Shown here piece by piece: positions 1-64,000 of a DNA stretch of 64,000 nt. Made by a program: the position numbers and the translations under genes. Numbering within the stretch: the stretch's first letter is position 1; each line of letters starts with the position of its first letter. This DNA is from Desulfamplus sp. Lineage in GTDB: Bacteria; Desulfobacterota; Desulfobacteria; Desulfobacterales; Desulfobacteraceae. The notes beneath the pieces are model-generated. The model saw nothing but the letters and a program-made list of their open reading frames with translations. It searched no databases and had not been told where the DNA came from. The stretch is taken from the NCBI GenBank assembly GCA_015232455.1, contig JADFZQ010000002.1:124001-188000 (forward strand), in the 5' to 3' direction.

Positions 1-608
1 TCAGAGTCAGGTTCTTGCTCTACATTACAGAGCATAGCTGATGTTGATGTAAGTTCAGGTATTGGCATTGTGGCTTTTGGAAAGGTGCAAGCCTTTCCAG
101 ATTGAGTATCTGCCCAAGAGTTTACACCTTCAAGTGTAATTGGCTCAAATGGAGTATTTTCTACCCATTTAGTATGGCTGCCACTTAATTTTTTTAGGAA
201 AGCCGCAGATGCGACTTTCCCGTAATTTTCAACTGCTTTTCCAAATACTCTATCATCTTCAACGCCGTATGAAGATGGTTCAGTAAACAAAACATCAAAA
301 GCTAAGGCTTTTGCCTGACTTCTTTTACAAAAATCTACAACTACACTGTATATTTCCCGTGGCCAGGGCCAGCTTAAACCATTAGTTTGAGCCATCCAAT
401 CTAAGCTTGCCTGATCAACAACTATTAAAGATATATTCTCAGTTGCAGAAGATGGTTTTGCCATTAAAGATGCACGCCAATCCCATGTTTTACCTTCCCA
501 TACATCTACAAAACCAGCAGCCCAAATAGTTAAGGCAACAAATGCAGATAAAAGCCCTACAATAGTTGATTGAATCCATGTGTTTAAAGAAAGAGATTTT
601 AAATTCAT
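1..608 (-). CDS. CHASE2-domain protein, N-terminal part (cut by window edge)
   Basis: Reading the minus strand from the ATG at 608 gives about 202 residues with no stop before the left edge. An N-terminal membrane segment (about residues 11-33) is followed by an extracytoplasmic CHASE2 sensor domain. Visible CHASE2 hallmarks are IVVDQASLDWM, SWPWPREIY and ALAFDVLFTEPS, the same pattern as in the full CHASE2 cyclase at 12371-14752. CHASE2 domains normally sit before membrane helices and an adenylate cyclase, kinase or phosphatase domain; the output domain lies outside the window, so its activity is unknown. It is the third gene of a minus-strand set after the SH3 and M48 proteins, 82 bases downstream of the protease. 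The ligand of CHASE2 domains is not known. Confidence 0.8.
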   Translation of the reverse strand, partial: MNLKSLSLNTWIQSTIVGLLSAFVALTIWAAGFVDVWEGKTWDWRASLMAKPSSATENISLIVVDQASLDWMAQTNGLSWPWPREIYSVVVDFCKRSQAKALAFDVLFTEPSSYGVEDDRVFGKAVENYGKVASAAFLKKLSGSHTKWVENTPFEPITLEGVNSWADTQSGKACTFPKATMPIPELTSTSAMLCNVEQEPDS

Positions 609-690
609 CAATAACCAAATCGCTCGGCTATAAAAATTATCATAATGTAACTTCCAACATTAGAGTTGTAGCATCTGGTGAATAGTTGAC

Positions 691-1662
691 TTAAAGAGTT
701 CTGCTAAAATTATCAAATCTCTTTTGCCTGATACTTGGGCTTTGAATAGGTTTGAATGCACCTATGTTATTTTCAAGAAGAGCAATACGCTCATTTGGTG
801 TTGGGTGTGTCTGACCAAAATCTTGTTTACCCGGAATAAGTCTATTTTTCATAATTTGAAGCATATCAAGCAAACCAGTTGGGTTATAACCAACACGCTT
901 TAAAATGGTTACTGCATTCAAATCAGCACTCTTTTCAAAACTTTTTGAGTAACCGCTGTTTATAAGCGTGCCTGTTATGTCTGTAATTGAGCTTTCAAAT
1001 GTGCTGGTTAAACTTGCAAGGTCAGCAGAACCAAAATTTTTTGCACCTTCAATCCCAATAGTTGTAAGTGCTGAGGTTATTCTTGATTTTTCAATTGCCT
1101 GTATTCCGTGTTTTTCTTGAACGTGGGCAATCTCATGGGCAAGGACACCTGCTAAGGCATCTTCGCTTTTGCAGCATTTTAAGAGTCCTCGTGTAATAAA
1201 TATAAAACCACCAGGTGCTGCAAGAGCATTTATCTCATTAGAATCTTGAATAAGAAAGTGGTATCCGCCATAAGTTTGAGGACGATCAGATGCACGAGAT
1301 AGAGTTTGACCAAGAATGTTTATGTATTTATTGGCAGTTTGGTTGCTGTATGGTCTATACTTTTGCAATATAACTGCCCCTACTGTTCTGCCAATATAAT
1401 ACTCCTGTTCAGGTGTGAAATCTTCAAAACTTTTAGTTGTTGCGGTAGCAACCTTTTGTATAGAAGCTGCTTGAGAAGATGAGATTAATCCAGAAGCTGC
1501 TCCTATTTGTGTTCCAACTTGGGTCATAGCGTTCATAGTCTCGCAACCGCTCAATATTGCAGAGACAGGAATCATTGCTAATCCTAACATCGAATATCGA
1601 CAAGTAGCTTCCAACAGCTCTCTTCTTGTCAATGAGCTAATTAGTTTATCTTCTAAATTCAT
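691..1662 (-). CDS. M48-family zinc metalloprotease, probable lipoprotein
   Basis: The 323-residue protein has the M48 zinc signature HEIAH at residues 176-180, preceded by the family's typical NALAAPGGFIFITRGLL region. Further on, KSADLNAV supplies the likely third zinc ligand (Glu/Asp region). The N-terminus has charged residues, a hydrophobic stretch and a lipobox-like LSGC ending at Cys40, so export and lipidation are likely, with action in the periplasm. Related proteins (BepA/LoiP type) act in envelope protein quality control; the exact substrate cannot be read from sequence. Its start overlaps the stop of the upstream SH3 gene (ATGA, 1659-1662), so the two are translationally coupled. 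The downstream neighbour is a CHASE2 protein. Confidence 0.88.
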   Translation of the reverse strand: MNLEDKLISSLTRRELLEATCRYSMLGLAMIPVSAILSGCETMNAMTQVGTQIGAASGLISSSQAASIQKVATATTKSFEDFTPEQEYYIGRTVGAVILQKYRPYSNQTANKYINILGQTLSRASDRPQTYGGYHFLIQDSNEINALAAPGGFIFITRGLLKCCKSEDALAGVLAHEIAHVQEKHGIQAIEKSRITSALTTIGIEGAKNFGSADLASLTSTFESSITDITGTLINSGYSKSFEKSADLNAVTILKRVGYNPTGLLDMLQIMKNRLIPGKQDFGQTHPTPNERIALLENNIGAFKPIQSPSIRQKRFDNFSRTL

Positions 1663-2096
1663 GATTGCCCTCCTATAGGATAAACTTGTCCCTCTTGTAG
1701 AAATCTTTGTATCTCAATATCAGATATTGTGAGATGTTCCATCTTATCTATCCATGAGAAATCAATATTTGGATTCCTTGATTTATATTGATTTTCTACC
1801 TGTTTATTAAATCCTTTACCAGCAAGGGCAAGCTCATCGGTTGTTGCAGAGTGGTTTAAAGTAGAGTTACCAGAGTTTGAAAAACCAGATTTAAGAGTCA
1901 TTGCATCTTTTGAGAGAGCAGAAAGATGTACCCACCCTGTTTGTCCAGTTTTTATAACTCTTATTTTTGCCCAACCATTTGCCTCTTGTGAAATCTCAAC
2001 AGATTCGCCATAACTGAGATTTGTGAGCATCTGCCCAATAAAAGAGGGTTGAGAACGTAAAGCTCCCTGTTTTACAATAATATTTGCTATCTTCAT
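1659..2096 (-). CDS. Bacterial SH3-domain protein
   Basis: This 145-residue protein has one bacterial SH3 (SH3_3 type) domain at about residues 3-63. The classic pattern is visible: LRSQPS near the start, GESVEISQEANGWAKIRV in the middle and TGWVHLSAL at the end. Bacterial SH3 domains usually bind peptidoglycan or other envelope components. The remaining C-terminal part is Asn/Ser-rich and has no recognised domain. No clear signal peptide is visible, which is unusual if the protein acts in the periplasm. It is the first gene of the set SH3, M48 protease, CHASE2 protein, and overlaps the protease start by four bases. That coupling suggests an envelope-sensing or protease-accessory role (inference). 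Confidence 0.75.
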   Translation of the reverse strand: MKIANIIVKQGALRSQPSFIGQMLTNLSYGESVEISQEANGWAKIRVIKTGQTGWVHLSALSKDAMTLKSGFSNSGNSTLNHSATTDELALAGKGFNKQVENQYKSRNPNIDFSWIDKMEHLTISDIEIQRFLQEGQVYPIGGQS

Positions 2097-2113
2097 TTTA
2101 AAATCACTCCTTT

Positions 2114-2188
2114 ATTTGACCTCTTGTAAAACCGATTTTATCTCCAGTAAAATCAAGAGATAAATTCAAGTTTTGCAGGAACTCTATT
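2114..2188 (+). repeat. MITE-like repeat, copy 1 (about 75 bp)
   Basis: This segment starts ATTTGACCTCTTGTAAAAC and ends CAAGTTTTGCAGGAACTC followed by TATT. Close copies are at 59436-59511 (same orientation) and 9405-9479 (opposite). The two ends are imperfect inverted repeats of each other (about 12 of 19 positions match by eye), as in a small non-autonomous transposable element. It lies between the divergent SH3 and hypD genes; nothing else is recognised in the 2097-2314 gap. Confidence 0.65.
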
Positions 2189-2314
2189 AACAATTAACCT
2201 ATCTAAAACAGAAACAGAAACTTTAAACTTTTAAAATCACCGAACTTCCTTTATATCAATCAAACTTTAAATTTTTTGCAAATTTTTATTTGTTGTTTTC
2301 CTAAGGAGCATCTA

Positions 2315-3448
2315 ATGGCATTAAAATACGTTAGTGAATACAGAGACGGTGAACTTGCAAATATCTTGATTGAAGGTATCAGGTCAAATGTTTTTGCGTT
2401 AAATAGGTTAAAAAAGTGTGAAAATTTAGATGAGTCCAATGAAAAGCTAAGGTTTATGGAGGTTTGCGGAACTCATACTATGTCTATATTTAGGCATGGT
2501 ATAAGAAGCATTCTGCCTGATACTATCGAACTTTTATCAGGACCTGGTTGTCCTGTGTGCGTTACTGCTCAACAAGATATTGATGCCTTTATTGAGCTTT
2601 CCCAACAAGATGATGTTATTCTTGCTACATTTGGTGATCTTATCAAAGTGCCGGGAAGTTTTTCATCACTTCAAAAAGAAAAAGCTAAGGGAAGAGATAT
2701 AAGAGTTGTCTATTCTGTATTTGATGCTGTTGAAATTGCAGCAGAAAATAAGAGAAAAGAGGTTATCTTTTGTGGCGTTGGATTTGAGACAACCACCCCT
2801 ACGGTTGCTGCTTCAATTATTATGGCAAAAGAGCGTGGAGTTGATAACTTTTCAATACACTCTGCACACAAACTTACACCACCTGCCCTTAGTGCTTTAA
2901 TGCAGAATCCAAAAGTTGAAATAGATGGTTTTATTTTGCCGGGTCATGTCTCTGTAATTACAGGGACATCTGGCTATCAAGAAGTTTTTGACAAATATCG
3001 TGTTCCATCAGTAATTGCTGGATTTGAGCCTGTTGATATTTTAAAAGCTATCTTGATGCTTGTTAAACAGGCAATATCAGGAGTTGCGGCAGTTGAAAAT
3101 GGATATGAACGTGCTGTTTCACAATCAGGAAACATAAAAGCAAGAGATATTATGAATCAGGTATTTGAGCCTTGCGATACCTTATGGCGTGGAATTGGCT
3201 TGATACCTCAAAGTGGCATGAAGTTAAAAAAAATCTATAGCCAATTTGATGCTTTAGAAAAATTTAAGATAGAATTAAAAGATACTCCAGAGCCAGCAGG
3301 TTGTGCCTGTGGTCAGATTTTGATGGGACTTAAAACCCCTGAACTATGTATAATGTATGGGAAAAGATGCACCCCTTCTCACCCAATTGGACCTTGCATG
3401 GTCTCAAGTGAGGGTGCGTGTGCTGCCTACTATAGATATAAAGGATAA
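2315..3448 (+). CDS. hypD: Hydrogenase maturation protein HypD
   Basis: HypD is the Fe-S scaffold on which, with HypC, the Fe(CN)2CO unit of [NiFe]-hydrogenase is assembled. The family's cysteine motifs are all visible: FMEVCGTHT, GPGCPVCVT, and toward the C-terminus EPAGCACGQ and the CMYGKRC/ACAAYY region. The length of 377 residues fits the family. The ATG at 2315 was chosen over an upstream in-frame ATG at 2276 because AAGGAG lies just before it (2303-2308) and MALKYVSEYRD begins the conserved region. hypE follows after about 70 bases on the same strand. hypA, hypB, hypC, hypF and hydrogenase subunits are not in the window. Confidence 0.95.
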   Translation: MALKYVSEYRDGELANILIEGIRSNVFALNRLKKCENLDESNEKLRFMEVCGTHTMSIFRHGIRSILPDTIELLSGPGCPVCVTAQQDIDAFIELSQQDDVILATFGDLIKVPGSFSSLQKEKAKGRDIRVVYSVFDAVEIAAENKRKEVIFCGVGFETTTPTVAASIIMAKERGVDNFSIHSAHKLTPPALSALMQNPKVEIDGFILPGHVSVITGTSGYQEVFDKYRVPSVIAGFEPVDILKAILMLVKQAISGVAAVENGYERAVSQSGNIKARDIMNQVFEPCDTLWRGIGLIPQSGMKLKKIYSQFDALEKFKIELKDTPEPAGCACGQILMGLKTPELCIMYGKRCTPSHPIGPCMVSSEGACAAYYRYKG

Positions 3449-3520
3449 TAGAAAAGAACAAATAGGAAAAAATAGATAAAGAGAGATTAAATCAATAATA
3501 AGCAAATGGATAACGGCTAA

Positions 3521-4801
3521 ATGGATAACAACACAATATTATTAGATCATGGCAGTGGTGGAAAGATTGCACACTCTCTTTTAAGTGAGATAATTATTCC
3601 TCTGTTTAACAATGATACTCTATCAAGGCTTGATGATGGAGCAGTTCTTGATATTGCTCCTGCTTTTCAATACAAAAAACAGATAAAAGAGGTATCAGAA
3701 CAACATGTAAACCAAAAAGAGTTTGAAGTAAAAGGGCAGTTTCAAAATCCAGCAAAAGAAGAGTGTGAAAACAGAGTAAAGATTGCGTTTTCAACTGATT
3801 CTTATGTGGTTGATCCAATCTTTTTCCCCGGAGGTAATATTGGAGACCTTGCCATTAATGGCACTGTGAATGATATTGCAATGTGTGGAGCAGAGCCTAA
3901 GTATATAAGCGTTGCTCTGATTTTGGAAGAAGGTTTCCCTGTTGATGAGCTAACTACAATTATTAAAACTATGGCAGAAGCTGCCAAAAAAGCTGGAGTT
4001 GTTGTTGTAACTGGAGATACTAAGGTAGTTCCAAAGGGGAAAGCAGATAAGATTTTTATAAACACATCAGGTTTTGGAGTTATTCCTTGCGGTATCTATG
4101 TTTCAGGAAGTAATGCCAAACCAGGAGATAAGGTAATCATAAGTGGAACTATTGCCGATCACGGAATTACAATATTAAGCTCAAGAGAGGGGTTGAAGTT
4201 TGATTCTGATATAAAAAGTGATAGTGCGGCTCTAAATGGTATGGTTAAAAAAATTCTTAGCATATCTAATTTAGAATCAAAAAGTTTATCAGAGTCAGAC
4301 AATTTATCAAAAACAGATACAAATAGCTTCTTAAATTCAACCTGTTTATCAGAACAGAAGAATTTACAATCAAACTACGGTGTTCATGTTCTTCGCGACC
4401 CAACTCGCGGGGGAGTAGGAACAACTCTTAATGAAATTGCATCTCAATCTAATGTTCGTATAAATATATGGGAAGATGCTCTTCCTATAAAAAACAGTGT
4501 TCGAGGAATGTGTGAATTATTAGGTTTTGATCCGCTATATCTTGCAAATGAAGGAAAACTTATAGCTATTGTTTCACCTGAATCTGCAAATAGAGTTCTT
4601 GAAATTATCAAACAAGATGAATATGGAAAAGATGCAGCAATAATAGGTGAGGTTGCAGCTATTGACCCGCCTGATAAAGCAGATCAATTTTCTTATGAGA
4701 AAGCATCTAAAGAAACTTTTGGAGTGTTTCTAAAAACCTCAGTTGGAGGTTTTAGAATTGTCGATATGCTAACAGGTGAGCAACTGCCAAGGATATGTTA
4801 G
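3521..4801 (+). CDS. hypE: Hydrogenase maturation protein HypE
   Basis: HypE dehydrates the carbamoyl group on its C-terminal cysteine to a thiocyanate, supplying the cyanide ligands of [NiFe]-hydrogenase. The start has the ATP-binding signature LLDHGSGGKIAHSLL, the middle has FFPGGNIGDLAINGTVNDIAMCGA, GDTKV and RDPTRGGVGTTLNEI, and the protein ends in the required PRIC, so the reactive cysteine is present. At 426 residues it is about 80 longer than usual. The excess lies in two hydrophilic insertions, near residues 50-85 and in a Ser/Asn/Leu-rich stretch near residues 245-285. These lie between conserved blocks, so the enzyme is probably functional. It forms an apparent operon with hypD. Confidence 0.95.
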   Translation: MDNNTILLDHGSGGKIAHSLLSEIIIPLFNNDTLSRLDDGAVLDIAPAFQYKKQIKEVSEQHVNQKEFEVKGQFQNPAKEECENRVKIAFSTDSYVVDPIFFPGGNIGDLAINGTVNDIAMCGAEPKYISVALILEEGFPVDELTTIIKTMAEAAKKAGVVVVTGDTKVVPKGKADKIFINTSGFGVIPCGIYVSGSNAKPGDKVIISGTIADHGITILSSREGLKFDSDIKSDSAALNGMVKKILSISNLESKSLSESDNLSKTDTNSFLNSTCLSEQKNLQSNYGVHVLRDPTRGGVGTTLNEIASQSNVRINIWEDALPIKNSVRGMCELLGFDPLYLANEGKLIAIVSPESANRVLEIIKQDEYGKDAAIIGEVAAIDPPDKADQFSYEKASKETFGVFLKTSVGGFRIVDMLTGEQLPRIC

Positions 4802-4924
4802 ATTTTAGTAGTTCAAAAAAAAATGAGTTAGTTCAAACTTAATTTTAAAAACACTTTAATTGGGAAGTATAGGTTGATACTCTACCGCTTGGAATTTTGT
4901 AATGTTTTTAAGGATTAGATTGTA

Positions 4925-5743
4925 ATGTCAGGATTCAAAACCCATTTATATGGTGGTATGGCTGCTGGAGTAACTACATCTGCATTTTTATTTTTTAAAT
5001 ATCCATCAATGTTTGAGCCAACAAAATTATTAGGGATTTTCTTAACAGGAACTATTGGTGGTCTATTGCCTGATCTTGATAGCGACACAAGCAAACCTTT
5101 TTCGATATTCTTCACTCTTTTATCAATGGTTGTTCCTATTCTATTTTTTAAAGAGATTTCAGCTATATGGCTCTACCTTATTCCATATATTCAAAATTGT
5201 TTTGTCTATATTTCAAAGATTATCTCTTTTACATTGAGTTTTTTACCTTCCAAATTAAACTTGATTATAAACCAATTCTATAATTCATTGAATCCATTGC
5301 CAATTAAGGTTAATCATTTTCCAAATATTGAAGAGCTGACACCTGAATTTATAATAACCTATTTTGTAATTTCCTTTATTTTTATTAAGTATGGCTTATG
5401 CACATTAGTCAAAAAAATAACTGTTCATAGAGGAATTATGCACAGTATTCCATTTGCATTACTATGCTCTGAGTTAGGATTTTTTATATTTATACCATCT
5501 GGTAAAAATATGGCTATAGCAGTTGGAATATCTATATTTATAGGTTTTTTAACTCACCTTTTGATTGATGAAGCTAACTCAATAACTTTAAAATATGGGT
5601 TTATTCCAAAGTTTAAAAAGTCTGCTGGAACAGCTTTCAAATTCAGATCAAGATCAATTACTGACACTATTATTGTATATTTTCTTATTTTAAGCGGTGG
5701 AATAAAGATAATACAATTAATAGGTCTTTCTAATAAATTATAG
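4925..5743 (+). CDS. YdjM-like membrane-bound metal-dependent hydrolase family protein
   Basis: This is a 272-residue integral membrane protein with several hydrophobic segments. It has the conserved polar motifs of the DUF457/YdjM family: GGLLPDLDSD near residues 43-52, TVHRGIMHS near residue 165 and GFLTHLLIDE near residue 210. These acidic and histidine residues are thought to bind metal in this family, but the reaction is not known. It is followed by an unrelated DUF486 protein 140 bases downstream; no clear operon partner is seen. The overall match is good and the biochemical role is open. Confidence 0.8.
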   Translation: MSGFKTHLYGGMAAGVTTSAFLFFKYPSMFEPTKLLGIFLTGTIGGLLPDLDSDTSKPFSIFFTLLSMVVPILFFKEISAIWLYLIPYIQNCFVYISKIISFTLSFLPSKLNLIINQFYNSLNPLPIKVNHFPNIEELTPEFIITYFVISFIFIKYGLCTLVKKITVHRGIMHSIPFALLCSELGFFIFIPSGKNMAIAVGISIFIGFLTHLLIDEANSITLKYGFIPKFKKSAGTAFKFRSRSITDTIIVYFLILSGGIKIIQLIGLSNKL

Positions 5744-5883
5744 GAAAACATATAAAAATAGTGGAAAACATTGAAATGCCAGAGATTTAATTCAGGCACT
5801 TTAATCTTAAGAGAACAATAGTTTGTTAAAGTTATTATTAATATTTTAAACAATGTATAATAAGTGGAGTAGTAGAAAGTCTT

Positions 5884-6225
5884 ATGCCTGTTATAGCAAA
5901 AACTGCTTTTTTATTAATTTTGTCAAATGTGTTTATGACATTTGCATGGTATGCTCATTTAAAAAAACTTAATGATAAAACATGGATTGTTGCTGCACTT
6001 ATAAGTTGGGGAGTTGCTTTTTTTGAATATATGATTCAAGTCCCTGCTAATCGTATAGGGCATACGGAGCTAACTCTTGCCCAATTAAAAATATTACAAG
6101 AGGTTATCACCCTATCAGTATTTCTGCCATTTTCAATTTTCTATATGGGACAGCCTGTTAAGCTTGATTTTGTCTGGGCTGGTTTCTGTATTCTTGGGGC
6201 TGTATATTTTATTTTTAGATCATAA
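5884..6225 (+). CDS. DUF486 (DMT-like) small membrane protein
   Basis: The protein has 113 residues with four predicted membrane helices. It matches the DUF486 family in length and in motifs such as FMTFAWYAHLK, ISWGVAFFEYMIQVPANRIG, and the C-terminal FVWAGFCILGAVYFIFR. The family resembles the drug/metabolite transporter fold, as a short four-helix protein that would act as a dimer. The substrate is unknown. It is convergent with the acyltransferase gene at 6311, and the gap holds a 30-bp palindrome that may terminate both transcripts. Confidence 0.85.
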   Translation: MPVIAKTAFLLILSNVFMTFAWYAHLKKLNDKTWIVAALISWGVAFFEYMIQVPANRIGHTELTLAQLKILQEVITLSVFLPFSIFYMGQPVKLDFVWAGFCILGAVYFIFRS

Positions 6226-6265
6226 GTTATATTCTAAGCGGGCATAAATTGAGCTTTTTATATTT

Positions 6266-6295
6266 AGTAGAGACGCACGGCTGTGCGTCTCTACT
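6266..6295. repeat. GTAGAGACGCAC palindromic repeat, copy 1
   Basis: This is a 30-bp near-perfect palindrome with arms AGTAGAGACGCACGG and CTGTGCGTCTCTACT (one mismatch near the centre). Related copies are at 12265-12292, 37929-37958, 38952-38979, 46906-46933 and 50614-50640. Here it sits between convergent genes and could fold into a hairpin that ends both transcripts. Confidence 0.75.
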
Positions 6296-6310
6296 GTTTA
6301 ACTAAACTAT

Positions 6311-6967
6311 TTAATGTTGAGTAAAAAGCCTTGGAGTCATAGTTTGTTCAAGATATTGACGTTGAGCTTCAAACTCTTCAGGCGTATTAGCTGGTTCAAA
6401 GCATATCTCATCACCAAACAATAGTGTAACCTGTGCAAATGGTTTTGGCACCATAAACCTATCCCATGAATTAAAAAACCACGCTTTATCAGCAAATGTG
6501 TAGAAAGGGACGATAATTGCATTGCTCTCTTTTGCCATCTTAATAACACCTGCCTTTACCTTCCCTATAGGACCTCTTGGACCATCAAGGATATGAGCAC
6601 CAAAGTGATAACGATTCAAATGCTCTATCATCTCAACCATTGCCTCTTTGCCACCTTTTGAAGATGATCCTCTTGCTGTGTACCACCCTGTTCTATTAGC
6701 AACTCCTGCAATCAGTTCACCATCGCGGCTTTGGCTTATCATAAGTGCGGGATTCAAGTGGGCATAAGTTTTAAAATGGCGGATTGCGGAAAAAAATTGC
6801 TGATGCCATACGCAAAGAAGCACAGTTTTTCCCTCTTTTAGATGCTTTTGCCATTTATCTTCATTTACAGTTTTGAAACGAAATGTCATGGCATAGAGTC
6901 TTATGAAAAAGTAGATAAAGGCAATAAATGGCTTTGTATATATTATGAATTTGAATTTTTTTAACAT
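6311..6967 (-). CDS. DUF374 lysophospholipid acyltransferase-like protein
   Basis: The 219-residue protein belongs to the DUF374 family, related to the glycerolipid acyltransferases. A membrane-proximal hydrophobic N-terminus is followed by CVWHQQFFSAI, MISQSRDGELIAGVA, GSSSKGGKEA and DGPRGPIGKVKAGV, all family hallmarks. Family members are thought to acylate lipid A/Kdo-type or other envelope lipids (LpxL-like), on the inner face of the inner membrane. ATG at 6967 is preferred to a GTG at 6976 because AGGAG lies 9 bases before it. The gene follows the TrmJ-like gene after an 11-base gap, so the two are probably co-transcribed. Confidence 0.85.
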   Translation of the reverse strand: MLKKFKFIIYTKPFIAFIYFFIRLYAMTFRFKTVNEDKWQKHLKEGKTVLLCVWHQQFFSAIRHFKTYAHLNPALMISQSRDGELIAGVANRTGWYTARGSSSKGGKEAMVEMIEHLNRYHFGAHILDGPRGPIGKVKAGVIKMAKESNAIIVPFYTFADKAWFFNSWDRFMVPKPFAQVTLLFGDEICFEPANTPEEFEAQRQYLEQTMTPRLFTQH

Positions 6968-6978
6968 TAGTACCACTC

Positions 6979-7797
6979 CTATTTATTTCTTTGACTATTG
7001 ACCCACTCTATTTTACTCATCAATCCTCTTATAATTCTTACATCACGCTCTGTTAATCCAGCTCTCCCAAAGATATTTCTAAAAGTTCTTAAAAGATGGT
7101 CAGGATTCTGAGGATCAAGAAACTCAATTTCGCACAAAGCCTTTTTAGTATGCTCATACATCTGCTCAAGTGCTTGAATTGTAGCTGTTGCTTTGGTCTC
7201 TTTTGCGGAGGTTTCCGTAGTAGATGATTCTTGATTTGTAAAGTTGTTATTCGCCTCTATTTGTGCAGTAACAATTTCTCTTTCAATAGATTGATTAACC
7301 ACTCGTTTTTTCATGGCTTTGGCTATCTCGTAGAGCAATATACCAAGAGAGTGAGATAGGTTCATAGATGGAAAACCATCGTCAGTTGGAATTGTAATAA
7401 AGTGCTGGCAAAGGGTAAGTTCTTCAGTTGTTAAACCATTATCTTCACGACCAAGAACAAGTGAGCATCTTATACCATCATCAATTTTTGCAATTGTCTC
7501 TCCAGCAGGTTCTGGTGTAAAAAAATCTTTTCTATATTTTCCAAATCTTCGAGTAGTTCCAAAAGCTAAATGACAATCTGCAAGAGCTTCAGAAAGTGTA
7601 TTAAATACCTTTGCATCAACAAGCAGATGTTGGGCATTTAACGCCATCTTTCTTGCCTGTAGAGAGCTATAATTTTTACAAGGATTTACAAGTCTGAGGT
7701 TTTTAAAGCCAAAGTTCATCATAACTCTGCACACAGACCCTACATTGATAGGTCCCTGAGGTTCAACAAGAATTACTGTAAAGTTATCATGGAGCAT
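6979..7797 (-). CDS. trmJ: TrmJ-type tRNA 2'-O-methyltransferase (SpoU family)
   Basis: This is a SpoU/TrmH-superfamily knotted methyltransferase of the TrmJ type, which 2'-O-methylates position 32 of tRNAs using SAM. Motif 1 is VEPQGPINVGSVCRVMMNFG. The SAM-binding knot appears as CSLVLGREDNGLTTEEL and IPTDDGFPSMNLSHSLGILLYEIA. A C-terminal extension after residue 190 contains a Ser/Thr/Asn/Glu-rich stretch, then a helical tail (LLRTFRNIFGRAGLTERDVRIIRGL) typical of TrmJ. ATG 7797 is chosen; a GTG four codons upstream (7809) is possible. The acyltransferase gene lies 11 bases downstream. Confidence 0.88.
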   Translation of the reverse strand: MLHDNFTVILVEPQGPINVGSVCRVMMNFGFKNLRLVNPCKNYSSLQARKMALNAQHLLVDAKVFNTLSEALADCHLAFGTTRRFGKYRKDFFTPEPAGETIAKIDDGIRCSLVLGREDNGLTTEELTLCQHFITIPTDDGFPSMNLSHSLGILLYEIAKAMKKRVVNQSIEREIVTAQIEANNNFTNQESSTTETSAKETKATATIQALEQMYEHTKKALCEIEFLDPQNPDHLLRTFRNIFGRAGLTERDVRIIRGLMSKIEWVNSQRNK

Positions 7798-7876
7798 TAT
7801 AGTTGGCACTTAAATTTTATTTTAGATTATAGCAAAAAATTACAAAGGGACTCGCAAATTTTAGCAGGCTTAAAAC

Positions 7877-7924
7877 AACAAACCCCTCTTACCACAATCC
7901 TAAAGGATCATTGTAAAAAGGGGT
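7877..7924 (-). terminator. Probable intrinsic terminator after ferredoxin gene
   Basis: On the minus strand, ACCCC plus an A/T-rich arm folds with the complementary arm ending GGGGTT, with a few mismatches, and is followed by TTGTTGTTTT. It lies 27 bases downstream of the ferredoxin stop, in the gap shared with the trmJ promoter region. Confidence 0.5.
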
Positions 7925-7950
7925 ATTGGAGAACAACATTAGAAAATGTT

Positions 7951-8139
7951 TTAATCTTCTTCTACAACAATAGCATTCTCTTCACATACTTCTACACAGC
8001 TTTCACAACCCATGCACTCTTCAGCGTTTACAGGAACTGATTTTCCATCTTCCATCTCAAAAACCTGAACAGGACATACATCAACACACTCTTCACAACC
8101 TACACATTTTGACTCATCAACAATTGGGTTAAACGCCAT
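7951..8139 (-). CDS. 2[4Fe-4S] ferredoxin
   Basis: This 62-residue acidic protein has two perfect CxxCxxCxxxCP-type clusters: CVGCEECVDVCP at residues 12-23 and CMGCESCVEVC at about 42-52. It is a bacterial 2[4Fe-4S] ferredoxin, a soluble low-potential electron carrier for oxidoreductases in the cytoplasm. The start is well supported: TAGGAGG lies 9 bases before the ATG. It appears to be monocistronic with its own hairpin terminator at 7877-7924. Its redox partners cannot be inferred from the neighbours. Confidence 0.95.
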   Translation of the reverse strand: MAFNPIVDESKCVGCEECVDVCPVQVFEMEDGKSVPVNAEECMGCESCVEVCEENAIVVEED

Positions 8140-8376
8140 CTTTAAAATCCTCCTAAGGAATAAAAAAAATAATTAAGATAAAAAGTAAAACAACAAATTA
8201 ACTGGCAGAAAGAATCACTGTCCAGTATTAAATTTAAGGTATAACCAATATCATTACAATAAAAAAATGCCTTTATAACAGGTAAAAACTCAAATCAAGT
8301 ATTTTATATATTTTATAGTTAAGCAATTACAACTATAAAGTAATTCTTAGTAGAGCATCAACTTTTCCTAACTATC

Positions 8377-9348
8377 TCATATTATGGCTATAATCTGTTC
8401 CATAATATGCCCAGAGAGTTGGAATAATTGAAAATCATCATTTAAAGTTGATTTTTTTTCTTTGTGCATTTTTAAATTATCAATGTCAAGCATCAATTTA
8501 CTCTTTTCGCTAATAGATATAATAAAATCTACAACAGCCCTACTCGTTGTGATAAAAGAGTTAGATGATAGTTCACCAAAAATCGATTTTTTTGAAAGAA
8601 AAAAAGATAGCCATGAGCAAACTCTCTGCTCAGTCATCAATTCTCCTCTATCCGTCATAAATGGGATTTTATTTTTAATCAAAGGCTGATTGGTCAATAT
8701 CTTGTTGGTCAATATCTGTTCATTTAATGTCTGACTCTCGTCGAGTGAATGGGTATTAGGTTCAAGGATATTTTGGCTAATATAGTTATCTTCAATATCT
8801 CCTTTTAGTTCTGCAAAAATATTTGACTCAAGCTCCTCAATTGATAATAATTTTTTATCAATATCTTCATTATCTTTATCTGCAATAGATGCAAGTCTTA
8901 AAAAAAGAAGTGCATTATCAATATTTTCTTTAACTTTGGTACTATTAAAATTGTTTTGGTCAATTTTTCTCTGATTGTTAGATATAAGCCCTTTTTCTAT
9001 TTGTGATCTGATTGCAAAAATATCGCTATCACTTGTGAAATAAGGATTTTCCCTAAAAATAGATTGCAAATAACCTTTTTTAGTCTGTTTACCATAATTT
9101 GCATCTGCCCAAGCTCTCCACGACTTAACCGAACTTAGCAAAGGTTGCAACTCTTCTTGAGTTAATGTGATTGGCTCAATAAAATTTTTCTCTTTCCACA
9201 ATATGTTAAACCAATCAGATTCAGATGTGTGAAGCTCATCAACAGATGATGTGCTAAGATAAATAAAAGAATCAAAGTAATTTATAATAGACTCAGCATC
9301 AAATTGAGTTAAAGATGTAAATGGAAAAAAAATTGGTTTCATGCTCAA
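8377..9348 (-). CDS. Uncharacterised protein
   Basis: I do not recognise this 323-residue protein. It begins MSMKPIFFPFTSL (a second start at 9342 is possible), has no signal peptide or membrane helix, and is rich in Asn, Ser, Asp, Glu and Ile. A WFNILW and WRAWADANYGKQTKKGYL region in the first third is the most conserved-looking part. The middle (about 150-230) looks like low-complexity spacer with repeated TNKILTNQPL-type segments, as in other proteins of this window. The C-terminus is helical. It is followed by the ferredoxin gene on the same strand after 237 AT-rich bases in which nothing is recognised. Coding is supported by the long open frame and codon use like the neighbours. Confidence 0.6.
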   Translation of the reverse strand: MSMKPIFFPFTSLTQFDAESIINYFDSFIYLSTSSVDELHTSESDWFNILWKEKNFIEPITLTQEELQPLLSSVKSWRAWADANYGKQTKKGYLQSIFRENPYFTSDSDIFAIRSQIEKGLISNNQRKIDQNNFNSTKVKENIDNALLFLRLASIADKDNEDIDKKLLSIEELESNIFAELKGDIEDNYISQNILEPNTHSLDESQTLNEQILTNKILTNQPLIKNKIPFMTDRGELMTEQRVCSWLSFFLSKKSIFGELSSNSFITTSRAVVDFIISISEKSKLMLDIDNLKMHKEKKSTLNDDFQLFQLSGHIMEQIIAII

Positions 9349-9404
9349 TACCTTATTCCAATTATATAAATATAAATTTCAGTTCTGTTATGCCACCTTT
9401 GTTA

Positions 9405-9479
9405 AATAGAGTTCTTGCAGAACTCTATTTATATCCAATAAAGTAAAGGGACAAACCCAAGTTCTGCAAGAGGTCAAAT
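9405..9479 (-). repeat. MITE-like repeat, copy 2
   Basis: This is the reverse-oriented copy of the 75-bp repeat at 2114-2188 and 59436-59511. Read on the minus strand it begins ATTTGACCTCTTGCAGAAC and ends in GAGTTCTTGCAGAACTCT-type sequence. The centre has diverged but the length is conserved. It lies between the CysK/CysRS-like gene and the uncharacterised gene. Confidence 0.6.
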
Positions 9480-9505
9480 ATGGGTTTTGCGTAGCTATCA
9501 AAATT

Positions 9506-12091
9506 TCATATCTTTCCGTCACGCACTTCAACGCCCATTGAAAGCAGTTTATCTCTGATTCGGTCAGACTCTCCCCAATCCTTATTTTTTCTGGCAGCTT
9601 CTCGTTCATCAATTAGTTTTTTTATCTCTGGTGAAGAGCCCCATAGAGCAGAGGATTCTCTATCTTGATTAAAATCAAAAATTTGTAAAACATCATCGAT
9701 CTCATGGAACATATCAAGCACTGATGCTGCATGATTTTTATTAAATGTATGACCGTTTATGCCAATTTTGCTGTTATCAATCATGCGGTTTAAATTTCTT
9801 ACAGTTTTAAATATTAGAGCGAATATATCTGTAATCTTAAAATCATCATCCATTGCCTGACTAAAACCATGTTTTAGATCATATATCAACTGCTCTATAT
9901 CAATATCTATCTCAAAAGGTTGTTCAATTGATTTTGATTGAGAATCTTTACCAGTTTGATTTAGCTTCTCTTTACTAATTTGATTTGACGTATCATAGCT
10001 ATTTTTATCTAACTTGTTATCATCATTAAAATAAGTTCCATTTTTAATCTCTAATAATGTGCCAACACAGCGATCTAACTTATCAAGAGAACGCCTTGCG
10101 TCAAGAAGAGCCTTTTTAGATAGAACTAAAATTTTACGGTAATGGGTAGATAGAAGCCAGAAACGAATCTCTCTTGGTCTCCAACCCATATCCATGAGTT
10201 TTTTTAACGTAAAGTTCTCAAGTTTATCTGCAAAAAAGGAGTTTTTGTTTTCTGTTTCAGATAAAGTGTTAATATTTGAAAATTCACTTTCAATTAAAGT
10301 TCCGTCATACTGCACAGATTCGCAGTGCATCCAATATCTTGCTGGAGATTTCCCTGTTGCACCAAGAGATATTGCCACTTCATTTTCATGGTGTGGAAAT
10401 AGAAGTTCACGACTTCCAGTGTGAATATCAAACTGCTCTCCAAGAGACGATTTGGTTATAGCCGCACATTGCAGATGCAAAGATGGACGAACATTTCCCC
10501 ATTTAGTATTAATACAGACTCCGCGTTTAAGCTCAGATAAACCTACTCGTTTAAGTAAAGTAAAATCTCTTGGATGATCTTTTTCATAATCATCTAAATC
10601 AACTGTTGCCCCAACACGGATTTTATCAAGATCAACGCCTGATAGTTCTCCATAATCTGAAAGTGCAGATAGATTGAAGTAGAGAGAGTTGAGCTTTTCG
10701 TAAGCAAACCCTTTTTCAACTAAAGTTGATGCAAGGTTGACCATTGAATCAAGGTTGTCGCTAACTTTTGGATATGATTGAGCTTCTCTTACTCTAAGAA
10801 GTCTTAAATCATCTTTAAACAGCTTAATATATTTATCAGTAAACTCTGAAAGAGTCAGCCCTTCTTTTTCAGAACCTTGAATAGTTTTGTCGTCCATATC
10901 TGTGATATTTACAACATGATTAACTGAAAGTTTCCTATATTCAAGATAACGGCAAAGCAGATCAGCACATACAAACCTCCTAAAAAGAGAAGGATCAAGA
11001 GGTCTGTGAACGGTTGGTCCACATGTATAAACAGATACTTTACCTTGAACAAGAGGCTCAAACTTCACAATTTTTCGCTCAATGGTATTAAAGATATTTA
11101 AAGTTATATTATCTTTGAATTTAAATAGAGAAGTTGAAAGATAACGCTCTCCGCTATCTGGTAAAATAACTACAATTGTGTAAATGGGAGGATAATCTTC
11201 GCCCTTTCCAGATGATGATTCAAGGGATAAGGGATCAACAGAGGTTGTATGTTTTGCACCCAATGCATCTTTTATTTTCAAAGCCTCTTTTAGTGCAACT
11301 GCCATAGCTGCTCCGCTGCTCATTCCAACAAATAAGCCCTCTTCACGAGCAAGCAACCTTGCTGCCTCAAATGCTTCGCCATCTTCAATATTTATTTTTT
11401 CATCAAGCCGTTTCTTATCAAATATATCAGGACGATAGGACTCTTTCATGTTTTTAAGTCCTTGAATGCCATGTCCTAAGAAAGGCTCAACGCCAATAAT
11501 ACGGATTTTGGGGTTAAACTCTTTAAGTCGTCTTGATAAGCCCATAAGAGTTCCGCTTGTGCCAAGAGTTGCTACAATGGCATTCACCTCTCCATTTGTC
11601 TGATTCCATATCTCAACTGCTGTGGTGTTGTAATGGGCTTTCCAATTTGCCTCGTTATTATATTGGTCTGTCATAAAGTATTTATCAGGGTTTTCGCGTG
11701 CAAGGCGGTAAGCCTCCTCTATTGCACCATCTGATCCTCTATGTGCAGGAGTCAGCATGATCTCTGCTCCTCTTGCTCTAAGAATGCTTTTTCTCTCTTC
11801 ACTTGCAGACTCTGACATTGTTAGAAGAATTTTATAACCCTTAACAGAACAGATCATGGCAAGACCAATTCCAGTATTGCCGCTTGTTGCCTCAACAACA
11901 ATTTTATCTTTAGTTAGTTTACCGCTCCTCTCGCCATCTTCAATCATGGATAGTGCAGCTCTATCTTTTATTGAGCCACCAGGGTTGAGATATTCTAACT
12001 TTGCAAGAATTCTGACTTCCTTAACAGGATTAAGTCGTTTAATTTCAACTAATGGGGTATTTCCTATGGAATCAATTATTGAGTAACTCAT
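9506..12091 (-). CDS. Cysteine synthase fused to signature-less cysteinyl-tRNA synthetase-like protein
   Basis: Residues 1 to about 325 form a PLP-dependent O-acetylserine sulfhydrylase: NTPLVE, PGGSIKDRAA with PLP lysine 42, EATSGNTGIGLA and ATLGTSGTLMG. Residues about 330-861 align along their length with CysRS, including the C-terminal anticodon-binding region (EREAARKNKDWGESDRIRDKL). The zinc and cysteine-thiolate ligands are kept: C357 in CGPTV, C542, and H567/E571 in FPHHENE. Yet the HIGH motif is replaced by DPSL (366-369), KMSKS by LIESE (599-603), and the substrate-pocket Trp of WHIEC by Leu538. About 20 residues are inserted after LIESE, and a longer Asn/Asp/Lys-rich insertion lies before the last domain. 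It therefore probably cannot adenylate cysteine in the usual way. It may bind cysteine, use it in another ligation, or regulate; a normal CysRS should exist elsewhere. Confidence 0.88.
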   Translation of the reverse strand: MSYSIIDSIGNTPLVEIKRLNPVKEVRILAKLEYLNPGGSIKDRAALSMIEDGERSGKLTKDKIVVEATSGNTGIGLAMICSVKGYKILLTMSESASEERKSILRARGAEIMLTPAHRGSDGAIEEAYRLARENPDKYFMTDQYNNEANWKAHYNTTAVEIWNQTNGEVNAIVATLGTSGTLMGLSRRLKEFNPKIRIIGVEPFLGHGIQGLKNMKESYRPDIFDKKRLDEKINIEDGEAFEAARLLAREEGLFVGMSSGAAMAVALKEALKIKDALGAKHTTSVDPLSLESSSGKGEDYPPIYTIVVILPDSGERYLSTSLFKFKDNITLNIFNTIERKIVKFEPLVQGKVSVYTCGPTVHRPLDPSLFRRFVCADLLCRYLEYRKLSVNHVVNITDMDDKTIQGSEKEGLTLSEFTDKYIKLFKDDLRLLRVREAQSYPKVSDNLDSMVNLASTLVEKGFAYEKLNSLYFNLSALSDYGELSGVDLDKIRVGATVDLDDYEKDHPRDFTLLKRVGLSELKRGVCINTKWGNVRPSLHLQCAAITKSSLGEQFDIHTGSRELLFPHHENEVAISLGATGKSPARYWMHCESVQYDGTLIESEFSNINTLSETENKNSFFADKLENFTLKKLMDMGWRPREIRFWLLSTHYRKILVLSKKALLDARRSLDKLDRCVGTLLEIKNGTYFNDDNKLDKNSYDTSNQISKEKLNQTGKDSQSKSIEQPFEIDIDIEQLIYDLKHGFSQAMDDDFKITDIFALIFKTVRNLNRMIDNSKIGINGHTFNKNHAASVLDMFHEIDDVLQIFDFNQDRESSALWGSSPEIKKLIDEREAARKNKDWGESDRIRDKLLSMGVEVRDGKI

Positions 12092-12264
12092 TTGTTATAT
12101 TCCTGATAATAAAAAGCTATTTGTATTTATCACTACTTTGAAATTTAGGATTATTCTATGCTAACAGCCAAAGTCAAGACAATTTTCATGCCATCTTAAG
12201 AGTATATTAGAGTATATAGCGTTCCTAATTTCATTTGGCGTGTCTTTTGTTGTTTTTACTAAAA

Positions 12265-12292
12265 GTAGAGATGCACGGTCGTGCGTCTCTAC
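12265..12292. repeat. GTAGAGACGCAC palindromic repeat, copy 2
   Basis: The copy reads GTAGAGATGCACGG then TCGTGCGTCTCTAC, an imperfect 28-bp palindrome. It lies in the 279-base gap between the CHASE2 cyclase stop and the CysK/CysRS-like start, both on the minus strand. Nothing else is recognised in that gap. Confidence 0.7.
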
Positions 12293-12370
12293 ATGTAAAT
12301 ACTTATAATTTTTATATACATAAATTTTTACAAATGATTTACTAGAGCTATACATGCACTTTTTATCAAT

Positions 12371-14752
12371 CTACTTTGAAGAGTGGTTAAAAACCCGGTC
12401 CCATCTCTTATCTGGTGGATCATTCATAAATTCCCAAGCTCTTTTTTTATAAATTGAGTAAAGTTTCTTCCTGCCTCTTTTTGTTTCATCAAGCTCTGAA
12501 AATATCTCAAAAGCCCCTTTAAAGTCTCTGTTTTTGTATTGTTCAATTGCATGATGATATTGCTCTAATTCAATTTTTATGTTTTCTAATTCAATCTGTA
12601 TGGTTGAAGTTGAAAAATCATCGTTTGTTTTGACTGAATGTGCAGTATAAATATTAAGTGGCTCTGTTTTCCCTTTAACCCTCACTCTATCAACATATTG
12701 AACTAATATATTTTCTACTTTATTTGGTATCATGTTTTCACTAAATATAATATCAACGCCATAGAATTTAGTTAATCCCTCAAGTCTTGAGGTAATATTT
12801 ACATGATCTCCGATAGCCGTATAATCAAATAGCTCTGCTGAACCCATATTGCCTACACGACAAATACCTGAGTGAAGACCTATACCTGTTTTAATTTTAA
12901 CACCATACTCTTTTTCAAAAGAGATACTTAACTCTTCAAGTGTTTTAAGTATTTTCATGGCAGCATTTAAAGCCAACTCTTTATGGTTTTCAATATTTAT
13001 AGGAGCATTCCAAAAACACATTATGGCATCTCCAATAAATTTATCTAATGTTCCTTTGTGGTCGATTATCATTCGTGTTACTGGGGTAAAGTAGTTGTGG
13101 AGCAATCTACTTACCTGAGATGGAGATAGTGTTTCAGAGATAGATGTAAAATTTCGTATATCAGAAAAAAATATTGTGATCTCTTTCTCTTCACCTTCTA
13201 AATTAAATGTTTCTGGTGATTCAATTATCTGATTAACTACAGATTTAGATACATAATGGCTAAATGCAGAGCGATAAAATTTTTTATCTTTTTCAGAGAG
13301 TCCATATTTGACAAGGTTTAATATCGAAAAATTTAGCATTAGAGCAAGAAGAGGAAAAAGAGGAGATACCCAAATATGGTTGGTAATAACTCCCCAAACA
13401 GTTGCAGTAAAAATTATTGTGCTAAGAGATATGGTCAATATCAAGATCAGCCATGCACCTGCCCACCCAATTGAGAATGTGGCAACAATGCCGCATAAAA
13501 TAGTTAAAAGAACTTCAAGTGCAGATGTCCAATCTGGTTTTAAGATAAAATCACCCTTGATTATGTTATCAACAATTGTAGCGTGGACTTCAACACCTGG
13601 AAAATTGTGATCCAAAGGAGACATTCTAATATCTTTTAAACCCGCTGCTGAGCTACCAAGAAAGATGATTTTGCCTTTTAAATCCTCTTTTCTAAAGTCA
13701 TTTTCAAGTATTTTCCCCGCAGATATATATGGAAAGGTGTAAGCTGGACCACGATAGTTTAATAATATTGAGCCTTTTCTATCTAAATGGATTGAGGTAT
13801 TGTTAAATTTTATTGCTTCAACACCATTTGATGAAATCTTTATAGTTGGATTTGAAAAGTTAATTTTATGGCTCTCATCATTTGAGTTCAAAAGGGTAGA
13901 TAGTGCAAGCTGTGGATATATTGTTTCGTTCCAAGAGATAAAAAGAGGTGTTCTTCTCAAGAAACCATCACTATCTGCAAGGGTGTTCATAAAACCTGTA
14001 TTAGTCTCTTTGTTGCTTAAAACAGATATGGGGGAGATAGCGTCAACTGCTTTAAACAGATAACCAAATATATCAGATGGCTTACTTCCAGATTCAAAAA
14101 CAAGGTTTGTAGATAGAGGTGCAAGGTAGGAGAGGCTATTGTTATTGTATTCAAAATTTTGCTTACGACTTTCAAGAGAATTACTGTTAAAATTAAAATA
14201 GTATCCAAGTGTTGAAGATGTTTGGTTAATGGCTTGGGCAAGGAAAATATCGTTGTCCATGAGTTTGAGAGGATCAATGTTGGAATCAGAAGCAGATGCA
14301 GGAAGATTAGAGAAGGTAACATCAATATTGAACTCATTTTTTAAAGCCTTTTGAATTTCAATTAAAGATGTCCTATCTGGTTCTGAGAATAAAATATCTA
14401 TCCCTACTGATGCAGCACCTGCATCATCTATTTTATGGAGAAGTTTTGCAATGTGATAACGAGACCATGGCCATTGACCAAAAGTTCTTAGACTATATTC
14501 ATCAATATCCACAATAGCCGATGTATAGCTCTTTTTACTATTTTCTTTACCATTATCATTGAGAGACTCTATATTTGAATTGCTTGTGAAAACAATTTTA
14601 ATACACAGATCATACAGTCTATTGTCAATTAGTCTTAAAAACTCTATATCTGAGATATAGAGCGTTGTTGTTAGAATGGTAATCAATAGACCTGATGCAA
14701 TAACTGGCAATTTTAATTTTTTGGATTTGCCCTCTCTTTCCAATCCCTCCAT
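12371..14752 (-). CDS. CHASE2-domain adenylate/guanylate cyclase
   Basis: This is a membrane receptor cyclase of about 793 residues. After an N-terminal helix (LPVIASGLLITILTTTLYI) comes an extracytoplasmic CHASE2 domain (AIVDIDEYSLRTFGQWPWSR, GIDILFSEPD, GKIIFLGSSAAGLKD). Several membrane helices follow at roughly residues 415-490. The C-terminal class III cyclase domain has ITIFFSDIRNFTSISE, KFIGDAIMCFWNAP (metal-binding aspartates present) and YTAIGDHVNITSRLE (transition-state region). It would make cAMP (or cGMP) in response to an unknown envelope signal. ATG 14752 is chosen because GGAG lies 6 bases upstream; GTG 14764 is an alternative. The partial CHASE2 gene at 1-608 is a likely paralogue. 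Confidence 0.92.
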   Translation of the reverse strand: MEGLEREGKSKKLKLPVIASGLLITILTTTLYISDIEFLRLIDNRLYDLCIKIVFTSNSNIESLNDNGKENSKKSYTSAIVDIDEYSLRTFGQWPWSRYHIAKLLHKIDDAGAASVGIDILFSEPDRTSLIEIQKALKNEFNIDVTFSNLPASASDSNIDPLKLMDNDIFLAQAINQTSSTLGYYFNFNSNSLESRKQNFEYNNNSLSYLAPLSTNLVFESGSKPSDIFGYLFKAVDAISPISVLSNKETNTGFMNTLADSDGFLRRTPLFISWNETIYPQLALSTLLNSNDESHKINFSNPTIKISSNGVEAIKFNNTSIHLDRKGSILLNYRGPAYTFPYISAGKILENDFRKEDLKGKIIFLGSSAAGLKDIRMSPLDHNFPGVEVHATIVDNIIKGDFILKPDWTSALEVLLTILCGIVATFSIGWAGAWLILILTISLSTIIFTATVWGVITNHIWVSPLFPLLALMLNFSILNLVKYGLSEKDKKFYRSAFSHYVSKSVVNQIIESPETFNLEGEEKEITIFFSDIRNFTSISETLSPSQVSRLLHNYFTPVTRMIIDHKGTLDKFIGDAIMCFWNAPINIENHKELALNAAMKILKTLEELSISFEKEYGVKIKTGIGLHSGICRVGNMGSAELFDYTAIGDHVNITSRLEGLTKFYGVDIIFSENMIPNKVENILVQYVDRVRVKGKTEPLNIYTAHSVKTNDDFSTSTIQIELENIKIELEQYHHAIEQYKNRDFKGAFEIFSELDETKRGRKKLYSIYKKRAWEFMNDPPDKRWDRVFNHSSK

Positions 14753-14910
14753 AGGTAACTCCACATAATATCTATGAGTTTGTGTCAGTATATTTGAGTT
14801 CAGAACCCATTGATTTTAATAGACTTTACCATGATTAGATTGTAGATGCAACATACTATGGCAGACCTTTGAAATATAAGAGTCTGTAAATCAAATTGTG
14901 GGCATTTGGA

Positions 14911-15429
14911 TCATATTACTTTTTGCATAGAATATGTAGTGGTTTCACTCTTGAAGTCATAATTGATATTGTTATTTTTCATTAGTTTGGAACGGTGTGA
15001 TCCAAGTTCCAAATTATAAAATGGAACTAATTTAGAAAGAGCTTTCTTCCAAACTTTATACTCCTCAAGATCGTCTTTTATTGATTTAATACATACCCCT
15101 ACGACCCCTGCGTCATCAATCAATCCTATTATAGGTGTAATATCTGGCATTATATCCCATGGATTTACAATATATAAAATTGCTATAATAACTAATGTTA
15201 TAGAACGCCATGGAACTTTCCTATAATACCCCATGCGGTAGTCTTTAAGCATTGAAACCAAAGAATCCATATCTTCCGACATTTTATCGTTATAAAAAAA
15301 AGGAGATTTTTTTGTTTTAGTTATTGCGTAGTCCGCATTCAAATAGGCTTTTTCAACATCATTCATGTGAATTTGTTTATACTTGCAATAAAGTTCATAT
15401 TTTTCTTTGTTGATAAAATCTTTATACAT
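14911..15429 (-). CDS. YkvA-family (DUF1232) membrane protein
   Basis: The 172-residue protein carries the DUF1232/YkvA core at about residues 70-125: a hydrophobic segment ITLVIIAILYIVNPWDIMPD followed by IGLIDDAGVVGVCIKSI, which is the family signature (NPxDxxPD...GxxDD). The function of the family is unknown. The N-terminal 70 residues are charged and specific to this protein. It starts directly after the small membrane protein at 15431 with no gap, so the two are translationally linked. Confidence 0.8.
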   Translation of the reverse strand: MYKDFINKEKYELYCKYKQIHMNDVEKAYLNADYAITKTKKSPFFYNDKMSEDMDSLVSMLKDYRMGYYRKVPWRSITLVIIAILYIVNPWDIMPDITPIIGLIDDAGVVGVCIKSIKDDLEEYKVWKKALSKLVPFYNLELGSHRSKLMKNNNINYDFKSETTTYSMQKVI

Positions 15430-15430
15430 C

Positions 15431-15631
15431 TCAGTTCTCCAAGAGTTCCTGAATTTTTTTATCCTTTTTAAATATTGGTTTATAAAATAGATAGTGTGAT
15501 ATAATAAATCCTATAAATAAAGTTGATAATAGGATATGACTTCTTTTGTCTATAAATCCAGTTGATATCGTTCCTACAAGTGAACCCCACATACCCATTT
15601 GAAGCATCATCTTTTTATTGTTTTTGCTCAT
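15431..15631 (-). CDS. Small membrane protein of unknown function
   Basis: This gene encodes about 66 residues starting MSKNNKKMM, with two hydrophobic segments (LQMGMWGSLVGTISTGF and ILLSTLFIGFIISHYLFY) and a lysine/glutamate-rich tail. ATG 15631 is preferred because GGAG lies about 10 bases upstream; an upstream in-frame start at 15646 has no such site. The gene abuts the YkvA-family gene, suggesting a two-gene operon. No family is recognised; the hydrophobicity pattern and the spacing support it being real. Confidence 0.6.
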   Translation of the reverse strand: MSKNNKKMMLQMGMWGSLVGTISTGFIDKRSHILLSTLFIGFIISHYLFYKPIFKKDKKIQELLEN

Positions 15632-15714
15632 TATTTTTTTCTCCATATTGTGTCAAAATTAAAACCCATTATAGTTCCAAGCTAATAGACGACTTGTAAC
15701 ATCAAGAGTAGGTT

Positions 15715-15978
15715 TTAAGATTCTAAATCTACCATTATGTGATCCGCTTCGTTATTTCTCAGTGTCAAAGTAAAACCCATAATTCTTATTGCAACGGGAT
15801 CATAAAGAGGAGCTCTGCCTTGAATTGATATTGAAGCACCGGGAACAAGCCCCATATCTCTTATCCTTCTTCCCATCTCACCATTAGCATTAACAGAACT
15901 GATAATACCTTTTTGGTTATCTGCCATTTGTCTTAACGCTATTCTATTACCTCGGTTACGTAATCTCATCTGTTTCAT
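15715..15978 (-). CDS. feoA: Ferrous iron transport protein FeoA
   Basis: The 87-residue protein has the SH3-like FeoA fold: MGRRIRDMGLVPGASISI, then RAPLYDPVAIRIMGFTLTLRNNEA, which is the core family pattern. FeoA supports Fe(II) uptake by the FeoB GTPase permease. No feoB lies next to it in this window, which is a little unusual. A purine-rich AGGGAGAG sits 8 bases before the ATG. It is divergent from a DtxR-family regulator at 16247, and the 268-base gap holds an inverted repeat that could be an operator, so metal-dependent control is likely (inference). Confidence 0.9.
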   Translation of the reverse strand: MKQMRLRNRGNRIALRQMADNQKGIISSVNANGEMGRRIRDMGLVPGASISIQGRAPLYDPVAIRIMGFTLTLRNNEADHIMVDLES

Positions 15979-16098
15979 AGTTTAACTCTCCCTAAATAGT
16001 TTTATGGTTATTATTTATTTAATATGCACATACTTTATAGCTTTTTATTTAAAAGTTAGATATAGCAAACTTTTTTTTAAGTCAAGATTTTTTTATAA

Positions 16099-16127
16099 AC
16101 TAAGAGATTGTTGCATTGACTCTTAGT
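16099..16127. promoter_or_regulatory. Candidate operator: inverted repeat between feoA and dtxR-type gene
   Basis: The sequence ACTAAGAG, a 13-base spacer, then CTCTTAGT forms an 8-bp perfect inverted repeat centred in the 15979-16246 divergent promoter region. It does not match the classic DtxR box, so assignment to the adjacent regulator rests on position only. The rest of the gap is AT-rich and featureless. Confidence 0.35.
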
Positions 16128-16246
16128 GTATATTTATGTAAATTTTCTAAAAAAGAGCAGTAAAATTTCATTAAAACTTTAACGCTAAATAATAATTTCG
16201 GAAAAAGTTTCATATAACACTTTTAAATAAAATAAGAGATAAAACA

Positions 16247-16768
16247 ATGACGGATAAAACGGAATTGACAGAAAGTCTTGAAGATTACCTTGAAATTATC
16301 TTGAAACTTCAAGAGAAGAATCGGGTAGCACGATCCAAAGATATTGCAGAAAGTATGGGAATTCAGAGAGGCTCAGTAACAAGTATGCTCAAAAACCTTT
16401 CAGAAAAAGAGCTTATTAATTATGAACCTTATGGATATGTAACTTTGACTGATGAAGGAAAAAAAATAGCTCTTGAAATTACACAAAAACACTCGATACT
16501 AAAAGATTTTTTAACACGGGTAATACAAATTGCTCCTGACAAAGCTGATATTATGGCGTGTAGAATGGAACATAGTATAGATCGCGAATCTATTGACAAG
16601 TTAGTGCAATTTGTGGAGTTTATTGATCGTTGTCCAAGAAGTGGGCAAAATTGGATCAACTCCTTTGTAGAATTTTGTTCTCATGGTCAAAAAGAGTGGC
16701 AAGAGTGCATGGAGTGCCTAAAATCATGTGAAAATCGCCATATTGAAAACAAACCTAACTTGAAATAA
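16247..16768 (+). CDS. DtxR/MntR-family metal-dependent regulator
   Basis: The protein has 173 residues. The N-terminal winged helix-turn-helix is recognisable from ESLEDYLEIILKL, ARSKDIAESMGIQRGSVTSMLKNL and YEPYGYVTLTDEG. The dimerisation and metal-binding part follows: ILKDFLTRVI, DIMACRMEHSIDRESIDKLVQF, where the Cys, Glu and His are typical metal ligands. The tail has extra cysteines (FCSHGQKEWQECMECLKSC). Fe- or Mn-loaded family members repress metal uptake genes. It is divergent from feoA and 67 bases upstream of an FAD oxidoreductase and cobalamin-synthesis genes. Local iron-dependent control of feoA is the simplest reading. Confidence 0.88.
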   Translation: MTDKTELTESLEDYLEIILKLQEKNRVARSKDIAESMGIQRGSVTSMLKNLSEKELINYEPYGYVTLTDEGKKIALEITQKHSILKDFLTRVIQIAPDKADIMACRMEHSIDRESIDKLVQFVEFIDRCPRSGQNWINSFVEFCSHGQKEWQECMECLKSCENRHIENKPNLK

Positions 16769-16835
16769 CCACCTTCATACTTTGTAAATACAACAAATAT
16801 AACAATATCTTATATAAAATTTAAGGATTATTAAA

Positions 16836-18230
16836 ATGAAAAGATATTTGATAATTGGTAATGGTATTGCTGGAACAACAGCAGCAGAAGAGATACGGAG
16901 ACATGATACAGAAGGTGAGATATTTTTAATAACCAAAGAGTCTTTGCCTTTATATAGCCGTATAAGACTGCCCGACTTTCTTTGTGGAAAAATTGGCGAA
17001 AAAGAGCTAATCATTAAAAACCAAGAGTGGCATGATAAACACAATATTAAACTAATACATAGTGTTGAAATTGAGAAAATTGATTTTTTAGAAAAAAAGG
17101 TTTTTTCTAAAAAATCCAATAAAATAGATAAAATAAAAAATTCTGTAAAAGAAGATAGCATTTCACAAGATATAGATGTGTTTGAATTTGATTCACTTTT
17201 ACTTGCTGTTGGAAGTAAATCCTTCATTCCACCAGTAAAAGGAAATGAGTTTGGGTCCGTCTTCTCCTTAAGAACAATTGATGATGCAAAGTTAATTATA
17301 AAAAGGCTGCAAATAGATAACGCAAAAGTAGATAACCCAAAAGATAGAGATCAGATTAAAGCAACTCAAACTCCAAATGACAATCAAGGAATTGCTATAG
17401 ATAATCCTAAAGAGGTGGTTGTAATTGGTGGCGGTCTTTTAGGTCTTGAAGCTGCTGCTGCTATGATCCATGCTGGTATAAAAGTTACTGTGGTTGAATT
17501 CTGCGATAGATTACTTCCACGTCAGTTAGACTATCAAGGGGCAAAACTTCTTCAAATCTTTCTTGAGAAGATAGGAGTTATCTTTAGATTAGGAGAAGGG
17601 ACAGAGGAGATATTAGGCAAAATATCTGAAAGGGGTGCAAAACTTGCAACTGTCATCAAAGGATTAAAATTAAAACCTCAAGTTAAAGGCGTTAAACTTA
17701 AATCTGGCGATATAATCAAAGCTGATGCTGTTCTATTTTCTGCTGGGGTTCGTCCTGATTTATCATTAATGCCAGATCAGTCAACAACTGACTTAGACAT
17801 ACAATTTAATGCCTGTGCTATGACAAACAAAAGCATATCAGTAAATAAAGGTGTTGTTGTAAACGAACGAATGGAGACCTCAATTCCATCAATTTATGCT
17901 GCTGGAGATGTAGCAGAGTATGATGGTGTCAATCTCTGTATCTGGCAAGAGGCAATGGAACAAGGGCGGGTTGCTGGAATGAACATGGCTGGCAAAGATG
18001 CTGCCTATAAAAATGTCCCTCCATCAAATATATTAAAAGTTGCTGGGATAGCAGTTGCTTCAGCAGGCGAGATCGATGTTGAAGGAAAGATGGAGTCAGA
18101 AATAGTTTCAACAGAATCTATTTACAAAAAACTAGTCAAAGATGAAAATGGTAAAATAGTGGGTTGTATAATGGTTGGAGATACATCAGATTTTAATAAA
18201 ATAGTTAAACAAATGAGAGGCGAGGTTTAA
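16836..18230 (+). CDS. FAD-dependent pyridine nucleotide-disulphide oxidoreductase (NirB-N/rubredoxin-reductase-like)
   Basis: The 464-residue protein has two Rossmann motifs, GNGIAGTTAAEEI near the N-terminus (FAD) and VVVIGGGLLGLEAAAAMIHA in the middle (NAD(P)H), plus the FAD-closing SIYAAGDVAEY. The LPLYSRIRLPDFLCG motif near residue 45 is typical of NirB-N/rubredoxin reductase-like oxidoreductases. There is no redox-active CxxxxC pair. Lysine/aspartate-rich insertions lie near residues 90-105 and 155-185. It ends nine bases before cbiG, so it is probably expressed with cbiG and cbiH. A role in supplying electrons for corrinoid or metal reduction is possible but is inference from position. 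Confidence 0.85.
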   Translation: MKRYLIIGNGIAGTTAAEEIRRHDTEGEIFLITKESLPLYSRIRLPDFLCGKIGEKELIIKNQEWHDKHNIKLIHSVEIEKIDFLEKKVFSKKSNKIDKIKNSVKEDSISQDIDVFEFDSLLLAVGSKSFIPPVKGNEFGSVFSLRTIDDAKLIIKRLQIDNAKVDNPKDRDQIKATQTPNDNQGIAIDNPKEVVVIGGGLLGLEAAAAMIHAGIKVTVVEFCDRLLPRQLDYQGAKLLQIFLEKIGVIFRLGEGTEEILGKISERGAKLATVIKGLKLKPQVKGVKLKSGDIIKADAVLFSAGVRPDLSLMPDQSTTDLDIQFNACAMTNKSISVNKGVVVNERMETSIPSIYAAGDVAEYDGVNLCIWQEAMEQGRVAGMNMAGKDAAYKNVPPSNILKVAGIAVASAGEIDVEGKMESEIVSTESIYKKLVKDENGKIVGCIMVGDTSDFNKIVKQMRGEV

Positions 18231-18238
18231 TCTAAATC

Positions 18239-19429
18239 GTGAGAAAAATAGCTATATGGGCAATTACATCAGGAGGCTTGGAAATTGGTTTAAAACTTTT
18301 AAAAGCTCTGCCAAGTAGTAATTTTTTTATCTCTAATACTGTTGCTAAATTATCACAAGCTCAAGAGACTACTAATGTTATATTATTTGATAAACTTGCA
18401 GTAATGTTTCAACAACATTTCACAAGCTATGATGCCCATATTTGTATTTTTTCAACAGGCATTGCCGTAAGAATGGTAGCACCTCTTATTAAATCAAAGG
18501 TTAGTGATCCAGCAGTTGTTGTTATTGATGATAAAGGCTTTCATGCTATCAGCCTTATATCTGGACATATTGGTGGTGCAAATGAGTTGGCTCTTGAGGT
18601 TGGAGAGATAACTGGTGCAACTCCTGTTATTACTACAGCTACAGATGTTAATAACCTACCATCAATTGATATTGTGGCAAAGAAGCAAAACCTATTTATT
18701 GAAAATCCTGATATGATAAAAAAGGTTAATATGGCATTTCTTCATAAAAAAAAGATTGCGTTGATCGATCCTTTTAACCTTCTAAAACCACATATACCTC
18801 ATGAATTTTTGTGTGAAACCCAATCTCAAGAACTCCTATTTAACACCCAATCTCAGAAAAAAATATTTGAAATGACATCTCAAAAAGTTCTATCTGAAAC
18901 AACATCTCAAGAAGTTTTATTTGGAATGACCTCTCAAGAAGTTCAACCTAAAGTAGAGGTTTTATGCTCTGATGTAGTTGATGTCGTTTCACATGAAACA
19001 ATTACCAGTTCTAACAGTGAATCTGTTAAAAATACCCTTATTTTGCGTCCTCTATCACTTTTTGTTGGTATGGGGTGCAACAGAGGAACAACAAAATCCG
19101 AGTTGTTAGAACTATTAATAACTTCCTTTAATGAGCATAACTTATCAATAAACAGCGTTGCAGCACTTGCTACAACATCAATAAAACAAGATGAGAAAGG
19201 TCTTTTAGAACTTAGCTATGAGCTGGGTAAACCAATAAATTTCTATAGTAAGACAGAATTAAATTCAGTTAAAACAATTCAAAACCCATCAAAAATGGTG
19301 GAAAAACATATTGGAGTAAAAAGCGTATGCGAAGCAGCAGCGATTCTTGCGGCACAGAAGGGCAAATTGATTGTGCCAAAGATAAAAAAAGGGAATGCAA
19401 CCCTTGCAGTGGCAAGAATAGTGGTATGA
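18239..19429 (+). CDS. cbiG: Cobalt-precorrin-5A hydrolase CbiG
   Basis: CbiG opens the lactone ring of cobalt-precorrin-5A and releases acetaldehyde in anaerobic cobalamin synthesis. The N-terminal part (FSTGIAVRMVAPLI, ISGHIGGANELALEV, ITTATDVNNLPSIDIVA) and C-terminal domain (LFVGMGCNRGTTKSELL, SVAALATTSIKQDE, SVCEAAAILAA) match the family. Between them, residues about 190-262 form a long insertion with imperfect repeats around TSQEVLFGMTSQEVQ, at the normally variable linker. A GTG start at 18239 is used, as it begins the conserved region. The stop overlaps the cbiH start as ATGA. Confidence 0.93.
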   Translation: MRKIAIWAITSGGLEIGLKLLKALPSSNFFISNTVAKLSQAQETTNVILFDKLAVMFQQHFTSYDAHICIFSTGIAVRMVAPLIKSKVSDPAVVVIDDKGFHAISLISGHIGGANELALEVGEITGATPVITTATDVNNLPSIDIVAKKQNLFIENPDMIKKVNMAFLHKKKIALIDPFNLLKPHIPHEFLCETQSQELLFNTQSQKKIFEMTSQKVLSETTSQEVLFGMTSQEVQPKVEVLCSDVVDVVSHETITSSNSESVKNTLILRPLSLFVGMGCNRGTTKSELLELLITSFNEHNLSINSVAALATTSIKQDEKGLLELSYELGKPINFYSKTELNSVKTIQNPSKMVEKHIGVKSVCEAAAILAAQKGKLIVPKIKKGNATLAVARIVV

Positions 19430-20256
19430 AAGATAGAAAACTTTTTGTAATAGGCACGGGTCCGGGAGATTTAAACCACATCTCAAGAAGAGCTATTGAA
19501 CTTTTACAGGCATCTGATTGTGTCGCAGGATACACAACCTACATCGATCTTATTAAAGATGTTATAAAAGATAAAAAGATAATCTCAACAGGAATGACAA
19601 AAGAGGTTGATAGAGTTGAACTTGCTATTGATGAAGCATTAAAAGGTAATAGCTGCTCTATCGTTTCTGGTGGAGATGCTGGGATATATGCAATGGCGGG
19701 TTTAGTATTTGAAATCTGCCAAAAAAGGGGTATTCGGCTAATTAGGCATGGGTCAGAAAATAATTCTGAATTAAGCAATTCTACTACACAAGATTTAGCA
19801 TTTGAAAGAGAAAATTGTCTTGAACTTGAGGTTGTTCCGGGCATTCCAGCCCTTGCTGCTGGAGCATCTCTTCTTGGTGCACCTCTAACTCATGATTTTG
19901 CTGTTATAAGTTTAAGCGATCTTTTAACTTCTTGGGAAAAGATAGAAAAACGAATCTCTGCTGCTGCGGCTGCTGATTTTGTAATTGTTATTTATAATCC
20001 AAAAAGCAGAAAAAGAGATTGGCAGCTTAAAAGGGCAAAAGAGCTAATTATGGCTCACAGAGACGGAGATACTCCAGTTGGAGTGGTTACATCTGCCATG
20101 AGAGAAGAGCAAAAAATCACAATAAGCACATTGAAAGATATGGATATAGCAGATGTAGGAATGCAGACAATTTTGTTTGTTGGCAATGAAAGCTCTATTC
20201 AATATCTTGATTTTATGTTTACTCCAAGAGGTTATTCAGAAAAATATGAGATCTAA
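19426..20256 (+). CDS. cbiH: Precorrin-3B / cobalt-factor III C17-methyltransferase
   Basis: This 276-residue SAM-dependent tetrapyrrole methylase has KLFVIGTGPGDLNHISRRAIE at the start, VSGGDAGIYAMAG in the middle and EVVPGIPALAAGASLLGAPL, all typical of CobJ/CbiH. It carries out ring contraction and C17 methylation in corrin synthesis. A serine/asparagine-rich loop near residues 105-125 is extra. The ATG at 19426 overlaps the cbiG stop, which sets the start against longer upstream reading. The gene pair lacks the rest of the cbi operon here. Confidence 0.93.
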   Translation: MKDRKLFVIGTGPGDLNHISRRAIELLQASDCVAGYTTYIDLIKDVIKDKKIISTGMTKEVDRVELAIDEALKGNSCSIVSGGDAGIYAMAGLVFEICQKRGIRLIRHGSENNSELSNSTTQDLAFERENCLELEVVPGIPALAAGASLLGAPLTHDFAVISLSDLLTSWEKIEKRISAAAAADFVIVIYNPKSRKRDWQLKRAKELIMAHRDGDTPVGVVTSAMREEQKITISTLKDMDIADVGMQTILFVGNESSIQYLDFMFTPRGYSEKYEI

Positions 20257-20569
20257 ATTAGTAGATAGCTATTCAATACCCAGCAATTCTAATTTTGAAA
20301 ATAGGTTACCTTAATTTTTATAGTCGGCTTTAGCCGACTTCATTTATATTTAGCCCAGAAATTTATTTCAGGGCTAAAATAAATGAAAAGATGACGATGT
20401 ATAATGCTAAAATTAAAATTGCTGATTCACCACTCGAGGTTGTAGGTTAGTTAGGACTGACCAGAAGATGTTTCCCCCCTGTTTCACCCCTGCTGAACAT
20501 TGCCGAACCATTCATAATAGCAGCATGTCTTTTACCGAACCACTGTATACTGGAGTATGATAAACCACT
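20257..20569. other. Intergenic region before the CRISPR locus, with hairpins
   Basis: No gene is seen in these 313 bases. An 8-bp-stem hairpin AGTCGGCT-TT-AGCCGACT (20322-20339) lies directly after a T-rich stretch and can terminate the cbi transcript. A second hairpin with arms TTAGCCC (20350-20356) and GGGCTAA (20371-20377) follows. The same two hairpins recur in reverse order at 39935-39991. The segment 20465-20560 is richer in C and has short direct repeats (CCGAACCA twice), and probably contains the cas promoter. Confidence 0.6.
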
Positions 20570-21691
20570 ATGATATTTTCTACACTTAACTACGTAAAAC
20601 TGAAAATATACTATCAAGCAGATTCTGATCTAATTTTGACTTCTTATAAAGGGGCTACACTGTCGGCAATTTTCAAAAAAGCATTAAGAGATACCTGCTG
20701 TGATGAAAAAAGAGCACAATGCAAACCCAATAAACATAATAAAAATAACGTTATAGAGACAGAGGATAAATTCTGCCCAAAAGTTAGAACCTGCACTTAT
20801 GCTATTACAGCAGAACATATATCAGAAACTAATGAAGATACTGTTCTGCCCTATATAATTTCGTGTCCAAATGAAAATCAGCATTATATCCCTAAAGGCT
20901 CTACATTTAATTTTGAACTGATTCTAATTGGAAATAACATAGCTGTGCAAAAAAAAATCATTGAATCACTTGACTCATGGAACTGCTATGACATCTCTAA
21001 GTTCAAGGCTTTTTATTCAGCAAAAGAGATAGAGGCTCTTTCTTTTCCAAATATATCATCTTCAATAAACAGTCCGAATGGGAAACTCCGTCTTCAAAAA
21101 ATAGAGCAGATTTTTGATGGCAAAAACATCACAGTATACATGGATAAATCAATTACCCAGCTTCCTGTATTAGAATCCTTAGAAATGAAAACAGGATTTA
21201 AAGATAACGGAAAAACAAACTTGAGAGTAAATTTTACTTCTCCTGTGGAGCTTAAAAAAAAGCAAAAAAATATCCCAAGCAGCAATGTTGATTTTTTCAT
21301 CTTTTACAATGCAATAAGAAGACGTATGCAAGAGCTTATCCACTATTTTGGTACAACCATAGACAGAGAAGTTCAAGACAAAGAAGTTAAGCACTGCCTC
21401 GGTTTGTCGCCAAATGTCCAGACAAGCAGAAATTTTCTTCAAAAAAATGAGATTACTACAATTTCCAATTATGCTCTTGATGCTCTTAAAGATAAAATTG
21501 GCACAGCACCTCAGATGTACGAAAAAAGAGTTAATAAAAGAATCAACTACGACAAAATTGGTTTAACAGGCGAAATAGTTTTTACAGATATCCCGACCTG
21601 CTTTATCCAATGGATTAAAGCAGCAGAGATTTTTCGTATTGGAAAATCCCCAACTCAAGGATTTGGTGAGTTTAGTGCTCACTTTTTTTAA
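20570..21691 (+). CDS. cas6: CRISPR pre-crRNA endoribonuclease Cas6
   Basis: This is a 373-residue RAMP-fold Cas6, which cuts the pre-crRNA within repeats to give crRNAs with an 8-nt repeat-derived 5' handle. The C-terminal RAMP half is clear: KRINYDKIGLTGEIVFTD, then FIQWIKAAEIFRIGKSPTQ and GFGEF, the glycine-rich loop typical of the family. The N-terminal part holds a cysteine-rich segment (CCDEKRAQC ... CPKVRTC) seen in some large Cas6 proteins. It opens the plus-strand locus and is 43 bases before the CorA-like gene. The ATG lacks a strong ribosome site. Confidence 0.85.
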   Translation: MIFSTLNYVKLKIYYQADSDLILTSYKGATLSAIFKKALRDTCCDEKRAQCKPNKHNKNNVIETEDKFCPKVRTCTYAITAEHISETNEDTVLPYIISCPNENQHYIPKGSTFNFELILIGNNIAVQKKIIESLDSWNCYDISKFKAFYSAKEIEALSFPNISSSINSPNGKLRLQKIEQIFDGKNITVYMDKSITQLPVLESLEMKTGFKDNGKTNLRVNFTSPVELKKKQKNIPSSNVDFFIFYNAIRRRMQELIHYFGTTIDREVQDKEVKHCLGLSPNVQTSRNFLQKNEITTISNYALDALKDKIGTAPQMYEKRVNKRINYDKIGLTGEIVFTDIPTCFIQWIKAAEIFRIGKSPTQGFGEFSAHFF

Positions 21692-21734
21692 ATCTTAATA
21701 GATAAGAAGACTTTTATTAATAAAGGAGAAAATT

Positions 21735-23297
21735 ATGAGTGAGGAGAAACAGCTCTACAGTTATCATGCCTTTTTGTTTCCGTTTACATGGAAAATTGAT
21801 GAAAAGATTAAATTAGAAACATTTGCAAAGTCTCTTGAAAAAGCACACTGGAAATACGAACCTTACGAAATCAAAAAAGCAGAGAAAACACAAACAGAGA
21901 AAAATTATAGTGAATTTGTATATTTTTATGAATACGCAAGAGATGGAATCTATAATACCAATAAGGAATTTAAACCCAATCAAACCACATATCATTTTAA
22001 TTTTGAAAGTTATAATAGTAAATATGTAATTAAAATTAAAGATAAAGATACGCCATACGAACTTGACATTGAATCTATATCTTTAAAGCTTTACGAAACA
22101 GGCATTGCAATTCTTTCTTTTCAGATGGATAACTTCAAATATTCAAACAAAGAAGATATCAAAAAAATTAATGACTATGGAAGAAGAACCTATCCCCAAT
22201 TCCTGCCTCTTGATGTAGTTAGAAAAAAATTTTTACCCGAATATATTGACATTACCGGCTTGCAATTAGACCTAAAAGAAGATTTTAGCTCTTATGAGAA
22301 TGAAAATAAGGATTTTAACATTTCAAATAATCAAAATCCTGCTGATTTACCTAAATTCATTAAAAACATTCTTGGAAAGAATTTCACAAATAATAAGAAT
22401 GAAAAAGAAAATAAGGTATTTGTTAATCCAATCATTGATGACAGAATGTTTGTTATCTGCTGGTATGGAAATAATGAAGAATCAGAGAGACTTACTAAAT
22501 TTTGCGATAATCAATATAAATACGAACATGATGACTTCTGGTACTCCTTTATTTTTATTGATAAAGATGATCCAACATCCCAGTCAAAAACAATGCTGCC
22601 AGAACTTTTAAGGAATCATACATATAATAGATGGGCAGGATATAACACCATTTACGGTATAACCAGATACTCTTTCATGGTTTTATCAAAGAATGATAGT
22701 TACGCTAAGGTTATAGTTAATCATGTTAAGACCATGTATCATCAACTTGTGGTATTAACACTCGCACAAAGAACTTCTATTTTGAACTTTTCAAAACGGA
22801 TAACTGACATTTCCAACATTGAAAATAATATAACCAAAGATGTTTCCCAACTTCACAAAGATTACATAAAGTTTGTCAATAAACTATATTTCAATGAGAT
22901 AACAGCACAAGACCAAGGAATTGAGCTGTACGACATGATGCTTAATCGCATGAGAATAAAAGAGAACATAAAAGACCTTGCTGGTCAGATAAGAGAGCTA
23001 CACGATTATGCAGAACTGGAAGAGCAAAAGAAATCCAATGAAGTAATAAATAAAATAACTAAAATAGGTTTGTACGTGATGATACCAACTCTTGTAACAG
23101 GTTTTTTTGGAATGAATATATTGGATAAACCTTGGATTTGTTGGAGTAATTGGCTTGAACAGTTTCTATTGGGTCAGTGGGAATTATGTGGGTTTGAATC
23201 ACTAATACCGTTAGTAGTCGGACTTGCATTTGCAGGAGTTATAGACGTTCTTTATATAAGACAAAAGAAAAATAAAACTGAAAAGGAGGCAAATTAA
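21735..23297 (+). CDS. CRISPR-associated CorA-like membrane effector
   Basis: This 520-residue protein has a long cytoplasmic N-terminal part (about 1-440) and two C-terminal membrane helices. The first helix ends in the CorA signature GMN at residues 459-461 (LVTGFFGMNIL). After a short tryptophan-rich loop, the second is SLIPLVVGLAFAGVIDVLYI (about 489-508). CorA proteins are pentameric Mg2+ channels; relatives inside type III-B loci are known as antiviral effectors opened by SAM-AMP made by Cas10 (described for Bacteroides fragilis). Its place between cas6 and cmr1 supports this role. A GGAG site precedes the ATG and the stop overlaps the cmr1 start. No NrN-, SAM-lyase- or DEDD-type companion is visible nearby. 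Confidence 0.85.
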   Translation: MSEEKQLYSYHAFLFPFTWKIDEKIKLETFAKSLEKAHWKYEPYEIKKAEKTQTEKNYSEFVYFYEYARDGIYNTNKEFKPNQTTYHFNFESYNSKYVIKIKDKDTPYELDIESISLKLYETGIAILSFQMDNFKYSNKEDIKKINDYGRRTYPQFLPLDVVRKKFLPEYIDITGLQLDLKEDFSSYENENKDFNISNNQNPADLPKFIKNILGKNFTNNKNEKENKVFVNPIIDDRMFVICWYGNNEESERLTKFCDNQYKYEHDDFWYSFIFIDKDDPTSQSKTMLPELLRNHTYNRWAGYNTIYGITRYSFMVLSKNDSYAKVIVNHVKTMYHQLVVLTLAQRTSILNFSKRITDISNIENNITKDVSQLHKDYIKFVNKLYFNEITAQDQGIELYDMMLNRMRIKENIKDLAGQIRELHDYAELEEQKKSNEVINKITKIGLYVMIPTLVTGFFGMNILDKPWICWSNWLEQFLLGQWELCGFESLIPLVVGLAFAGVIDVLYIRQKKNKTEKEAN

Positions 23298-24283
23298 TGG
23301 CTGGAAACTTTAAGATAGAATTCACACTCAAGCAGCACACGCCGCTCATACATTTTCAGCATGATCAGGCAGGTGCAACACTAAGAGCCACAGAACTTAA
23401 GCCGAAACTTGATAAGTTTTTAAAAAAACAAATTCCTACTTTCAAAGGAGATTTGGATTACAAAATAAAAATAACTTTTGAAAATAAAAATCCATCAACT
23501 AACCCCAACAGGTTTCTCTATTTTTCACAAGAACATAGAATGATAACGTTTACAGGATTAAAAGTGATTATAACTTCTTTTGATTTAGAGATTTTAAAGA
23601 AAATAAAAGAACTTTTTGGAGATTTTCTCCTTATTACCAATTTTGGAACCAGATCAAGCAAGGGGTATGGAAGTTTTTCTTTAGACAATCAAAACAATAT
23701 TGATGCAATTTTAAAGAAACATTATTCAAATGTATATAAATTATCTTTCTCAGTCAATAATGATAACTGGGAAAGTAAAATTGATAATTTTCATAAACGA
23801 ATTAAAGCAGGAATAAACTTTGGAGGTTATCAGAAATCTCTATTATTCAAGTATATGTGTAATAGTAAGAACATACGATGGGAAAAAAGAAAAATAAAAC
23901 AACAATTTCCAATTTTGGCTGTAGGGAGATCACCTATTGATTGCGAAATCATAGATGAGAATAAATTTAGATATATAAGGGCAATGCTTGGGTTGGCTGA
24001 AATAAACGAATATAATAGAGGTAATGATCAAGTTAAGATAAAACATCAAACAGCGGATAAGAAACAAAAGATTGAAAGATTCCAAACCCCAATACTATAT
24101 AAAGTTATAAATCAAAGTGTATATCTTCTTCCTGATGATTCATATAAAACAATAATGGAAAAAACTTTTGAGTTTTCTTACAATGGTAAGGCGTTTGATA
24201 TAGATACTCCATCTCAAACTGAATTTGATTTAATAGCCTTTCTGAATTTTGTAGAAACTAATGGTTTGATAAGGAGGGTCTAA
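23297..24283 (+). CDS. cmr1: Type III-B RAMP protein, Cmr1-like
   Basis: This is a 328-residue RAMP protein. The opening KIEFTLKQHTPLIHFQHDQAG and ATLRATELKPKLDKFL resembles the Cmr1 form found in CorA-containing loci. The motif NFGTRSSKGYGSF near residue 120 is the glycine-rich loop of a RAMP domain. In the Cmr complex Cmr1 caps the backbone and contacts the target RNA. It overlaps the CorA-like stop by one base and ends three bases before cas10. Sequence divergence from classical Cmr1 (no typical RFWWR motif) makes the subunit number less certain than the RAMP assignment. Confidence 0.72.
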   Translation: MAGNFKIEFTLKQHTPLIHFQHDQAGATLRATELKPKLDKFLKKQIPTFKGDLDYKIKITFENKNPSTNPNRFLYFSQEHRMITFTGLKVIITSFDLEILKKIKELFGDFLLITNFGTRSSKGYGSFSLDNQNNIDAILKKHYSNVYKLSFSVNNDNWESKIDNFHKRIKAGINFGGYQKSLLFKYMCNSKNIRWEKRKIKQQFPILAVGRSPIDCEIIDENKFRYIRAMLGLAEINEYNRGNDQVKIKHQTADKKQKIERFQTPILYKVINQSVYLLPDDSYKTIMEKTFEFSYNGKAFDIDTPSQTEFDLIAFLNFVETNGLIRRV

Positions 24284-24285
24284 GT

Positions 24286-25854
24286 ATGGATAAGAAAAAC
24301 TACATCGGACTCACAATCGGTCCTCTCTACAGAACACTTACAAGTGTCAAGCAGACAAGAGAGCTTTGGGGAGCAAGTTATATTTTTTCATACATTATGA
24401 AAAAAATGGTCGAAAAACTTAAAAACGGCAAAAAATTTGTCATTCCATACACTGGTGATGACCAGATATTTCAAGCAGGTAAAGAGGTTGGGCTTTTTCA
24501 CGACAGATTTATTTTCGAGGCTGGAACAGATGATTTTGACAAAGTTATAAAAGTCAAAAACGAAGTCCTGAACGAAATTGCAAAGAAGATTAACAAAGAA
24601 GACAATGACAATGTCTTTAACTTTCTGGATAAATATTTCCAGATATATTTCTGCGAGATGGAGATTGAAGGAGATTATAAGGCAGCTAACAACGAAATAA
24701 ATCAATATCTTGACTCTCTTGAACTGCAATCAAAATTTATTAAAAAAGAAGGACAAAAAAATAAACAAGGTCAAAATCCTCTTTTTGAACTTTTTGACAG
24801 AGTCAACTCTTCATTTCTTGTTGAAGATGCTTTTGGTGAGAAAAAACGACATTCATTTCTTTCAATTCCAGAAATTGCAGCTCTTAAACAAAAATATGAC
24901 AAAAATAAGGATAAGTGTGAACTAAACTGGGAAGGAATAACCCCCTCTCCTAAAAAGAAAGATTCTGAAAACGAAAAGAACAATTCTAAAAGCGAATATG
25001 ACGTAGATGATTCAAATATTTATGAACAGTTAATAAAAAACAATCCAAATACATTTAAGCAATACCATAAATATATCGCAATTGTTCAAGCTGACGGCGA
25101 CAACCTTACCTCAACAATAAATGAGTTAAATAGCAACGCTGATTTTGGAAAACTTTCAAAAGCTTTGCTTGATTTTTCGTTAGAAGCACATAAGGCAGTA
25201 AGTGATTATGGAGGATTAACCATATTTGCCGGCGGTGATGATATTCTCTTCTTTGCCCCTGTTATATCTGGCGAACAGTCAGTTTTCGATCTTGTAGATA
25301 ATCTTGGGAAGATTTTCAAAGACAAATTCGAAAAATTTGAGAATCCACCCACACTTTCAGCAGGTATTTCAATAACATATTATAAATACCCAATGGGAGA
25401 GGCTCTTGAAAATGCTGCTGACCTTCTTTTTAACAAAGCAAAAAACTTTGAAGGTAAAAATGCCGTAGCTTTTGAAGTGGAGAAACACAGCGGTCAGAAT
25501 TTTTCAGGAGTGTTTAATAAGAGTTCAGGTGAATATAAAACCTTTCAAAAGCTAATAAAATGTAATAGCAAAGAGGAGATGCTCACTTCACTTATCCACA
25601 AACTTAATCTTCATAAGGCAGTCGTTGAATTAATAGGAAAAGATGAGACCAGCTTAAAGAACTACTTTACAAATTTTTTTAATGAGTCAGAACATGATAA
25701 ATTCAAGGAGCTTATAGATTTAACAGCAGAGTTTGTGAACAAAATACATTTGTCTGTGAGAAAAACTGAGAAACCTGAAGAAGAAATAATGGAAAAAACT
25801 AAGCTTATTGATTCTGTTCTCAGATTAAAAAAATTCATGGGAGGTGAAAGATGA
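24286..25854 (+). CDS. cas10: Cas10 (Cmr2), HD-less with intact GGDD palm
   Basis: The 522-residue protein is the large subunit of the Cmr complex. The N-terminus (YIGLTIGPLYRTLTSVKQTR, ELWGASYIFSYIMKKM) is typical of Cmr2, but there is no HD nuclease domain, so no DNase activity is expected. The polymerase/cyclase part has QADGD at residues 268-272 and GGDD at 316-319 (IFAGGDDILFF), so nucleotide-signal synthesis should be possible. A Lys/Asn/Glu/Ser-rich loop lies at about 205-245. HD-less Cas10 with GGDD is the form that makes SAM-AMP in the B. fragilis system; which product is made here is not readable. The stop overlaps cmr3 by four bases. Confidence 0.93.
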   Translation: MDKKNYIGLTIGPLYRTLTSVKQTRELWGASYIFSYIMKKMVEKLKNGKKFVIPYTGDDQIFQAGKEVGLFHDRFIFEAGTDDFDKVIKVKNEVLNEIAKKINKEDNDNVFNFLDKYFQIYFCEMEIEGDYKAANNEINQYLDSLELQSKFIKKEGQKNKQGQNPLFELFDRVNSSFLVEDAFGEKKRHSFLSIPEIAALKQKYDKNKDKCELNWEGITPSPKKKDSENEKNNSKSEYDVDDSNIYEQLIKNNPNTFKQYHKYIAIVQADGDNLTSTINELNSNADFGKLSKALLDFSLEAHKAVSDYGGLTIFAGGDDILFFAPVISGEQSVFDLVDNLGKIFKDKFEKFENPPTLSAGISITYYKYPMGEALENAADLLFNKAKNFEGKNAVAFEVEKHSGQNFSGVFNKSSGEYKTFQKLIKCNSKEEMLTSLIHKLNLHKAVVELIGKDETSLKNYFTNFFNESEHDKFKELIDLTAEFVNKIHLSVRKTEKPEEEIMEKTKLIDSVLRLKKFMGGER

Positions 25855-26900
25855 CAAACTACCTTATAAAACTGACTCCTCTTTCGCCATTTTTCTTTGC
25901 TGGTGAAAAAAATTTTGGAGATGGAGAAAACGCCAACTACTTTGCAAAATCAAACACTTTTCCCCAGCAGACAACAGTTTTAGGAATGCTCAGAAAAGAG
26001 ATTCTAATCCAGAATAGCAATGTTTATAAAGAGAGTGGTAAATATTCAGATGACGAGAAGAGCCAAATAAAAGAACTGATTGGAGACTCTTTTACACTTC
26101 CTGATGCTGATAAATTTCCTTCTTCTTCTAATAATTTTGGAGCAATTAAAAAAATATCACCACTATTTCTTGCTAAACACTGTGATTATTTCATTTCAAC
26201 CCCTAAGGATCATGATTTTGTTTATGAACCCAAAAAACAGGCTAAGTCCTGCCTGAACCAGACAAAAGCTATTATTCCATTGCTAAAAAATTATAAGCCC
26301 AAAGATGGGTTGCCTGACAGCTTTATTTCACCTTATTTAATAGGAACACCTATCAAATTTAGTCATGTGTTTAAGGCGTTTGTAAAAGTCGGTAATGCTA
26401 AAGATAAAAGCGAAGATGATGACAACAAGTTTTTCAAGCAGAAATTCTACACAATGACCAAGGGATATTGTTTTGCACTCTTTGCGGAAATTGACTGCCA
26501 TATTAAAGACTCTATTGTCGAGCTTAAAGACTCTATTGTTTTTATGGGAGGAGACAACTCTTCTTTTAAGATGAACGTTGAAACATTTGAAAAAGATGAT
26601 CAGACCTTTGAGGAGCTTTTTATTTCAGAAGCAACTAAAGAGGATAAAAAAATTACCCTTCTAAGTGATACACTTGTTAGTGAAGATATATATGACTGTT
26701 GCGAATTTGCAATAACTGAAACAATGGATTTTAGAACAATAGCAATGGAAAACGGCAGATTTAGTAAGAGAGCAGATAAATATACAATGCTTAAAAGAGG
26801 TTCTGTCTTTTTTATAGATTCAAAAGAAAACAGACAAAAGTTAGAAGAAAAGCTGAAAAACCCTAAACTGGAACAAATCGGCTATAACATTTTTAGATAG
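25851..26900 (+). CDS. cmr3: Type III-B RAMP protein Cmr3
   Basis: This 349-residue protein starts YLIKLTPLSPFFFAGEKNFG and continues with FPQQTTVLGMLRKEI, the standard Cmr3 opening. Near the C-terminus, ITETMDFRTIAMENGRFSKR and KYTMLKRGSVFFI complete the RAMP fold. Cmr3 pairs with Cas10 and holds the 5' handle of the crRNA. The start overlaps the cas10 stop (ATGA-type overlap). A hairpin followed by five T residues lies directly at its stop (26897-26922), before cmr4. Confidence 0.88.
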   Translation: MTNYLIKLTPLSPFFFAGEKNFGDGENANYFAKSNTFPQQTTVLGMLRKEILIQNSNVYKESGKYSDDEKSQIKELIGDSFTLPDADKFPSSSNNFGAIKKISPLFLAKHCDYFISTPKDHDFVYEPKKQAKSCLNQTKAIIPLLKNYKPKDGLPDSFISPYLIGTPIKFSHVFKAFVKVGNAKDKSEDDDNKFFKQKFYTMTKGYCFALFAEIDCHIKDSIVELKDSIVFMGGDNSSFKMNVETFEKDDQTFEELFISEATKEDKKITLLSDTLVSEDIYDCCEFAITETMDFRTIAMENGRFSKRADKYTMLKRGSVFFIDSKENRQKLEEKLKNPKLEQIGYNIFR

Positions 26901-26922
26901 AGAGGCTCACGTCTCTATTTTT
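26897..26922 (+). terminator. Hairpin with T-run between cmr3 and cmr4
   Basis: ATAGAGA and TCTCTAT form a 7-bp stem around an 8-base loop, followed by TTTTT. It could be a weak terminator that lowers downstream cmr4-cmr6 expression, or a worn copy of the GTAGAGACGCAC palindrome (the arms resemble TAGAGAC/GTCTCTA). Confidence 0.35.
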
Positions 26923-27041
26923 GAATAAAGACTTAAGGCTGAACAATCACACTATTTTGATAATCTTGTTTAATATTCCTCGAACATTGATTGAGTATTA
27001 CAAAAAACTTCATAACTATTTTAGGAGCTTTAGGAGAATCC

Positions 27042-27902
27042 ATGAAATACAAAGCGTTTATAATAAGAAATCTTACAAATATGCATGTTGGCAGCGGGGA
27101 TAATACATTTGGAGCAGTAGATAAACTTGTGCAAAGAGACCCTGTAACAAACTATCCAGCAATATATTCATCAAGCCTTAAAGGTGCATTGAGGGAGTTT
27201 TTTACCAGCAAAAAAGATGAATCATTTATCCAATATGTTTTTGGTGGAGAAGAGATTGATAGTAATAACACGAAAAGCAGTAAACCAGGTGTTTATCGTT
27301 TTTTCTCTGCAAATCTCATTGCAATACCAGTAAGAAGCAAGGATAAACCATATTATATGGCTACAACTCCTTCAATTTTAAAGGAGTTTCTATCTAATCT
27401 AAAAACTTTTGGTATTGATAAAACTATTGATAAACCAACACTTGAGAATATTGAAAAACTGTCAAAAATCACTCATGCTGCAAATGAGCGTGAAAAAGTC
27501 AAGATAAAGCAAGGTCAAAACACAAGAATTGAAGATTGGGATTCAATTCAAAATCCTAATATCCCCGAAAACATTACGTTGACAGACTCAAGCCCACTCT
27601 CAAACATTGCTCTTTTTTCCGAAGAAAATTTTAAGGAACTTACCAACCTTCTTCCTATTATTGCAAGAAACAACCTTGAAAATGGCAGAAGCACAAATCT
27701 CTGGTATGAAGAAGTAGTTCCAAGAGAAGCACTATTCTATTTTATAGTAGGAGAAGGAGAAGAACATGCCTCTGAATTTGAAAAAGCAATCTCTTCAGAT
27801 GTTATCCAGATTGGAGGTAATGCCTCTATTGGATATGGATTCACAAAAATCAGCATGTTAAAATCAAACGGAGAACCAAAAGGCAAGGGAGCGGGCAAAT
27901 GA
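27042..27902 (+). CDS. cmr4: Type III-B RAMP protein Cmr4
   Basis: Cmr4 forms the repeating backbone of the Cmr complex and cuts the target RNA at 6-nt steps. Visible family motifs are NLTNMHVGSGDNTFGAVDKL near residue 10 (the aspartate in this loop is the expected catalytic residue), then YPAIYSSSLKGALREFF, and a C-terminal IQIGGNASIGYGFTKI. The start at 27042 was chosen because AGGAG lies 8 bases upstream and MKYKAFIIRNL begins the RAMP fold, although the frame is open to 26991. The stop overlaps cmr5 by four bases. Confidence 0.92.
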   Translation: MKYKAFIIRNLTNMHVGSGDNTFGAVDKLVQRDPVTNYPAIYSSSLKGALREFFTSKKDESFIQYVFGGEEIDSNNTKSSKPGVYRFFSANLIAIPVRSKDKPYYMATTPSILKEFLSNLKTFGIDKTIDKPTLENIEKLSKITHAANEREKVKIKQGQNTRIEDWDSIQNPNIPENITLTDSSPLSNIALFSEENFKELTNLLPIIARNNLENGRSTNLWYEEVVPREALFYFIVGEGEEHASEFEKAISSDVIQIGGNASIGYGFTKISMLKSNGEPKGKGAGK

Positions 27903-28300
27903 ATAGAAGAATTGACAAGTTTATCCCTAAAGCAATAGAGGCAGTTAAAGAATATATTGTAAATGATGACGCTATAAACGCAAAATATAAGGGAGCAATA
28001 CCTTCAGAGTATAACGGCTATATTGCATCATTTTGTGCATCTATAAGCCGCCAGTTTAATTTAAAAGCTGCTGCTGCAAAAATGAGTGCTGAATTGTCAG
28101 GTTCTGAACAAAACAAAAAACCTCTTATGAATGCAATTTTAAAAGTTGCTGCGGGACGAGAGCCAAATAGCGGGGAAACACTTATTAAATATGTTCTTGC
28201 CAATAATCAAAACGAATCTGAAATAAGAGATAAAATTATGGATGCCTCAATTGCAATTAAACTTGCTATCAGAACTTTTGAACTCAAAAAGGAGGCATAG
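27899..28300 (+). CDS. cmr5: Type III-B small subunit Cmr5
   Basis: This 133-residue, all-helical protein (MNRRIDKFIPKAIEAVKEYI, YIASFCASISRQFNLKAAAA) overlaps the cmr4 stop (ATGA) and ends directly before cmr6. Size, helical pattern and position match Cmr5, the small subunit that lines the target-RNA groove next to the Cmr4 backbone. Sequence alone gives weak family signal, so position carries much of the weight. Confidence 0.85.
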   Translation: MNRRIDKFIPKAIEAVKEYIVNDDAINAKYKGAIPSEYNGYIASFCASISRQFNLKAAAAKMSAELSGSEQNKKPLMNAILKVAAGREPNSGETLIKYVLANNQNESEIRDKIMDASIAIKLAIRTFELKKEA

Positions 28301-28301
28301 T

Positions 28302-29498
28302 ATGGGCGGTAATGCAGGATACTTATTTTATAAAGATTATTATGATGGTATTGACTGGCGTAACTTAGAAAGCGATCCCAATAAAAAAAAGTATAAAGAA
28401 AAATCACAACAAATTTTAAATTTAGAACTTGTAACCAACATTAACCAACCTTTTCAGCAATCAAGTAATAATTTACAAACATTTGATTTAAAAACAACCT
28501 ATCCTGGTCTTGTTATTGGAACTGGTTATATTCACGAAACAGGGGTTGAAGATGAATTCAAAATCGGATTCTATTTTGACTACACAACAGGACTGCCTGT
28601 AATAACAGGCTCGTCTGTTAAAGGAGTTCTAAGAAGTGCATTTCCGGGACGAGGGGAAATGTATAAAGGCGAAAGAACAGCTTACATCAAAGACCTTCTC
28701 GAAGATATTCTGAAGAAAAGACAGGGTTTTGATTCCAAATCCTTTGATGTCAACTCCATTGATGTTGAAGCATTAGAAAATGAAATTTTTGAGGGAATTA
28801 AAGATATAAACGCAAACAAAGAGCGTGATAAATATCAATCAATATATGAGCGTGATATTTTCCATGATGCTTTTCCTGTTAAAACGGGCTCAACAGACGG
28901 CAGCAAGCTCTTTAGCGATGATTTTTTAACTCCTCATGGAGATAATCCGCTTAAAAATCCAACCCCGTTAAAGTTTCTAAAAGTATCTCCTGAAGTTACC
29001 TTTAGGTTTGTTTTTGATTTAAAAGATGGCAGATTAAAAAATGGGCAAAATCGCACTATAACAATTACAAAAGATGAAAAATTAAACCTGTTTACAACCA
29101 TTCTTTTTGATTTTGGCGTTGGTGCAAAGACTAACGTGGGATATGGGCAGTTTGATGAAACGGCATTTTATGCTGAAACAAGAAGAGTTCAAAGAGAACA
29201 GCAGGAAAGAGACGCAAATGAGCGAAGACGCAATATAGAAGAAAAACTTAATAAGATTGAAAATCCAGTTGAGCGTGAAATAGCTCGGATCAGCATGTTA
29301 GATAAAGATAAAATGGACGGTGAACTAACTGAGTTCTATAAAAAACTTGATGCTTTTGAAGAAAAAGATAAAAAAAAAGCCGCAGAGTTTATAAAAGAAT
29401 GTTGGAGTAAAAATAATAAGTGGAAGAAACAGAAAAAAAACCAGAAAGATAGAGTTCAAAGGATTAAATTGATTCTTGGTGAAAATGATTCGAGATAA
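28302..29498 (+). CDS. cmr6: Type III-B RAMP protein Cmr6 with charged helical tail
   Basis: The 398-residue protein has the Cmr6 core GYIHETGVEDEFKIGFYFDY, GLPVITGSSVKGVLRSAFPG (RAMP loop) and FDFGVGAKTNVGYGQF. After about residue 285 comes a tail of about 110 highly charged residues (for example REQQERDANERRRNIEEKL and the Lys-rich KKQKKNQKDRVQR), likely a coiled coil or helical bundle, which classical Cmr6 lacks. ATG 28302 is used because GGAGG lies just before it; an earlier in-frame start would run through cmr5. It is the last cas gene; the CRISPR array begins 57 bases later. Confidence 0.9.
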   Translation: MGGNAGYLFYKDYYDGIDWRNLESDPNKKKYKEKSQQILNLELVTNINQPFQQSSNNLQTFDLKTTYPGLVIGTGYIHETGVEDEFKIGFYFDYTTGLPVITGSSVKGVLRSAFPGRGEMYKGERTAYIKDLLEDILKKRQGFDSKSFDVNSIDVEALENEIFEGIKDINANKERDKYQSIYERDIFHDAFPVKTGSTDGSKLFSDDFLTPHGDNPLKNPTPLKFLKVSPEVTFRFVFDLKDGRLKNGQNRTITITKDEKLNLFTTILFDFGVGAKTNVGYGQFDETAFYAETRRVQREQQERDANERRRNIEEKLNKIENPVEREIARISMLDKDKMDGELTEFYKKLDAFEEKDKKKAAEFIKECWSKNNKWKKQKKNQKDRVQRIKLILGENDSR

Positions 29499-29555
29499 TC
29501 AGAAAAATGGGCAGATATTATAAGGCTCAGAAATTGTTAGATATTATTTCCATTT

Positions 29556-30812
29556 ATTTACCTTCCGTTAAGTCGGACAGGGGTATTGAGACAAATCTAT
29601 TTGATATTGAGTTAAATCTTCAAAGACCGTTTACCTTCCATTAAATTGGACAGGGGTATTGAGACATCCATTTTGGAGTTGTGAAATTCTTGTCTTTATG
29701 TTTACCTTCCGTTAAGTCGGACAGGGGTATTGAGACTTCATTAAAGAATTTCCAACATGTCCTTTTCTCCGAAAAATAGTTTACCTTCCGTTAAGTCGGA
29801 CAGGGGTATTGAGACTTCATTAAAGAATTTCCAACATGTCCTTTTCTCCCAAAAATAGTTTACCTTCCGTTAAGTCGGACAGGGGTATTGAGACATTCCC
29901 ATGCATGCTGTCCAAAAACCCAGACTGACAACTGTTTACCTTCCGTTAAGTCGGACAGGGGTATTGAGACCCATTGCATTAACCATCGCTTGCAATAGCA
30001 TAAGTATTGCGATAAAATTTACCTTCCGTTAAGTCGGACAGGGGTATTGAGACAATGTGCGATGTTCTGCACCTCCTGGGTGTTTATCATTAGCTGTTTA
30101 CCTTCCGTTAGGTCGGACAGGGGTATTGAGACCAATCATAGTCAGTGTATAGCAATATCTTTTGATAGTTTACCTTCCGTTAAGTCGGACAGGGGTATTG
30201 AGACCAATCATAGTCAGTGTATAGCAATATCTTTTGATAGTTTACCTTCCGTTAAGTCGGACAGGGGTATTGAGACATTCCTATTGGATTAATTGCTATA
30301 TAATAACCTTGTTTAAAGTTTACCTTCCGTTAAGTCGGACAGGGGTATTGAGACTTGCAACAAACTACTTTTTTAGCTACAGCTATACCAATGTTGTTTA
30401 CCTTCCGTTTCGGGGACAGGGGTATTGAGACGCGTAAGCAGAACCCACGATTGCCAAAAGAACAAATACTGTTTACCTTCCGTTGAGTCGGACAGGGGTA
30501 TTGAGACGTAGGAATTACAATCTCTGTCCCTGAGGAAATAATCCCGTTTACCTTCCGTTAAGTCGGACAGGGGTATTGAGACGTTCCACCGTTGTTAATG
30601 TTACCAGCAAGATTACCACCCGTTTACCTTCCGTTAAGTCGGACAGGGGTATTGAGACAAATTAGGAACTAATGTTTGATAAATAGTTACTTGAACGTTT
30701 ACCTTCCGTTAAGTCGGACAGGGGTATTGAGACGGCGTTTCAAGGTTTTCGCCTTTTGTGTCAACTCCACAAGGAATTTACCTTCCGTTAAGTCGGACAG
30801 GGGTATTGAGAC
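29556..30812 (+). CRISPR. CRISPR array, 17 repeats of 37 bp, 16 spacers
   Basis: Repeats start at 29556, 29629, 29700, 29779, 29858, 29934, 30017, 30096, 30168, 30240, 30318, 30396, 30471, 30546, 30622, 30697 and 30776. Each runs GTTTACCTTCCGTTAAGTCG and ends in GGGGTATTGAGAC; spacers are 34-46 bp. The 3' end ATTGAGAC resembles the usual type III crRNA 5' handle (ATTGAAAC-like), so transcription is on the plus strand, as for the cas genes. Repeats 1, 7 and 17 begin with A instead of G; repeat 2 has three changes, repeats 8 and 13 one each, and repeat 12 is 36 bp. Spacers 8 and 9 are identical, and spacers 3 and 4 differ by one base. No cas1 or cas2 lies nearby. Confidence 0.98.
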
Positions 30813-31115
30813 AGGAATTTTTGATTTGATCGAGCTTACAATATGCTCTCTCACATTGATGCTATAACTATCCTAAATTATTTGGGTAAATAAACATGTG
30901 TTGTTTTTTTGAATATTGAATGCAAAAAGTCAGATAGATAACAAGATAGTAGAAAACACCGAGTATGCGGGATTTAAGTGATGATATTTGATTTTTTTAT
31001 TGATGGTGGTAGTGAAATATCCATGCAATAGCAATATTTCACTATAATATCTGGTGAGCTTTTATGTGAGACTATCCTGTGCTGTTGGGTCTGATGCGAG
31101 TTAAAATACCAACAA
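30813..31115. other. Intergenic region after the CRISPR array
   Basis: No gene is seen in these 303 AT-rich bases. A hairpin with perfect 10-bp arms AGTGAAATAT (31011-31020) and ATATTTCACT (31034-31043) lies between the array end and the convergent MetE/UroD-fold gene, without a clear T-run. No companion effector gene of the CRISPR system is present here. Confidence 0.5.
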
Positions 31116-32255
31116 TTAACGCTCTTTCCTAATCAACTCAGATAGAGATTTTGTAAGTGAAAGCACCTTACAAGCATGATTCAAGCTAAGTGAGCCAGTG
31201 CCACAACTTGGAGTAATAAGACTTTGAGATAAAATTTGTTCGCGACTTAAACCAATTGACTCTAACTCTTGCACCTGCCCATTCCACATCTTAAACAGAG
31301 AGTCTAAAGTCTCCTTTTCCACATATTCAGGGTTTGCGGTAGGAACTATTCCCCACGCAAGAATACCGCCCTTTTCTATAAATTGCTTTAGTGGTTCACG
31401 GTATAAAATAAGCCTGTCAAAGTATGAGTAAGCATCAAAATTTATAATGTCTGTGCCAGATTCCAATGCAAGTGTCCAATCACCATTTGCACAGATATGA
31501 ATACCAGCAACTCCTCCTGCTTGATGGACAGCATCAATTCCCTCTTTAAGTGACTCTGTAATCTGCTCTCTTGTAATACTTATATAAGTTGATGAACCAA
31601 AACCTACAACTCCTGGCTCATCAAAGAAGATAATTGGCTTACAAGGAGTTTTCAACTTTAAGAGTTGAACTGTCTGCCATCTTGCATTCATTGCAACCTG
31701 TTTAGTTACAATATCTCTCATACGCTCATCGTAAAAGAGAAGCCGTCCATTTTGGTCTTTAACGCCAATGCCCATTGTAATTGGTCCTGTAACCTGACCC
31801 TTTACCGCAACAGGCACATAAGGAAGATTTTTAATAAGCTCCATAAAGACCAAGAAACCTTTTGCAGTAACCTCAGTTAGGGCAAATCTTGAGTCATCTA
31901 CAGTTGATTTTAGAGCTGTACTGTCATAGACATCGCAATCTTGTGATTCTAAAGAATGGCTCTCAACAATTGACATATAAGATTCATAAAAGGTAAGAAC
32001 TTCATCTTCAAAGCTATCTCTTGTTGTATCAATATAAAAAACCTTCTCTTTAGATAAATCGCTCTCTTTTATAACAAGTCCTGGCATTCCTGATAAAAAC
32101 TGATACAACATTCCCTCTTCTTTATAAATTGGTAATTGCACCCACAAAGGAATCTCAGGAGTATATTCCAGCATAAGTTTAGTTGCATCAACGTGGTTAT
32201 CCATAGGCAGGCTGCCAACAAGAAGCGGCAGACAATTTGGTTTGAAATCGTTCAT
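31116..32255 (-). CDS. Cobalamin-independent methionine synthase (MetE) C-domain / UroD-fold methyltransferase
   Basis: The 379-residue protein has the fold shared by uroporphyrinogen decarboxylase and the MetE catalytic domain. It opens with CLPLLVGSLPMDNHVDATKL and has PLWVQLP and GMLYQFLSGMPGL. Zinc-site candidates typical of MetE are visible: GIHICANGDW (His-x-Cys) and TPSCGTGSLSLNHA (C-terminal Cys); FFDEPGVVGFGSS is the conserved acidic loop. It lacks the N-terminal half of full MetE, so it belongs with the short core-MetE-like proteins of anaerobes, whose methyl donors are often corrinoid proteins. A Zn-dependent methyl transfer to a thiol is likely; the substrate is not readable. AAAGGAA precedes the ATG. 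Confidence 0.8.
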   Translation of the reverse strand: MNDFKPNCLPLLVGSLPMDNHVDATKLMLEYTPEIPLWVQLPIYKEEGMLYQFLSGMPGLVIKESDLSKEKVFYIDTTRDSFEDEVLTFYESYMSIVESHSLESQDCDVYDSTALKSTVDDSRFALTEVTAKGFLVFMELIKNLPYVPVAVKGQVTGPITMGIGVKDQNGRLLFYDERMRDIVTKQVAMNARWQTVQLLKLKTPCKPIIFFDEPGVVGFGSSTYISITREQITESLKEGIDAVHQAGGVAGIHICANGDWTLALESGTDIINFDAYSYFDRLILYREPLKQFIEKGGILAWGIVPTANPEYVEKETLDSLFKMWNGQVQELESIGLSREQILSQSLITPSCGTGSLSLNHACKVLSLTKSLSELIRKER

Positions 32256-32335
32256 GGTAAATATTCCTTTTAGAAACTTTAAAAGTTTGACAACTTTTAG
32301 AAGATTGAAGGGTATCTATATTACTGAATAAAATG

Positions 32336-32981
32336 AGTCAAAGACCTCCAGCAGAGCTGGAGGCTTGAAAGATGGAACCGCTCAAAGCGGTTATTTTGTT
32401 AGCCGCTCACGAGCGGCTTTGTGAATGCCTAAAGGCATGTTTATTCCCATAATTTTAGTTGCTCAAGACGTTTGTCTTCCTCTTCCTGATGCCGAATATA
32501 TTCTCTTATCACGTTCTCGTCTCTTCCAACTGTGTTAACGTAATATCCTCTCGCCCAGAAATGCTGACCTGTAAAATTCTGCTTTCTTCCAAGGAAAGTG
32601 CGGGCTATATGGATAGCACTCTTACCTTTTATGAATCCTATAACTTGAGATACCGCATACTTCGGCGGTATTGACATTATCATATGAACGTGATCGGGAA
32701 GCAAATGACCTTCTTCTATTATACACTCTTTCTGTCCCGCTAATGACCTAAATATCTGACCTAACTCTTTTCTCAATTCAGCATAAAGAGCTTTTCTGCG
32801 ATATTTCGGGATAAATACAACATGATATTTGCAATCCCATTTAGTATGGTTTAAAGTAACTATATGTTCCATGAGAACTCCTTTCTTATTGAACTTTGAG
32901 CGGTTCATCTAAGGAGTTCTCTTTTATATTCCCGTATATGTCAAACTTTGGGAGTCCTCCGGCAGAGCCGGAGGTTTACCT
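32336..32981 (-). mobile_element. IS200-like insertion sequence (IS200/IS605 family)
   Basis: The element has one tnpA gene and a similar hairpin at each end: CCTCCAGCAGAGCTGGAGG at 32345-32363 and CCTCCGGCAGAGCCGGAGG at 32956-32974. Such subterminal hairpins are what TnpA recognises for single-strand transposition, without inverted terminal repeats or target duplication. Three more short hairpins (around 32375, 32401-32420 and 32425-32437) follow the tnpA stop. The limits are estimated from the hairpins. No tnpB is present. It sits at the junction of the MetE-like gene and the zinc-uptake block. Confidence 0.8.
32441..32872 (-). CDS. tnpA: IS200/IS605-family transposase TnpA
   Basis: This 143-residue Y1 HUH transposase cuts and joins single-stranded DNA through a tyrosine. 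The motifs are complete: NHTKWDCKYHVVFIPKYRRK at the start, the HUH metal site DHVHMIMSIPP, and the tyrosine region FWARGYYVNTVGRDE. Length is normal for an active TnpA. ATG 32872 is chosen because AAGGAG lies 6 bases before it; the longer frame from 32908 runs through the left-end DNA. The protein is intact, so the element may still be mobile. Confidence 0.93.
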   Translation of the reverse strand: MEHIVTLNHTKWDCKYHVVFIPKYRRKALYAELRKELGQIFRSLAGQKECIIEEGHLLPDHVHMIMSIPPKYAVSQVIGFIKGKSAIHIARTFLGRKQNFTGQHFWARGYYVNTVGRDENVIREYIRHQEEEDKRLEQLKLWE

Positions 32982-32988
32982 ATGATAA

Positions 32989-33735
32989 TTAATTATACTC
33001 GAAAATATACTGATCCTTTGGCTTTGGTTTTGGTATTTCTATAATCTTTTCAGCCATGATTACAGGTAATCTCTCTCCCTGAAGTTCTTCAATCTGCAAT
33101 ATCCCGTTTATTTTCACCCAATTTCCATCTTCAGGGAATGCAGTTTTATCACTTCTAACCAAAACCCAAACTGGAACAGCGTCCGCTGCACAACAGGTAA
33201 CTGCATACCTAAAAATAACTGCATAACCTGCTGGCAGTTCCTCCTTCTTTGAAATGATACCCTGAGTCAGAATGTGCTGCCCCTTCAACTTTTCAACATT
33301 GATTATAATATTTGTCAATGTTTTTTCTTGGATACCTGATTCGGAAACGACATTTTGAGAGTTGTCTGAAGATTGATATATGCCTGAAGATAGGGATAGT
33401 TCTGTAAGGTTATCAGATGCTGTATTTTTTTTAGAAAACGCCTGAACACCCAGACCCATTCCATAAGAAGCATACAGAAAGATAGCAGGAATCAACATAA
33501 TCAGCGAATGAAGCGGTTTTATGGTCATAGGAGACCGAGAAAAAATAAACGATACAAGAAACAGAACTAATACCACTGTCCCGATCATCAAAAATGGATA
33601 TAATCCTGGCTGAAGATATGCCTTGTAGTTTTCACTGTACAAAAGCCAGCCCAGTAGATTCAGCCAAACAATATAGACAAAATATGGCAGATGGCGATAT
33701 AAAAATCTAAAAAAATGTATGATAGTCTCTGTCAT
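32989..33735 (-). CDS. TIGR03943-family membrane protein
   Basis: The protein has about 248 residues. Membrane helices lie near the N-terminus (YFVYIVWLNLLGWLLY, LYPFLMIGTVVLVLFLVSFIF), with another at about 85-105. A soluble C-terminal domain contains IFRYAVTCCAADAVPVWVLV, the conserved double-cysteine motif of the TIGR03943 (YcgQ-like) family. Family members occur in pairs with YraQ/UPF0718 permeases, as here, and in several bacteria belong to zinc-responsive regulons. ATG 33735 is chosen because it overlaps the permease stop (ATGA). The last gene of the zinc block; its stop lies next to the IS200 element. The function is unknown. Confidence 0.82.
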   Translation of the reverse strand: MTETIIHFFRFLYRHLPYFVYIVWLNLLGWLLYSENYKAYLQPGLYPFLMIGTVVLVLFLVSFIFSRSPMTIKPLHSLIMLIPAIFLYASYGMGLGVQAFSKKNTASDNLTELSLSSGIYQSSDNSQNVVSESGIQEKTLTNIIINVEKLKGQHILTQGIISKKEELPAGYAVIFRYAVTCCAADAVPVWVLVRSDKTAFPEDGNWVKINGILQIEELQGERLPVIMAEKIIEIPKPKPKDQYIFEYN

Positions 33736-34727
33736 TGCGTGAAAAATCCTCTGAATATCATGCAAAGAAATACAAGCAGAAACGTTGTGCAGGAAAGTGA
33801 TATGATGAATCTTTTTTTAAATACGCTCAGATACATAAGCATCAGCTTGATATCCAGCATGGGTCCCAGCACCATGAATGCCATCTGTGCTGTAAGTGGA
33901 ACTCCTGCGGAACGAAAAGAGACCGCTACAAATGCGTCTGCTTCGCTGCAAAGATTCAAGATGATTGCCAAAAACATCATTGCAGATACGGATAGAACAA
34001 CAGAATCGGAAAGAGCTGTGAATATTCCCCTGCTCACGTATGTCTGCAATATGCCTGAAATAAAAGCTCCAAATACGAGAAATCTGACAACATCAGAGAA
34101 ATCTTCTGCCGCATGGCGGATAGCTTGTATCAATCTGCCGAGAAAGCTGTCAAGTTGATAGCTGCAATGATTATGACCGCATCCGCAAATAGATATATCT
34201 GAATAAAAAGGGAGATGGACAGCTATAACATTTTTGGAATCAGAATAACGGTTTACCAAAAGACCTATCCCCACTGCAAGCAGGTATCCAAAAGCAAGTC
34301 TTTCAAATACGATTGAACCATCATAGCCGTAAGCTACGGCTGTGGAAACTGCCACTAAGGGATTGACAATAGGTGCACCTATCAAAAATGCAATTGAAGC
34401 TCCAAGCGGAAACCCTTTATGAAGCAGACGTCTGATAATAGGAACAATAGCACATTCGCAGATTGGAAGAACCAGCCCCATTCCAGCAGCAAGAAAAATC
34501 GTATAGCTTTTTGATTTTGGGAATAAGGCAGCAATGCGTTCCTGAGACACGAACACCTCAATAATACCGCTTGCTAAGGAACCTAACAACATGAACGGCA
34601 GAGCTTCGAGGAAAATCGAAACAAAAGTAATACTTAAGGTTGCAAATTCAGGTGTCTGCCGGAAAAAGATAGTTAAAGCAGCCGCAAAACATACAAACAA
34701 AATTTGCAAAACAGCAGATAATTTCAA
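33732..34727 (-). CDS. YraQ/UPF0718-family permease
   Basis: The 331-residue integral membrane protein has about eight to ten helices. It has the family's first conserved loop, GLVLPICECAIVPIIRRLL, the following GAPIVNPLVA, a central His/Cys-rich cytoplasmic stretch (CGCGHNHC), and in the second half NLCSEADAFVAVSF. These cysteine/glutamate motifs define the COG0701 permeases, probably metal- or thiol-related transporters; the substrate is unknown. It follows the Fur-family gene after 21 bases and is translationally coupled to the TIGR03943 gene, its usual partner. Gene context suggests zinc homeostasis. Confidence 0.85.
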   Translation of the reverse strand: MKLSAVLQILFVCFAAALTIFFRQTPEFATLSITFVSIFLEALPFMLLGSLASGIIEVFVSQERIAALFPKSKSYTIFLAAGMGLVLPICECAIVPIIRRLLHKGFPLGASIAFLIGAPIVNPLVAVSTAVAYGYDGSIVFERLAFGYLLAVGIGLLVNRYSDSKNVIAVHLPFYSDISICGCGHNHCSYQLDSFLGRLIQAIRHAAEDFSDVVRFLVFGAFISGILQTYVSRGIFTALSDSVVLSVSAMMFLAIILNLCSEADAFVAVSFRSAGVPLTAQMAFMVLGPMLDIKLMLMYLSVFKKRFIISLSCTTFLLVFLCMIFRGFFTQ

Positions 34728-34748
34728 TGGTTATCCTTACTTTAACCT

Positions 34749-35156
34749 TTAGGCTTTAACATCAGAACACAATTTGCAGATGCCTGTGAAATAGAGGGTA
34801 TGAGTGTTCACAATACACCCCTCTGATGTGATGGTATTGTGCAATGATGCCAGAGGACATGAACTCACAGGGATAAATTTATGGCATTGTTCGCAGTGAA
34901 AAAAATGGACATGAGGCTCTATTTTACGGTGATAAAACCGAACAATACCCTCTTTTGAACATGCAAGCGTAAATGCCTTTATCATATCATATTTTTCAAG
35001 ATAGCCCAATGCTCGATATACTGTTGCTAAATTGATATTTTTTTTGTGTATTTCAAAAATATCCTTTGCCGTCATCGGAGTATCTGAACGGTTTACAGTA
35101 TCAAGAATTGTTCTGCGTTTGATTGACAAGTTTTGTCTCATATCTGCCTCTGTCAA
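34749..35156 (-). CDS. Fur-family regulator, probably zinc-responsive (Zur)
   Basis: This 135-residue protein has the Fur winged helix (PMTAKDIFEIHKKNINLATVYRALGYLEK) followed by the metal-binding half. EPHVHFFHCEQCHKF supplies the regulatory histidines and the first structural CxxC, and FTGICKLC the second. Fur, Zur and PerR share this layout; the position inside a znuA-znuC-znuB block makes Zur the best guess. It lies 7 bases downstream of znuB. It would repress the operon when zinc is plentiful. An alternative in-frame start lies a few codons downstream. Confidence 0.85.
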   Translation of the reverse strand: MTEADMRQNLSIKRRTILDTVNRSDTPMTAKDIFEIHKKNINLATVYRALGYLEKYDMIKAFTLACSKEGIVRFYHRKIEPHVHFFHCEQCHKFIPVSSCPLASLHNTITSEGCIVNTHTLYFTGICKLCSDVKA

Positions 35157-35163
35157 TGATTTT

Positions 35164-35979
35164 TCAGCCTTTTACAATACGTTTTATCCCAAAAGCAATA
35201 ACAAATCCTGCAAAATTCAACATCACTATAGATGCTCCAGCAGGCAGATCAGCTATAATGCTGATGCACAGCCCCAAAACAACAGAGATGAGAGCTATGA
35301 TCGCAGCAGTTAAGATCACTTTTCCAAAACTTTCTGCCAATTGCAAAGCTGTAACAGCAGGAAATATAATCAGGCTGGAGACCAGCATAGTTCCAACGAT
35401 TCTGATGCCGAGAACAACTGTTATAGCTGTAAGAATCAGCAGAACTCTACTGAGTCTTTTTGTTTGTATTCCAAGCGTATGGGCATATTCTTCATCATAA
35501 GATAGAACAAAGAGTTCATGGTAAAAAAGATAAACGACCATCATCACGATCAGCGATAATAAAATAGCTGCATAAGTTTCTGCTTTTCCGACAGTCAGAA
35601 TATCTCCGAAAAGATAGCTGAACAGATCCACATTAAAGCCTTCTCCAACGCTTGCTAAAAGAACGCCTCCCGCAACGCCGACAGAAGATACCAATCCGAT
35701 AGCCGCATCTCCGTGAATTTCGGAGTTTTCTGATAGATGAAGAATCAACCATGAGGAGAGGAGTGCCAGAACCACTACTACATAAAGCGGATAAATACCC
35801 AGCATAAGTCCCAATCCTACTCCGGCAAATGAAACATGAGCCAAGCCGTCCCCGATAAGCGAATACCGCCTCAGCACCAAAAATACACCCAATACTGCAC
35901 AGCATACAGCAATAAAAATTCCGCTTATTAATGCTCTTTGGACAAATTCAAAATGGAGTATTTCAAGAAATTTTGTCAT
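35164..35979 (-). CDS. znuB: Zinc ABC transporter permease ZnuB
   Basis: The 271-residue protein is a metal-type ABC-3 permease with about eight helices. FVQRALISGIFIAVCCAVLG, GVFLVLRRYSLIGDGLAHVSFAG and the late GIRIVGTMLVSSLIIFPAVTA are family hallmarks. It forms the membrane channel for Zn2+ import, driven by the ATPase encoded just upstream, with which it overlaps by 17 bases. Metal specificity (zinc rather than manganese) rests on the histidine-rich ZnuA and the Zur-like gene. Confidence 0.92.
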   Translation of the reverse strand: MTKFLEILHFEFVQRALISGIFIAVCCAVLGVFLVLRRYSLIGDGLAHVSFAGVGLGLMLGIYPLYVVVVLALLSSWLILHLSENSEIHGDAAIGLVSSVGVAGGVLLASVGEGFNVDLFSYLFGDILTVGKAETYAAILLSLIVMMVVYLFYHELFVLSYDEEYAHTLGIQTKRLSRVLLILTAITVVLGIRIVGTMLVSSLIIFPAVTALQLAESFGKVILTAAIIALISVVLGLCISIIADLPAGASIVMLNFAGFVIAFGIKRIVKG

Positions 35980-36742
35980 TGTTATTCCCGTTGTGCTGGC
36001 GGCAAATTAGATGCTGCTCGAATTTTCCAAAATATCTGCTCATCTCATTAGATATACAAAATTCCTGAAAACTTCCGTAAAAAACAATCTGCCTATTCAG
36101 ATAGAGCAGCTTTGAAGCGTATTTGCCTACAGTTGCACTGTCATGGCTTACCATCAAAACTGTTACATTGATTTGTTTATTCAGCTCTGACACGGTCTCA
36201 TAGAAATCATTTCGAGCAGAAGGATCGAGTGAAGTTGTCGGTTCATCTAAAATGAGCAGTTCAGGTTCAGACACCAATGCTCTTGCAAGCAATACACGCT
36301 GTTTTTCTCCGCCTGACAATCTGCCGATAAGCTTGTCTTTCAACCGCTCAATCTTAAGCATGGATAGCACCCGATCCACAGAAGCTATGTCTTTTTTTTC
36401 AGTGCGTTTGGGGAACTTCTTTATTGATAAGAGACCGCATGCAACGATCTCCCTTACCGTTGCTGGAAATCCTTGACGGGACAAGTAGCTGGTCTGAGGC
36501 AGGTAACCGATTCTACGATGCTCTGAAAAACTCTCAATTTTCTCTCCAAATAGCTTTATTGTGCCTGAATAATCTTGACTTAATCCTAAAATGGTTTTGA
36601 TCAAGGTTGTTTTACCGCATCCGTTGGTTCCTGCAATGGCAACATAATCACCTGCATAAACTGAAAACGAAATATTTTCCAATACTGGATTTTGCTGGTA
36701 TCTGACACTCAGGTCAGTAACTTCGATCACATTTATGGACAT
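35963..36742 (-). CDS. znuC: Zinc ABC transporter ATPase ZnuC
   Basis: This 259-residue ABC ATPase has Walker A GTNGCGKTTLIK, Q-loop LPQTSYLSRQGFP, signature LSGGEKQRVLLARAL, Walker B LLILDEPTTSLDP and the switch His in MVSHDSATV, so all catalytic motifs are intact. It energises Zn2+ uptake at the cytoplasmic face. It overlaps znuA upstream by 10 bases and znuB downstream by 17, which fixes the operon order znuA-znuC-znuB. Confidence 0.93.
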   Translation of the reverse strand: MSINVIEVTDLSVRYQQNPVLENISFSVYAGDYVAIAGTNGCGKTTLIKTILGLSQDYSGTIKLFGEKIESFSEHRRIGYLPQTSYLSRQGFPATVREIVACGLLSIKKFPKRTEKKDIASVDRVLSMLKIERLKDKLIGRLSGGEKQRVLLARALVSEPELLILDEPTTSLDPSARNDFYETVSELNKQINVTVLMVSHDSATVGKYASKLLYLNRQIVFYGSFQEFCISNEMSRYFGKFEQHLICRQHNGNNNDKIS

Positions 36743-37800
36743 TGCAGACCTGTTTTTAGTTTCTTAAGATTATCCTGCATGATCGAAAGATAAGTGATGC
36801 CTTTTGCAAAATCCTCTTTAGCAAGATTATGAGCTCCGTGCAGCAGAACCATTTCAACGCCTGTTTTTTCGACAATCACCTTTGCAACTCTTGGCTCGAT
36901 CATCTCTTCATAGTAAACGGTTTTTGCACCGAGTTGGGTGATTTTCTCCGTAAGCTCTGCAATGCTTTTAGCTCCTGGAGCTGCATCAGGCGAAAATCCC
37001 TTGTAAGGAGAAAGATGGGTCAATCCGTAACGTTTGGCAAAATATCCAAATGCAAAATGCCCTGCATATAGAATAGTTTTGATTTTACAGCCGCTGAGAG
37101 CCTCCCTGTTTTCTTGATCCAACTTGATGAGTTGAGCTATATAATCAGAAGCATTGTTTATGTAAAATGCTCTATTTGCTTCATCTTTTGATGCAAAGCC
37201 TTCTGCAATCTGTTTTACCATTGCCTGTGCAAAAACAGGATCCAACCAGATATGCGGGTCTTTACCAGAATGGTGATGCTGCTGATGATCAGTATCCTTT
37301 TCTAACTTATGTTTATCATTATCTTTGTGAGACTCTTTTTTGTGATCATGCTCATCTTCGGCATCGTTATCATGATGATATTCGGCATCATGCTCATGCT
37401 CTGAATCGTGATCATTCTGGTGTTCTGCTTTATGAGCGTGATTTTCTTCACTAAGTTCAATATTTTTGCTTGCATCAATCACCAGCAGATTTTTGTTCCC
37501 GATACCTTTAAGCATCTTTTCCGCCCAAGGCTCCATATATTTTCCAGTATAGACAAATACATCTGCTCTGCTGATGTTCATTATATCTTTAGGAGTTGGA
37601 GAAAAGGTATGGGCTTCTACCCCGGGAGGAAGGAGCATGGCTACATCAATCTTCTCTTTTCCGATCTGACGGGAAAAATCGTAAACTGGAAAGATGGTAG
37701 TTATGACACTGAGCTTCTTTTCTCCCGCATCTGCTTGTCCAATACTGCTACTACAAATAAGAATACAGAGAATCATCGAAAAAAATAATTTTGTTTTCAT
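36733..37800 (-). CDS. znuA: Zinc-binding periplasmic protein ZnuA
   Basis: The 355-residue cluster A-I metal-binding protein has a signal peptide (about residues 1-26, ending near GQADA). Metal-ligand histidines are in GVEAHTFSPTP, KDPHIWLDPV and ILYAGHFAFGYFAKRYGL, with the acidic ligand near the C-terminus. A long histidine/aspartate/glutamate-rich loop at about residues 118-170 (HDSEHEHDAEYHHDND-like) is typical of zinc- rather than manganese-specific proteins. It captures Zn2+ in the periplasm for ZnuBC. It is the first gene of the block; an imperfect palindrome about 90 bases upstream (37889-37907) may be a Zur site. Confidence 0.93.
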   Translation of the reverse strand: MKTKLFFSMILCILICSSSIGQADAGEKKLSVITTIFPVYDFSRQIGKEKIDVAMLLPPGVEAHTFSPTPKDIMNISRADVFVYTGKYMEPWAEKMLKGIGNKNLLVIDASKNIELSEENHAHKAEHQNDHDSEHEHDAEYHHDNDAEDEHDHKKESHKDNDKHKLEKDTDHQQHHHSGKDPHIWLDPVFAQAMVKQIAEGFASKDEANRAFYINNASDYIAQLIKLDQENREALSGCKIKTILYAGHFAFGYFAKRYGLTHLSPYKGFSPDAAPGAKSIAELTEKITQLGAKTVYYEEMIEPRVAKVIVEKTGVEMVLLHGAHNLAKEDFAKGITYLSIMQDNLKKLKTGLQCP

Positions 37801-37888
37801 AATGTTTCCTTTATGTTAGCGTTATTTTTGCGAATGCTTTGCAAAAAAAGTTAAACCAGAGCGAACAGTATGTCAACAAGTTTTTTTT

Positions 37889-37907
37889 ATTCTTAAGGAA
37901 TGAGAAT
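37889..37907. promoter_or_regulatory. Candidate Fur/Zur-type operator upstream of znuA
   Basis: ATTCTTAAGGAATGAGAAT is a 19-bp imperfect inverted repeat with the A/T-rich look of Fur-family sites, about 90 bases upstream of the znuA start. The match is by eye only and no second copy is available for comparison. Confidence 0.25.
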
Positions 37908-37928
37908 TTAAGTAATACCTAAACTGAT

Positions 37929-37958
37929 AGTATAGACGCAGGTCTGTGCGTCTATACT
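37929..37958. repeat. GTAGAGACGCAC palindromic repeat, copy 3
   Basis: Arms AGTATAGACGCA and TGCGTCTATACT surround six bases; both arms share the same G-to-T change (compensated), so the hairpin is preserved. It lies between the CbiK(P) stop and znuA. Confidence 0.72.
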
Positions 37959-38018
37959 CTTAAATATTGATTGTTATTTATACAAATCATTTAGAAGAGC
38001 TATATATTTAAGTAGGAT

Positions 38019-38906
38019 TTAAAAGTGAGCAATAACTATTTTAATATGCTCAATCCAAATATTCACAAAATCTTCAAATTCAGCGGTTCCTTTTAAAATT
38101 GGCTCGCATTTTATACCAGCTTTAGTTAAAATTGATTTCCAAGAATCTTCTTCATCTCCAGCCATATCATTTTTTGCATGATCTCCAGCAACAGACATAA
38201 ATGGCATAAGGTATGCTTTTTTTATTTTTGACTTTAGCATCAGTGATTTAATATCTTCAATTCCAGGATAACCTTCAACAGTTCCCACAAAGATATTTGG
38301 GTCTTTAAGCTGAATCTGAAACATGAGAGCTGCATAAAAAGCATTTGCAGGGTGTGGAGTGCCATGACCCATAAGCACAACCGCCTCTCCAGTTTTTCTA
38401 TCCTTTGGGGTATTTTTCAAGATTGCATCAACAACTTTGACCATATCTTCTTGAGTTGACATCATTGGATAGCCTAAAATAACCTTTTCAAATCCTCCCA
38501 TCTGGTTAAAAGCTCCAACTATTTTTCTTAAATCGTGGTACTCTTCGCCAGCAATTGTATGAAGACTTTGAACCGCAACATGGGTAAAACCTTCTGCTCT
38601 CATTTTTGCCAATGCAACCTCTGGAGCATCAAGAATTTTACCCTGCTTTGCAAGTTTGTTTCTGATTATGTGCGATGTGTAAGCCCAATAAACTGGAACA
38701 TCAGGAAACGCAGCTTTTGTCTTTTTATCAATATTATCAAAAGATATTTGGGCACTCTCCTCACTCGATCCAAATGCCACAAGCAAAATTCCTTTTTTCA
38801 CTTCTCGTTTCTCTCCATGAGTTGCATTAGCAAAATTTGAAATGAGCAAAAGAGAGAGCATTGCAATAGTAAAGATAACACTTTTTTTAATCATACTGCC
38901 TTTCAT
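38019..38906 (-). CDS. cbiK: Exported sirohydrochlorin cobaltochelatase, CbiK(P)-type
   Basis: The 295-residue protein has a signal peptide (KKSVIFTIAMLSLLLISNFANA), followed by the CbiK fold: KKGILLVAFGSSEESAQISF, HVAVQSLHTIAGEEYHDL, MGHGTPHPANAFYAAL and FMSVAGDHAKNDMAGDEEDSW. The two histidines in GHGT and AGDHA are the expected metal-site residues. CbiK inserts Co2+ into sirohydrochlorin in anaerobic cobalamin synthesis. Desulfovibrio vulgaris is known to have a cytoplasmic and a periplasmic form, the latter haem-binding; the same pair occurs here, the cytoplasmic type being just upstream at 39010. AGGAG lies 8 bases before the ATG. The periplasmic role is not settled. Confidence 0.92.
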   Translation of the reverse strand: MKGSMIKKSVIFTIAMLSLLLISNFANATHGEKREVKKGILLVAFGSSEESAQISFDNIDKKTKAAFPDVPVYWAYTSHIIRNKLAKQGKILDAPEVALAKMRAEGFTHVAVQSLHTIAGEEYHDLRKIVGAFNQMGGFEKVILGYPMMSTQEDMVKVVDAILKNTPKDRKTGEAVVLMGHGTPHPANAFYAALMFQIQLKDPNIFVGTVEGYPGIEDIKSLMLKSKIKKAYLMPFMSVAGDHAKNDMAGDEEDSWKSILTKAGIKCEPILKGTAEFEDFVNIWIEHIKIVIAHF

Positions 38907-38951
38907 TTTTAATTCTCCTTAAATCTGTTTTATTATTGTTTTTATACCAAA

Positions 38952-38979
38952 GTAAAGAAGCACAGATGTGCGACTCTAC
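38952..38979. repeat. GTAGAGACGCAC palindromic repeat, copy 4 (degenerate)
   Basis: GTAAAGAAGCACA and TGTGCGACTCTAC form an imperfect palindrome in the gap between the two cbiK genes. Several mismatches suggest an old copy. Confidence 0.5.
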
Positions 38980-39009
38980 AGATTCACATTTTTAACCTAC
39001 TATTTTCAT

Positions 39010-39912
39010 CTATTTATGAATTATTGAAAATGCCTCTTGAATATGCTCCATAAATATATCAATAACTGAATCTTGATACCCAATTCCCTGCTGTTCAATC
39101 TCTACGCTCAATCCAGCATCTTCAAAAGCTGATTTCCATGAATCTTCGCTGCCTGCAATATCTTCTTTAAAATGCACTCCAGCAACCAGCGTAAATGGCA
39201 CAAGATAGACCTTTTTTGCTCCAGATTTTATCACAGCTTCAATAATCTCTGGCTGCTCTGGCTCTCCTTCAATCAGCCCCATAAATATTTTGTTCTGGTA
39301 TGATGGATTTTGATTCAAAGAATAATCAATATTGTGTTTTACATAAAAAACATTTAAATGGTTTCTCATAATAGACTCAAACGCCAAATACGATGACCAT
39401 GAAGGGTGATCAGTTCCATGCCCCACAAACACTACAGCCTCTTCTTCTGAAATGTGGCTTTTGTATTTAGAAATCATTGAATCTGCTAAAGAGGTGTAAT
39501 CAGAATAGGAGGTAAGAAGGGGTAGCCCTATACTTGTTCTTATCGGTATAGTTTTTGCCTCATCAACAAGACGATAAAGTTCATGTGCGTTGATAATATG
39601 AAGCGACTGAACCACTGCCCATGAATGACCTTGTTCATAAAGCTCTTGTAAAACTTCTGTCGGACTTTGGATATTTATTAGATAATTGCTGTTTGAGCTA
39701 TCTATCGATTTACTATTGATGTTTTCCATTGAGTGTTTCGCACCATGTTTACAAGAACGCTTATTTGAATGTTCCTTGACCATACGTGAAGAGAATGCCC
39801 AGCGTATCTCATGGTCAGCAAATCGAGATTTAAAACGTTGATTCATATAAGCGTAAGTCTTTTGTGCATGGGTAGTTGTGCCAAACGCGACTATTACAAT
39901 CGGAGTGGTCAT
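39010..39912 (-). CDS. cbiK: Cytoplasmic sirohydrochlorin cobaltochelatase, CbiK(C)-type
   Basis: The 300-residue CbiK paralogue has no signal peptide: the fold starts directly with TPIVIVAFGTTTHAQKTY. Metal-site motifs are VFVGHGTDHPSWSSYLAF and TLVAGVHFKEDIAGSEDSW. A Lys/Ser/Asn-rich insertion at about residues 47-85 (KRSCKHGAKHSMENINSKS region) is absent from the exported copy. It would insert cobalt into sirohydrochlorin in the cytoplasm, the entry to the anaerobic corrin pathway to which cbiG and cbiH belong. It is separated from the CobN-like gene by a hairpin-rich gap, so it may have its own promoter. Confidence 0.92.
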   Translation of the reverse strand: MTTPIVIVAFGTTTHAQKTYAYMNQRFKSRFADHEIRWAFSSRMVKEHSNKRSCKHGAKHSMENINSKSIDSSNSNYLINIQSPTEVLQELYEQGHSWAVVQSLHIINAHELYRLVDEAKTIPIRTSIGLPLLTSYSDYTSLADSMISKYKSHISEEEAVVFVGHGTDHPSWSSYLAFESIMRNHLNVFYVKHNIDYSLNQNPSYQNKIFMGLIEGEPEQPEIIEAVIKSGAKKVYLVPFTLVAGVHFKEDIAGSEDSWKSAFEDAGLSVEIEQQGIGYQDSVIDIFMEHIQEAFSIIHK

Positions 39913-39934
39913 AATTCAGAATCCTTTCTTTATA

Positions 39935-40080
39935 TTAGCCCAGAGATAAAGCTCAGGGCTAATTTGATAAAAGCTGGCTAAAGCCAGCTTTTAAATACCG
40001 TTTTAACTTATAAAACTATAACAGCCCTCTTTAGAGGGCTTCATTAAATCTTTAGCCGTGTGATTTATCGCTCGGCTACA
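39935..40080. repeat. Cluster of intergenic hairpins between cbiK and cobN-like genes
   Basis: Three strong hairpins lie in a row: TTAGCCC/GGGCTAA arms (39935-39941 and 39956-39962), a perfect 10-bp stem AAAGCTGGCT/AGCCAGCTTT (39970-39991), and AGCCCTCT/AGAGGGCT (40023-40040). On the minus strand the last two are followed by T-rich DNA and probably terminate the CobN-like transcript. The first two recur at 20322-20377. A 27-base stretch at 40068-40094 recurs at 620-646 with two differences. Confidence 0.65.
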
Positions 40081-40084
40081 AAAA

Positions 40085-43000
40085 TTATGATAATCTCTCT
40101 TTTCTATAAATTTTGTTTGTCTGAGTTCCAATGACAAAAAGGGCGATGAGCGTTAGAACAAAAAAAGATGCAAACCACTGAACACCTGATGTTGCAACCT
40201 GACTCTTTTTATCTTCTGATTTTATCTCTTCCATTTTATACCCCTCTACAATTTCAGGTGCATTCTCAGATTTTTGTGCAGATTTACTGGGGTCATTATT
40301 TTTCTTTGATTCAGAGGAGTTATCAGATTGAGGTATTTTCTCTAACTCTGGAATTAAGTCTGGCTTAACAACCGTTTTTGACAGCTTTTCAAGAAGCTCT
40401 TTTCTATCTATAACTTGCTTATCTATTGCAGCACCAGTTGCCTGTTCGATTGCAATTTTGAATTTCTCTACAATTTCAGGAGATAAAACACCCGGAATTG
40501 AGATAATGTTCACCACCATCTGATTTAGCACAGGATTATTACAGGTATGATCGCAGCAGGCAACTCCCTTTTCCACAATATTCAACGCATATTCAGCAGC
40601 AAGTTTTTTTGTGATTTTATCATCAGCGTTCCAATATTCCTTGCGAACAGCCTCAAGCATTCTTGCTGTCATTGATTGATATGCCCAAGGGTTTTCTTTG
40701 TTGAAAAACTCTTTTATATCAAGTCCATATTTATCCTCCACATAGACTTCGTATGTCTGCTCCCACTTTTTGCTATCAACAGCTTCTGGAGTTGTAACCT
40801 GCCAGCCCCACATATTTTCCATAAATTCTGCCATATCTCTTGCCCCTGCATAAGACTCTTTTTTCATACCCTCTATCCATTTGGGATTAAGATAGCGGGA
40901 ACGAAGCTCTTTTCCCAAAGTAGTGCCGATAGACTCAATATGACCATTACCTTTATCTCTCTGCATTGAGACAAACACATCAGGCTCTTTTCCAGAGGCT
41001 TTTCTTACTGCCATTGAAAGCCCGCCTAAATATTGAAACATATCGTCATTATCCATTGTGCCGTAAAGATTTGACGATATTGTGTGAACTGTGGCATCAA
41101 CCTTTTTAAGGTGCTGGCGATACACTGGTGTTGCCTTTTCTCCCCACATATCAGAAGAGTAGCCAAATGACTGCATCTGGACAAATCCCTGTTCAGCAAC
41201 AATATCATCTTTTTCCCACAATCCGCTTGCTCCTGCCATGTCATCAACTTTTGTGCCGTAAGCTCCGGGCGGGGCACTAAAAAGTCTGACTAAAGAGAGC
41301 TTTTTTGCATCTTCTTTGGTGTGTCCCTCTTTTAAGAGAGACTCTTCAAGTGCTAACGAATGTTTACGTAAAAAATTTTCAACATCTGTTAATGCTGATG
41401 CCTGCTTTACAGCCTTGTCTAACAGCAGGGCAACTGTTGGAAATGTGTCTCTAAAAAGCCCTGACATCTGCAAAAGAACATCAATGCGTGGGCGGTTCAG
41501 CTCTGCACCTGCAATCGGCACAAAATTTTTAATCTTATCCCGATGATCCCAAACTGGCTGCATTCCCATCAAATATAGTGCAGTTGCAACGTTTATTCCT
41601 TCATCTCTGATAGTTTCCACTGACCAGAGAATAACTCCAACCTGTTCTGGATATTTACCGTCATGCTTTTTCTGATAGCTCTCAATTATCTCCAAACCTG
41701 CTTTTTTTCCATTTTCCCAAGCCTCTTTTGATGGTGTCTTTTCAGGGTCAAAGCCGTAAAAGTTCTTGCCTGTTGGAAGACTCTCTGGATTTCTGATTGG
41801 GTCGTTTCCAGAAGCTGATGGAACGTATCCACCTGAAAGCCCGTTTATTAGACTCTCCATTTCTGACGGACCGCAGGCTGAAAGCTGCTGTTTATAAAAC
41901 TGTGCTGTTTTATCTTCTTGTTTATCACCAGTATGTTGCCCCTCTTTCTTTATATCCAACGGGAACAGAATCTTTTTCTGCATCACATCAGATGATTGCA
42001 CAACTCCATTTCTGTCTGCAATTGCATTTGCTGTTTCAATCAGCCCTTCACCAGACGGAGAGACTCCAAAAGTGTGCAGACCATAAGGCACCATTTGAGT
42101 TTTCAGGGTCAAAAGATAATGTTCAATTTTCTCTAAATCATCTTCTTTTATGGAATATTTTGTTTTGGCTGTCTCTGATGATACATGGTTTTTATCTGTG
42201 TTTTTTTTCTCTGCAACTCTTTTATCTGAAAATTCCAAATCCTTATCAAGACCAAGATTTACAACCATCTCTCCAATTCTTTCCAATTTTGAAGAGCGTA
42301 TTTTATCAGAACCTGATGACTCATATTCGCTGATAAGTGCTGCAAGCTGAGAATATTCCCCATAAGCTCCACCCTCTTTAAACGGCGGAACAGCATGGTC
42401 AATAACAACTCCCCTGCCCCGTCGTTTTGCCTGAATCCCCTCACCTACATCATCAACAATATATGGATAAAGGCTTGGTATATCTCCAATCAAAACCTCT
42501 GGCGGACATTTCCATGTGAGTCCTGCCTCTTTTCCGGGAAGCCATTCATGTGTTCCGTGTGTTCCAAGACTTATCATTGCATCTGGCTTAATCTGGTTTT
42601 GCAGCCACAAATAGAATGCAGCATACTGATGATGAGGCTGAAGAACAGTGCTGTGATAGAGCTTGTCAGGGTCATCGCTCCACCCTCTGACAGGCTGGGG
42701 AACAAGCATCAGATTACCAAGACGAACGCATGGAATAACAAATCTGCCATCTTTTACCATCACCTTGCTATCCTCTGGTTTGCCCCAATCTTTTTCAACT
42801 GCTGCCTGAAATTCTTGCGGAGTCTTTGATAGCCAATCTTTGTAATCTTGCATATCAATAAAAGCTGCGTTGCCCTGTGCAATCAGCTCATCAAGCTCTC
42901 CGGGTGCCCATGAGCCGATATTTCTGCCTGATTTTAAAAGAAGGTCTTTGATTTTTTCTTCTGTCAATTCTCTTTCTCTATTGCTGTTTTTATCTCTATT

Positions 43001-44647
43001 ACTGTTCTTACTATTTTCAATTTCATTCAATTTTTTGTCTATCATATTTCCATTAGTTGACTCTTCATTGATGGTATAGCCTGCCTGTTTTAAATTCTTG
43101 ATAATCGTATCTATGCTTCTAAAAACATTAAGATAAGATGCCCCGATATTCTGTTTTCCTGCTCCGTGGTTGTAATAAACAAGAACAACCTTTTTATCTT
43201 TATTGGATTTTTTCTTGAGGGCGTGCCATTTGGCTGCACGTTTTGCCAACTTTTCAATATTTTGGGTTACAGGCGTATAAATATATGTATTACTATCTTG
43301 AGGCTTTATGTTGCTTTTAGATTGAGGCTCATTATCGAATTTTGTCTGACGATTTTTTAAAATATTTACTGGCGGTATCTTCTCTTTAACTCCAACAACT
43401 GTAGGTTCTACAAGTCCAGATATTTCAGGCGTGGAAAACTGCATTGTAATATCTGCTGCTGATACCCCTTGAGGCGAAGAGAGCCATTCATCTTTTGTGT
43501 TGAAGAAAAGATATTGTGCATTAAAAACAGGCACATTTACCTGTTTAAGAATCTCTGCAAGTCCGGGTGTCAATGTTGAGGAGAATTTAAAATCAAAACC
43601 TGTGATTGAGCCAAGAGAGCTTGCCAAAGGCTCTTTTGATAACAGTGATGAAAGATTTTTATCCCTGTCTTTCATCTCGCGAAACCATGTTATTGTATTG
43701 ATGCCCTGTTGTTCGTAAGCATGAATCAAGGCATCTAAAGGTGCATTTTTTCCGTCTATTGCATAAGTTGGAAAAATTATTGAAAGATTCCATAATCCCC
43801 TGCCCTCTTCTTTTTGCTTTATGGATTCTTGAACATTTCTTTGATTAGAGTTCAAGACACCCTCTTGATTAGAGTTCTGGACAGGTTGATGTAGGTAACA
43901 ACGATTTTGGACAGGATTATGTAGGGAACAACGATCGTTGTTCCCTACTTGAACATATTCCTTAAAATGCCCTGACTCTTTATACCATTTCACATACTCA
44001 TCAAGGTCAGAAAAGAGTTTTGGAGCGTCAGGGTGATAAAGAGCATTTTCTGGAGGAACTATTGGGGGTGGGATTTTTACTTGACTCTCAATACCCAAAT
44101 CTCTACTGGCTAAAAACCGAATAAGATTTGATAGATTTTCAGAAGATGTAAAGCTAAAATAGTTTCTGACAACATTATCCATTATAAAACCAGCATCTAA
44201 GAAATCCTGATTATGGCTTGAACTTCTGACAGCGTAAATCTTTGCATCAGGTTTTATAAGGGAACGATTGTTTAGAAGCCATTGTGCAGGATTTGGAGGC
44301 ATAATATCAACTACAGCAACATCCATTAAACTAACAAAATGGGATATATCGTCATGCGATATATTGTTTGAATATTCTGGATTATTAGAGCGGGTTTTAT
44401 TAACATTACCTGTTCTATCTGAAGAACCAGATGAGTTAGGATTTATACTTTCATCAGTAAATATCCTGATTTCAAGACTATCTTTTATCTCTTTAAATTC
44501 AGATGCCTTTTCCAATGCCTGAAAACAGGTATAAGCATCAACATCACCGACAAAAAAGCCGATTTTCTTTGAATCTGCTGCTAACGATATTTCTGCAATA
44601 GAAGTAATCATCAAAGCAACAATAAAATAACACATACATGATTTCAT
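40085..44647 (-). CDS. CobN-like chelatase-family protein, exported and membrane-tethered
   Basis: The 1520-residue protein matches the CobN/BchH family: MISLGTHGTHEWLPGKEAGL, LYPYIVDDVGEGIQAKRRG, YPEQVGVILWSVETIRDEGI, APPGAYGTKVDDMAG and NPWAYQSMTARMLEAVRKEYW. Unlike cytoplasmic CobN it has an N-terminal signal peptide (about 1-23, ending LAA) and a single C-terminal helix (VQWFASFFVLTLIALFVIG) with a basic tail, so the bulk should be periplasmic. No cobS/cobT ATPase partners are present. Such variants occur in TonB-linked haem or corrinoid uptake loci (HmuS in Bacteroidota), where a metal-removing role has been proposed. Hydrophilic insertions lie at about 65-85, 255-285 and 430-450; the second includes a 28-bp palindrome. 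The gene begins 13 bases after the BtuF-CbiZ gene. Confidence 0.88.
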   Translation of the reverse strand: MKSCMCYFIVALMITSIAEISLAADSKKIGFFVGDVDAYTCFQALEKASEFKEIKDSLEIRIFTDESINPNSSGSSDRTGNVNKTRSNNPEYSNNISHDDISHFVSLMDVAVVDIMPPNPAQWLLNNRSLIKPDAKIYAVRSSSHNQDFLDAGFIMDNVVRNYFSFTSSENLSNLIRFLASRDLGIESQVKIPPPIVPPENALYHPDAPKLFSDLDEYVKWYKESGHFKEYVQVGNNDRCSLHNPVQNRCYLHQPVQNSNQEGVLNSNQRNVQESIKQKEEGRGLWNLSIIFPTYAIDGKNAPLDALIHAYEQQGINTITWFREMKDRDKNLSSLLSKEPLASSLGSITGFDFKFSSTLTPGLAEILKQVNVPVFNAQYLFFNTKDEWLSSPQGVSAADITMQFSTPEISGLVEPTVVGVKEKIPPVNILKNRQTKFDNEPQSKSNIKPQDSNTYIYTPVTQNIEKLAKRAAKWHALKKKSNKDKKVVLVYYNHGAGKQNIGASYLNVFRSIDTIIKNLKQAGYTINEESTNGNMIDKKLNEIENSKNSNRDKNSNRERELTEEKIKDLLLKSGRNIGSWAPGELDELIAQGNAAFIDMQDYKDWLSKTPQEFQAAVEKDWGKPEDSKVMVKDGRFVIPCVRLGNLMLVPQPVRGWSDDPDKLYHSTVLQPHHQYAAFYLWLQNQIKPDAMISLGTHGTHEWLPGKEAGLTWKCPPEVLIGDIPSLYPYIVDDVGEGIQAKRRGRGVVIDHAVPPFKEGGAYGEYSQLAALISEYESSGSDKIRSSKLERIGEMVVNLGLDKDLEFSDKRVAEKKNTDKNHVSSETAKTKYSIKEDDLEKIEHYLLTLKTQMVPYGLHTFGVSPSGEGLIETANAIADRNGVVQSSDVMQKKILFPLDIKKEGQHTGDKQEDKTAQFYKQQLSACGPSEMESLINGLSGGYVPSASGNDPIRNPESLPTGKNFYGFDPEKTPSKEAWENGKKAGLEIIESYQKKHDGKYPEQVGVILWSVETIRDEGINVATALYLMGMQPVWDHRDKIKNFVPIAGAELNRPRIDVLLQMSGLFRDTFPTVALLLDKAVKQASALTDVENFLRKHSLALEESLLKEGHTKEDAKKLSLVRLFSAPPGAYGTKVDDMAGASGLWEKDDIVAEQGFVQMQSFGYSSDMWGEKATPVYRQHLKKVDATVHTISSNLYGTMDNDDMFQYLGGLSMAVRKASGKEPDVFVSMQRDKGNGHIESIGTTLGKELRSRYLNPKWIEGMKKESYAGARDMAEFMENMWGWQVTTPEAVDSKKWEQTYEVYVEDKYGLDIKEFFNKENPWAYQSMTARMLEAVRKEYWNADDKITKKLAAEYALNIVEKGVACCDHTCNNPVLNQMVVNIISIPGVLSPEIVEKFKIAIEQATGAAIDKQVIDRKELLEKLSKTVVKPDLIPELEKIPQSDNSSESKKNNDPSKSAQKSENAPEIVEGYKMEEIKSEDKKSQVATSGVQWFASFFVLTLIALFVIGTQTNKIYRKERLS
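43921..43948. repeat. Perfect 28-bp palindrome inside the CobN-like gene
   Basis: GTAGGGAACAACGA is followed directly by its exact reverse complement. It lies in the coding frame and encodes VGNNDRCSLH on the minus strand. A partial copy (GTAGGTAACAACGATTTTG) lies just before it at about 43891-43909, each preceded by GGACAGG-type sequence. It has the size and form of the intergenic palindromes in this window. Confidence 0.85.
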
Positions 44648-44660
44648 AAGATTTTATACC

Positions 44661-46874
44661 CTATTTTGCCAATTTTGCCTGCACCCCTGTAAAAATAGCA
44701 TTTAACGCGGTTTTCAACACAAATGAGATTTCGTTATCTGTAATTATATCTTTTATGGTTACAATATCTTCGCCAGCTATATCAGAGGCAATTTTGCATG
44801 ACCATTTTTGAAATGACTCAATATCTCTAATCTGACCTCTTTCATAAGCATCGCTGATTGAAAAAGCTGCTTCCATGTATCCGCTCCAACGGCTGTCAAG
44901 AAGCGTCTTTTCAACTTCGCCTGCAAGAACGCTTTTTGAAAATGAACATTGGCAGTCTGCTGAAGATGCTAATTCGTAAATTGAGATTTTTCTCTCCTTA
45001 AGCCTTTGAAAAACATCTCTTACAGGTACAAAACCATTATGTTTAAGTATTGCATCTTTAACCCCAGCATAAACAGCAGAGGCTATCAATTCGCCAGTTT
45101 TGGCATGACCGCTTGTATTTTCGATAATATCTGCATCTAAAAATTCAGGGTCTTGATTCTCTGAAGTCAGATTTGCAGAAGTATTATTTTTTAAATTACC
45201 ATTACCTTCTGTCGAGGAGACAGTTCCCTGGACAACAAGAATGTTGTCTGTGCCTGTTCCTGTAGCTGGATTAGCTGATGATGTATAACTGCTTCTAATG
45301 TCCATATCCCATAAAGCTGCTGTTTTTGCCTCAGTCGCTGTTATGATTGCACGGCTCATTGCAGAGGGCGTTAATAGTTTATTTGTCAGAATTAAAATAT
45401 TTATTGTGCCAGGTTTACTCTGTTTATCTTGTTTCTGTTTCATAACAGAGGAAGCAGTTGAGGATTTTCTAAATTTTGCAGATTTCCAGTCAGGTTCATA
45501 AAAATCACCACTGTCTTTGGACATTCTTTGAGCATTTGACTCAACTCCTGCTGTAACAAGTGCTGTAACTTCAATTTCTTTGAACTTTGCCTGTCTGATT
45601 ACTAAATTATCCATGTCAGCCCCTGTAAAAAGCAGACTTGCACTCTCTTGGCTCAACCCAACTACATCAAACACCTTTTTTCTAAAGAGTTTAAGACCTT
45701 TTTTATGGTCAATATTCCAGCTTGGCGGAGGTGAATAGTGGTTGCCGACAGTCGTTATATTGCTTCGCTGCCCTTCAAGTGTCGAAAAGATGGTTTGGGG
45801 ATTCGTAAAGTTTATTAAAAGTGATTTGTTGGTAAAATCGTAAATATTGCTGTAAGCAATCACAGCATTTTTAACGTAAGGTAGATTAATATCAACGGTT
45901 TTTGTAGAGATAATGCTCTCTGGCTGCACAGTATTGATTGATTCTCCAAACTCATCAGCATAGATGGTTCCTGCAAGCCATGATATAAAGTAACCTGTAT
46001 GTGTTGAAGCTCTGCATGTAAGGTCGCACGGGAAAAAGTATATCTGCCTTTTTTGCACTGCTTCTACATCTTTCCATTCAGGTTTGCTGAAAAAAGCCTC
46101 AGCCGTCTCTCTATCCTGACCACAACCGTATATCACTTGAGGGTTAAATTTCTGCCACTCCTCTTTTGAAATAGAGATAATATCACCTGTTTTTCCAAAT
46201 TTTGGAGCTATTCCTCCTGCTGCTTCTATCATCTTATTTTGAAAAGAGTCATCACCTGGAGACATAATTGTATCCCGCCCCATAAGCCTTATTACCCGTT
46301 TTCTTTTTTCAATAGGTATTTTAGAGACTTTCTGCTTTATGATTTCAATCTGCTTTTCGTTGCTCTTTATAATTTCTTCAGCTTTTTCTTTACAATCAAA
46401 TATCTCTCCTAAAAGCCTGAGATTAGCAGCATAATCAGCCATTTTAACTGTATCCATAACCACTATCTGACAGGGGCTTTTACAAATACGTTTTAAAGCA
46501 CAAATATCTTCAGGCAATTTTGAACTACCAGAAGATTTAAGTTGGCTTGAAGCGGCAATTAAAAGGTCTGGCTGAAGTTCTTTTATAATCTTAAAACTTG
46601 GCGAAAAATAACCTCCGACAATCTTCTTGCCATCAACACCTGAAAGCCGTGAATCGTGATATGTTATACCAACTAAAGAGTTCTGAGAATCAAGTGAACA
46701 AATCATCTCAGTAACAGATGGTATAAGGCTAACTACTGCTGTCGGCTTTTTGCTTATTGTGAAGCTGTTTCCTGCAAAATCTTTGAATTTAACAGGATAA
46801 GATGCAGCGTGTGATGATGTTATTAAAGCGAATAACATAAACAATATGGAAAAAGAGATAATTATTCTTCTCAT
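44661..46874 (-). CDS. BtuF-like corrinoid-binding protein fused to CbiZ amidohydrolase
   Basis: After a signal peptide (about 1-23) comes a class III periplasmic-binding domain (VVSLIPSVTEMICSLDSQNSL, LVGITYHDSR, ELQPDLLIAAS, WKDVEAVQKRQIYFFP) at about 30-310, as in BtuF. The second half (about 330-705) is CbiZ-like: ALVTAGVESNAQRM, INILILTNKLLTPSAMSRAI, TATEAKTAALWDMDIRSSY, ATGTGTDNILVVQG and HAKTGELIASAVYAGVKDAI. CbiZ cleaves the nucleotide or aminopropanol side of adenosyl-corrinoids to cobyric acid, allowing salvage. In this fusion the amidohydrolase would act in the periplasm on captured corrinoid. Long Ser/Lys-rich linkers lie within the CbiZ half. No BtuC/BtuD genes are present in the window, so the inner-membrane step is unexplained. 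Confidence 0.88.
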   Translation of the reverse strand: MRRIIISFSILFMLFALITSSHAASYPVKFKDFAGNSFTISKKPTAVVSLIPSVTEMICSLDSQNSLVGITYHDSRLSGVDGKKIVGGYFSPSFKIIKELQPDLLIAASSQLKSSGSSKLPEDICALKRICKSPCQIVVMDTVKMADYAANLRLLGEIFDCKEKAEEIIKSNEKQIEIIKQKVSKIPIEKRKRVIRLMGRDTIMSPGDDSFQNKMIEAAGGIAPKFGKTGDIISISKEEWQKFNPQVIYGCGQDRETAEAFFSKPEWKDVEAVQKRQIYFFPCDLTCRASTHTGYFISWLAGTIYADEFGESINTVQPESIISTKTVDINLPYVKNAVIAYSNIYDFTNKSLLINFTNPQTIFSTLEGQRSNITTVGNHYSPPPSWNIDHKKGLKLFRKKVFDVVGLSQESASLLFTGADMDNLVIRQAKFKEIEVTALVTAGVESNAQRMSKDSGDFYEPDWKSAKFRKSSTASSVMKQKQDKQSKPGTINILILTNKLLTPSAMSRAIITATEAKTAALWDMDIRSSYTSSANPATGTGTDNILVVQGTVSSTEGNGNLKNNTSANLTSENQDPEFLDADIIENTSGHAKTGELIASAVYAGVKDAILKHNGFVPVRDVFQRLKERKISIYELASSADCQCSFSKSVLAGEVEKTLLDSRWSGYMEAAFSISDAYERGQIRDIESFQKWSCKIASDIAGEDIVTIKDIITDNEISFVLKTALNAIFTGVQAKLAK

Positions 46875-46905
46875 TACTATGGTTTCCTTGTAACTGATAT
46901 ATCAT

Positions 46906-46933
46906 GTAGAGACAGAAGTCCGTGCGTCTCTAC
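46906..46933. repeat. GTAGAGACGCAC palindromic repeat, copy 5
   Basis: GTAGAGACAGAAGT then CCGTGCGTCTCTAC; the outer 8 bp pair fully while the centre is imperfect. It lies between the TonB-receptor stop and the BtuF-CbiZ start, inside the presumed operon. Confidence 0.65.
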
Positions 46934-46986
46934 AGCTTGGATTAAATCTAAAAAGGCTACACTCAAATCAAAAATTACTGCTTTAT

Positions 46987-49008
46987 TTAGTAGTCATATC
47001 TCAAACCTATGAAAAAGCCCTGTCCAGGCATGGGGTAGCCTTTGACATATTCATAATCTTCATCAAACAGATTATGAATTTCGCCTCTGAGCGTCATAGT
47101 CCCGTAATGGTTAAATGAAGCAAGTTCTTTAGAAATAGAGATATCTGTTACTATAGAATCGTCAAGAGTAACTTCTGGGGTTGGGTATTCTGTGCTCTCC
47201 CAATCTTCAACTGTCTGCTCACCAATAATTGTAAAACTAAGATTTGCATTAAATCCATTTTTTCTATCTGTAAGGCTTAAGCCAAATCCTGCTGTTAAAT
47301 CTGATGTGTATAAAAGGTCGTCTCCAGTTTCACCATCTTCATATTCGGTCAACCATGTCAATTGAATGTATGGCATAAGTTCTATACCCCAATCGAATGC
47401 AGAACCAATATCATAGTTTAATTCAGTCTCTATTCCAGCTATTGAAGCATCTCCAAGATTGATCCATGAATTTGAACCATCAGCCAACCTTTTTTGCTGA
47501 ATCTTTTCTTCAAAATCAGTAGTAAAAGCAGTTACACTGGCTGTACAATATCCAGCGTAAACATCAAAACCACCATCAAAGGTATCGCTTTTTTCAGGTT
47601 TTAAAGATGGATTGCCTACATAACGGGTGCCCCATACCTGATAATCTGCTGCCAACTGGTCTGCTGCTGGCATTACAAAAGCCTGACTATATGTTGCTCG
47701 GAGTTTAAACCAATCAGTAAGCAAAAATGCAGCTCCTATTGATGGAGATAGATTAGAGTCGTTTTCTGTGTTACCTGCCGGCTCTTTTACTCTAACCTCA
47801 TAATCGTCATAACGAACACCTCCAGTTAAAGTAAGTCTGTTGTTTAGAAATTCTGTTTTAGCAAGCAGAAACCCTGCTGTATTGGAATAGTCTGTTTTTT
47901 CCGGCGACCATGTTGTTTCAATATCGTATTCAGCCCAATCTAATCCAGCCGTGATACGCGAGCTGCCAAGTTTTAAAGAAGTTTGAGCCTGTGCCCCTTG
48001 ATTATCTGTATTGTTTTCGCTTGGTATTCCATCGTCCCAGCCGTCAGGATTGCTTGCAATAGGGCTTGTCCATTTATCTTTATCTTTGCCGTTAAAGTAT
48101 CTCAATTTCCATGAATAGAGACCATCACTTGACTCACCATCATAAACAGCATCAATTGAGTTGTTGGATTTATCCACATAATCATCTGAATCATTTTGGC
48201 TCAGATAACCTGACGATCCTGCTTCATCAACATCAAATCCTGTATAAATAATGCCTAATCTGTTCTTAGGAGCAAATGACCACCCTAAATTAAGGCTTAT
48301 ATTGTCAGCACTATCAACTCCTGTATTCTGGTATGTTATACCTTTTGCAGTATCATAGTTATCCTGATTTGATAGAGCAAAAGAGCCCGAAAAATCAAAC
48401 TGTCCATTTTCTCCTGAAAATCCGGCAGAGCCTTCTTTATAGCCCCAACTGCCAACTCCTGCTTGAGCAAAAGCCGTTGCAGTGCCTTTTCCCTGTTTTG
48501 TTATTATATTGATTACACCGCCCATTGCAGCAGAACCATACTGAACTGAAGCAGGTCCTCTTATGATTTCAATTCTCTGAACATTCTGGGTCAAAAGTTT
48601 TGCAACATTGCCTGTTCCTGCTCTGCGTCCGTTCAGCAGAACTAAGACATGACCCTTTAAATCGTTGCCATGCGTTTCAGTTCTAAATCCTCTTATGGCT
48701 ATGGAGGTAAGATTTCCCGGATATTTTCTGATTGCAAGTCCCTGTTGTGCAAGCAGATCACCAACATCTCTTGTAGAAGAGCGGCTGATTGTTTCCTCAT
48801 CAATTACAGAAATATTAGCTGCAACTTTTTTTTGTGATTCAGCTACTCTGTCAGCAGTTACAACCATAGTTTCCATTACTGTCTCTTGCTCACTATTTTT
48901 AGAGCTATCTGCTACAGCAATGCCTGATATAGAAATACTTGACCAGCATATAAGTAAAACTAATATTATTGCTTTTTCTATTCTTGAAATAACAATTGAA
49001 CTCTTCAT
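46987..49008 (-). CDS. TonB-dependent outer-membrane receptor
   Basis: The 673-residue protein has a signal peptide (about 1-33), a TonB-box-like METMVVTADR, a plug domain (VGDLLAQQGLAIRKYPGN, HVLVLLNGRRAGTG, RIEIIRGPASVQYGSAAMGGVINIITK) and a C-terminal barrel with YSQAFVMPAADQLAADY, NPSLKPEKSDTFDGG and the final GQGFFIGLRYDY ending in an aromatic residue. It imports large ligands across the outer membrane using TonB energy. Position between the ExbD/DUF4019 genes and the BtuF-CbiZ and CobN-like genes suggests a corrinoid, haem or other tetrapyrrole ligand; the sequence does not decide which. Confidence 0.93.
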   Translation of the reverse strand: MKSSIVISRIEKAIILVLLICWSSISISGIAVADSSKNSEQETVMETMVVTADRVAESQKKVAANISVIDEETISRSSTRDVGDLLAQQGLAIRKYPGNLTSIAIRGFRTETHGNDLKGHVLVLLNGRRAGTGNVAKLLTQNVQRIEIIRGPASVQYGSAAMGGVINIITKQGKGTATAFAQAGVGSWGYKEGSAGFSGENGQFDFSGSFALSNQDNYDTAKGITYQNTGVDSADNISLNLGWSFAPKNRLGIIYTGFDVDEAGSSGYLSQNDSDDYVDKSNNSIDAVYDGESSDGLYSWKLRYFNGKDKDKWTSPIASNPDGWDDGIPSENNTDNQGAQAQTSLKLGSSRITAGLDWAEYDIETTWSPEKTDYSNTAGFLLAKTEFLNNRLTLTGGVRYDDYEVRVKEPAGNTENDSNLSPSIGAAFLLTDWFKLRATYSQAFVMPAADQLAADYQVWGTRYVGNPSLKPEKSDTFDGGFDVYAGYCTASVTAFTTDFEEKIQQKRLADGSNSWINLGDASIAGIETELNYDIGSAFDWGIELMPYIQLTWLTEYEDGETGDDLLYTSDLTAGFGLSLTDRKNGFNANLSFTIIGEQTVEDWESTEYPTPEVTLDDSIVTDISISKELASFNHYGTMTLRGEIHNLFDEDYEYVKGYPMPGQGFFIGLRYDY

Positions 49009-49058
49009 AATAAATAACCTTTTTATTTTATAAAAAATTAATAAACACTCTTACCAAA

Positions 49059-49502
49059 CTATTTAATAAAGTAACCAGAAACCCGCCAAATTCCATCTTT
49101 CTCCAACTTAGGTGTAACTGTTTCCACAGATGATTTCTTGTTTTCAAAAGATGTATGAAATTCAATTACGACATACTCACCGTCAGGAACACCAGGCAGT
49201 GATTTCATATATGTTTTAGAGTCTGCTTTTCTTGAAATAACTCTGCCAAGCGGCTTTCTGACAGCATCAACTGTTTGTCCCCATGCCTGTTTATTGATAG
49301 CATTTTTTAACAAATCAGAAGATTCTTCCCAACTTTGAGAATATTTCCCACTGTCAACAAGAGAGAGCCATGATTGGGCTGCATAAACAGCGTCAATCTC
49401 TTTTTTTGATGAATCCTCCGCCAAGACATTATCTGTATCTGAAAAAACTGCTCCAATAAGAACCAATCCAACTATTACAAAATAACTGATAACACGCTTC
49501 AT
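49059..49502 (-). CDS. Exported DUF4019-like protein
   Basis: This protein of about 147 residues has a signal peptide (MKRVISYFVIVGLVLIGAVF, cleaved near NVLA). The mature part has AAQSWLSLVDSGKYSQSWEE, AWGQTVDAVRKPLGRVISR and YVVIEFHTSFENKKSSVETV with a terminal GIWRVSGYFIK, which fits the DUF4019 family of small periplasmic proteins. Its function is unknown. ATG 49502 is selected because GAGGAG lies 8 bases upstream; longer in-frame starts would run into exbD. It follows exbD directly and precedes a TonB receptor. Confidence 0.75.
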   Translation of the reverse strand: MKRVISYFVIVGLVLIGAVFSDTDNVLAEDSSKKEIDAVYAAQSWLSLVDSGKYSQSWEESSDLLKNAINKQAWGQTVDAVRKPLGRVISRKADSKTYMKSLPGVPDGEYVVIEFHTSFENKKSSVETVTPKLEKDGIWRVSGYFIK

Positions 49503-49515
49503 ATTCATCTCTCCT

Positions 49516-49962
49516 CTATTGCCTTTCAGTAAGAACATTAAAATTATGAGAACCTGATAATTTGACTTTATCAATAACTCTAACAAGAAGCCCGACAGAG
49601 ACATCTTTGTCAGCCCTTATATTTACAGGGACATCAGGCGACCATTCAGGCATCTGCCTAATCTCATCTGCAACTGCCTCAACTCCAATCTCTTTTTTCT
49701 GGATAAAAACCATTCCATCACTTACTGCTCCACCATTATCGGCATTACTGTAACTGCCTCTTTTACCTGCAATGGTTATAGTTATCTGACGGTTATCTGC
49801 TTGAGAATCTGTTGTTTCAGACTTTGGCAGACGAATCATGATTGCCTGCTCCATTGCCATATTAAAGGTGAGCATAAAAAAGAGAAGAAGCAGAAAAACA
49901 ACATCAACAAGCGGTGCTATATCAATATAATTCTGCCGTTTTCTTCTCCTTTCAATCTCCAT
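49516..49962 (-). CDS. exbD: Biopolymer transport protein ExbD
   Basis: The 148-residue protein has a short basic cytoplasmic N-terminus, one membrane helix with the essential aspartate (NYIDIAPLVDVVFLLLLFFML) and a periplasmic domain (VNIRADKDVSVGLLVRVIDKVKLSG). The insertion near residues 68-85 (GKRGSYSNADNGGAVSDG) is unusual. With ExbB it forms the proton-driven motor that energises TonB. The start overlaps the exbB stop by 11 bases. Confidence 0.93.
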   Translation of the reverse strand: MEIERRRKRQNYIDIAPLVDVVFLLLLFFMLTFNMAMEQAIMIRLPKSETTDSQADNRQITITIAGKRGSYSNADNGGAVSDGMVFIQKKEIGVEAVADEIRQMPEWSPDVPVNIRADKDVSVGLLVRVIDKVKLSGSHNFNVLTERQ

Positions 49963-50572
49963 TATGCCTCCGTGCTTCTATCTGACTATAGAGTGTTGAA
50001 GCATTTTCGTGGTTGATGGTGGATGATGCCGCATTACATTCCTTCTGCTGCAAAGCAAAAATTGCACTCTCTTTGGCAATAAGAGCAATTTCATCAACCT
50101 GATTTTCAAGGAAATGGCATACAACGTGCGTTGGAATTGCTACAAACAGACCAGCGGCTGTAGTGATAAGTGCTTCCCATATTCCGCCTGCAAGCATTCC
50201 CGGGTTGATTTGGGTCTGGCTAAGAGCAATAATCTGAAATGATTTTATCATACCAGTTACCGTCCCAGTCAGACCCAAAAGAGGAGATATAACTGCAACC
50301 AGGGCAAGAAATCCAAGCCCTTTTTCTATCAAGCGAATTTGATGAGTAGCAATAAAGCCCACCTCTTTTTCTGTTTTGCCTGCATTAACAGCATCAAAAA
50401 TAGGAGCCAGATATGAGGGATTTTTCTTGATAATCATCTCTATTTCGCATGAAAGCTCTTTTAAAACTCCTTGAAATTGAAAGCCTTTTTTCAAAGAGAT
50501 TGTAATTGATAGAAACGAACACAGCAAAATGGGCCACATTAGTGGACCGCCTTTTAAAAACATATCAAACAT
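49952..50572 (-). CDS. exbB: Biopolymer transport protein ExbB
   Basis: This 206-residue MotA/TolQ/ExbB protein has three membrane segments: GPLMWPILLCSFLSITISL near the N-terminus, GLGFLALVAVISPLLGLTGTVTGMI in the middle, and WEALITTAAGLFVAIPTHVVCHFLE near the C-terminus. These include the conserved glycine/threonine-rich channel motifs. It forms the proton channel with ExbD for TonB. It lies between tonB and exbD. Confidence 0.93.
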   Translation of the reverse strand: MFDMFLKGGPLMWPILLCSFLSITISLKKGFQFQGVLKELSCEIEMIIKKNPSYLAPIFDAVNAGKTEKEVGFIATHQIRLIEKGLGFLALVAVISPLLGLTGTVTGMIKSFQIIALSQTQINPGMLAGGIWEALITTAAGLFVAIPTHVVCHFLENQVDEIALIAKESAIFALQQKECNAASSTINHENASTLYSQIEARRHNGD

Positions 50573-50613
50573 TACTATTTTATTCCTTTTAATTTTAGGC
50601 TCTTTAGCATTAT

Positions 50614-50640
50614 GTGGAGACGCACAGCCGTGTGTCTCTA
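50614..50640. repeat. GTAGAGACGCAC palindromic repeat, copy 6
   Basis: GTGGAGACGCACA and CGTGTGTCTCTA form an imperfect palindrome between the tonB stop and exbB start, again inside the presumed operon. Confidence 0.62.
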
Positions 50641-50651
50641 ATTGCTTACTC

Positions 50652-51677
50652 TTAAGAGTTCAATTTAAATTGAATCTTTATTAAGGCAACACAGCCTACA
50701 GGGTTGCCATTTTGAACAGCAGGTGAAAATTTAGAGTGTTTTACCGCCCGAACAGCCTCTTCATCAAATCCCCTTCCAGCACCTTTTACAACTTCCACTT
50801 TAATTAATGTTCCAGAGGCATCTATCAAGAGTTTAAGAGTTACCTCTCCTTCAATGCCAAGCCTTTGGGCAACTTTTGGATATTTGGGCATAACCCGTCT
50901 GGCAAATTTGGGTCCACCCAATGCACCAAATTCTGCGGCTACAGGAGATAGCGGATTAGACATTTTATCTGCTTTAACCTCTGTGCTACTTGTATTGCTT
51001 ATACGTTTATTGTTTATAGCCGATAGATTTTCCTTGTTTAGAGAAACCGCTGCCTGAATATTTTCCGTTGCAGGTGCTGGTACTTTTTGCTTAACAACTG
51101 GTTGAACTATCTTTTCAGGAGGTTTTACAGGATTTCTCTTTTTTTCCGGCTGTTTTACCTTCTCTTTTTTTACAACCTGCTGAATCTTTTTTTTAGGTGC
51201 TGCCTGCTTCTTTTTTGGAGGATCAATTTTTTTGACTGGCTCAGGTTCAGGTAGCTTTACAATCTCAACACTCTCTGGCAGCAGTTCAGGTTCTGGTCGT
51301 TTTACTTCTTCAATAAGCTCTGGCAGCAGTTCAGGCTCTGGTTGTTTTACTTCCTCAATAAGCTTTGGCGGTGGCTCAAGCTCTGGTGCTTTTAGCTTCT
51401 CAATAGGTTCAGTCTCTTTTAGCTCCTCCACTATAGGCTTTGGTTGAGGCAATGGCGGCGGTGGAGACGGCGGTTCTTTGGCAGCTTCTGACCGCGTTGC
51501 TTTCTCAACAGGTGCAGATGCTGCCTGAGCCTCACACGTTAGAGCAGGCTTTTCCAGAACCAATAACTTTATTATATCTTTATCAGGCTCTTTTGGCATT
51601 TGTAGCACTGCTGGCTGAATAAAAAACACCAGTCCATGAAATGCCGCAGAAAACAATGCACACTGCCAAGTTTTCAT
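50652..51677 (-). CDS. tonB: TonB energy-transducing protein
   Basis: The 341-residue protein has an N-terminal membrane anchor (WQCALFSAAFHGLVFFIQPA). A long Pro/Glu/Lys-rich rod (about residues 60-225) contains near-tandem units around PELIEEVKRPEPELLPE. The C-terminal TonB domain starts ARRVMPKYPKVAQRLGIEGE and runs VTLKLLIDASGTLIKVEV to the end. It spans the periplasm to energise the two TonB-dependent receptors encoded on either side. The direct repeats in the rod region may vary in number between strains. Confidence 0.93.
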   Translation of the reverse strand: MKTWQCALFSAAFHGLVFFIQPAVLQMPKEPDKDIIKLLVLEKPALTCEAQAASAPVEKATRSEAAKEPPSPPPPLPQPKPIVEELKETEPIEKLKAPELEPPPKLIEEVKQPEPELLPELIEEVKRPEPELLPESVEIVKLPEPEPVKKIDPPKKKQAAPKKKIQQVVKKEKVKQPEKKRNPVKPPEKIVQPVVKQKVPAPATENIQAAVSLNKENLSAINNKRISNTSSTEVKADKMSNPLSPVAAEFGALGGPKFARRVMPKYPKVAQRLGIEGEVTLKLLIDASGTLIKVEVVKGAGRGFDEEAVRAVKHSKFSPAVQNGNPVGCVALIKIQFKLNS

Positions 51678-51720
51678 AAAAAAAGCCTTTTACCTTTATA
51701 GAAAATAGAAAGATAAAAAA

Positions 51721-53658
51721 TCAGAAAGCAATTTCATACCCCACCTTAAAAAGCCTTCCTAAATCCTCATAAACATAGAGATTTGATGCTCCTTCGCTCA
51801 AATCTCCAGTAACCTGCACATCTTCATCAAAGATATTATCAACTCCAAAGGTTACATAGCCTCTCCATGCTTTCACTTTGCCGTAAAAGTTGAGAGCAGC
51901 ATAACTGTCAAGATTTCTCTCTCTTGATGTCAGTATCTGGCAGTTCAAATCAAGGACAAGCGGTTCTGTAAGATATGAAAAGCCAACGCTGTTCTGCAAT
52001 TTTGGACCAGATTGATACTCAACTCCGCTTGTATCTTCTGCTGTAGGGTCAGCCCAATATCCAGCCGTGTAGAGCAGAATATCTTGCTGCCAGCCGCTTT
52101 GATTAGTAAAAGGAGAAATTCCAAACTCCCACTCCACTCCTGTTGAGGCATAATCTCCTGCATTAAAATAGGTTTGAGGATAACCTCTGCGGTCAATTTC
52201 TATTTTCTCGCTATATGCCATGTGAAATAGTGCAAAACGAACTCGTAATATATCAGTATCATATTTAGCACCTGTCTCATAAGTCCAGCCTTCTTCTGGT
52301 TTTAAATCAGGATTTCCAACCATAAATGAGCTTTCATAGTAGAGGTTGTTAAATGTTGGGGCACGAAACGCTTTGCCTGTGTTTGCAAAAATATTGAGCT
52401 GTTCATTTATCTTATAGGTCAATCCTAAACTTGGAAGAAAACGGTCATAATCAGGAGTTCCAGTTTCTCCATAAATAACCTGCTCTCTGAAGCCTGCCGT
52501 TGCTGTTAGACGTTCTCCAAAAGTATTTTTAATCTCCATAAAGAGTGCAGCATCATTTCTGTGGTGTTCCTGATACTGATTTGAGTAATCTACACCTCGA
52601 TGAATAAGGCTTGCTCCAGTTGTAAATCTCCAGTCTGAAATATTAAATTTGTAATCTCCTTCAATACCTGCGTTAAAATTGCGGTTATCATCATCTGGTG
52701 TTTTAGCTGTGTATTGAGAGCGGCGCATGATGTCATAATTGCCAAATATTTTTGTTCTAAAATCTGCTGTCTCATACCTGACATCTGCAAAGTGTTTGAG
52801 CTGGTCTTGGTCTGTTCCCTCATAAGCCTTTTTTGGGTCATCAAAAATTTTTCTAAAACCAGTTTTGTTAAAAGAGGCAAGATAGTCAAAGTAGAGATTA
52901 TCAAACATATTTGCATTGAGGTTTAGAGAATATCTCTCTGTAGGATCAGTTGCGTAACGGTATTTATTTGTATAGCTTCGGGAAATCTCTTCCTGTTCTC
53001 CAAGATGCTGATAGTTTGCTCCAATATTGACACCAGGACATGATGCTGAAATTGTGTGGTTCTGATACGACTCTGAACCAGCTTCAGTAGATATTTTTAC
53101 AGATTTTGCTTTATCAGTATCATCAACGACAGAAGAGTCATCACTCTTGACACTCTTTTTCTTTGTTTTTTTTGTGATGATATTGATAACACCAGACATT
53201 GCATTTGCTCCATATATTGTTGAAGCAGCACCTTTTAGAACTTCAATTCGTTCAATCTGTTCAACTGGAATGGTGTTAAGATCATACGCATGACCTGCTG
53301 AACCTTGAATTGGAACACCATTTATAAGGATCAGCTCTCCATCTTTAACTCCGCGAATAGAGAGAGTGCTGTTCATTCCTCCATGACTTGTGCCTAAAGG
53401 TCCATAAGCCTTGTAAGCAAACCCGCCAGAACGCTTTAAAGCATCAACAACATTGACAGCACCGCTCTCTTTCAGCTCTTCAGATGTGATTACTGTAATA
53501 AATCTTGAACTCTCCTTTTCTTGAACAGGAAAACGCTCTGCTGTTACAGTCAAAGTTTCAAGGGTTGTAGTGGCTCTATTCTCATCTTCAGCTTCAGCAT
53601 TTGAGACCATTATTAGAAAGCATATTGCAATTTTAAGGATATTTATCCATCTGTTCAT
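51721..53658 (-). CDS. TonB-dependent outer-membrane receptor, BtuB-like
   Basis: This receptor has about 645 residues. The signal peptide is MNRWINILKIAICFLIMVSN, cleaved near AEA. A TonB-box-like ETLTVTAERFPV precedes the plug (VVDALKRSGGF, GELILINGVPIQGSAGHAYD, QIERIEVLKGAASTIYGANA, MSGVINIITKK). The barrel contains NTGKAFRAPTFNNLYYES and NPDLKPEEGWTYETG and ends in a terminal Phe (FKVGYEIAF). The best guess is a cobalamin/corrinoid receptor because it lies between cobO and tonB under a cobalamin riboswitch. ATG 53658 is used (AAGGAA upstream); the longer frame from 53730 overlaps cobO. Confidence 0.9.
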   Translation of the reverse strand: MNRWINILKIAICFLIMVSNAEAEDENRATTTLETLTVTAERFPVQEKESSRFITVITSEELKESGAVNVVDALKRSGGFAYKAYGPLGTSHGGMNSTLSIRGVKDGELILINGVPIQGSAGHAYDLNTIPVEQIERIEVLKGAASTIYGANAMSGVINIITKKTKKKSVKSDDSSVVDDTDKAKSVKISTEAGSESYQNHTISASCPGVNIGANYQHLGEQEEISRSYTNKYRYATDPTERYSLNLNANMFDNLYFDYLASFNKTGFRKIFDDPKKAYEGTDQDQLKHFADVRYETADFRTKIFGNYDIMRRSQYTAKTPDDDNRNFNAGIEGDYKFNISDWRFTTGASLIHRGVDYSNQYQEHHRNDAALFMEIKNTFGERLTATAGFREQVIYGETGTPDYDRFLPSLGLTYKINEQLNIFANTGKAFRAPTFNNLYYESSFMVGNPDLKPEEGWTYETGAKYDTDILRVRFALFHMAYSEKIEIDRRGYPQTYFNAGDYASTGVEWEFGISPFTNQSGWQQDILLYTAGYWADPTAEDTSGVEYQSGPKLQNSVGFSYLTEPLVLDLNCQILTSRERNLDSYAALNFYGKVKAWRGYVTFGVDNIFDEDVQVTGDLSEGASNLYVYEDLGRLFKVGYEIAF

Positions 53659-53695
53659 TTTACGATTCCTTATATTTAACCTAAAGTTATGTTGA

Positions 53696-54217
53696 CTAAA
53701 ATTCGATGCCTTTTTGTGCCGTAACACCAAAATGGTAAGGGTGCTTTATCTCCTGCATTTCTGTTACCAAATCGGCTGACTCTATAAGTTTTTTGGGAGC
53801 ATATCGCCCTGTTATAACTACGTGGAGGTTTTCTCTTCTTGTTTTGATACAATCAATAACTGCATCTATTTCTATAAACCCTAATGTCATCAGGTAGGTC
53901 AGTTCGTCCAAAATAACCATAAAATATTTCTCAGAATTGAGCTGCTCTTTTGCCAATTCCCACCCTTTAATTGCTGCTATTCTGCTATTTTCCATATTTT
54001 CTGGTTCAAAGACAAAACCATTGCCAACATTAAAAACATCCAGCATATCAATGTATCTTTCAGAAGAGATAATTTCTCCATAAGTTGATTTATTTTTAAT
54101 AAATTGAATAAGACATACCTTTTCCTTGTGTCCCATAGCTCTGAAAGCAAGCCCCAATGCTGCGGTTGTCTTGCCTTTTCCATTACCAGTATTTAAGATT
54201 ACTAAACCTTTACCCAT
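53696..54217 (-). CDS. cobO: Cob(I)yrinic acid a,c-diamide adenosyltransferase
   Basis: The 173-residue protein is of the CobA/CobO/BtuR type and transfers the 5'-deoxyadenosyl group of ATP to reduced corrinoids. The P-loop is NTGNGKGKTTAALGLAFRA. The rest matches the family: VCLIQFIKNKSTYGE, YFMVILDELTYLMTLGFI, HVVITGRYAPKKLIESADLV and the terminal EIKHPYHFGVTAQKGIEF. In the cluster it would adenosylate imported or salvaged corrinoids in the cytoplasm. It is 18 bases downstream of the DUF2149 gene. Confidence 0.95.
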   Translation of the reverse strand: MGKGLVILNTGNGKGKTTAALGLAFRAMGHKEKVCLIQFIKNKSTYGEIISSERYIDMLDVFNVGNGFVFEPENMENSRIAAIKGWELAKEQLNSEKYFMVILDELTYLMTLGFIEIDAVIDCIKTRRENLHVVITGRYAPKKLIESADLVTEMQEIKHPYHFGVTAQKGIEF

Positions 54218-54235
54218 ATCAAATATCCTGTTGTT

Positions 54236-54598
54236 TTATTCAGGCACATAAACCATTGAACCATCTTCAAGGCGATAGGCAACGCCAAGTCTTGTTCCTT
54301 CACCTTTGGCACTCTCTTTAGTAACTTTTACTGCACTTATCTTTTTTCCATCTTTTTTTATAATCTCAAGCTGACCATCTTCAGCCTGTTTCATTATTGT
54401 AAATTTGCTATCTTCACTGAACATATCTTGCAGTCTATATGCTGAAAAAAGAGTCAAAATAAGCCCCACAATAAATACCAATCCAACATCAAAAAGATTT
54501 GCAACTCCGTTAATTGGGTCTTCATCTGTAAAGGGCTGTTCTCCATACGCCTTTGTCAATCCTTTAGTAGTGATTCTTCTTTTATTGAAATATCTCAT
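54236..54598 (-). CDS. DUF2149 membrane protein (ExbD-like position)
   Basis: This 120-residue protein has one membrane helix (NLFDVGLVFIVGLILTLFSAY) preceded by the conserved EDPINGVANLFDVG. The C-terminal domain lies outside the membrane and is lysine/glutamate-rich. The one-helix layout with an acidic residue just before or inside the helix resembles ExbD/TolR. It overlaps the ExbB-like gene by four bases (ATGA), so the two probably form a motor complex. In Bacteroidota haem-uptake loci a DUF2149 gene follows an ExbB-like gene in the same way (recalled knowledge). Its precise role is unknown. Confidence 0.85.
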   Translation of the reverse strand: MRYFNKRRITTKGLTKAYGEQPFTDEDPINGVANLFDVGLVFIVGLILTLFSAYRLQDMFSEDSKFTIMKQAEDGQLEIIKKDGKKISAVKVTKESAKGEGTRLGVAYRLEDGSMVYVPE

Positions 54599-55260
54599 GG
54601 CATTCGGTCTCCCTGTTCCATCAAAGCTGATTCCCTTACTGTCAGTTCAGAGATTATCAGCTCTGTAGCAAGCTCCATATTTTTTATATCTTCTTGAATC
54701 CAGCGGTTTTTAACAGTGTAGATGCAGTAAGCTGTCATGCCTATGGCAAGACCTACAACAGTAGTAGTAAATGCAATTACAAGATCAGAAGAGAGGCGTG
54801 CCATATCTCCTGTCCCCAAAGATGCTAAACCAGTACCCATAGGAATGAGGGTTCCCATCAAACCAAGAGAAGGTCCCAAGCGGACCATAATGCGGAGTCT
54901 GTCCATTGATTTGAACCAGCTAATCGTTGATTCCTGAACAAGATTTTCAACTTGTATATTTTGCGTATTTTGATCTTCAGAAATGTGTTTTTGATTATTA
55001 AGAATATCTCTGAGGGTAACTATGTAGTTTTTAACGCGGTGCGGCAAAGCATCTGCACTGTTTTTGCTGACAATTACAGAAGGAAGCTCTCCAGCAGAAC
55101 AGTGTTTTAGTCTGGCTCTCTCAAGCCACTCGGCACAAAATGACCCTGCATAGATAACTGTAAAGATAAATCCAGCAACCAAAAAAAAGAGTGTAGGATA
55201 CAGCAGTGAAGAGGAAATAAGGTAAATTGTAGTGCTTAGAATTGAACCAATGTTGAGCAT
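54595..55260 (-). CDS. MotA/TolQ/ExbB proton channel family protein
   Basis: The 221-residue protein has an N-terminal helix (YPTLFFLVAGFIFTVIYAGS), a cytoplasmic loop of about 90 residues, then the channel motif MVRLGPSLGLMGTLIPMGTG and LVIAFTTTVVGLAIGMTAYC. It is a divergent ExbB-like protein, distinct from the ExbB at 49952. Together with the DUF2149 and DUF2162 genes it probably forms a second proton-driven complex in the inner membrane. Which transport step it energises is not known. It lies 65 bases downstream of the DUF2162 gene. Confidence 0.88.
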   Translation of the reverse strand: MLNIGSILSTTIYLISSSLLYPTLFFLVAGFIFTVIYAGSFCAEWLERARLKHCSAGELPSVIVSKNSADALPHRVKNYIVTLRDILNNQKHISEDQNTQNIQVENLVQESTISWFKSMDRLRIMVRLGPSLGLMGTLIPMGTGLASLGTGDMARLSSDLVIAFTTTVVGLAIGMTAYCIYTVKNRWIQEDIKNMELATELIISELTVRESALMEQGDRMP

Positions 55261-55325
55261 AAGATTCTCCGTTTTGTATTTTTTATATATGTTAGTCTCT
55301 CTACTTTTTAATTTCTAAAATAAAT

Positions 55326-56120
55326 CTATTTATTAATGTTAGACATATAGCGTATGATTCTTTCTTGCATATAAAGATAACCAGCTAGAAAAAGTGAGCC
55401 AGCCGTTGCAATAACAAGCGTCAATAGTATTAAATTTAGACTGTTATCTTGGTTCGTGTAGCTATTTGAGGCAATGCTGTAAATCTCATCAAGCCCTGAA
55501 AATTGAGGCATGATTATTATTGAAAGCAGAAAGTAGGCAGAAATTGCGGTCATGGCATAACCAAGAAGCAATTCTGGAGAGATGTTAAGCCTTGCTTCTA
55601 ATCTGCCCATAAAAACAGCAGTCAGAAAACTTAGAGTTAAAAAGAGTATGTAAAATATTGATACTGAAAAGAGAGCTATGTCAGGAAAGAGAGCTAAAAG
55701 AAAAGCTGTAGAGACTCCAATTACAGTCATGCAGACAGGACAAGGAACGACTAATAAAAGCCAGCTTGGACTAAGTTGTGTAAGTTGATTTTCTGCTATT
55801 AAGGGTTTTGAGAGTTTTTTATTGAATTTTAAAAGATAAATTCCCCAAAACATAAGCATAGCTGCAAACAGAAAATGGATAACCATTCCTCCTTGAACAA
55901 ATTGCTGGATATTTTCTATATTTGCCATAATATCAATTTTACCAACTGCGGCAGCAATTGAATAAAATAGAACCGCATAAACGGCTGCAAACGCTGCCCA
56001 GCCCAAGAGTGCAGCTCTATTACCTTTTTGTTTAAGACGATAGTTCATTCCTAATCCAGCTTTAAAACTAAATATGCCGACAGAAAACAGAATCCCAAGA
56101 AACAGACTTTTTAACTCCAT
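55326..56120 (-). CDS. DUF2162-family putative transporter
   Basis: The 264-residue membrane protein has seven to eight predicted helices. The central motif SWLLLVVPCPVCMTVIGVSTA, with two cysteines in the membrane, is characteristic of the DUF2162 family; the N-terminal KAGLGMNYRLKQKGNRAALL is a conserved cytoplasmic loop. Family members cluster with corrinoid or haem uptake genes, so metal or tetrapyrrole transport is plausible. It is the first gene after the cobalamin riboswitch and terminator (56247-56535), so its expression should fall when cobalamin is plentiful. AGGAG lies 8 bases before the ATG. Confidence 0.85.
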   Translation of the reverse strand: MELKSLFLGILFSVGIFSFKAGLGMNYRLKQKGNRAALLGWAAFAAVYAVLFYSIAAAVGKIDIMANIENIQQFVQGGMVIHFLFAAMLMFWGIYLLKFNKKLSKPLIAENQLTQLSPSWLLLVVPCPVCMTVIGVSTAFLLALFPDIALFSVSIFYILFLTLSFLTAVFMGRLEARLNISPELLLGYAMTAISAYFLLSIIIMPQFSGLDEIYSIASNSYTNQDNSLNLILLTLVIATAGSLFLAGYLYMQERIIRYMSNINK

Positions 56121-56246
56121 AAGGTTTTCTCCTTTTTTCCCCTTTTAAACATCTTTGTTGTTACTAAGTTGTCAATTTTATATTTATTGCTGAAATAATC
56201 CTAAGGACTTTTTGTTGAGGCAGATTTCGCTGGCTGCAAAAACAAA

Positions 56247-56281
56247 AATCCCCGAATCGAAAACTACTCGATTCGGGGATT
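56247..56281 (-). terminator. Intrinsic terminator of the riboswitch
   Basis: A perfect 14-bp stem AATCCCCGAATCGA / TCGATTCGGGGATT with a 7-base loop is followed on the minus strand by TTTTGTTTTT. It lies between the cobalamin aptamer and the DUF2162 gene, so it is the expression platform: ligand binding should favour it and stop transcription. On the plus strand it is followed by CCCTTTTTT and may also terminate there. Confidence 0.93.
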
Positions 56282-56338
56282 CCCTTTTTTATCCATCGAA
56301 TGAAATGCACGTCAGCTTTGTCCGTAAGCTAAAATAAT

Positions 56339-56535
56339 GTGCTTTATGCTCAGGCAGGTCTTCTGACTTCTGGATCACTCTACTTGCAGCGTCTTCCCAA
56401 CCTAAAAACAACAGGTCAGTGACTTAAATGCTGCGTTCGTCCCCAATTACAGCGGCGGGCCCGTCTCCGATTCTCACGGAGTTCCCTATTATCTTTAGAA
56501 AAAGCGAGAATAAAAAACCGCATCTTCTAAAGCAC
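56339..56535 (-). ncRNA. Cobalamin (B12) riboswitch aptamer
   Basis: Read on the minus strand, the closing helix P1 pairs GTGCTTTA (56528-56535) with TAAAGCAC (56339-56346). Between them are the conserved aptamer parts: TAATAGGGAACTCCGTGAGA and ATCGGAGACGGGCCCGCCGC with TGTAATTGGGGACGA, AAGTCACTGACCTG, TTGGGAAGACGC, and the 3' core GTCAGAAGACCTGCCTGAGC. All are hallmarks of the cobalamin riboswitch. An intrinsic terminator follows. It controls the corrinoid uptake cluster running down to about 40085 or beyond. Its promoter should lie in 56536-56660, after the transketolase stop. Confidence 0.96.
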
Positions 56536-56660
56536 CTGAACAACTATCTTTGTAAGCATTAACTAAATTATGAGATCATGTCAACCAACAAATTAAATTT
56601 TTGATAAATTTAACGATTTGACGATTTTTTTAAAACTTTAACAAAACTTTAAAATCTTAT

Positions 56661-58814
56661 TCAACAAGATTCAACAAGAGCTTTTGCCTGTTCAACAATA
56701 TTTTTTGTGTTTATTCCATACTCATCAAGCACCTTTTCACCTGGGGCAGATGCACCAAATTTATTGATTCCAATAACTTTTCCACTATCACCAACATAAC
56801 GCTCCCAACCCATTGTAATACCAGCTTCAACAGCAACTCTTCTCTTTATATCATGTGGCAAAATTCTCTCACGATATGATGCAGGTGCTTTCTCAAAAAG
56901 CTCCCAGCTTGGCATACTTACAACTCTTGCATTTATACCATTTTTTTCAAGCTCAATTGCGGCATTAACGCAAAGATGTACCTCTGAGCCAGAGGCAATA
57001 AGAATAATATCAATCTCATTTTTATTAGTCGAATTCGTGCAGCCACCCGCATTTGTGGCATCTCTATCCTTGATACCATTGCCTGCACATTTGTCGTCCA
57101 CATCTTTCAGTATATATGCACCATAACGCAAAGAACCATCTTTACCCGTTTTATCTCTATCTAAAATCGGGAGATTTTGGCGGCTTAGTATTAAAGCAGT
57201 TGGAGCATCAAGAGTAGTTAATGCAACTCTCCAAGCATCTGCTGTCTCGTTGCCATCTGCTGGACGAATCACATTAAGATTGGGGATTGCCCTTAAAGAT
57301 GCAACATGCTCAATCGGCTGATGTGTTGGTCCATCTTCTCCAACTGCCACGCTGTCATGGGTAAAAACATAAATAATTGGCAGTTTCATCAAAGATGCAA
57401 CTCTTACTGCTGGTCTAACATAATCGGCAAAAACAAGAAATGTTCCGCCATAAGGACGGATACCGCCATGAAGATACATACCAGACATAATTGCACCCAT
57501 TGCATGTTCACGAACACCAAAACGGATATTTCTACCCTGATAAGACTCTTTTTGGAAATCTGACAAACCTGCAAGATAAGTGTTATTTGATGGGGCTAAA
57601 TCAGCAGAACCACCCATTAAAACAGGCAAGTTTTTTGCAATTGCGTTTAAAACTTTACCAGAAGCTGCACGAGTTGCAATTGGTTTATCTTGTGTTGTAA
57701 AAGCAGGTATTTGACTATCCCAACCATCTGTTAAATAGCCACTTATAGCATCGGCAAATTGACCTGCAAGTTCAGGAAATTCAGATTTATAACTATCAAA
57801 AACTTCTTGCCACTTCTGCTCTTTAGCCTCTCCTTTTTCTACAACTTTACGACATTCGGTTAAAACCTCATCTGGCACATAAAAATCTTTATCTACAGGA
57901 ACTCCATAAAACTCTTTCACCAATTTGATCTCATCTGCTCCAAGTGGTGAACCGTGTGCCGCAGATGTTCCTTGTTTATTTGGGCTTCCGTAGGCAATTT
58001 TGGTTTTAATTTTTATAAGAGATGGCTTTGCTGTCTCTTTTTGAGCCTCTTCAATTGCTGCCCCAATTGCACAGGTATCATTGCCATCAGGAACAACTAT
58101 AACTTGCCAATTCATCGCCTCAAATTTTGCTTTTACATCTTCTGTAAATGCAATTGATGTGCTTCCTTCAATTGAGATAGAGTTATCATCGTAAAGGCAG
58201 ATAAGTTTGCCAAGCCCTAAATGTCCAGCAAGCGAGATAGCCTCACTTGCAACACCTTCCATTAAATCTCCATCTCCGCACATTACGTAAGTGAAATGGT
58301 TTATAATCTCTCCTTGTTGGATATTTTCAGCGTCTATAGTGGAATCTGATTTTTTAGATATATCAACATTAAATCGTGCAGCAAGATGACGCTCTGCCAT
58401 AGCCATACCAACTGCATTTGCAATTCCCTGCCCAAGTGGTCCTGTTGTTGTTTCAACTCCTGGTGTATGACCAAATTCAGGGTGACCTGGGGTTCTGCTG
58501 CCCCATTGTCTGAAATTTTTAAGGTCATCAAGGGTCAAACCATAGCCATCAAGATAGAGCATACTGTATAGCAACATAGAGGCATGTCCGCCAGATAGGA
58601 CAAACCTATCACGGTCAACCCATGCTGGATTTGCCGGGTTATGCTTCATATACCTATTCCAAAGCACAAAAGCAGTTGGTGCAAGCCCCATTGGAGCACC
58701 AGGGTGTCCTGAATTTGCCTTTTGAATTGCGTCAATTGATAAGGTTCTTATGGTGTTAATACATAGTTGTTCAAGGTTTTTGTCTATTTTGAATTGTTCC
58801 ACGGCACAAACCAT
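56661..58814 (-). CDS. tkt: Transketolase
   Basis: Transketolase moves two-carbon units in the pentose phosphate pathway using thiamine diphosphate. The 717-residue protein has all key regions: [33 protein letters not shown], ThDP motif [20 protein letters not shown] ending in [25 protein letters not shown], and [20 protein letters not shown] in the pyrimidine domain. About 25 extra residues ([20 protein letters not shown] region, near 590-615) lie before the C-terminal domain ([19 protein letters not shown]). AGGAG lies 8 bases before the ATG. It is transcribed toward the riboswitch but is not part of the cobalamin regulon. Confidence 0.96.
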
Positions 58815-58971
58815 TGTCTTTCTCCTGTTTGGTTAAAATTTTTTATCATTATCAGCTTCACTCACTATTATCTATAAAAGAGATAGTAAGTTTAATTTTG
58901 GTCAAATTATTTTTACTTGCTATTGCTGATTATCAGAAATTGAATGAATTGGACAGCTTTAAAAAGTCAGT

Positions 58972-59367
58972 TTAACAGCTAATTCTTTTAATACCGGGAC
59001 ATTCACAAATTAACTTGTCTATATTCCTCTTAAAGTATTCCCAGAATGGAAAAGTCTGACATTGAAAGGGTCTTACTTTATAAATTGAACATCTATTGTA
59101 GTTATCAAGAAAGATGCAGCGATACTCTCTGCCATCAAAACATTCACGGATAGAATAGCGATTTTCTCTTTTCTCAAAGAACTTATTTACTCCATCAAAT
59201 ATATTAATTTCTAACATGTTGCATATATTGCGTATATCGATAGCATTAACCCATACATTCCCAGAAATACCACTACAACATTTAGCTGAACATGAGCTGC
59301 AAGCTATTTGATTAAATTCAAATGGAAATCCATCTTTGTTTATTATAGAGGTTGTATTTTTAGACAT
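58972..59367 (-). CDS. YkgJ-family cysteine-cluster protein
   Basis: This 131-residue protein has the cysteine pattern of the YkgJ/UPF0153 family: ACSSCSAKCCSG at residues 22-33, EYRCIFLDNYNRCSIYKVRP and FQCQTFPFWEYF in the second half. Family members are thought to bind zinc or an Fe-S cluster; the function is not known. There is no signal peptide. It lies alone between transketolase and a 534-base intergenic region. Confidence 0.83.
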   Translation of the reverse strand: MSKNTTSIINKDGFPFEFNQIACSSCSAKCCSGISGNVWVNAIDIRNICNMLEINIFDGVNKFFEKRENRYSIRECFDGREYRCIFLDNYNRCSIYKVRPFQCQTFPFWEYFKRNIDKLICECPGIKRISC

Positions 59368-59901
59368 AAAAAGTTCTCTAATTATTTGTCAATATGAAAA
59401 GTGTGAAACTAAAAACAGACATATTATACTCATTAATTTGACCTCCTACAAAACCGATTCTCTATCTAAATAAACACAACGGGTCAATTCAAGTTTTGCA
59501 GGAACTCTATTCAAGAAAATTTAAGAAAATAACTGAACCTCTACGTAAATTCAAGTATCATGGTTATATTTTGTCCAAATACCAGTATAAAATTTCACAT
59601 TTAAAATAATAGCAACATATAGGCAATATCTATAGTTTATCTAATAATATAATTGGATAATCAATTTGATTATTTACCAGCTTATGTAATAATTTTTAAT
59701 AAATTTCTATACGTTATCTTGTTCAGACATTTTCAATTCGGAATAATCTTGAGGTTATTTAAAGCTAATGGGACTATGGACTCTTTCAATGTATCAAACA
59801 CAATACCATCACTGACGGCTTTTTAATAATGCTGCCCGTGCATGGCAGCTTCAACCACGATAAATAGTTGTAATAACTATAGTTGGAGGAGTTTTTTTAT
59901 T
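59368..59901. other. Intergenic region before the HdrD-like gene
   Basis: No gene is seen in these 534 AT-rich bases. They contain the third MITE-like repeat (59436-59511) and a short hairpin GCTGCC/GGCAGC (about 59831-59848). The promoter of the hdr genes is expected here. GGAGGAG precedes the ATG at 59902. Confidence 0.55.
59436..59511 (+). repeat. MITE-like repeat, copy 3
   Basis: The copy reads ATTTGACCTCCTACAAAACC at the start and CAATTCAAGTTTTGCAGGAA followed by CTCTATT at the end, matching the copy at 2114-2188 closely at both ends (76 against 75 bp) with a diverged middle. Confidence 0.65.
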
Positions 59902-61191
59902 ATGCTTGATGTGTTGAAACTAAACGATTGTCAGAAAAAAGATGGAATTAAAGATAAACTCAAGGCAATGCTAAATGATGGCAACTTGAGTGCCTGCCTT
60001 ACCTGTGCAGCCTGTTCAAGCGGGTGTCCTGCAACAGGTGCAATGGATATGGACCCCAGAAAATTTGTAAGAATGGCTGTTCTTGGAATGGATGAAGAAC
60101 TTGAAAGACATCCATGGGTATGGGTCTGCACAATGTGCAAACGCTGCCAGAGTGTCTGTCCAATGAACATTAATATTCCGCAGCTTATTTTTGAATTAAG
60201 AGCGGGCTGGAAAAGAGAAGAGAGACCCAAAGGTATTCTTGGCTCATGTGATCAGCATATAAAATCGCGCGGCGGAGCAATGGGCGTTCCTTTTGAAGAT
60301 TTTGAATTTACAGTCAATGATCTTGCCGAAGAGTGCAGAGGACAAGAGGGATTTGAAGAGCTTCAAGCTCCAATTGACAAAGAGGGGGCTATGTATGCTC
60401 TTAATCAGAACTCCCGCGAACCAGTAACAGAGCCTGATGAACTTCTGCCGCTTTGGAAGATTCTCCACAAGGCAGATGCAGATTGGACATATTATTCAGA
60501 TATGTGGGGCGGTGAAAACTACTGCATGTTCCTTGCTGATGATAAATCTTGGGGAGATATAGTAAGGGCACAGTCAAAAAAAATAGATGAGCTTGGCTGC
60601 AAGACCTTTATAAATACAGAGTGTGGACACTCATTTTTTGCTGTTTATGCAGCACTTAGAAAATTTAATATTCCTCATAATTTTGAATTTAAAAGCATAG
60701 TTGAAATGTATGCAAAGTGGATAAGAGAGGGAAAACTTCCTGTAAATTCAGATTGGAACAAAGATTTAAAGATCAAGTTTACAGTTCAAGACCCATGTAA
60801 TGTTGTTCGTAAATCTCTTGGCGACTATTTTGCTGACGAGCTGCGTTTTGTTGTTCAGACCGCTGTTGGAAAAGAGAATCTTGTTGAGATGTATCCAAAT
60901 AAATCCAACAATTTCTGCTGTGGCGGCGGCGGCGGTGCATTACAGGCAGGGTTTACAAAGGAGCGTCAGGCGTATGGCAAAATAAAATTTGACCAAATCG
61001 CACAAACAGGAGCTGATTACGTAATTACTCCATGCCATAACTGCCATGCTCAGATTGAAGATATAAAGCATGTTTATGGCGGAAAATATCATGTTGTTCA
61101 TCTTTGGACTATCCTTTGCCTTTCAATGGGTATTCTTGGCGAAAATGAGAGAACTTATCTTGGTCCAGACCTTGCTGACTTTGGTCTTTAA
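59902..61191 (+). CDS. HdrD-like iron-sulphur protein (heterodisulphide reductase family)
   Basis: The protein has about 429 residues. The N-terminal part binds two [4Fe-4S] clusters (CLTCAACSSGCP and CTMCKRCQSVCP). The C-terminal part has CCG-type features: TECGHSFFAV, QDPCNVVRKSL, NNFCCGGGGGALQAG and TPCHNCHAQI, with one full Cys...CC...CxxC set. It resembles the HdrC-HdrB/HdrD-type subunits used by sulfate reducers for electron transfer to thiols or menaquinone-linked complexes. ATG 59902 is chosen because of GGAGGAG about 10 bases upstream. HdrA follows after about 110 bases, so the pair probably forms a soluble Hdr-like complex with flavin-based electron transfer (inference). Confidence 0.85.
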   Translation: MLDVLKLNDCQKKDGIKDKLKAMLNDGNLSACLTCAACSSGCPATGAMDMDPRKFVRMAVLGMDEELERHPWVWVCTMCKRCQSVCPMNINIPQLIFELRAGWKREERPKGILGSCDQHIKSRGGAMGVPFEDFEFTVNDLAEECRGQEGFEELQAPIDKEGAMYALNQNSREPVTEPDELLPLWKILHKADADWTYYSDMWGGENYCMFLADDKSWGDIVRAQSKKIDELGCKTFINTECGHSFFAVYAALRKFNIPHNFEFKSIVEMYAKWIREGKLPVNSDWNKDLKIKFTVQDPCNVVRKSLGDYFADELRFVVQTAVGKENLVEMYPNKSNNFCCGGGGGALQAGFTKERQAYGKIKFDQIAQTGADYVITPCHNCHAQIEDIKHVYGGKYHVVHLWTILCLSMGILGENERTYLGPDLADFGL

Positions 61192-61303
61192 CCGTTCTAT
61201 CTTATTTATCTAAAATTTCTCATATAAATTTAAAGAGATAAGATACGAATATAAAAAATCAAAGCAAAAAGGTTTTAACTACAAGATTTAAAGGAGATCA
61301 AAG

Positions 61304-64000
61304 ATGAGTAATAACAGTGTAACTGGAGCTGTTCTTGTAGCAGGTGGCGGTATTGGAGGAATCCAAGCTGCCCTTGACTTGGCAAACTCTGGCTATTACG
61401 TATATATGGTTGAAAAATCGCCTTCAATAGGCGGTGTTATGGCACAGCTTGACAAGACATTTCCCACAAATGACTGCTCAATGTGTATCATGTCGCCAAA
61501 ACTTGTTGAAGTTGGCAGGCATATCAACATAGAGCTTATAACCCTTGCAGAGATAAAAGATGTAAGAGGTGAACAGGGCAGTTTTGAGGTCGATGTTTTT
61601 CAAAAGGCACGATATGTTGATATGACAAAATGTATAGCTTGCGGTGCCTGCTCTGAAAAATGCCCAAAAAAAGTTGATGATTTATATAATGCAGGGCTTG
61701 CAAAGAGAAAAGCAATTTATGTGCCTTATCCTCAAGCAGTTCCTTTAAAATATGCAATTGATGCTGACAACTGCATTATGCTTACAAAAGGCAAATGTGG
61801 AAACTGTGAAAAAACATGCCCTGCTGGTGCAATTAATTATAACGACAAAGATAAAAATCTCACCTTAAAGGTTGGTTCAATTATTCTTGCCCCAGGATTT
61901 AACACATACAATCCATCAGGCAAAGCAATCTACAACTATGATGCGTCAAAAGATGTTGTAACCTCAATTGAGTTTGAGCGTTATCTATCAGCGTCTGGTC
62001 CTAATCAAGGTCATGTTGTAAGACCTTCTGACAATGCTCATCCTCATAAAATCGCATGGCTTCAGTGTGTCGGATCAAGAGATATAAACACCTGCGGAAA
62101 TGGCTACTGCTCTTCTGTATGCTGTATGTATGCAATCAAGCAGGCGATAATTGCAAAAGAGCATGACCCATCTCTTGACTGCACTATATTCTATATGGAT
62201 ATGAGAACTCATGGAAAAGGGTTTGAGAGCTGTTACAATGAAGCAAAAAATAAACACGGCATTAAGTTTGTAAGATGCAAGGTTCACTCTATCTTTACTC
62301 AGGGAGAAAAGCTCAATAATGAAGAACAATTATATATAGAGGCAGTTCAAAATAAAGAGCCAGTTGAAGATAGCGGAGAACAATCAGCAAAAAAATCAAA
62401 AAAAGAGAGCAAAAACAAAAATATAAAACAATATCAAGTCCTCAACTATTTTGATGAAGAGTCAGGCAAAGTCGTAAATGAGCTTTACGATATAGTTGTC
62501 CTTTCAGTTGGTATGGAAATATCTTCTGAAACCCGTGAACTTGCCAAAAAAATCGGCATTGAGCTGACATCAGGCGGATTTATAAAAACATCATCATTTG
62601 ACCCTGTTGCAACAACAAAAGATGGTGTTTATGTGTGCGGGGCAGTTCAGGGACCAAAAGATATTCCTCAATCAGTTGTAGAGGCAGGCGGAGCAGCAAT
62701 GCGTGCAGGAACTGCCCTTGCTGCTGCAAGAAATACTCTTACGAAAAAAACTCCAGAAAGAACAGAAATCGACATAAAAGGCGAGCGTCCAAGAGTTGGC
62801 GTGTTTGTCTGCCATTGCGGAAGCAATATTGCCAGCGTAATTGATGTTGCTGCTGTTCGTGATTATGCCGCAACTCTTCCTTATGTTGAGTATGTTGCGA
62901 CAAATATGTATTCATGTTCTCAAGATGCTCAAGATGGAATTGCAAACATCGTAAAAGAAAAACAGCTTAACAGAATGATTGTTGCAGCCTGTTCTCCAAG
63001 GACTCACGAGCCTCTGTTTCAGGAGACTCTGCTTTCTGCTGGAATAAACAAATATCTCTTTGAGATGGTCAATATTAGAAATCATGGGTCATGGGTTCAC
63101 AAAGATTATCCTTTAGAGGCGACTCAAAAGGCAAAAGACCTTGTGAGAATGGCAGTTGCAAAAAGTGTGCTGCTTGAGCCACTTGCCGAGGCTGACCTTA
63201 ATATTGATCAGAATGTTGTTGTAATCGGCGGTGGAATTTCTGGCATGACTGCTGCAAAATCACTTGCAGATCAAGGATACAAGGTCAATATCATTGAGCA
63301 AAATACCTCACTTGGCGGTCAGGCAGCAAATCTTTATCAGACCGCTGGCAGAGCAATGATTCAGGAAGGTTTGGAAAATCTCACATCACAAATTACTTCC
63401 CATGAAAATATAACTGTTTTCACAGGTGCTGAAATTGAAGATGTTGAAGGGTTTGTGGGTAATTTCAAGACAACAATAAGTTCATGTTGTGATTCTTCCG
63501 CTGCTTCAAAGTGTGGCTGTTCTTCTTTAAATTCAGATAAAGATGGTGCTGCTTCTGGAACAAATTCAAAAACCATTGAACACGGCGTTACAATAATAGC
63601 CACAGGTGCTTCTGAGCTAAAACCGACTGAATATATGTATGGTCAGGATAAACGCATTGTAACAGGAATTGAACTTGATAAGATTTTTATCAATAACGAT
63701 CCTGCACTTTTAGAAGCAAAAAGTGCTGTATTTATTCAGTGCGTAGGTTCAAGAGAGCCACAACGCCCATATTGTTCAAGAATCTGCTGTTCCCACTCTG
63801 TTCTTTCTGCTCTGCATCTTAAAGAGAAAAACCCTGACATGAATATCTTTATTCTTTACAGGGATATAAGAACTTACGGTGAAAAAGAGCTTCTCTACAA
63901 AGAAGCAAGAGAGAAAGGGATAATCTTTATAAGATATGGACTTCCAAACAAGCCTGAAGTTTATATTGATAACGATAAACTCAACATTAAGGTTATTGAT
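61304..64000 (+). CDS. HdrA-like protein, double FAD type (cut by window edge)
   Basis: An open frame of 899 codons begins at ATG 61304 (AAGGAG upstream) and continues past the window. Two HdrA-like halves are visible. The first has GGGIGGIQAALDLANSG (FAD), the ferredoxin clusters CIACGACSEKCP and CGNCEKTCP, and AWLQCVGSRD. The second starts at about residue 640 with VVVIGGGISGMTAAKSLADQ, then FIQCVGSREPQRPYCSRICC. Charged insertions occur near residues 350-375. A cysteine-rich insertion (SCCDSSAASKCGCSS) lies near residue 730. HdrA proteins pass electrons and can bifurcate them via FAD; duplicated forms occur in sulfate reducers. The C-terminus (often a MvhD-like domain) is outside the window. 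Confidence 0.92.
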   Translation, partial: MSNNSVTGAVLVAGGGIGGIQAALDLANSGYYVYMVEKSPSIGGVMAQLDKTFPTNDCSMCIMSPKLVEVGRHINIELITLAEIKDVRGEQGSFEVDVFQKARYVDMTKCIACGACSEKCPKKVDDLYNAGLAKRKAIYVPYPQAVPLKYAIDADNCIMLTKGKCGNCEKTCPAGAINYNDKDKNLTLKVGSIILAPGFNTYNPSGKAIYNYDASKDVVTSIEFERYLSASGPNQGHVVRPSDNAHPHKIAWLQCVGSRDINTCGNGYCSSVCCMYAIKQAIIAKEHDPSLDCTIFYMDMRTHGKGFESCYNEAKNKHGIKFVRCKVHSIFTQGEKLNNEEQLYIEAVQNKEPVEDSGEQSAKKSKKESKNKNIKQYQVLNYFDEESGKVVNELYDIVVLSVGMEISSETRELAKKIGIELTSGGFIKTSSFDPVATTKDGVYVCGAVQGPKDIPQSVVEAGGAAMRAGTALAAARNTLTKKTPERTEIDIKGERPRVGVFVCHCGSNIASVIDVAAVRDYAATLPYVEYVATNMYSCSQDAQDGIANIVKEKQLNRMIVAACSPRTHEPLFQETLLSAGINKYLFEMVNIRNHGSWVHKDYPLEATQKAKDLVRMAVAKSVLLEPLAEADLNIDQNVVVIGGGISGMTAAKSLADQGYKVNIIEQNTSLGGQAANLYQTAGRAMIQEGLENLTSQITSHENITVFTGAEIEDVEGFVGNFKTTISSCCDSSAASKCGCSSLNSDKDGAASGTNSKTIEHGVTIIATGASELKPTEYMYGQDKRIVTGIELDKIFINNDPALLEAKSAVFIQCVGSREPQRPYCSRICCSHSVLSALHLKEKNPDMNIFILYRDIRTYGEKELLYKEAREKGIIFIRYGLPNKPEVYIDNDKLNIKVID

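What the first reader, a model, noticed from the sequence alone, without database searches (positions are those of the whole stretch)
38019..56535. One riboswitch-headed cluster joins corrinoid import, CbiZ remodelling, CobN-like chelatase and CbiK
Fourteen minus-strand genes follow a cobalamin riboswitch and terminator: DUF2162, ExbB-like, DUF2149, CobO, BtuB-like receptor, TonB, ExbB, ExbD, DUF4019, second receptor, BtuF-CbiZ, CobN-like, and two CbiK genes. The set receptor + CobN-like + DUF2162 + ExbB-like + DUF2149 mirrors the Bacteroidota hmuRSTUV haem locus, but here it is under cobalamin control and linked to corrinoid enzymes. This points to a periplasmic corrinoid or tetrapyrrole processing pathway rather than simple B12 import. 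No BtuCD permease is present.
Basis: partly seen in the sequence, partly recalled or inferred. Interest (0 to 1): 0.75.

Follow-up and report, generated by a model that had tools for sequence, protein, structure and literature searches.

The report
Periplasmic vitamin B12 salvage gene cluster
A B12-sensing RNA switch heads fourteen genes that look like a machine for capturing B12-like molecules, cutting them and handling their metal outside the cytoplasm; it is a widespread but largely uncharacterised relative of the system gut bacteria use to take iron from heme.

Summary

The core (receptor, ExbB-like, DUF2149, exported CobN-like, often DUF2162) recurs in Desulfobacterota and anammox planctomycetes, and without receptor in archaea. 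Of 65 non-duplicate bacterial loci of the window's type, 47 have a cobalamin riboswitch upstream.

The CobN-like protein is not HmuS. It has CobN's Asp/Gln (D1202/Q1205) where HmuS has His1209/Glu1212, and lacks His254 and the Met-rich insert. DUF2162 is not HmuT. BtuF-CbiZ has a signal peptide and is the genome's only CbiZ. A BtuCD-like pair exists under another riboswitch.

Best reading: cobamide-repressed periplasmic corrinoid salvage with a CobN-type metal-handling enzyme. Bolder reading: ExbB-like/DUF2149 is a proton-driven substitute for CobN's AAA+ motor. AAA+ genes lie near 1 of 79 exported, pair-linked proteins, but also near 0 of 5 full-length cytosolic ones. Substrate and reaction are unproven. 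Riboswitch-headed Hmu-like operons were already noted in Bacteroides (PMC10100974, passages).

The parts
56336..56554 (-). Cobalamin riboswitch aptamer (RF00174)
   Evidence: 112.2 bits, E 2.7e-27, positions 1-189 of 189; also found by own model R1, which was built with it
56244..56284 (-). Intrinsic terminator of the riboswitch, 18-pair stem followed by a T run
   Evidence: leader fold z = -4.92, 0 of 200 shuffles as stable
55326..56120 (-). DUF2162 membrane protein with an invariant PCPxC motif
   Evidence: PF09930, 117.9 bits; P126, C127, P128, C130 invariant in 19 sequences
54595..55260 (-). ExbB-like protein, partner of DUF2149
   Evidence: PF01618, 43.6 bits; aligned with 18 homologues
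54236..54598 (-). DUF2149, one predicted transmembrane helix with invariant N34 and D37, then a predicted beta domain
   Evidence: PF09919, 108.3 bits; invariant in 50 sequences; model of moderate confidence, pLDDT 75 and pTM 0.38
53696..54217 (-). CobO/BtuR corrinoid adenosyltransferase (no signal peptide seen)
   Evidence: PF02572, 207.1 bits; TIGR00708 185.3 bits over its cut-off 167.75
51721..53730 (-). TonB-dependent receptor 1 (likely start near 53658)
   Evidence: PF00593 and PF07715; best NCBIfam model TonB-B12 140.9 bits, below its cut-off 599.7
50652..51677 (-). TonB
   Evidence: PF03544, 73.9 bits
49952..50572 (-). ExbB of the TonB complex
   Evidence: PF01618, 89.6 bits
49516..49962 (-). 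ExbD of the TonB complex
   Evidence: PF02472, 99.3 bits
49059..49604 (-). DUF4019 protein (likely start near 49508, with a signal-like N terminus)
   Evidence: PF13211, 134.4 bits
46987..49008 (-). TonB-dependent receptor 2
   Evidence: PF00593 and PF07715; TonB-hemin 195.7 and TonB-B12 195.4 bits, both below cut-off
44661..46874 (-). Exported BtuF-CbiZ fusion (binding protein plus adenosylcobinamide amidohydrolase)
   Evidence: PF01497 77.8 and PF01955 158.7 bits; signal peptide visible in the sequence; only CbiZ found in the genome
40085..44647 (-). Exported, membrane-anchored CobN-like chelatase, 1520 aa
   Evidence: PF02514 1022 bits; hydrophobic N and C termini; H697, D1202, Q1205; only CobN-family gene found in the genome
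39010..39912 (-). CbiK2, cobaltochelatase without signal peptide
   Evidence: PF06180 173.1 bits; alignments to 2xvx and 1qgo
38019..38906 (-). CbiK1, exported CbiK, like 2xvx and heme-binding FetB
   Evidence: PF06180 256.4 bits; 2xvx 269 bits, 9b86 FetB 202 bits

Best explanation
A cobamide-repressed operon for salvaging corrinoids, and perhaps cobalt tetrapyrroles generally, in the periplasm. When adenosylcobalamin is low the riboswitch lets transcription pass the terminator (inferred from the known mechanism of this RNA class). Two TonB-driven receptors bring corrinoids into the periplasm. BtuF binds them and the fused CbiZ cuts the nucleotide-loop amide to give cobyric acid. The inner-membrane-anchored CobN-like enzyme handles the central metal, perhaps releasing cobalt from tetrapyrroles that cannot be used (release against insertion is about even). 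ExbB-like/DUF2149 may energise it, and DUF2162 may pass metal or electrons through its CPxC motif. BtuCD, encoded elsewhere, takes cobyric acid inward; CobO adenosylates it and CbiK2 uses cobalt for new synthesis; CbiB and CobT rebuild a cobamide. Shown: the genes, export signals in sequence, riboswitch, linkage across genomes and residue identities. Inferred: substrate, reaction, energy coupling and the role of DUF2162.
For: Riboswitch with terminator. In 65 non-duplicate bacterial loci with an Asp-type CobN-like gene and an ExbB-like/DUF2149 neighbour, 47 have a riboswitch upstream on the same strand within 12 kb, and 30 have a BtuF-CbiZ fusion nearby. The fusion passes a crude export test in 33 of 35 homologues. 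At HmuS His1209/Glu1212 the window has Asp1202/Gln1205, as in the CobN structures 9uk9 and 7c6o. Of 84 Asp-type proteins of 1150-1599 aa, 0 have His at the HmuS His254 column. Two cytosolic CobN genes also sit with CbiZ behind riboswitches (L076, L078), so CobN and CbiZ pair in both compartments. The genome has CbiD, CbiB, CobT (the phosphoribosyltransferase) and a riboswitch-headed BtuCD-like pair for finishing the cobamide.
Against: No substrate or activity is tested. The receptors score low against both B12 and heme models, receptor 2 equally. The exported CbiK1 is close to a heme-binding protein, FetB. 8 of 65 loci have at least 6 kb upstream and no riboswitch. A Prevotellaceae locus with HmuS-type His/Glu residues also has a riboswitch (L137). 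In the 115-row alignment Asp is at the His1209 column in 90 rows but Gln at the Glu1212 column in only 69 of these, with Met in 13. ChlH residues at this place were not examined. Removing cobalt from an intact corrin is chemically very hard (recalled). Characterised CbiZ enzymes work in the cytosol on adenosylated substrates (recalled).
Confidence: 0.5

Rival explanations
1. A heme or iron-porphyrin harvesting system. It works as Hmu does, removing iron in the periplasm, and has only come under a cobalamin riboswitch.
For: Overall the CobN-like protein is closer to HmuS than to CobN (453.5 against 407.8 bits). An ExbB-like protein and DUF2149 are shared with the HmuS-type locus L140. CbiK1 resembles heme-binding FetB. 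Receptor 2 scores 195.7 bits against the hemin model.
Against: HmuS signature residues are missing. 47 of 65 loci are riboswitch-headed. CbiZ and CobO have no known role in heme use.
Confidence: 0.15
2. A plain corrinoid uptake and remodelling locus in which the CobN-like protein only binds or hands over corrinoids across the periplasm and does no metal chemistry.
For: Receptors, BtuF, CbiZ and CobO suffice for uptake and remodelling. CobT of the CobNST motor is absent from the genome and ChlD does not reach its cut-off. A BtuCD-like pair is available.
Against: The superfamily histidine (H697 in a GTH motif) and the Asp are kept in most Asp-type proteins. A 1500-aa enzyme kept with its own ExbB-like/DUF2149 pair in bacteria and archaea is much for a carrier.
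Confidence: 0.2
3. A cobalt-insertion system. The exported CobN-like protein and CbiK1 insert cobalt into metal-free corrinoids or sirohydrochlorin captured outside the cell.
For: The metal-site residues are those of the cobalt-inserting CobN. Both CbiK proteins align over the regions with the two histidines of the C-terminal half. A similar idea is in print for chelatase genes beside a B12 receptor in Chlorobaculum tepidum (as cited in PMC8620254, passages).
Against: Metal-free corrinoids are rare (recalled). Insertion by class I chelatases uses ATP-driven AAA+ partners (PMC7689651, section seen), which are not expected in the periplasm.
Confidence: 0.15

Closest known systems
Hmu heme system with de-chelatase HmuS (Bacteroides thetaiotaomicron, PDB 9d26; PMC12583661)
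   Same: Exported CobN-family protein anchored at both ends, ExbB-like protein, DUF2149 at the place of HmuV, and a TonB-dependent receptor in one operon; catalytic His538 equivalent kept as H697.
   Different: His1209/Glu1212 replaced by Asp/Gln; no His254 equivalent; no Met-rich insert found; DUF2162 instead of HmuT; no HmuY family match among the 14 genes; cobalamin riboswitch; CbiZ, CobO and CbiK in the cluster.
Riboswitch-headed Hmu-like operons of Bacteroides (PMC10100974) and the BtuS type of CobN homologue (Rodionov 2003, known to me only through PMC6460266)
   Same: Hmu-like gene set behind a cobalamin riboswitch; same proposal of a role in cobalamin rather than heme.
   Different: Prevotellaceae loci fetched here (L131, L137, L141) have His/Glu residues and no DUF2162 or BtuF-CbiZ was detected in them; a riboswitch was found in L137 only. 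The window type has Asp/Gln residues and occurs in other phyla.
Cytosolic CobN cobaltochelatase with CobST or ChlID motor
   Same: Same chelatase family and same Asp/Gln residues at the metal site.
   Different: Window protein is exported and membrane anchored; no CobT and no ChlD over cut-off in the genome; ExbB-like/DUF2149 genes nearby instead.
CbiZ adenosylcobinamide amidohydrolase
   Same: Pfam CbiZ domain, 158.7 bits.
   Different: Fused to BtuF and carried on a signal peptide, so predicted periplasmic.
Periplasmic CbiK (CbiKP) of Desulfovibrio vulgaris, PDB 2xvx (identity of 2xvx recalled)
   Same: CbiK1 is exported and aligns over nearly its whole length (269 bits).
   Different: Here it lies at the end of a riboswitch-headed salvage cluster.

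Membership tests
HmuS heme de-chelatase | CobN/ChlH family protein, N-terminal signal or anchor and C-terminal membrane helix | tested here: met
   PF02514 1022 bits; hydrophobic stretches at both ends by hydropathy only
HmuS heme de-chelatase | LSLDHxxEFMGG motif with His1209 and Glu1212 | tested here: not met
   Window has TMDNDDMFQYLGG; D1202 and Q1205 at those places
HmuS heme de-chelatase | Heme ligands Met79 and His254 | tested here: not met
   Met116 aligns with Met79, Phe353 with His254; 69 of 84 Asp-type proteins keep Met, 0 of 84 have His (the 84 include the window, four duplicate contigs and two cytosolic proteins); N-terminal alignment is less certain; columns checked against 9d26
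HmuS heme de-chelatase | Methionine-rich insertion | tested here: not met
   Scan for 14 or more Met in 120 aa flags L140 (22), L094 and L112 (14 each), not the window
HmuS heme de-chelatase | Removes iron from heme | not testable with these tools
   needs purified protein
CobN cobaltochelatase subunit | TIGR02257 at or above cut-off 822 bits | tested here: not met
   579.3 bits; two cytosolic relatives reach 960 and 975
CobN cobaltochelatase subunit | Partner ATPase subunits CobS/CobT or ChlI/ChlD in the genome | tested here: not met
   CobT none; ChlD best 48.9 bits against 499.55; CobS and ChlI models not run
CobN cobaltochelatase subunit | Asp/Gln at the metal site as in PDB 9uk9 and 7c6o | tested here: met
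BtuS (Rodionov 2003) | Third CobN-related group, apart from CobN and ChlH | tested here: inconclusive
   82 Asp-type and 2 Methanoculleus proteins fall apart from 11 HmuS-type and cytosolic ones (support 93, quick tree, SH-aLRT only, midpoint root, long-branch warnings); the original definition was not available
Cobalamin riboswitch RF00174 | Score over gathering threshold | tested here: met
   112.2 bits against 31.5
CbiZ | PF01955 over cut-off | tested here: met
   158.7 bits against 27
ExbD (for DUF2149) | ExbD profile or fold similarity | tested here: inconclusive
   hhalign probability under 2; model has a helix and a beta domain, no PDB match at E 0.001; N34 and D37 invariant in 50 of 50; PMC10100974 calls HmuV ExbD-like, PMC13227078 says no homology to a known family (passages)
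HmuT (for DUF2162) | Sequence similarity to the membrane protein of HmuS-type loci | tested here: not met
   L140 and L137 proteins have no DUF2162 match at E 0.1; hhalign probability 3.7 for L140; that these proteins are HmuT rests on their place

The most novel reading that the evidence does not exclude
The ExbB-like/DUF2149 pair is a proton-motive-force motor that drives a class I (CobN-type) chelatase in the periplasm, in place of the ATP-driven AAA+ motor of cytosolic CobN and ChlH. The riboswitch-headed clade uses it to move cobalt in or out of corrinoids, with DUF2162 as the CPxC metal or electron conduit. HmuU/HmuV would then power HmuS rather than, or as well as, the heme receptor.
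Probability: 0.27. Interest if true: 0.85.

Novelty: new variant of a known kind. Interest (0 to 1): 0.6.

Why it matters
If right, corrinoids are cut and have their metal handled before they reach the cytosol, in free-living sulfate reducers and anammox bacteria, and the chelatase core is used in archaea too. That would give a function to part of the CobN-like sequences which the HmuS authors say cannot be reliably annotated (PMC12583661, section seen), suggest why hmuS travels with hmuU/hmuV, and make the energy source of a class I chelatase testable outside ATP. It also warns against annotating such genes as cobaltochelatase CobN or as heme uptake.

Tried and rejected
DUF2162 as a known transporter fold: Foldseek gave no match at E 0.001 and VIA-align Z stayed under 8 with unrelated helical transporters; left open. 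DUF2149 as an ExbD fold: not supported. DUF2162 as HmuT: not supported.

The clean rule 'His/Glu means heme, Asp/Gln means cobalamin': rejected as a strict rule, because the Prevotellaceae locus L137 has His/Glu and a riboswitch, and 8 of 65 Asp-type loci with at least 6 kb of room have no riboswitch (L053, L070, L073, L082, L095, L097, L117, L142).

'AAA+ genes mark the cytosolic enzymes': weak as a contrast. AAA+ genes were found near the two split cytosolic CobN pairs (L079, L080) and L100 only; the five full-length CobN-like proteins without C-terminal helix and without pair genes (L074-L078) have none nearby either.

Receptor specificity from NCBIfam: inconclusive. The ThiC-like gene beside CobT under the third riboswitch (L004) may be BzaF or plain ThiC: the ThiC models NF009895 and TIGR00190 are over their cut-off and the BzaB-like model is not.

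Literature: searches. In their listings and the passages I opened I found no description of an exported BtuF-CbiZ fusion or of this gene set in Desulfobacterota. The library lacks most subscription journals. Gray 2008, Gray 2009 and Romao 2011 were asked for and are not held; Rodionov 2003 was not looked up and is known to me from citing papers. PMC545781 (passages) describes B12 elements in delta-proteobacteria; CobN and BtuB have 0 occurrences in its main text. PMC10846266 (passages) reports BtuS proteins of Methanosarcina barkeri changing with the iron source, which fits an iron role in archaea and is against a purely cobalt role there.

Four duplicate contigs and the window itself were not counted. 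12 loci without a CobN-like ORF of 400 aa were dropped. ORFs were called mechanically, so neighbours are undercounted in high-GC loci. Export was judged by hydropathy only; the test is loose (it also passes 12 of 24 CbiK proteins, some without a visible signal, and its pass for L066 comes from a start in the neighbouring gene). The 16 riboswitches used to build R1 come from the window and the first set of loci; RF00174 is independent but its list was cut.

Full report
WHAT IS THERE. The window carries one cobalamin riboswitch at gathering threshold, RF00174 at 56554-56336 on the minus strand (112.2 bits), just behind a transketolase-like ORF. A strong terminator follows at 56284-56244, and the leader folds much more stably than shuffles (z = -4.92). 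Fourteen minus-strand genes follow down to 38019: DUF2162, ExbB-like, DUF2149, CobO, receptor, TonB, ExbB, ExbD, DUF4019, receptor, BtuF-CbiZ, CobN-like, CbiK2 and CbiK1. Twelve of 13 junctions overlap or have gaps of 112 bp or less. The gap before CbiK2 is 172 bp and holds a weak hairpin, so the last two genes could be transcribed apart. A zinc-uptake cluster (ZnuA onward) begins 218 bp further on.

GENOME CONTEXT. The genome (98.5% complete, unnamed) has three cobalamin riboswitches. One heads a BtuC-like and a BtuD-like gene (L005). One heads a ThiC/BzaF-like gene and CobT (L004). One is this cluster. A second FecCD-type permease lies elsewhere. CbiD and CbiB are present. The CobN-like gene, the CbiZ and the two CbiK genes of this cluster are the only ones of their families found in the genome. 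CobT of the CobNST chelatase is absent and ChlD does not reach its cut-off. So the cell may make cobamides by the anaerobic route (only CbiD, CbiB and CbiK were tested) and rebuild salvaged ones, and its only CobN-family protein is the exported one.

RECURRENCE. A search of 297 genomes of the phylum with the CobN-like protein matched 87. DUF2149 reached E 0.001 in 38 and the curated cut-off in 34 of the same 297; of 14 control genomes only the archaeon Methanosarcina acetivorans matched. With the 39 stretches that surround CobN-like hits, and four duplicate contigs dropped, 115 loci remained. Twelve had no CobN-like ORF of 400 aa. The other 103 held 107 CobN-like entries: 70 with Asp at the HmuS His1209 column and an ExbB-like or DUF2149 neighbour, 8 with His, and 29 others (cytosolic, partial, or without such neighbours). 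Of the 70, 65 are bacterial and 5 archaeal. In the 65, a riboswitch lies upstream on the same strand within 12 kb in 47. Of the 18 misses, 10 have under 6 kb of upstream sequence and 8 have more. DUF2162 was found near 42 of 65, BtuF-CbiZ near 30, CbiK near 16 and a receptor near 51; these are probably undercounts because ORFs were called mechanically.

THE CHELATASE. The CobN-like protein begins and ends with hydrophobic stretches, as do its close relatives. Overall it is closer to HmuS (453.5 bits) than to CobN (407.8 bits). But at the metal site it has Asp1202 and Gln1205 where HmuS has His1209 and Glu1212, and the CobN structures 9uk9 and 7c6o also have Asp and Gln. In an alignment of 115 rows (three of them PDB fragments) Asp stands at this column in 90; with it, Gln stands at the second column in 69 and Met in 13. 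The shared histidine of the superfamily is kept (H697). At the other heme site of HmuS, Met79 aligns with Met116 and His254 with Phe353; among 84 Asp-type proteins of 1150-1599 aa Met is kept in 69 and His in none (columns verified). No Met-rich insert was found in the window protein. In a quick tree, 82 Asp-type and two Methanoculleus proteins fall on one side of a branch, 11 HmuS-type and cytosolic proteins on the other (support 93, SH-aLRT only; two of the 11 are Asp-type cytosolic CobN). So this looks like a distinct class: an Hmu-like exported scaffold with CobN-like metal-site residues. A counter-example to any simple rule is the Prevotellaceae locus L137, with His/Glu and a riboswitch.

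THE POSSIBLE MOTOR. Cytosolic class I chelatases use AAA+ partners and ATP (PMC7689651, section 38 seen). Two genomes show the contrast. G101 and G037 each have an exported copy beside ExbB-like, DUF2149 and DUF2162 genes (L052, L043), and a split cytosolic CobN near AAA+ genes of the cobaltochelatase type and BtuCD-like genes (L079, L080). Among 89 CobN-like proteins of at least 1100 aa with a C-terminal hydrophobic helix, 79 have an ExbB-like or DUF2149 gene within 12 kb, and 1 of these 79 also has an AAA+ gene of that type nearby (L100). Against this, the five full-length proteins without such a helix and without the pair (L074-L078) have no AAA+ gene nearby either, so the absence near exported ones is weak evidence. 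In archaeal loci (for example L096, L119, L124, L125, L144), DUF2162, ExbB-like and DUF2149 genes adjoin the CobN-like gene with no receptor or TonB detected. Archaea lack the outer membrane that TonB-type motors serve (established knowledge), so in them the pair must do something else. PMC10100974 (passages) assigns HmuU and HmuV to powering the receptor. The window also has a separate TonB-ExbB-ExbD set. All this fits a proton-driven motor for the chelatase, but it is an inference. DUF2149 could not be shown to be an ExbD by profile or fold; only its invariant transmembrane Asn and Asp (50 of 50) recall one. DUF2162 has an invariant PCPxC motif and no recognised fold.

CBIZ AND CBIK. The BtuF-CbiZ fusion has a clear signal peptide in the sequence, and 33 of 35 homologous fusions pass a crude export test. 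That would put the amidohydrolase in the periplasm. CbiK1 is exported and close to 2xvx and to heme-binding FetB, so a heme role for part of the cluster cannot be excluded. CbiK2 has no signal and is the genome's only other CbiK.

COMPARISON WITH PRINT. HmuS as heme de-chelatase: PMC12583661 (introduction, HmuS body and chelatase superfamily sections and passages seen). Riboswitch-headed Hmu-like operons in Bacteroides: PMC10100974 (passages). BtuS1/BtuS2 in B. fragilis: PMC6460266 (passages). P. gingivalis HmuS: PMC13227078 (passages). So the kind of operon is known, and its cobalamin role has been suggested. What I did not find in the held library (searches listed under Tried and rejected) is the exported BtuF-CbiZ fusion, the CobN-like residues of this clade, riboswitch counts beyond Bacteroidota, or the motor-swap idea.

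VERDICT. Real and not chance; a new variant of a known kind. Cobalamin control is close to certain (about 0.9). That the CobN-like protein acts on corrinoids or cobalt tetrapyrroles I put at 0.6, that ExbB-like/DUF2149 drives it at 0.3, and the direction (release against insertion) near even.

Noticed in passing
window 9506-12091 (-): One 861-aa ORF joins a PALP (cysteine synthase-like) domain to cysteinyl-tRNA synthetase: a possible fusion of cysteine making and charging.
   Followed up: no
window 21735-29498 (+): Type III CRISPR genes (Cmr2/Cas10 and a RAMP protein) with a CorA-like protein upstream, which recalls type III-B systems with a CorA membrane effector (comparison recalled; domains).
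   Followed up: no
window 33732-37800 (-): Downstream of the cluster: ZnuA, an ABC ATPase, an ABC-3 permease, a Fur-family regulator and an ArsP-type permease on the same strand.
   Followed up: partly
L137 223-10354 (Prevotellaceae): Riboswitch-headed locus whose CobN-like protein has HmuS-type His/Glu but Arg and Met at the two heme-ligand columns (shared with L131 and L141), next to a CbiK with a signal-like N terminus: possibly a third class.
   Followed up: partly
L096 and L144 (Methanoculleus): CobN-like proteins in the archaeal DUF2162-ExbB-DUF2149 operon lack the GTH and DD..Q motifs in the alignment; they may be inactive or do something else.
   Followed up: no
L083, L084, L087, L089, L092 (anammox and related planctomycetes): Two cobalamin riboswitches in a row precede the receptor, CobN-like, ExbB-like, DUF2149 set, and DUF2162 is not detected. 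L090 is alike but gave one riboswitch hit.
   Followed up: no
L076 and L078: Riboswitch-headed cytosolic CobN genes next to a radical SAM protein and CbiZ; the radical SAM partner is unexplained.
   Followed up: no
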